This document shows positions 1-21,742 of a stretch of 21,742 nt of DNA, piece by piece (positions within the stretch are counted from its first letter, which is position 1; the number at the start of each line of letters is the position of its first letter). The position numbers and the translations under genes are program-made. The notes beneath the pieces are model-generated. The model searched no databases. It saw only the letters and a list, made by a program, of their open reading frames with translations, and was not told where the DNA came from. The stretch lies in contig MU646306.1 of assembly GCA_026770585.1 (NCBI GenBank), forward strand, positions 1,510,852-1,532,593. Reading direction: 5' to 3'. Source of the stretch: Baffinella frigidus. Its lineage: Eukaryota > Cryptophyceae > Cryptomonadales > Baffinellaceae.

Positions 1-35
<35 letters not shown>

Positions 36-375
36 GAGGCCCACGGGGGCACGTTTCTCGTGCGGCATGCCGTGTGTGCCGGGACCAGCACTAAATGCTG
101 ACAATGGGGACCAGCAAATTCGTTCAAAACGAGGAAACCTACACGTGGGTGTAGGAGGTAACCTACAAGTAGGTGTCTTTTTCGGACCTTCGAAAAGTCC
201 GCTCCAGGTGTGCAGTAGCGTGTGGAGGGGGTGGCACGCATCCTACTGTATGGATACCGCACAACACGCGACTGTAAAACCAAACCCTAGACGGTTCTAC
301 CCGGACTCTCCACGAAAGGGTCAGGAGTTCGGCTCTGGCTGGATTGAATCAAGCCTAACGGTCCTCAGGACGCAC
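1..375. other. Left-edge poly-G and start of next RF1 intron
   Basis: The first 33 bases are an uninterrupted G run, which may be an assembly or contig-end artefact. The rest follows the GT donor of RF1 exon 6 (minus strand, GTGCGT at 370-375), so it should be intron. I find no further RF1 exon here: no GGYK-like or HRVQR-like block on the minus strand. Confidence 0.5.
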
Positions 376-3300
376 CTGGATGATCTTGGTGGAGTCAGAC
401 TCCTCGACCATGCTCGCCTCCCACCCCTGGCTCTTGGCATACCGCGTGTACACGTCCACCAGGTCCGCTGCCCAGATGTTCGCCTCGTCTCCCCCCGTGC
501 CTGCCAAAAGTCAACGTATGTCAACTTCACATGCACGTGTAGGACGGCCTTGAATGGCTCCAATGTTTGGCCCGTCGCCCACCCTTTTGCGGGAGAGCGA
601 ATTCAACGTACAGCAACAAGCTGTCTGCGCTTGAGAGTTGGGGGTTTGGATTTTTGGGTTTAGAGTGTAGGGTTTAAGGTTTAGGTTTTATTGTTCAGGG
701 TTAGGGGTTTGGGGTTTGGTGTGTGGGGTGTGGAGTTTGGGGTGTGAGTTTTGGGGTTCGGGGTTTGGGGTAGGGTTTTGGGTGTGGGGTTTTGGGTTTG
801 GGGGTTGGGGTTTGGGGTTTGGGGTTTGGGATCTGGGGGTTGGGGGTTGGGGTTTGGGGTACGGGGTTTTAGGGTTGCGGGTTGCGGGTTTAGGGTTTCG
901 GGTTTAGGGTTTCGGGGGGTAGGCACCAGCGCGGATCTCGAGCATGACGTTCTTCTCGTCCATCGGATCCTTGGGCAACATCAGCACCTAGGGTTTAGGG
1001 TTCAGGGTTCAGGGTTGAGGGTTTGCTCGGTTTAGGGTTCGCTTCCCCCCCAACACTATTCATTGTCTCATTGATCGGATCCTTGGGCATCAGCACCTGA
1101 GAGAGAGACCGTTAGTGCTACCGACCCGGCCCCGCCATGTATGCACCCCCACCAAGGCTGTGGTTGAGCAGGAACCTAGAGAGAGAGAGCTCGTGCGCAC
1201 TCTGCAGCCACACGTCAGCGCTCGCGCTCATCTGGATTCCTCTCTGTACTACCGTGGAATTCGCGATTTGATGGGTATCCCATCAAACCACACCACGTCA
1301 GCTGACGTGATCTCGTCACTTCATCACGTCAGCTGACGTGATCACGTCTCTTTATCACGTCAGCTGACGTGATCACGTCTCTTTATCACGTCAGCTGACG
1401 TGATGACCACCACCCGAAACCAGCCCTGGCAAGGGAAGCATTTCCATCGGTTCGGTCCGCGTGACGCGTTCCAACCAGGCGTGACAAGTGCAGTTGGTGA
1501 TCGTGTGGATTTCTCCAAAACATCCGTCAACCGTGGAGCAGCAAAGATCCCGGGATCACGAATTTGCTTCGCTCGAATAGACGAGGACAGAGGTAGGAGC
1601 CTGTTCGGTCCTCCTTGAGGATCAAACACTTGAAGTGGGTCGGGGTCAGGTCCCATGGTTCCGGGTTTCGGGTTCCGAGTTTCGGGTCCAATGGTGTAGG
1701 GCTTCTGCTGTACGGTTGAGGGTTTAGGGTTTAGGCCTAGGGTCTGGGGGTGAGGGTTCAGGTTTAGGGTTTAGGATTCAGGGGGTAGCTACGACCTTGA
1801 GGTCCTCCTCGATTGGGGTTTAGGGTTGAGGGTTTGGGGATTGGGGTTTAGGGTTGAGGGTTTAGGGTCGAATGGTTGGGACCTTGAGATCCTCCTCGAG
1901 GGCAGAGATCTGGTCCTCGAGGGCTTTCATCTCCTCCCGTGCCATCTCCCGCATCTCCTGGTCGTCCCCCGCCTGTCCACCATACGAAAATTACTACACA
2001 ATGGGGTCATATACGATAATTCTACACATTTGGGTCATATACGAAAATTACTACTCAAGTGCTTTGTTATCAGTAGTATGACCCAACTGTGTAGTAATTT
2101 TCGTGCAAAACGATCTCATCTCGCGCCATCTCCCGCATCTCCTGGTCATCCCCCGCCTGTCCACCATACGAAAATTACTACACAATTGGGCCGTATACGA
2201 AAATTACTACACACGTGCTGTATTATTACTAGTATGACCCAACCGTGTAGTAAAGTTCGTTCAAAACGATCTCCTCTCGCGCCACCTCCCGCATCTCCTG
2301 GGCGTCCCCCGGCTGTGTTTGGGGTTGAGGGATTCCATCCGGGGAAAACTGGTTTGTGTTTCAGAACCTGGCAACGACAATTACTGCACAAGTGCTGTAT
2401 TGTTACTAATATGACACGTCCGGGTAGTAATTATCGTGCAAAATTCTCGAGGGCTTTCATCTCCTCTCGCGGCATCTCCCTCATCTCCTGGTCGCCCCCC
2501 GCATGTTTGGGGTTTGGGGTTTAGGGTTCAGGGTTTAGGGTTGAGGGTTGAGGGTTCAGGGTCTAGTGTTTGGGGTTTAGGGTTCAGGGTTTAGAGATAA
2601 GGGATTAAGGTTTAGGGTTTAGGGTTTGGGGTTCATGGTTTAGGGTCTAGGGTTTAGGGATTAGTGTCTATTCTTTAGGGTTTAGGGTGAATTCGATCTC
2701 TCTAGGGTGTATGGTGCATCCGAGCGACTTCCACTCTTCGCTCACGCGCCAGCTTTTGCGCCAGCAAGGTACGACTAATTGGAGCGTGTGCCTGGTGAAA
2801 AGCCACGGATGAGTCATTGCCACTGTAAAAGATAGCGTGCTGTTTCGTCAAGAGGGGTGACTCTCTCTCGCGAGAGCACACGCGCGCGAGCCCTCTAAGC
2901 CATTGGAGCCATTGACCTAACTGTCTGCCAAACAGCCTGAAACACTCCACGTGGTGAAGTCGCTCCGGACTACACGGGACGGTATCCCCAGAGGAGAGGG
3001 CGTGCGGGGGTCGGTTCAGACCTCCTGGAACATGTCGGTGGCACCCTGGAGTTCATTGCTCGCCGCCTGCCACTCCGTGAACGCTCTGCCGCCCCGCGCA
3101 CCATTTCCTCAGCGCCACCATCATGGAAACATGGAAACATGGATGTAACTTGTGTTCCTTCGATAGACGAGAGCACTGCATCCTCGCGTCGTTGCTGGCG
3201 TCGCATCTTCCGCATCATTGGCTCAGTACCGATCTTCATTTGCTCAGTAACGAGCATCATTTCCTCAGTACCCGAGCATCGTTTCCACAGCGATAATTCT

Positions 3301-4473
3301 CGCGTCGTGTCAGGCAGGATCTGCCGCAGTGAGGGTGTGTGGCAGGTGATTGTGTTCCTTCGATAGGCGAGAGCACTGCATCCGCGCGTCGTTTCTGGCA
3401 CGGCGTATTCCGTAGCGCGGGTGTGGGACAGGGCGAGCGCGCGGGATGGGGGGCGTACGTATAGAGAGAGCAGCCCCTCACCATTTACCCCTTCGCTGTT
3501 GTACCAAGGATTCCACCAATGTCTACCTACTTCACATGGGTGTGCGCAGTCGTGCGGGATGAGGGGCGAACGTGGCGAGGACCAGCGCTGCATGCTGGCA
3601 TTGGGCATCAGAAAATTGGCTAAAACGGAGGTAACTAGCGGGATGGGGGTGTACGTGACGAGGGGCTCGATGGACGCGCGTTTCTTGGTGACCCGCAGAA
3701 GTTCCGCAGTGTTGGCCGCGAGCTGCATGCGGGCACCAGGACAGGTTACGCATGATGCGGGACCGATGGTTGGCATGTTGGTGGGAAGAAAAGGTAACGT
3801 AGTGTGAAGGGATTCCCCGCACGGGGGCAGATGCACAGGACCTCGTGAAGTCGCGCACTTCCAATGTTCATCAGCATCATCCCGGACATCAAGTCCAACA
3901 AGACAACCCACTAGCCCTCCCACGGGAATAATTTTGATGTGTTCCGCTTTCCAGGATTTTCACCAGGCTTGTAACGTCCCATGATGGCCCCCTGGTACAA
4001 ATTCGCGAATCCGGGGACGGATCGAATCACTTCACTTTGGAGGGCTGTGGTCTTGCTCGTGTGTTTGAACCAGCAAGTTGAGCAGCCTGGTCAGCTGATG
4101 GTGGCACATGAGACCACTAAGCCCGTGGAGACGGGAAAGAAGGCGCCATCTGCTGCACGGCGGGGACCTCGGGGTCGCTGAGCGAGTTGGTCATGTCGTC
4201 AAACTGGTCCTTGGTGCTCTGAAGCCGCCGGATCATCCCCTCGTCCGCCATCTTCAGCCCGAGAGCGCTCCTCGCCCCCCGCACCGGCGCGGTGGCCCCA
4301 GGGAACGCAAAGCCAGCGAAGTTTGGACGGGAGCCAGGCCCCTTCGCGAAGCACGCCTTGGACCGGGCCAGCGATTGCGTCGCTGGGATCCGGAGTGTCA
4401 TCGGAGCGAAGGCCGAAGACAAGCTCAGCAGCGCCGCACCTGCAGCGCAGAAGCGGGAATGCGAGCTCAGCAC
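376..4473 (-). CDS. prfA: Plastid-targeted peptide chain release factor 1 (5' six exons; gene runs off the left edge)
   Basis: Class I release factor that ends translation at UAA/UAG in the plastid. Exons on the minus strand: 4473-4168, 3722-3655, 3085-3022, 1972-1883, 987-927, 500-376. Each is bounded by AG and GT and the phases join without a gap, giving about 238 residues. The N-terminus has a hydrophobic stretch ending SAFAP, then a basic transit-like region, then [15 protein letters not shown] and LSDPE. Later blocks are [65 protein letters not shown] and [13 protein letters not shown]. These follow domain 1 and the GTGGDEA core start of plant/cyanobacterial RF1 in order and spacing. The GGYK and GGQ regions should lie left of position 1. 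Exon 1 uses a weak donor (GTCCCC). Introns carry telomere-like arrays and duplicated exon edges. A mitochondrial RF1 is the alternative, but the leader favours the plastid. Confidence 0.9.
630..925 (+). repeat. Degenerate TTTAGGG-type array in RF1 intron 5
   Basis: G-rich heptamer-like repeats (GGGTTTAGGG, GGGGTTTGGGG, GGGTTGCGG) fill nearly the whole intron between RF1 exons 5 and 6. On the transcribed sense strand this reads CCCTAAA/CCCCAAA. The array ends only two bases from the exon 5 donor. It is heavily mutated, unlike a live telomere. Confidence 0.85.
986..1043 (+). repeat. Short TTTAGGG-type tract abutting the RF1 exon 5 acceptor
   Basis: GGGTTTAGGGTTCAGGGTTCAG-type repeats lie immediately upstream (in gene sense) of RF1 exon 5. 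Read on the minus strand, the intron therefore ends in CCCTAAACCCTAG, and the acceptor AG comes from the repeat itself. Confidence 0.8.
1072..1099 (-). repeat. Partial duplicate of RF1 exon 5 acceptor and 5' edge
   Basis: On the minus strand a CTCTCTCAG acceptor is followed by GTGCTGATGCCCAAGG and ATCCGATC. These are the first bases of exon 5 (987-927) minus one TTG codon, after which similarity stops. It keeps a good acceptor and lies about 110 bp upstream of the real exon in gene sense. It cannot encode the rest of the exon. Confidence 0.8.
1294..1404. repeat. Four 31-bp tandem repeats, each centred on a perfect palindrome
   Basis: CACGTCAGCTGACGTG starts at 1294, 1325, 1356 and 1387, exactly 31 bp apart. 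The palindromic core (up to 20 bp, ATCACGTCAGCTGACGTGAT) contains CAGCTG flanked by inverted TGACGT half sites. It sits inside RF1 intron 4. Its role is unknown; it could bind dimeric bZIP/bHLH-type factors or form cruciforms. Confidence 0.9.
1660..1880 (+). repeat. Degenerate TTTAGGG-type array directly after the RF1 exon 4 donor
   Basis: Mixed GGGTTTAGGG, GGGTTGAGGG and GGGTTCAGG units run from 1660 to the exon 4 donor (AC at 1881-1882 on plus). A 20-bp piece at 1793-1812 interrupts the array and copies the 3' edge of exon 4. Confidence 0.85.
1793..1812 (-). repeat. Duplicate of RF1 exon 4 3' edge inside the telomere-like array
   Basis: Minus-strand TCGAGGAGGACCTCAAGGTC differs at one base from the exon 4 end (encoding LEEDLK plus the GT donor, about 1881-1900). 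It is embedded between GGGTTTAGGG-type repeats on both sides, so exon edge and repeat have been copied or mixed together. Confidence 0.8.
1983..2106. mobile_element. Family E inverted-repeat element, copy 1
   Basis: Starts ACGAAAATTACTACACA.TGGGTCATA and ends in the inverted complement TATGACCCAACTGTGTAGTAATTTTCGT, with an extra internal repeat of the left arm. There is no coding capacity. It lies a few bases upstream (gene sense) of the intact RF1 exon 4 acceptor. Confidence 0.75.
2113..2156 (-). repeat. Partial RF1 exon 4 copy 2, with acceptor
   Basis: Minus strand GGTGGACAG acceptor then codons for [15 protein letters not shown], nearly identical to exon 4 residues 1-15, then a break into family E sequence. 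It keeps the splice acceptor and reading frame but has no 3' half or donor. Confidence 0.85.
2166..2263. mobile_element. Family E inverted-repeat element, copy 2
   Basis: Arms ACGAAAATTACTACACAATTGGG and ATGACCCAACCGTGTAGTAAAGTTCGT flank a short centre. It is followed by the same CAAAACGATCTC junction as copy 1, so element and exon fragment were amplified as one unit. Confidence 0.75.
2266..2312 (-). repeat. Partial RF1 exon 4 copy 3
   Basis: Again encodes an [18 protein letters not shown] start behind a CAG, but it diverges more than copy 2 and the sequence beyond the acceptor is GGGTTTGGGG-like rather than family E. Confidence 0.75.
2372..2442. mobile_element. Family E inverted-repeat element, copy 3 (degenerate)
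   Basis: ACGACAATTACTGCACAAGTGCTGTATTGTTACTAATATGACAC...GTAGTAATTATCGTGCA resembles copies 1 and 2 with more substitutions. Confidence 0.65.
2446..2502 (-). repeat. Partial RF1 exon 4 copy 4, acceptor lost
   Basis: Matches about two thirds of exon 4 (through the KALE codons). At the acceptor position the CAG is changed to CAT, so it should be skipped. It abuts a GGGTTTGGGGTTTAGGG array on its other side. Confidence 0.8.
2503..2692 (+). repeat. Degenerate TTTAGGG-type array in RF1 intron 3
   Basis: About 190 bp of GGGTTTAGGG, GGGTTGAGGG and GGGTTCAGGG units. Same orientation as the other RF1 intron arrays (C-rich on the gene's sense strand). Confidence 0.85.
3152..3399. repeat. 48-bp direct repeat pair and short CTCAGTA repeats in RF1 intron 2
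   Basis: GTGTTCCTTCGATAG.CGAG through CGTCGTT.CTGGC occurs at 3152-3199 and 3352-3399, 200 bp apart. Between them is a roughly 26-bp repeat (CATCATT..CTCAGTA) about three times. The rest of the intron shows nothing I recognise. Confidence 0.75.
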
Positions 4474-4942
4474 AGCGTCTCATGATTATGCGGGGGCAGG
4501 AAATGCTGCCTGCGTGAAAACAGTACACGCTCCACTCGCTGTCTCGCATTCACAAAATCTCGACAAGGAGGGAAGGCAGGAGCATTTCTGGGCAGGGCGA
4601 GGCAGGCACAGCTCCTTGAGAGGAGTGAATCTCGGGGGGCGACGTACATATCGCGAGCGAGAGCGCCGCGGTGGTGCATGAGCGAGCGCCCATGGCCGGC
4701 CACCCTCAGAAACTGAAAGTTGACGGGGCAACTTTTGAGGCTGCACCCGAGCGCTTGGTTTGCCCTCGTCTCTCTCTCTGCCTTGCTCCCTGCCAGAACT
4801 GCTGTCCGTTGACACAGGGCGCAGTCGGGCTTGTATCGGACGGTGCGCGTAATCGCCCGGCCCAGAGAGCAATTTTCTGTTCTCGGCCGAAACTCGCAGA
4901 ACGCACCAGGTGGATTCGTGAGTTTTTTCGGTGAGGAGGGCA
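4474..4942. promoter_or_regulatory. Shared divergent promoter region between RF1 and the SH3-like gene
   Basis: The two start codons (4473 minus, 4943 plus) face away from each other across 469 bp, so both promoters must lie here unless upstream exons exist. I see no clear TATA box or other core element. This is inferred from layout only. Confidence 0.5.
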
Positions 4943-5831
4943 ATGGCCCCATCGCCGGAGGAGCAGAAGCTGGAGGCAGGCGTCATCGTCAAGCTGAAGG
5001 GGTTGGTCGGGGTGGCGAAGCACAACGGGCAGCATGGGGAGCTTGTGAACTTTGATGAGGCGAAGGGGCGGTGGGCGGTAAGAAGCCCCAACTCTCAGCC
5101 CCCATTTCTCAACATTTCGTTCCACCAGGCAGCACGCAGCGCATTTCGATCCTTGTCGGTGCCCATGTAGAATGAAACACTGATTGCGGGGTGGTTTTGG
5201 CGTTGAGATGTTTGCGGGCCGGGGCTCCTAACCTCATCGTTTCCGGGCAGGTAAAGCTTCAGAGCGATCACTCGATCCTCGGAGTCAAGCCGGTTTGCCC
5301 CCCAATCCAACCCCACTTCCCCCGCGACGACCTCGCCTGCCTGCACAATCTCGCGACACGCCGTGCTGACAGCTGCCGCCCACCCGAGTAGCGATGGTGG
5401 GCACGTGCCGATTTTCGACCCTGCAACTCTTCCCGGGTGCTCAACCACGCGCAAACGACGCCGAGCAGCGCTTCCCACTCGTCTGAAATGGTTGGCGCAT
5501 CGCAGGAAAACGTTTCATTCGTGCGGAAACCCGCACCGCAGCTACCAGACGGGGAGGACGAGGATGACGAGGAGGTCTGTCTGCCCCCCCCTGCATCCTT
5601 CGAACCTCCGCACGTGACAGCGCGTCCCATGCGCCCTGTCTTTCCGCGAACCTTTTCGATGCGTGACCGGAGCTGTACCCTGAGGGGGAGGGGGGGTCGC
5701 AGGGGATGCGGCTGAAGAAGCTGAAGGTCAACTTCGACCGGGTGATCAAGAAGTACAAACTGGGGTCGAGGAGCGATGAGATCGCAGACTTGCTCACGGG
5801 CGGAGTCGAGGGCGTCACCAAGGTCGTCTAG
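4943..5831 (+). CDS. Small SH3/KOW-like domain protein, four exons
   Basis: Exons 4943-5077, 5251-5292, 5506-5574 and 5703-5831 join in phase 0 at every border into about 124 residues. Residues 10-65 hold the pattern VIVKLKGLVGVAKHNGQHG, LVNFDEAKGRWAVKL, ILGVKPENVSFV. This is the motif 'NGxxGxVxxFxxxxGRWxVxL...lxVKPENl' found in small barrel modules, often next to ankyrin or MYND domains in algae and animals. An acidic linker (DGEDEDDEE) follows, then a basic helix (MRLKKLKVNFDRVIKKYKL) and a tail ending in GVTKVV. Donors are GTAAGA, GTTTGC and GTCTGT. The molecular role is unknown; a nucleic-acid or protein binding adaptor is a guess. The stop codon lies in the terminal repeat of a family F element. 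An alternative would be additional upstream exons. Confidence 0.75.
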
Positions 5832-5937
5832 CGCTGCCTCACTCTTCGCGTGGCTCGACCTGAAGGCTGTATATTCGCCTTTTTACTGGGTTGCTGCTCT
5901 TACATTGTTTGAAGTACGAGCCAGAATAAAACTCAGG
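5828..5937. mobile_element. Family F MITE-like element, copy 1 (supplies a stop codon)
   Basis: Starts CTAGCGCTGCCTCACT and ends CGAGCCAGAATAAAACTCAGG. It is the inverted-repeat family whose consensus arms are CTAGCTCTGCCTCAGTTTTATTCTGGC and complement. The TAG at 5829-5831, the stop of the upstream gene, is in its first bases. Confidence 0.7.
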
Positions 5938-5957
5938 TTCGTCACCAAGGTCTTCTA
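5938..5957 (+). repeat. Duplicate of the SH3-like gene's 3' coding edge
   Basis: TTCGTCACCAAGGTCTTCTAG repeats the last codons and stop (GCGTCACCAAGGTCGTCTAG, 5812-5831). It lies between two family F copies, so the element and adjoining exon edge were duplicated together. Confidence 0.75.
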
Positions 5958-6073
5958 GCGCTGCCTCACTTTTATTATGGCTCGTCATGAAGGCTTCGTG
6001 TTCGCCCCTTGACTGGATTGCTTCCCTCAAATGGTTTGAAGGACGCGCCAGAATAAAACTGAGGCAGAGCTAG
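5955..6073. mobile_element. Family F MITE-like element, copy 2
   Basis: CTAGCGCTGCCTCACTTTTATTATGGCTCGTC at the left and GACGCGCCAGAATAAAACTGAGGCAGAGCTAG at the right form imperfect terminal inverted repeats around an 119-bp element. Confidence 0.8.
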
Positions 6074-6276
6074 GTCGTGCTCTGAATCAGTCGGGTTGAC
6101 CGACTATTCCCAAATTGACGTTTTGGGCGTGCGGTCAAATCCGTCACCTTTGGAGCGGAAAAGCGCCCGGGCACACCGAGGTGGGCCTGAGTCAGACTGA
6201 GACTGAGCTAGAAGATCCGCGTGCAACGCGATCTCCTTCCGCCACCCCTCCAAAGTGTAGTTATGTCTCGTTGTCA

Positions 6277-6455
6277 TGCAAAAAGCTTTCGCCAGCGACC
6301 CCCTTATTTGGACGCGACTCCGTGCAAAATTTATAATGGAAAACAATTTAGGATTTTAAAAATCCTGAAATTGCTTTTAAAACTGTTTTAGAGCCTGTAA
6401 GTCCCTCGCCAGCGGACCACCTAGGGAGTCCGCTGGCGGAAGCTTTTGGCATTAG
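6277..6455. mobile_element. Family D MITE-like element, copy 1
   Basis: Terminal arms GCAAAAAGCTTTCGCCAGCG and CGCTGGCGGAAGCTTTTGGC flank an AT-rich centre with the inverted pair TTTAGGATTTT/AAAATCCTGAAA. A second copy in inverse orientation lies at 14034-14216 with high identity, showing that the family is mobile. No coding capacity. Confidence 0.85.
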
Positions 6456-6623
6456 TTGTATGAGGGCTCACTCATTTGGTGAGACCGGGCTCTTTCCGTT
6501 TCAAAGTAGAGAGATTTGAACCGCGAACCCTCAAATTGAGAATCATTGGTCAGCCCGACTGAGGCAGAGCTAGAAAGGCACTGTGTGAAAAGTTTGGCCG
6601 ACCCCCCGATGTTCCCCGGTGCG

Positions 6624-6729
6624 TATCCCTTAAGTGACCAGGCCTCCAAATTTGGGGGCCCAAGGTCCTAGGCTGGTCCTAGGGCCCTACGGTAGGGCGT
6701 ATGAGCCTACTGGCCACTTAAGGGCTATA
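6624..6729. mobile_element. Family C MITE-like element, copy 1
   Basis: TATCCCTTAAGTGACCAGG at the left, GGCCACTTAAGGGCTATA at the right, and an inner palindrome around CCTAGGGCCCTACGGTAGGGCGTATGAGCC. The outer TA is the likely target duplication, as in Tc1/mariner-type MITEs (inference). Confidence 0.85.
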
Positions 6730-6921
6730 TAGAGGGGCGTGCCGATTCCCCGTACACGCCTGGTACAAATCCACCAGACCAGACGAAACTTGAGTATGGA
6801 GGGCGGGTGGGCGCTGAGTGTGAGTCTGGTTCCCGAGGTGGGCCTATCTATCCCGGAGTGGGCCTCCTCACGCCATTCCCGAGACAGAGGCCTGACACAG
6901 ATCTTGCCCGTGAGCAGATAA

Positions 6922-8157
6922 CCTTCAAGGACATCGCGGACCGGTACGGGATGGAGATGGACGACGCGGTCTCGTTTCTCACGTGGATCCAGGTGCCCCA
7001 GCGTTCCTAACTCTGCTGGGTTTTATTCTTAGCTCTGCTGGGTTTTATTCTGCTTCCTAGCTCTGCTGGGTTTTATTCTTCCTCGTCCTAAAGGTTTTCT
7101 ATTCACCCTTTTGTACTGGACTTCTGCTCTTGAGTATACGTGTAAGGACGAGCCAGAATAAAACTCAGGCAGAGCTAGGTGTGCCCCCTGTTGGTGCCTT
7201 TGGAGCCGTGGGAGGCTTAGCAATCTCATCTCGGTACATAACAGATTCTGTGGTTTACAAAGACTTTCAATGGCGATTCATGCTATTTTAATCTTTGGTT
7301 TTATACCTGAAAAAGCAAATCCGCCCTTGCCTTCAGCGTTGGAAGCCCTAAGATACACAACAGATTATGTCATGTTCCGAAATGAAATCGGAGTGAGGAG
7401 CAGCGTGGACACTCCCACTCCGTCAGACACCAACAGCAAAGCGCTCGCTTTCTGCGCTCGAGCATCGCTATCCCTTAAGTGGCCAGTAGGCTCATACACC
7501 CTACCGTAGGGCCCTAGGACCAGCCTAGGACCTCAGGCCCCCAAATTTGGAGGCCTGGTCACTTAGAGGATAGATGCTCGCCCTAGCTCGCTGCCCCCTT
7601 GGCTGTGCCATCTCGGGCAACACTAACAGCGTGTGGTGCTCGAGTGCTTTGGTGCTTTTATTTACACTCACATCGAAGGCCACGCCCACCTCACTCTTGA
7701 GGAGTTGGGAACGGTCTACGGGTGAGCTCCCAGACCCACCTACGCAGGCGAAACTTTGGTTCCCATCTCATCTGTCCCCGCTCCTGGACAGTTCACCATC
7801 AGATCTCTTTTACTGATCCGGCACGAGGTCCGATTTGACCATTAACACCACCCAACTTTCCTGTGGGAACCTATCGTATCCAATCCGGACGTGGCCTCGG
7901 ACACGACCCACAAGGTGTGAGGCCAGCCTCAAGAATGTTTTTGCCCTCTTCTCTCTTTGCCGCTGCTCCCTCATGTCCAACAAGACCGCCCTCCCAAAAG
8001 AAGGAGTTCGTGGTACAATGCCGTGAACTGGTCCGCCTCGGGACAGACACGCCCGCCAGCAGCACGCGTGCTGCGATTGAACTGTTTGTATCTTGAGCAG
8101 GCGGCGGTGAATTTCAAGGAGCAGACGCTGGACCCCAACACGGAAGAGGCTGCTGAG
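6922..8157 (+). CDS. Unrecognised multi-exon gene, exon-like blocks only
   Basis: Three AG/GT-bounded blocks read like protein. 6922-6996 encodes ITFKDIADRYGMEMDD then AVSFLTWIQ, followed by GTGCCC. 7630-7721 follows CTAACAG and encodes RVVLECFGAFIYTHIEGHAH then LTLEELGTVYG, followed by GTGAGC. 8101-8157 encodes AAVNFKEQTLDPNTEEAAE, followed by GTGCCC. The first two resemble a winged-helix pattern (as in PCI or DDRGK-type proteins) and resemble each other, so one may be a duplicated exon. I could not join the phases into a full model, so start, stop and product are unknown. Family C and F elements lie between the blocks, as introns would allow. Confidence 0.35.
7011..7056. repeat. Tandem copies of the family F terminal repeat
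   Basis: CTCTGCTGGGTTTTATTCT occurs at about 7013 and 7033 directly before the third family F element, whose own left end repeats it again. This looks like local amplification of one terminus. Confidence 0.75.
7057..7178. mobile_element. Family F MITE-like element, copy 3 (most intact)
   Basis: CTAGCTCTGCTGGGTTTTATTCTTCCTCGTCCT at the left is matched by AGGACGAGCCAGAATAAAACTCAGGCAGAGCTAG at the right. A 122-bp non-coding element. Confidence 0.85.
7469..7572. mobile_element. Family C MITE-like element, copy 2
   Basis: TATCCCTTAAGTGGCCAGTAGG...CTGGTCACTTAGAGGATA, inverse in orientation to the copy at 6624 and sharing the CCCTACCGTAGGGCCCTAGGACC core. Confidence 0.85.
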
Positions 8158-8357
8158 GTGCCCCCCCGAACCCCCGACGTCCACTTCCGCAACAAATGTC
8201 GCGTCCTTGATTACTACCACTCGTACAAAACTTGGTACCGATCACGTCCCCAAACCGCAACGCTTCACCCCCCCAAAACCAGAAAAAAACCCTGATGAGC
8301 GACTACTCTGTCAAGCCCGCCAGAGGCAGACGGCGTGCGATAGACCCGCCTCGGGTC

Positions 8358-8500
8358 TACAGGGGTGCCTCGCTCATAATAAAGCGCTGCCCCCCTAGAA
8401 CCACCACAGGGCCCCAGGCATAGGCCTACAGTAGGTCCTAGGGGGGTAGCGGTTTTTTATGTTTTGGGTTTAGGGTTTAGGGAGCGAGGTACCCCTGCAT
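8358..8500. mobile_element. Family A MITE-like element with a telomere-type insertion
   Basis: Family A arms: TACAGGGGTGCCTCGCTCATAA at the left and AGCGAGGTACCCCTGCA at the right, with the family core CCACCACAGGG, CATAGGCCTACAGTAGG. The right arm is split after TTATG by 21 bases (8462-8482) of TTTTGGGTTTAGGGTTTAGGG. In other copies TTATG is followed directly by AGCGAGG. Confidence 0.9.
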
Positions 8501-8655
8501 CTCACGGGGCGTGCCGTGTGTCCCGGCGGCATGCAGCCGCACGAGCTCTTTGTCTATCAGGGTCCTTGCCGCATGCTGCACGGATGACATGGGTGTCTCG
8601 GAATGAAGGACACACACCGCTCCTAGGGTGGTCGTATGCTCCTAGGACTAGACCT

Positions 8656-8794
8656 ACAAGGGTACATCCCTCCTAAGAAACCGCCCCCCTCCAGGACCCT
8701 AAAGTTGGTCCTTGCCTAGGGCCCTATGGTGGCCCTAGGGCACCACAGGGCCCTAGGGGGGGGGGGCAGTTGTTATGAGCGAGGTACCCTTGTA
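8656..8794. mobile_element. Family A element, copy 2
   Basis: TACAAGGGTACATCCCTCC at the left, TTATGAGCGAGGTACCCTTGTA at the right, with the inner CCTAGGGCCCTATGGTGG core (reverse of copy 1) and a GC-rich duplication before the right arm. Confidence 0.85.
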
Positions 8795-8856
8795 CTCGGG
8801 GTGTGTCGTGATTTTCAACTCACACCTGCAGATATCATCGTCTTCTCGCCACACCG

Positions 8857-9331
8857 TACAGGGGTACCTCGCTCATAAGAAAGTGCCCCCCTCCCTCTAG
8901 CACCACCATGAGGCCCTAGGCATAGACTTGCAGGGGTATCTGGGCTCTCCCTTAAGTGGCGAGTAGGACCATACGCCCTACCGTAGGGCCCTAGTACCTG
9001 CCCAGGAGCTCTTTGCCGTCAAATTTGAAAGCCTCGCCACTTGAGCGCTATCATCGCAGGAACGCGGGTGCTTCGACATCAACACGGGTGCTCCGACATT
9101 GGTCGGTGTCTGTTTTCTTAGATTAGTACCTGAGGGTTGACTAAATGCAAGATTTAGTGAACCCTCTGGTACTCAATTAAGAAAACGGGGGACCCAAGTA
9201 CGGTCTGTGTTCTTAGATTATGTTTTCTTAGCCCAGATACCCCTGTAGGTCCATGCCTCTAGTAGGGCCCTGTGGTGGCCCTGGGGGGGGGGGGGGCGTT
9301 TCTTATGAATGAGGTACCCCTGTACTCTGTG
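8857..9331. mobile_element. Nested inverted-repeat elements: A containing B containing C
   Basis: Left family A arm at 8857-8930 and right arm at about 9248-9331 enclose a family B element (8931-9247; CAGGGGTATCTGGGCT and AGCCCAGATACCCCTG). Near its left end the B element contains a family C element (about 8943-9051; CTCCCTTAAGTGGCGAG to CTCGCCACTTGAGCGCTAT). Each outer layer resumes after the inner one, giving relative insertion ages A, then B, then C. Confidence 0.85.
9131..9180. repeat. Internal hairpin of family B
   Basis: GTACCTGAGGGTTGACTAAA and TTTAGTGAACCCTCTGGTAC are about 20-bp near-complementary arms with a 7-base loop. The family B copy at 11052 has the same hairpin with compensated or better pairing. 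Confidence 0.8.
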
Positions 9332-9671
9332 TGTGTCCTTAATTTGAACCTACCCCTGTAGATGTCCTCGTCTGCTCACCATACCGTATGGGGGACTCCC
9401 CGCAAGTGTCTGACATGTGCGAACCGTGTCCGCACAGACTGCGAAACACATGGAGAGCAAGGACCCGGCGCTGTCGGCTCAGCTCCGGGATGCGGCGGGG
9501 AAGCCGAGGCGATAGCTGCCAGATCAAGGCTCTTGTGAGGATATAGGACTCACCCTTGGAGCCCTTTTCCCCTGAGGCGGGCCCATCCCGGACCCGGTCC
9601 TCACAGCTCTGCCACGCCGTTCCTGGTGGCGAAGGCATCACGATTCGGTTCCTTGGCTGTCACTTCTCGAG

Positions 9672-9792
9672 TACAGGGGTACCTCGATTACAAGAAAACG
9701 CCTCCCCCTAGGACCCTACAGTAGGCCTATGCCTAGGGCCTTATGGTCGTCCTAGGGGGGTGACGTTTTCTTGTAATCGAGGTACCCCTGTA
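9672..9792. mobile_element. Family A element, copy 4 (near-perfect snapback)
   Basis: TACAGGGGTACCTCGATTAC pairs with GTAATCGAGGTACCCCTGTA, and pairing continues through AAGAAAACG/CGTTTTCTT and the CCTAGG blocks. The copy has almost no unpaired centre. Outer TA is the probable target duplication. Confidence 0.9.
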
Positions 9793-9860
9793 AAGGCATC
9801 TTGAAGCGATAGGGCCGTCGGCGCGAGTTGATGGGTGAGTTTGGACGCTACTCGGCCCGT

Positions 9861-9907
9861 AACCTCGGACAAACGTTGAGAAGAACCTCGGACAAACGTT
9901 GAGAAGA
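9861..9907. repeat. 23-bp direct repeat
   Basis: AACCTCGGACAAACGTTGAG followed by AAG occurs twice back to back, a simple local duplication in sequence otherwise without recognisable content. Confidence 0.85.
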
Positions 9908-9983
9908 AGGCGTGATGGGTTGTTTCCGTGGCCGTTACTTCTTGAATAAAGGCATCTCTCTCTGTGCGACGGCTGGCGAGGCA

Positions 9984-10310
9984 ACGCTGTACAGGGGTAC
10001 AGGGGTACCTAGTTCATAAGAAACTGCAACCCCCAATGGACCGCCATGCAGGGGTACCTCGGCTACAAGAACACCCTTGCTCGAGGGTCGGTCGGTCTGC
10101 GTTTTCTCAAAATAAGAAAACGGAGGGAGAATCCGGCCGGTGTCTTTTTCTTGAGATTAAAAAAACGCACGAAAGCGGGCGGTCCTCGTTTTATGTTTTC
10201 TCAAGGTTCAGAAAACGCAGGAAAGCGGTCGGTCCACGTTTTCTTGAAGTTAAGAAAACGGAGGGAAAATCCGGTCGGTGCTCGTAAGAAAGCGCCTCCT
10301 CGTAGGACCC
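9984..10310. mobile_element. Family A left end plus hairpin-array element (family H), copy 1
   Basis: A family A left end (TACAGGGGTACCTAG, 9994 on) leads into a second left end (GCAGGGGTACCTCGGCTAC, 10049). Four roughly 45-bp units follow (10104-10287). Each holds a small hairpin of the type GTTTTCTTnnnnnnAAGAAAAC followed by ggAGGGAGAATCCGGTCGGTG. An A-like right-hand half (CGTAGGACCCTACATTAGGCC) comes after. Confidence 0.75.
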
Positions 10311-10346
10311 TACATTAGGCCTCTGCATCGGAACCTACGGTGGACC

Positions 10347-10475
10347 TACAGGGGTGACTCGCTCATAAGAAACTACTCCCCCCCTCTAGGACCACCATAG
10401 GGCCCTAGGCATAGGACTGCTGCAGGGTCCTACATGTAGGGGGGTGCGGTTTCTTATGAGCGAGGTCCCCCTGTA
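10347..10475. mobile_element. Family A element, copy 6
   Basis: TACAGGGGTGACTCGCTCATAAG at the left and CTTATGAGCGAGGTCCCCCTGTA at the right with the CCACCATAGGGCCCTAGGCATAGG core. It is directly followed by another truncated A right end at about 10490-10508. Confidence 0.9.
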
Positions 10476-10544
10476 AGGGGGGGGGGGTCCTTTCTTATGA
10501 GAGAGGTGCCAAAATGTTGAAGTCCGATTTTTTTCTTGGCACAC

Positions 10545-10734
10545 ACAAAATCTGGTCGGTCGCTGTTTTCTTGATTCATTAGAAAACACGAGAATCCGGT
10601 CGGTCGACGTTTTCTTAGAAATAAGAAAACGGAGGGAGAATCCGGTTGGTGTCTTTTTCTTAAGAATAAGAAGACGCAGGGGTCAGATCCGGTGCGTTTT
10701 CTTGAGAAGCGCTTTTGTAACCGAGGTATCCCTT
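10545..10734. mobile_element. Hairpin-array element (family H), copy 2
   Basis: Units of about 45 bp with GTTTTCTTGATTCATTAGAAAAC, GTTTTCTTAGAAATAAGAAAAC and TTTTTCTTAAGAATAAGAAGAC hairpins, separated by GAATCCGGTCGGTCG-type spacers, ending in an A-like terminus (AACCGAGGTATCCCTTCA). Confidence 0.75.
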
Positions 10735-10899
10735 CACAGGGGTACCTCGCTCATAAGAAACCGAACCCTCCTAGGACCCTACAGTAGGACCATGCCTAGG
10801 GCCCTGAAACCGAACCCTCCTAGGACCCTACAGTAGGACCATGCCTAGGGCCCTATGGCGGTCCTACGGGCGGTTTCTTGTAAACGAGGTATCCCTGTA
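10735..10899. mobile_element. Family A element, copy 7, with internal 49-bp duplication
   Basis: CACAGGGGTACCTCGCTCAT at the left, ACGAGGTATCCCTGTA at the right. The block starting GAAACCGAACCCTCCTAGG occurs at 10757 and again at 10806, identical over 49 bp, so the duplication is recent. Confidence 0.9.
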
Positions 10900-11031
10900 G
10901 GGCCCGAGGCATAGGCCTACTGTAGGGTCCTAGGGGGGCGCGGTTTCTTGTGATCGAGGTACCCCTGTACCTCACTCAAAAGAAACCGCGCCCCCACCTA
11001 GGACCACCATAGGACCATAGGCATACATGTA
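10898..11031. mobile_element. Two abutting family A halves
   Basis: A right half (10898-10967, ending GATCGAGGTACCCCTGTA) is joined tail to head with a left half (TACCTCACTCAAAAGAAACC..., to about 11031). They share the central TGTAC and produce an inside-out copy. Confidence 0.8.
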
Positions 11032-11051
11032 GTGTGGGTATCTAGAGGCTC

Positions 11052-11247
11052 TACAGGGGTATCTGGGCTTTAAGAACACGGGTGCTCCAACATCGGCTGG
11101 TGTCAGTTTTCTTAAATTAGTACCGGAGGGTTGACTAAACGCAAGATTTAGTCAACCCTCTGGTACTCAATTAAATGGGGAGCCCAAACCTGCTCTGTGT
11201 GCTCAAGTTACATGTATGTGTTCTCAAATAGCCCAGATACCCCTGTA
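11052..11247. mobile_element. Family B element, copy 2
   Basis: TACAGGGGTATCTGGGCTTT at the left and AATAGCCCAGATACCCCTGTA at the right. Inside is the long hairpin GGAGGGTTGACTAAA...TTTAGTCAACCCTC. It is unlike copy 1 in lacking a family C insertion, so it defines the empty site. Confidence 0.9.
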
Positions 11248-11249
11248 GG

Positions 11250-11950
11250 GATCAAAGGGTTTGGGCATCTGAGGCGGGGGGGCGCCGCAGTGGCCGTAAC
11301 CTCGGTGGACGACGGTACTCAAATCCCAGGATGGTCCAGGGTTGTCCCAGGATTGGAGAGTGAGAATCAGAGTGAGAATCAGAGATTTCCCTAAGAGAGT
11401 GAGAATCAGAGATTTCCACATCTTTGATTCAGACTCTCCTAGGGCGACGTAATCACGTACGCCGAATCTGGATCTCTAGCTGTCTAGGATCTCAGAGTCA
11501 GGGGAAGGGGCGAGAGAGCAGTGAGGCCGAAGAATAAGCTGTACAGCTGTGTCGTTTGCGCTGGAGCTGCCCTTGGTCAATACTGAGCTTCAGAGCATTT
11601 CCTACCGCAGCAACACATGCTACGAGAGTATCTCGCTCAGAAGAAAGCGCCCCCACCAACCTGGGTTCTCCGTAGGGCCCGAGCACAGGCCTACTGTAAG
11701 TTCCTAAGGGGTGGCGGTTTCTGAAACCTGACACGCACGTGCACTGGAGGCCACCACGCATCTCACGGCGGTGTGAGTGCAGGCTAGCGAAAACGCGGCA
11801 CGGCGAGAGACAGCGCGATGGTCGAGAGCGGAGCGTGATTTGAAAGCTTTAACACTCCCATCGCGACGCAGGACGCCGCAAACATCACCCCCTGGATGCC
11901 TCTAGGGCATCGGGGCTGTGAGAAGCCCGACGAGTACCGGTCTCAGGTAT
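11250..11950. other. Downstream flank of eL41
   Basis: Apart from the degenerate family A copy and two close repeats of AGAGTGAGAATCAGAGATTTCC (about 11357-11416), I see no gene or element. The eL41 3' end must lie here, below 11951. Confidence 0.5.
11625..11735. mobile_element. Family A element, degenerate copy
   Basis: GAGAGTATCTCGCTCAGAAGAAAGCGCCC, then CCGTAGGGCCCGAGCACAGGCCTACTGTAAG and GGGGTGGCGGTTTCT; the right terminus is lost. Confidence 0.7.
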
Positions 11951-12028
11951 CTACTTGGACCTGGCCCTCATCTTCCTCCTCCGTCGCTGAAGGCGCCTCT
12001 GCCTCTTCTTCTTCCACTTCCACCTCAT
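11951..12028 (-). CDS. RPL41: 60S ribosomal protein eL41 (25 residues)
   Basis: A 78-base reading frame encodes MRWKWKKKRQRRL, then QRRRRK, then MRARSK and a TAG stop. Length (25 residues), overall basic composition and the position of nearly every residue match eL41, the smallest eukaryotic ribosomal protein, which forms a single helix bridging the two subunits. The ATG is preceded directly by GCCCACAG, a splice acceptor. A GTGAGC donor at 12158-12153 makes a likely 130-base 5'-UTR intron, common in ribosomal protein genes. It is too short for ordinary gene finders. The gene is divergent from LSm1. Amino acids 3 and 5 (Trp) differ from the commonest animal form. Confidence 0.94.
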   Translation of the reverse strand: MRWKWKKKRQRRLQRRRRKMRARSK

Positions 12029-13025
12029 CTGTGGGCGGGCGAGGGGGTTAGAACTGATGTGTCTTGCTTGCAGAGGATAAAGATAGCAGCTCGTGTCTTC
12101 CAGGGGCCGAGATCGAGGGCGGCTACAGTTGGCAGCCCTGCGCTTGCGGGCGGCTCACGAGGACGTCGGGTTTGCCAAAGGAAGGCAGAGTGGAGGGCAC
12201 CAGGCGCAGCCAGTCGGGGATAACTGAGGAATGTCTGGCTGCTCTGGGCCCCAGGTTGCGGACAGTGGAAGTGGGGCAAGGGGCGGGGTCTTGCCTTTGC
12301 GGTGGACTTCTTCCATGGGTTTGACTTATGCGCCATCCTGCGAAGGGGAGAGCTCGGTCAGAGACAGGGAGAGCGCCACCCAAGGATCCTGGCCCCAAGA
12401 GACAATCCCCACGTCATCCAACCGTGGGACCCAGACAGAAAACGAGCAAGCTCCGGCCAGCCCCCGCGGCGCCGCACGCCGACGCGCGTCCAACCGGCGG
12501 CGGACTTCGCCAAAGCCCCAGAGAGCGCGAGTGGTGAATTCTGGGCGCGCGGCGCGAGGCAGGAGGCGCCATCTCAAATCGTGGTCGGTGCATACCTGGA
12601 AGAGTCCTGCTCAAACAAAAAGTCGATCCTCCCCTTTCTCGTGCAATTTTCGGGAATGGCTCCAAGGGTCAAGAAAGGCCCCTGGGTGGGTATTCCGTGG
12701 CCGGCATTGGAGCCGTTGTCCGGCCTTGGAGCCCTTTTGTCAACTTTTGGCCGAGATCACCCGAGTCTCTTGGAAAAACCTGTCGAAATTGACTTTTGAA
12801 ATACCCCCCCAGGTGAGATGAAGGGCTCCAAGGGCAGAAATCCATCGCGGCGCTCTTCCTGCCGCTGCTCCCTGCTGGAGCTGAGAACCGACGGGGCGTG
12901 ACTCCCGCCGGCCCCTTGGTCGCCTCCGGACAGGGGACTGACCAGGCGGGTTCGTGCGGGCCGCGTATCGGTGTCGCAGCCGGTCCACTAAGGAAGAAAC
13001 TCGACGGGAGAGGCGGCTGGGCGGG
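12029..13025. promoter_or_regulatory. Divergent region between eL41 and LSm1
   Basis: About 1 kb, GC-rich, holding the eL41 5'-UTR intron (12029-12158) and presumably both promoters. Several open frames exist on both strands, but none shows a protein motif or splice logic that I recognise. Confidence 0.5.
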
Positions 13026-16000
13026 ATGCAAGGCAACGGCGGGGGCGGAGGGGGCGGGGGTTTCAATCAGGGGGGGGGGGGGCATTAGGCAAGGCGGCCC
13101 CGGCATGCACCAACAGCACCAGGGGATGCCTGGGGGCATGGGCGGCGGGCCGCAGCATGGGAATCACCAGCACGGCTCAGCGCCAGGTGGCGGGATGTTC
13201 CTGCCAGGCGTCGCCAGTCTTGTCGAGGACCTTGACAGTGCGTTTCCCAATCTATCCGTGCATACATGCCTTTTTAAGCCGTGTGCGTGCTGGTGTGAAT
13301 GCTTTGCGTGTCAACTTGCTTGCAGCTGTGTCCTGATCCTCTCTGATCGAGCCTCCTCCCGCCTGCCGCACAGAGCGGGTGCTGGTGACTCTCCGGGACG
13401 GGCGCCATTTCGTTGGCATGATGCGCTCCTTCGACCAATACGGTGCGCTCCTCGCCACCCATCCCCAACCCATCGCATAATTATCCCCCAGTTCTGCGGT
13501 GTCTCGATCCCCGCCAAGAGTCCCACCTGATCCGCAATGTTCCATTCTCAATGCTCGAGGCTCTGCGAACGGCAGCGTTGGGCTGTATGGAGGGATTCGC
13601 CAGCCCCTATATGTCCTTCGAGCACGCCTGACCGCCGGTGCCCTCACTCCCGACAGGCAATGTGATGCTGGAAGATACGTACGAGCGGGTAAGTCCCCTT
13701 CGTGCTCCCCTCACCACATGCAGCAACCTGACCCTATCCCCAGCTACCTGCATCACAAGCACACGCGCACACGCGCGCACGCTGCTAGCATGTTGGTTGT
13801 GGTCGCGGCGTGTGCCATGCGCCGCGCGGCCTTTTGCGGCTCCGGCAGCTCCTCCCCAAACGCCCTGCCTCAAGGTCCTTGAGGTTCTTGTAACTCCCAG
13901 TCTAGGAGGGCACTGGAACGTATCCTGCAGAACAGCCCTGCTTCCTTTCGCGCTTACCCTCACATCCTGCCCTCCCCCTCACCTTTCCTCACCCGCGCGT
14001 GCCATCAACACACGCCCCCTCGCCCCTTCATATACTAATGCCAAAAGCTTCCGCCAGCGGACCCCCTAGGTGGTCCGCTGGCGAGGGACTTACAGGCTCT
14101 AAAATGATTTTAAAAGCAATTTCAGGATTTTCAAAATCCTAAATTGTTTTCCATCACAAATTTTGTACGGAGTCGCGTCCAAATAAGGGATTCGCTGGCG
14201 AAAGCTTTTTGTATGAATACTCCGGCGGTTCCCCATTGATAACAAGTGGGGTGGGGCACAACACGTGGTAGGGAACGTACACGCATCCCCAAACCCTAAT
14301 TCCTACATTCCCTAAACACTGGCGGGGTGCAGCACGTGGTGGGCAACGTGTACGCAGACGAGCGCGTGGGCCTCTACGTCATTCGCGGGGAGAACCTTGT
14401 CCTGCTAGGCGAGCTGGTGCCCCCCCCCACCACCCACCCTCCCCACCCTCCCCACCCTCCCCACCCTCCCCACCCTCCGGACTGCTTCTAGCGCTCTGGC
14501 ATCTACAGCAGTCGCCCCCCCCTTGTTTTCCAGTGCCAACCTGAAACGATGCAGACACCTCGTGTAGGAGGACGACTGGTCCGTAGGGTGTGAGATGCAC
14601 TTGCTCGCAGCGCCAGAGTCGTTGCAGCAGGCGGTGCCGGTTTTCCTAGCATGTCATCAGCCCCGAACCGCAGATACATTGTGCAGCAGTTGCTTCCGAT
14701 TGTGCTCTGGACTCAAGTGGAATGGTTTCACTACGAATTTCCGCTTGAATTGGACTGAAGTGGAATGATTTCACTACGAATTGACGCATCTTGGCTGCAG
14801 AGTGTTTACGCAGCAGGTTTTATACCGGGACGGTCAGAAATTCAGGCAGGCATCCTACCGAGCAAAAAATCAGATTGAGCAACAGTCGTGGAACTGGCTG
14901 GCAGCCAGGATCGTGTTTAAGCTTTGGGGGAAGGGAGGTTCCAGAGGTACCTCGCTCGAAACACGCCGCCACCCCCCTAGGAGCACCAGAGGGCCCTAGG
15001 AATCCCTCAAGTGGCGAGGGGGTCAAATTCGACCCCCAAGAGGTCCAAGGCAGGTCATAGGGCCCTACGGTAGGGCGTATGAGCCTACTCGCCACTCAAG
15101 GGGTGTACATAGGCCACGTGTAGGGCCTAAAGGGCAGCGGTGTCTTAACGAGGTGCCCTACCCCGCGCGTCGCGCTCGGTAAATTTCTCGGTAAATGTCT
15201 TGGCGCGCCTCGCCAATTTCCCCCCCGGGCACCTCGGGCAACCTCCTCCTCACCTCGGACCTCCTCGGACCTGAAAGCTCACTCAGCTCGTCCCCAGGAG
15301 GCTGCGCAACTCCACCCTGAGGCGAGCTTATCACACGCCGTCCCTGAGGCGGGCCTATCACACGCCGTCCCTGAGGCGGGCCGCTTCAAGTGGTTGAGGT
15401 TCTTTTAACACCCACCATAGGCGGACACTGGAACTTACCCGCACGTGGCGCAGGACATGGGGAAAGAGCTGGGCAGACGGGCCATGTGCTTGGCCACAGG
15501 GACGGACACATTCCCCTGATATTTAAACCCAACCCCTGCACCCTATTAAGCCTTGCACGTGGCGCAGGACATGGGAAAAGAGCTGGGGCAGACTGCATTG
15601 CGGGCAAGTTCCAGTGTCTGCCTATGGTGGGAGTGAAAAAAAACTTCAAGGGTTACCCGCACGTGGAGTAGGACATGGAGAAAGAGCAGGGGCAGACCGA
15701 GTCAGTCTCGCCAGGCCCCAGGTTGAGGTTCAACCCGACCCCCTTCCTGCATGAGCGAGGTACCCCTGTAAAACCTGAACCCTCAACCCTGCGCGCAGGA
15801 CATGGAGAAAGAGCAGGGGCAGACCGCGCTGCGGGAAGTGCCGCTGGAGACAGTGCGCGCCCAGAAGGAGGCGGCCAAACAGGTCCCTACCCGCAATCCT
15901 GCCGTCAACCTGAACCGACCTTACGCACTCCGTAAATCCTACCCTGTTCTAAACGCTCAGCACTCGATCCTGAACCCTGACCTCTGAACTCTGAACACTC

Positions 16001-16039
16001 AACCCTGAACCCTGAAACCGTAAATCTGAACACTGGACC

Positions 16040-16085
<46 letters not shown>

Positions 16086-17670
16086 ACCCCGAACCCTGAA
16101 CCCTGAACCCTGAACCCTACGGGGGTACCTCGCTGATTGGAAAGCGCACCCCCCCCGAGGACCATCATAGGGCCCTAGACATAGGCCTACTGTATGGTCC
16201 TAGGGGGTGGCGCTTTCTTGTGAGCGAGGTACGCTCAACCCTGAACCGTAAATCGTAAACCCCGAACTGTGAACCCCAAACCCTAAACCCTGAACCCTGA
16301 ACACTCAACGCTGAACGGTAAACCGTAAACCCTGCAACCTGAACCCTGCACCCTGATCCCCAACACCCTAGACCCTGAAGTCTGAACCCTGAACCCTGAA
16401 CACTGAACACTGAACACAGAACACTGAATCCTAAAACACTAAACGCTCATCCCTAAACCCTAAACCCTAAACCCTAAACCCTAAACCCTGAACCCCTGTG
16501 TCACCCATATCGTGCACGGTTTAACACCGTATCCCTTTTAAGAGGCGAGTAGGCGCATCCCTTAACTGGCGAGGGGGTTTTAAAAGACCCACGCCAGGTC
16601 CTAAGCAGGTCCTAGGGCCTTACGGTAGGGCGTATGAGCCTACTCGCCACGTAAGAGGTATATACGCCCTACCGTAGGGCATACGCAGGAGCCTATGCCT
16701 TCTGTGTGGTCAATTTTCCCCCCATCGCCACATGAGGGATAGTGCACGCGTATGCCTACCTGAGGTGTGGATGCTGCCCTGTACACTTGCATTAGCCCAC
16801 GCTCACGAGGGATTTGCAGGTGCAGAGTTGAGTGTTCTTCCGGTGCCTGCCCCCTCTCTCCCGCGGCGCCAGGGGCTTGTGTGTGCGAGGAGAAGATCAC
16901 TCCCAAGAGCGCCGCACACCAGGGCCAGTTGACTGTTCGTGTGTGGTCGTGATGTCTAAACCAATCCTACGCCATAAGCCCTAAGCCGTCAACCCTAAAT
17001 AAACCCTAAACCCTAAACCCTAAACCCTAAACCCTAAACCTTCTTCCCTAACACTTAAGGGATAACCTGAACCTCGACCTAAACCCTGAACCAGGAGCGA
17101 GCGGACGACGACATGCTGCGAAAGAAGCTGTCGCAGCAGGTGCAAACCCACCCCTTTCAAACCGACCCCCAGCCTGCATCGGGATCGGTTTGAACCGGGG
17201 TCGGTTTGAACCCCGTTTCTGAAACCCTGGTTGCATGTATAAGGGTTACTCGAACATAAGGTCTCGAACCGCTCCCGCACCGCTCGTAGGGTGGTCCTAG
17301 GCCCAAAGGCATAGGCCTACTGTAGGCTCTTACGGCGTGGCGGACCTGATGAAGTTGTCGCAGCAGATTCAACCCCATCCCTTTCAAACCGACCCCGTTC
17401 CTGAACCATCGGTTGCATGTACAGGGGTACCTCGCTCATACGAAACAGCCCCCCCCCTTGTACCGTCATAGGGCCCTGGGCATAGGCCTGCTGCAGGATC
17501 TTATGGGTTGGCGCTTTCTGATTCTTATGAGCGAGGTACCCCTGTGCATTGCGCCCTGTGCCTGAGGCCTGCAAGTGCCGCATGATTCTCGATGTCGCGC
17601 CTGCCCTGACGCATTCCCCCCCATCCACGCTGTGCAGGCGCTGGGGTTGGGGTTCGAAGACTGCCTCTGA
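13026..17670 (+). CDS. LSM1: U6 snRNA-associated Sm-like protein LSm1, seven exons
   Basis: LSm1 belongs to the cytoplasmic LSm1-7 ring that binds deadenylated mRNA and promotes decapping. Exons: 13026-13237, 13374-13442, 13657-13688, 14333-14416, 15799-15882, 17095-17139, 17638-17670; phases agree. The N-terminus is Gly/Gln/His-rich, then FLPGVASLVEDLDKRVL, VTLRDGRHFVGMMRSFDQYG, NVMLEDTYER (Sm1) and GLYVIRGENLVLLGEL (Sm2, with the IRGEN RNA-binding loop). The C-terminal helix region is DMEKEQGQTALREVPLETV, ERADDDMLRKKLSQQ, ending GLGFEDCL. Sm1 and Sm2 are full length; at about 185 residues it is longer than the human protein because of the Gly-rich leader. From the first ATG the frame is broken by one extra G in a 13-G run (13070-13082). 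Either that is a sequencing length error or translation starts later. Intron 5 is full of CCCTAAA-like repeats. Confidence 0.93.
13070..13082 (+). repeat. Poly-G run that breaks the LSm1 N-terminal frame
   Basis: A 13-base G run in the Gly-rich leader. With this length the frame from 13026 hits CAT TAG. With one G fewer it reads on into GIRQGGPGMHQQHQG and the Sm domain. Confidence 0.85.
13877..13926. repeat. Family G terminal arm in LSm1 intron 3
   Basis: CCTTGAGGTTCTTGTAACTCCCAG...GGGCACTGGAACGT matches the left arm of the element at 15392, but no partner arm is present. Confidence 0.65.
14034..14216. mobile_element. Family D MITE-like element, copy 2
   Basis: CTAATGCCAAAAGCTTCCGCC at the left and GGCGAAAGCTTTTTGTATG at the right. 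It is the inverse of the copy at 6277-6455 with the same CCACCTAGG and AATTTCAGGATTTT cores. Lies wholly inside LSm1 intron 3. Confidence 0.88.
14419..14478. repeat. CCCTCCCCAC microsatellite next to the LSm1 exon 4 donor
   Basis: A run of C, then about five 10-base CCCTCCCCAC units starting two bases after the GT donor at 14417. The G-rich strand could form a quadruplex. The sense RNA is C-rich, like the telomere-like intron arrays. Confidence 0.85.
14943..15165. mobile_element. Family A element interrupted by family C (15001-15107)
   Basis: A left arm (GAGGTACCTCGCTCGAAAC, CACCAGAGGGCCCTAGG) stops at 15000. A family C copy follows (ATCCCTCAAGTGGCGAG to CTCGCCACTCAAGGGGTGTA). The A sequence then resumes with CATAGGCCACGTGTAGGGCC and ends ACGAGGTGCCCT. 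The break is inside the conserved CCCTAGG|CATAGGCC centre. Confidence 0.88.
15317..15382. repeat. About 27-bp tandem repeat, 2.5 copies
   Basis: CTGAGGCGGGCCTATCACAC followed by GCCGTCC recurs at 15317, 15343 and 15371 in LSm1 intron 4. Confidence 0.85.
15444..15490 (+). repeat. Partial LSm1 exon 5, copy 1
   Basis: GCACGTGGCGCAG acceptor then GACATGGGGAAAGAGCTGGG; about 25-30 bases of exon similarity, one base short of the exon frame near its end. Confidence 0.8.
15558..15603 (+). repeat. Partial LSm1 exon 5, copy 2
   Basis: GCACGTGGCGCAG acceptor then codons for DMGKELGQTALR, the first 12 residues of exon 5 with two changes. It then breaks into the family G right arm. No donor. Confidence 0.85.
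15660..15705 (+). repeat. Partial LSm1 exon 5, copy 3
   Basis: CACGTGGAGTAG then GACATGGAGAAAGAGCAGGG and GCAGACCG, identical to exon 5 for 28 bases before diverging. The acceptor is TAG, still usable in principle. Confidence 0.85.
15754..15773. mobile_element. Solo family A right terminus
   Basis: GAGCGAGGTACCCCTGTA with no left arm, followed at once by AAAACCTGAACCCTCAACCC, that is, joined to a telomere-like tract just before the real exon 5. Confidence 0.75.
15945..16117 (-). repeat. Degenerate CCCTAAA-type array in LSm1 intron 5, part 1
   Basis: Units CCCTGAA and CCCTCAA predominate, with a perfect block of about seven CCCTCAA heptamers at 16037-16088 and CCCTGAA runs after it. G-rich strand is minus; C-rich strand is gene sense. 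Confidence 0.9.
16120..16233. mobile_element. Family A element embedded in the telomere-like array
   Basis: ACGGGGGTACCTCGCTGATTGG at the left and CTTGTGAGCGAGGTACGC at the right, with the standard CATAGGGCCCTAGACATAGG core. CCCTGAACCC-type repeats lie directly on both sides, so it inserted into the array or the array grew around it. Confidence 0.9.
16234..16496 (-). repeat. Degenerate CCCTAAA-type array in LSm1 intron 5, part 2
   Basis: Mixed CCCTGAA, CCGTAAA, CACTGAA units finish in a nearly perfect run of six CCCTAAA heptamers (16451-16492). Confidence 0.9.
16528..16664. mobile_element. Family C element, copy 5, preceded by a partial left arm
   Basis: A stray left arm (GTATCCCTTTTAAGAGGCGAGTAGG, 16528-16552) is followed by a full copy (GCATCCCTTAACTGGCGAGG to CTCGCCACGTAAGAGGTATA). 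A further inner palindrome, CGCCCTACCGTAGGGC, follows at about 16666. Confidence 0.85.
16972..17093 (-). repeat. CCCTAAA array reaching the LSm1 exon 6 acceptor
   Basis: Perfect CCCTAAA units at about 17001-17039, then AACCTGAACCTCG and AACCCTGAACCAG. The last repeat unit becomes the acceptor CCAG|GAGCGAG of exon 6. A family C right end (ACACTTAAGGGATAA, about 17051) is embedded. Confidence 0.88.
17240..17345. mobile_element. Family A element, degenerate copy in LSm1 intron 6
   Basis: GGTTACTCGAACATAAGG, GTAGGGTGGTCCTAGGCCCAAAGGCATAGGCCTACTGTAGGCTC and GCGTGGCGG keep the order of family A blocks; termini are lost. Confidence 0.7.
17342..17395 (+). repeat. Partial duplicate of LSm1 exon 6 3' edge and following intron
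   Basis: GACCTGATGAAGTTGTCGCAGCAG then AT...CAACCCCATCCCTTTCAAACCGACCCC repeats 17113-17168 (ATGCTG...TCGCAGCAG, GTGCAAACCCACCCC). The donor GT has become AT, so this copy cannot splice as exon 6 does. Confidence 0.85.
17420..17546. mobile_element. Family A element, copy in LSm1 intron 6
   Basis: TACAGGGGTACCTCGCTCATAC and TTCTTATGAGCGAGGTACCCCTG flank the GTCATAGGGCCCTGGGCATAGGCCTGCTGCAGG core; nearly intact. Confidence 0.9.
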
Positions 17671-18541
17671 GCGCGCTGTCTCATGGGGTTGTTCCGACGA
17701 AGATTTTTAAGGGTTTTCTTCTGATGAAGATTTCGAAGGGTACGAGAAGCCGGAGACTGGGGCCTGCTGGGGCCTGGCGAGGCAGCTGCAACTGATTGAA
17801 ACTTCTGCGAGGAAACTGGGGCCTGGCGAGACGGCTGCAACTGAGTGAAAGCCTGATGTGGCCTATCGACATAGCTGCAACTGATCGAAACTTCTGTGAG
17901 GAAACGTCGCGCGCACCCGTGTGCCACGCTTTACATAGCCCTACAGGTCGCCATGTCCTGCTCTGCAGCCAGAGTTACTCCTGTTGCGTGAGGTACCCCC
18001 CCATCAAAGTTGACTAGATAAGCACTTCACTTGCCAGACGTCTCATATCCCCGCAGTTGTCACGAAAACACACATTAGTCCTACTCACAGCCGTTGGCAC
18101 AGACCAGACGAAAGCGCTGGCACGAGCTACACACACGCAACCTCACCACCACGCGCAACACGTGAAACTCTCTGCCTTCTCAAGTCGCGCCCTCTCACTC
18201 TCTCACTCTCACTCAGCTGCTTTTCTCGGGAAAATGCCCGTCGTGGCGCACGGAGGATCGCTCGCAGGCGACTAGAAGACTCCGCTGCCCACGACGCGAG
18301 CTCCCCCCGACGCGGAAGATGAAGAGCAAAAGCGCAGCGTACCCGCCATCAACTCGTGACGGTCAGGCTTATTTCCACCCCAATACCGACCAGTTCGTTC
18401 CGCAACTGCATCGCTGGGGGGAGAGGGTGGCGCGAGAGAGTACATGAGAGTAAGTTTATTCAAAACATTCTAGGGCTAAAGTTCTTATGCACATACGGAT
18501 ATCAAGACAAGGGTGACAGTTCTTACACACCCACCCATTGC
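17671..18541. other. LSm1 3' flank and unassigned sequence
   Basis: Besides the tandem repeat I see a possible tiny plus frame at 18234-18275 (MPVVAHGGSLAGD, TAG) followed in frame by KTPLPTTRAPPDAEDEEQ. This could be an exon read across an in-frame stop, but there is no family support. An AATAAA-like hexamer on the minus strand near 18455 could serve gene 18542-18892. Confidence 0.4.
17766..17906 (+). repeat. 42-48-bp tandem repeat, three copies, in the LSm1 3' flank
   Basis: GGGCCTGGCGAG.C.GCTGC followed by AACTGA.TGAAACTTCTG.GAGGAAAC starts at about 17769, 17818 and 17860. It begins roughly 100 bp after the LSm1 stop and may be in the 3' UTR. Confidence 0.8.
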
Positions 18542-18892
18542 TTAAAGCGACCCGGCCGAGCCCAGGGTTGCCCGGCGGGGCGCATGGGCCCAGTGCTTGC
18601 CGTTGGACGGCGGCGAGGCCGGCTGCAGAGTCTTGCCCTTGGCACCAGAGAAGAGGAGGTCGAAGTCCATGAAGTCAGCGTTGGCGGTCTGGTTGCAGCG
18701 CGCGCCAAAGAAGCCCACACCAGCTGCGACGCCCAGCGCGCCCTGCTTGAGGGACTGTGTGGCGCCCTGGAGGACCGCCATGTTGAGCGCCAAGGCGAGG
18801 AGGAAGAAGGCGAGCGGGACGATCGAAGGGGACGCGCTACAGGCCTCCGAGCGGAGCTGGCGGCGAAACATCATCATGTTGGCAACGTTCAA
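18542..18892 (-). CDS. Hypothetical small membrane protein
   Basis: A 116-residue open frame. Residues 25-42 (IVPLAFFLLALALNMAVL) form a clear hydrophobic helix, followed by QGATQSLKQGALGVAAGVGFF, a second, Gly/Ala-rich weakly hydrophobic segment. An acidic patch DFMDFDLLF and a basic Pro-rich tail come next. The N-terminus is Met/Arg-rich (MMMFRRQLR), so a membrane anchor with the N-terminus inside is plausible. I recognise no family. A longer plus-strand frame overlaps it (18356-18994) but has Arg-rich, low-complexity content typical of an antisense shadow. Upstream exons cannot be excluded. Moderate support only. Confidence 0.45.
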   Translation of the reverse strand: MNVANMMMFRRQLRSEACSASPSIVPLAFFLLALALNMAVLQGATQSLKQGALGVAAGVGFFGARCNQTANADFMDFDLLFSGAKGKTLQPASPPSNGKHWAHAPRRATLGSAGSL

Positions 18893-20097
18893 ACCGTTCC
18901 AAACGCAGCGGAGCTTTCTCGCGACGTGGCACTGGTCTGCGCGCTGCTTTCGCCGTGTGCTGTTTGGAGAGGAGCGGTAACGTGTGCTCGGTAGAGGAGA
19001 GTTGGGGTGTTGTCGTGGCGAGAAGCAAGCTTGGTCTTAGAAGGGGCTTCTCGGTTCGGGAAAATCTTCCGATCGAGATTGTTTTTTGGAGTTCCGTCCC
19101 CTCAATTCCAACGGATGCGGGTTATTTTGGGGAGCTTGTACCGAGCTGGTGTTTTTACAGCAATCTCTGGTACAAATAAAACAATCTGAAACTCAAAATA
19201 AGCCCTTAAGGACGAATTTGAAACCGCATCGATTCATGTCAGCGCTGCAGTATTTTTAGGACGGGTCTCTGGTCAAATCGAATTTTTGGGGGCTGCGTGT
19301 GCACCTCGCCTGGTCGTGACGGCCTTTCCCAGGGCACCACTCGCGAGCTATACGGCGCCGAGCTTAGCACGAGCCTCGTAGTCTATGCCCCGGCGGTGCG
19401 GTCGCGAAGAAGGTCCGAAACACTTTCTGTGTCTCGTGTCTCGGCCAGGTTCAAAACTTGCAGGGTCGCGACTCGCGGGCACGGTCGTCGGCATCACGCG
19501 CCAAGCTCACGAGCGCAACAGCAGATGTAGCTAGGGGGCAGGAAAGGCCGTGGGTGCCGATTGCTGCCGTGGACGGTGCCTAGCACTGCAGGCAGGTGCA
19601 TTTTTAATTCGAAAAACTCCTGTCAGGAGGCATTGGCAACGCAACTCTTGGCTGCCGAGCAGCATACATTTTCGTGTTTGTTCTTTTTCAGAAGAAGGAT
19701 GTGCAGGGTTACAGTGCCTGCAACCAGCGCTGAGGCCATTACCATCATTCCACGCTTGCCTCGTAGAGTTGATGCTGCCTCTTTTCTCGACTGATTCGAG
19801 TAAACCTGCCCTGCCCTGGGTGCCAGGCACCGTCCAAGACAGCAATCGATAGTGTCGACAACAAAAACAGAGGAAATATTCTACTCGTGAAGAAACCCAA
19901 AGATTCCAGGTCAAAGGGGCGACTAAAATTGTTTTATGGCGAGACCAATTTTAGTCAGGCAGGGCTGAGGGCCCCAGTGTAAAAATCGGCAATATCGCTA
20001 GAGCTGTCACGTTCCCTGGTGCGTAGGTCGTGGCACTATGGTGTACTTGTTCACAACAAACAAGCCTACAAACCAAGCCCTGACCCTCCTCGTGCCC
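18893..20097. other. Region without recognised gene
   Basis: No protein motif, RNA gene or family A-H element seen. One hairpin at 19921-19957: GACTAAAATTG and CAATTTTAGTC with a 15-base loop. Several short open frames on both strands lack coding character. Confidence 0.5.
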
Positions 20098-21742
20098 TGG
20101 TTTAGGGTTGAGGGTTTGCATCAACCTGAAAACTCAAATACTCAACCCGGATCTAGGGTTTACCTAGATCATAAACCCCAAACCCTGAACACTAAACCCT
20201 ACCCATAACACCGAAACCCTGAAACCCCAAACTCCAAACCCCGTACCCTGGCCCTCATACCCAAGACCCTAAAGGACCCCTAAACCCTACCCCCTTAACC
20301 CTAAACACTGATGTCTGACACCTGAAACCCTAAACCCCTAAACCCTCAATACTAAAGATTAAACCTTGAACCCAACACCCTAAGCCCTAAATCCTCAACC
20401 ATAAACCAAGAACCAAAAACCTCAAGCCTTGAACCATCAACCCTGAACCCTGAACCCAAAATCGTAAACCATAAAAACCGAACACGAAACTGTGTCCCCT
20501 CTACCCCCAAACACCATACCGTAAGATCTGAAATCTCAAAACTGAACACTGAAAATATAAAACCTTAGTCACAAGCCGCACACTCTCAAGCGTAACCACG
20601 CAACCCCTAAACCCTGAACCCTAAACCCTAAACCCTGAACCATGAACCCTGAACACCAAACACTCAACCCCAAAATCTGGACATCTGCTTCAGGGTTTGA
20701 TTTACCCTCAACCTTGAACAGTAAACCCTAAACTGCAATTTATGGTTGACCTAAACACTACAAAGCTAAAACCTACACCCGAACCCTGCACAAAAACAAG
20801 AAAATATTGACGAAAAACAATAAACAATGAACCCTACACCCTGAAACCTAGACCCTGAACCCTACACCCTAAACCCTGAACCCTCAACGCTAAACCCTAA
20901 ATCCTAAACCCTAAACCCTAAACCCTAAACCCTAATCCCAAACCCTTAAACCTGAACCCTAAACCCTGTAGCCAAAACCCACAAACCCTACACTAATTCC
21001 AAACAAAACCAAAAACATTGACAAAAAACAATGAGTAATGAAACCTGCACCCTGAAAAACACAGACCCTACACTACACACACCCCTAACACCTAAACCCT
21101 GAACACTGAATCTTAAACTCTGAAACCTTAACCCTAAGACATAAACTCAAAACCCTGAACCCTGAACCACAAATTCAGAACCCTAAACTCCAAACCCTAT
21201 ACCCTAGACCCTAGACCTCAAAACCCTGAACCCCAAACCCTAAACCCTAAATCCTAAACCCTAAACCCTAAACCCTAAACCCTAAACCGTAAAACCTCGA
21301 CCCTTACCCCTGAAACCTAAAACCTAAAACCTGAAACCTGAAACCTGAAATCCTTTAGGCTTAACCTGAAACACTTATAGAACCCTCAACCTGGAACCAT
21401 AAACCCTAAACCCAATACCCTGAAACCTTAAACCCTATGCCTTGCATCCCAAACCCAATGCCCTAAACCCCAAACCCAAAACCCTAAAACCAAAACACTG
21501 AACCTTTAACACACGCTCATGAAAACCTCAAGCCTAACGCCGCAACCGTAACCCTAACGCCTCAACCGTGAAAAATAAGAACCCTGACCTGTAAAACCCG
21601 AATCCTCAACACAGAACCCTGAACCCTCAATCCTAAACAATAAACCTCAAAACCGAAACCCTGACCTCAAAACCCTAAACCAAAAACCCTGATACCTTGA
21701 CCCTGAACCATGAACCCTAAACCCAAAACCTAAACCCTCAAC
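20098..21742 (-). repeat. Long degenerate CCCTAAA-type array to the right edge
   Basis: About 1.6 kb of CCCTAAA, CCCTGAA, CCCTCAA and further mutated units, with nearly perfect heptamer runs at about 20900-20937 and 21237-21290. The short TTTAGGGTTGAGGGTTT tract at 20101-20118 is in the opposite orientation. The C-rich strand points to the right, opposite to what a right chromosome end would show, so this is interstitial or intronic rather than a terminal telomere. Confidence 0.88.

Follow-up and report, generated by a model that had tools for sequence, protein, structure and literature searches.

The window analyzed here, a 21,742-nucleotide stretch (C4:1510852-1532593) of the 382-Mb, 1364-contig assembly of Baffinella frigidus, is very probably nuclear DNA of this cryptophyte. 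It contains three genes: a plastid-type RF1 lies on the minus strand, and the other two, an SH3-like gene and LSm1, lie on the plus strand. RF1, whose exons were placed by tblastn with cryptophyte-type RF1 proteins, has six exons inside the window and a PCRF domain (E = 5.5e-34). In the final exon map, two RF1 edges are slightly displaced from the likely splice site (3081 by 4 nt and 3654 by 1 nt), and the local direct-repeat scan of the window found no duplication at either. RF1 intron DNA also holds a 31-bp minisatellite of palindromes (TCACGTCAGCTGACGTGA) at 1291-1407. The LSm1 exons match a partial B. frigidus protein, P0007, at 97% identity over 66% of the query in a protein search. A stretch of 13 G at 13070-13082, either a variant or a sequencing error, interrupts an upstream reading frame; it lies just 5' of the start assigned here to LSm1. 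The window opens with a poly-G run (positions 1-33), and its right end, outside the identified genes, is a long degenerate CCCTAAA-type field (20156-21742).

The structure of the SH3-like gene was settled by P0069, a transcript-derived protein of 191 aa with an MMETSP transcript name (sources given as jgi, mmetsp and eukprot). This protein equals the joined window exons letter for letter, with exon 4 ending at 5822 and further exons at 6918-6992, 8101-8157 and 9438-9515. The copied point in this gene had been taken for a stop codon at 5829-5831. That assignment was wrong, as the point is a 5' splice site and the protein runs into three further exons. A guessed exon at 7679-7721 is absent from P0069.

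Local copies of exon edges

To catalog local copies, we searched the window for direct repeats no more than 600 bp apart, masking telomere-like tracts and using three shuffles of the sequence as a control. The scan returned 88 local direct repeats, 7 of them due to the poly-G run at 1-33, versus none in each of the three shuffles. The exon-edge copies are therefore real and not chance matches. All of the partial copies originally reported, next to RF1 exons 4 and 5, next to LSm1 exons 5 and 6, and at the pair 5812-5831/5938-5957, were recovered, and one further copy was found at LSm1 exon 4. Coordinates of the exons, copies, tracts and elements are collected in Table 1.

Table 1. Exons, exon-edge copies, telomere-like tracts and inverted-repeat elements in the window
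Feature	Position	Strand	Basis
RF1 exon 5	927-987	-	tblastn, PCRF domain
Telomere-like tract (CCCTAAA on sense) between RF1 exon 5 and its copy	994-1033	-	tract list
Copy of RF1 exon 5 5' edge; CAG acceptor kept; starts at splice site	1072-1099	-	repeat scan
Copy of RF1 exon 4 3' edge, reaching 3 nt past donor	1793-1812	-	
Telomere-like tract between RF1 exon 4 and its 3'-edge copy	1819-1864		
RF1 exon 4	1883-1972	-	
Inverted-repeat element E (TACGAAAATTACTACAC...GTAGTAATTTTCGT) between RF1 exon 4 copies	1982-2110		
Copy 1 of RF1 exon 4 5' edge	2113-2160	-	
Copy 2 of RF1 exon 4 5' edge	2269-2316	-	
Copy 3 of RF1 exon 4 5' edge, 61 nt, 90% identical	2446-2506	-	
Further RF1 exon	3654-3722	-	
SH3-like exon 4, ending AAG/GTCGTCTAG (donor, not stop)	5703-5822	+	identity with P0069
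SH3-like tandem duplication unit 1: 10 exon and 115 intron bases with element D	5813-5937	+	
SH3-like tandem duplication unit 2, 81% identical	5940-6064	+	
Element D, TIR CTAGCKCTGCC...GGCAGAGCTAG	5955-6074	+	
Element C (second copy 14034-14216, inverted)	6274-6456	+	
Second D copy, next SH3-like intron, without SH3 exon sequence	7057-7184		
Copy of LSm1 exon 4 5' edge, 12 nt across acceptor; telomere-like spacer	14250-14285	+	
LSm1 exon 4	14333-14416	+	
Element F, arms 15397-15443/15599-15645, enclosing LSm1 exon 5 copies 1 and 2	15397-15645		
Copy 1 of LSm1 exon 5 5' edge	15441-15473	+	
Copy 2 of LSm1 exon 5 5' edge	15555-15604	+	
Copy 3 of LSm1 exon 5 5' edge; 30 nt identical to exon	15659-15699	+	
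LSm1 exon 5	15799-15882	+	
LSm1 exon 6	17095-17139	+	
Tandem duplication unit 1: LSm1 exon 6 3' edge, intron start and truncated element A	17124-17350	+	
Tandem duplication unit 2 at LSm1 exon 6; donor decayed to AT	17351-17545	+	

The copies take several forms. Plain tandem duplications are found in the SH3-like gene (127 bp), at RF1 exon 4 (a 156-bp unit, 2011-2316), at LSm1 exon 6 and, among CCT chaperonin genes, on contig C6 (79 bp). The 5812-5831/5938-5957 pair is one end of the 127-bp duplication in the SH3-like gene, which contains a terminal inverted repeat (TIR) element. A telomere-type repeat flanked by a direct duplication, as expected of telomeric sequence inserted at a break, is present at the 3' edge of RF1 exon 4 and at LSm1 exon 4; RF1 exon 5, which has a single upstream copy, also shows this arrangement, with a mixed spacer. 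The spacers between the three copies of LSm1 exon 5 appear unrelated, which sets this exon apart from the tandem duplications.

At every copied edge inspected in the window, in the CCT genes and in the HSP70 genes, the copy of an exon start lies upstream of the exon and the copy of an exon end lies downstream of it. Most copies have diverged from the source sequence by several percent to about 20%, and 8 of 11 retain the splice dinucleotide (AG or GT). In a by-eye count, differences between copy and exon lean to third codon positions. The edge copies on C1202 (L030) and C94 (merged L033/L039/L035) differ from the exon, over the matching stretch and by eye, only at such positions (5 of 5 and 4 of 4), as if both sides had once been coding.

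Frequency and breakpoints of copied splice edges

Local copies are present at 7 of the 34 splice edges in the three genes of the window. As independent samples, we also examined CCT chaperonin and HSP70 exons, which were taken from a family search and whose splice sites were placed by hand. The CCT sample covers 10 of 10 matches and 19 edges (one unclear end was dropped), of which 5 are copied. For HSP70, regions around 12 of 17 matches yielded 10 exons and 16 clear edges, 4 of them copied. Two HSP70 exons whose start is unplaced (C1133 and C190) have upstream copies of the first exon part as well. In the HSP70 region at C226 185847-186847 (L086), the first part of an 87-nt exon (186252-186338) is copied twice upstream, and the last part of this exon is matched at three places downstream. 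Copying is a general feature of the genes sampled and recurs in every gene family sampled. The same pattern at CCT and HSP70 exons supports the proposal of a process shared across several genes.

According to the original prediction, the copies begin or end at a splice site or stop codon. We measured each breakpoint as the number of intron bases in the best ungapped alignment at the copied edge, which gave 3 (edge 987), 3 (1883), 49 (1972), 115 (5822), 12 (14333), 2 (15799) and 30 (17139). A boundary at the splice site (within 3 nt) therefore holds for only three of the seven edges, because the other four alignments cross it by 12 or more bases. The CCT copy on C1202 likewise ends within 3 nt of a splice site.

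The enrichment test suggested with that prediction was then applied to the edges of the window and of the CCT and HSP70 exons. On the final map of the window, the 7 copied edges of 34 compare with 6.3 expected from random intron positions (P = 0.44), or with 4.1 when exon-touching copies are left out (P = 0.10). For introns of at least 400 nt, 7 of 24 edges are copied versus 4.9 expected (P = 0.20), and versus 3.1 with exon-touching copies left out (P = 0.03). Earlier exon maps of the window gave 5, 6 and 7 copied edges out of 32, and a stricter low-complexity mask, minus one hand-added gapped pair, gave 6 out of 34. At CCT exons, where non-coding cover is 11-13%, the main threshold gives P = 0.06-0.09, and tightening either the score or the distance gives P = 0.02-0.05. 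At HSP70 exons, non-coding cover is 21-29% and P is 0.73. Pooled, 16 of 69 edges are copied versus about 13 expected from non-coding cover, with P ranging from 0.02 to 0.73 by set and version.

The amount of repeated non-coding DNA in this genome would be enough to account for the rate of copied edges. Non-coding bases inside a local direct repeat make up 18.5% of window introns, 13% of the DNA around CCT exons and 29% of that around HSP70 exons; the same share is 9-38% in the five of 20 random genome stretches that were readable at least in part. With shares of this size, 16 copied edges of 69 need no edge targeting. In addition, exon copies decay more slowly on one side, which makes them easier to see. 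Splice edges are not clearly preferred over other non-coding DNA, with some versions leaning to edges, and the idea of a process specific to exon edges is left unsupported.

Inverted-repeat elements and telomere-like tracts

Most copies had been described as abutting an inverted-repeat element or a TTTAGGG-type tract, and this description was borne out. In this window, an inverted repeat or telomere-like tract lies within 50 bp of 6 of 7 copied edges versus 2 of 27 uncopied edges (Fisher P = 1.4e-4). For window introns of at least 400 nt, the counts are 6 of 7 versus 2 of 17 (P = 0.0013). The seventh copied edge, 5822, is 5 bp from element D, whose diverged left end was missed by the annotation. 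Within this one window, the link of copied edges to inverted repeats and tracts is sound.

Elements C and D make ordinary target duplications of 4 and 5 bp, respectively. A first look at the genome gave 296 candidates for element C, of which 40 were scored; all eight copies examined have a 4-bp target duplication, as judged by eye, and no AGGT-type motif is common to these eight. Element D has terminal inverted repeats (CTAGC...GCTAG) and gave 372 first-look candidates, of which 40 were again scored. At least 4 of the 5 bp of the target duplication agree in 21 of 39 copies, versus 6.6% for shuffled partners. The right terminal repeat of element D carries AATAAA.

In the SH3-like gene, element D at 5955-6074 and the truncated copy at 5828-5937 are flanked together by a 5-bp direct repeat, GTCGT. 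Intron 4 of this gene is 1095 nt long, and element D occupies its first part only. One cause put forward for the copies was an element that carries flanking exon sequence along with it. Among the 40 scored of the 372 D candidates, the 15-nt SH3 exon piece is whole only at the window's two places; transport of this kind is not supported.

Element D lies directly past a donor in two genes, by 5 bp at SH3-like exon 4 and by 2 bp at CCT exon L032. Its insertion site reads AGGT or ACCT in 11 of 39 copies versus a background of 8% (P = 2e-4). This preference is weakened by the query itself, which included the AGGT flank. As a candidate introner family with an AGGT target, D gave 11 of 22 at first and 4 of 24 in a bias-free subset (P = 0.13), and the candidate was rejected. 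When the flanks of six D copies were joined, two candidate exons that end at D emerged: a WD40-like one (Pfam E = 0.15, with PDB matches reaching 1.4e-9 when repeats are summed) and a BRWD1-like one (Pfam E = 0.00046, below the Pfam cut-off).

Telomere-like blocks in gene regions are strongly oriented: across eight regions (the RF1 and LSm1 introns and L030-L039), CCCTAAA lies on the sense strand in 45 versus 3, in both gene orientations. The SH3-like region has one short telomere-like block only, and this block is G-rich. Sense-strand CCCTAAA tracts could be a source of AG and branch-point-like signals.

Origin of the exon-edge copies

We propose that the copies are probably remnants of frequent, sequence-unspecific small local duplication through template switching or the repair of breaks, and that splicing and selection have spared the duplications at exon edges. 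Under this model, when a fork stalls or a break occurs within an intron or at its border, repair would duplicate 20-120 bp of flank. The duplicated flank would either form a head-to-tail repeat together with a neighbouring inverted-repeat element or bracket inserted filler, which may consist of telomere-like CCCTAAA sequence or of element pieces. Inverted repeats and G-rich tracts probably promote duplication through folding. An event inside an exon would break the gene and hence be lost. After an event across an exon edge, the gene would keep an intact exon with a functional splice site, so that the duplication would be tolerated, and the spare copy would turn into intron and decay. The upstream copies of exon starts, the downstream copies of exon ends and the seeming aim at splice sites would then arise because only duplications that spare a whole exon survive. 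We infer the repair route, the role of folding and the action of selection.

Template switching (MMBIR/FoSTeS) and microhomology-mediated tandem duplication leave short homologies at junctions and can copy one small region several times over. The copies described here resemble the products of MMBIR/FoSTeS on both counts, with junctions read from sequence alone. Two of the tandem duplications share 3-4 bp at their junctions by eye (GAGG at SH3 and GCG at LSm1 exon 6), which fits the earlier suggestion of microhomology-driven repair or template switching, as do the copies separated by filler. Leaning against general duplication are one of the four window versions (P = 0.03) and the CCT values (P = 0.02-0.09).

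These CCT edges (5 of 19) would also fit breaks or insertions directed at splice sites, whether by AGGT-targeting elements or by breaks linked to transcription or splicing, and the copies that end within 3 nt of a splice site and the AGGT or ACCT at D insertion sites point the same way. We nevertheless consider splice-site direction rather unlikely, given that neither the window (7/34) nor the HSP70 edges (4/16) are enriched, that the D preference falls away without query-flank matches and that the C copies lack a common AGGT-type motif. Another possibility is that telomere-like sequence is added at staggered gene breaks with 12-40 bp flank duplications, lengthening introns and now and then making new ones. 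Here intron growth and occasional gain would follow because sense CCCTAAA brings branch-point-like and AG signals; we regard this account as unlikely. That copies flank or include elements, and that D sits so close to the donor at SH3-like exon 4 and CCT L032, could instead mean that inverted-repeat elements generated the copies on insertion, as long target-site duplications. This is quite improbable, as the 4- and 5-bp duplications of C and D leave no rule of 20-60 bp duplications, and the telomere-like spacers at the RF1 exon 4 3' edge and LSm1 exon 4 hold no such element.

Intron gain by duplication of a proto-splice site, in which the intron start resembles the downstream exon start, is a very unlikely source of the copies. 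Two of 26 introns, in CCT on C94 (311 nt) and HSP70 on C62 (241 nt), do agree with the start of the downstream exon in 7 of 12 bases once the first two are set aside (a chance of 0.5% for each), and their first three codons equal those of that exon (VIP and VFE). However, these are two of the nine CCT and HSP70 introns, and in the window the best of the 17 introns agrees in only 6 of 12. Such gain also needs a copy at the opposite intron end, whereas window copies stay on the side of the copied edge. The C62 intron (294995-295235, L088) is telomere-like, begins with the codons VFER against VFEG in the downstream exon, and is a candidate intron gain. An assembly artefact might be suspected in a repeat-rich genome, in a window that begins with poly-G, yet it is barely credible for copies that are mostly diverged by several to about 20% and for a pattern present on several contigs. 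Overall, the pattern is more plausibly general local duplication, filtered by selection, than a new system directed at splice sites.

Parts of this pattern have counterparts in known systems. Telomeric repeats inserted at double-strand breaks are accompanied by flank duplication at 4.6% of rodent and 16% of primate loci (PMC2246262), and telomeric repeat insertions in the horse at 4.5% of loci (PMC7215372). Like these interstitial telomeric sequences, the Baffinella tracts are internal telomere-like repeats, some with a flank duplication as at a staggered break. Unlike them, the Baffinella tracts are degenerate and fill introns of several genes, and their duplications reach 20-42 bp across splice sites. 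In Drosophila, intron sliding and tandem duplication at exon borders (Lehmann et al. 2010, PMC2891723) likewise involve small duplications that touch coding sequence and splice signals. There, new intron positions arise, whereas the outcome here is mostly longer existing introns with decayed edge copies. With the TIR transposons known as introners (Gozashti et al. 2022, PMC9860276), element D shares its TIRs, its 5-bp target duplications, its number of candidates and its place past a donor in two genes, but it does not span the whole SH3-like intron, and its AGGT preference is not established. The string "Crypto" is absent from the main text of that introner survey. Among the papers listed by searches of one open-access library, no title or abstract start dealt with exon-edge copies or intronic telomere-like tracts in cryptophytes. 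Searches of viral contigs (three DNA patterns and one protein scan) and a phage search returned no relatives.

Should roughly every fourth or fifth splice edge carry a copy, as among the 69 sampled, this genome would be unusually suited to watching intron growth, because it preserves, at different ages, the path from duplication via competition between splice sites to decay. It would also allow a direct test of intron building by repair errors, telomere-like DNA and small transposons. For gene finders, the copies are a warning that decoy exon edges are common here. P0007, the NCBI LSm1 model, is an example: by eye, its tail is a read-through into the intron after LSm1 exon 5.
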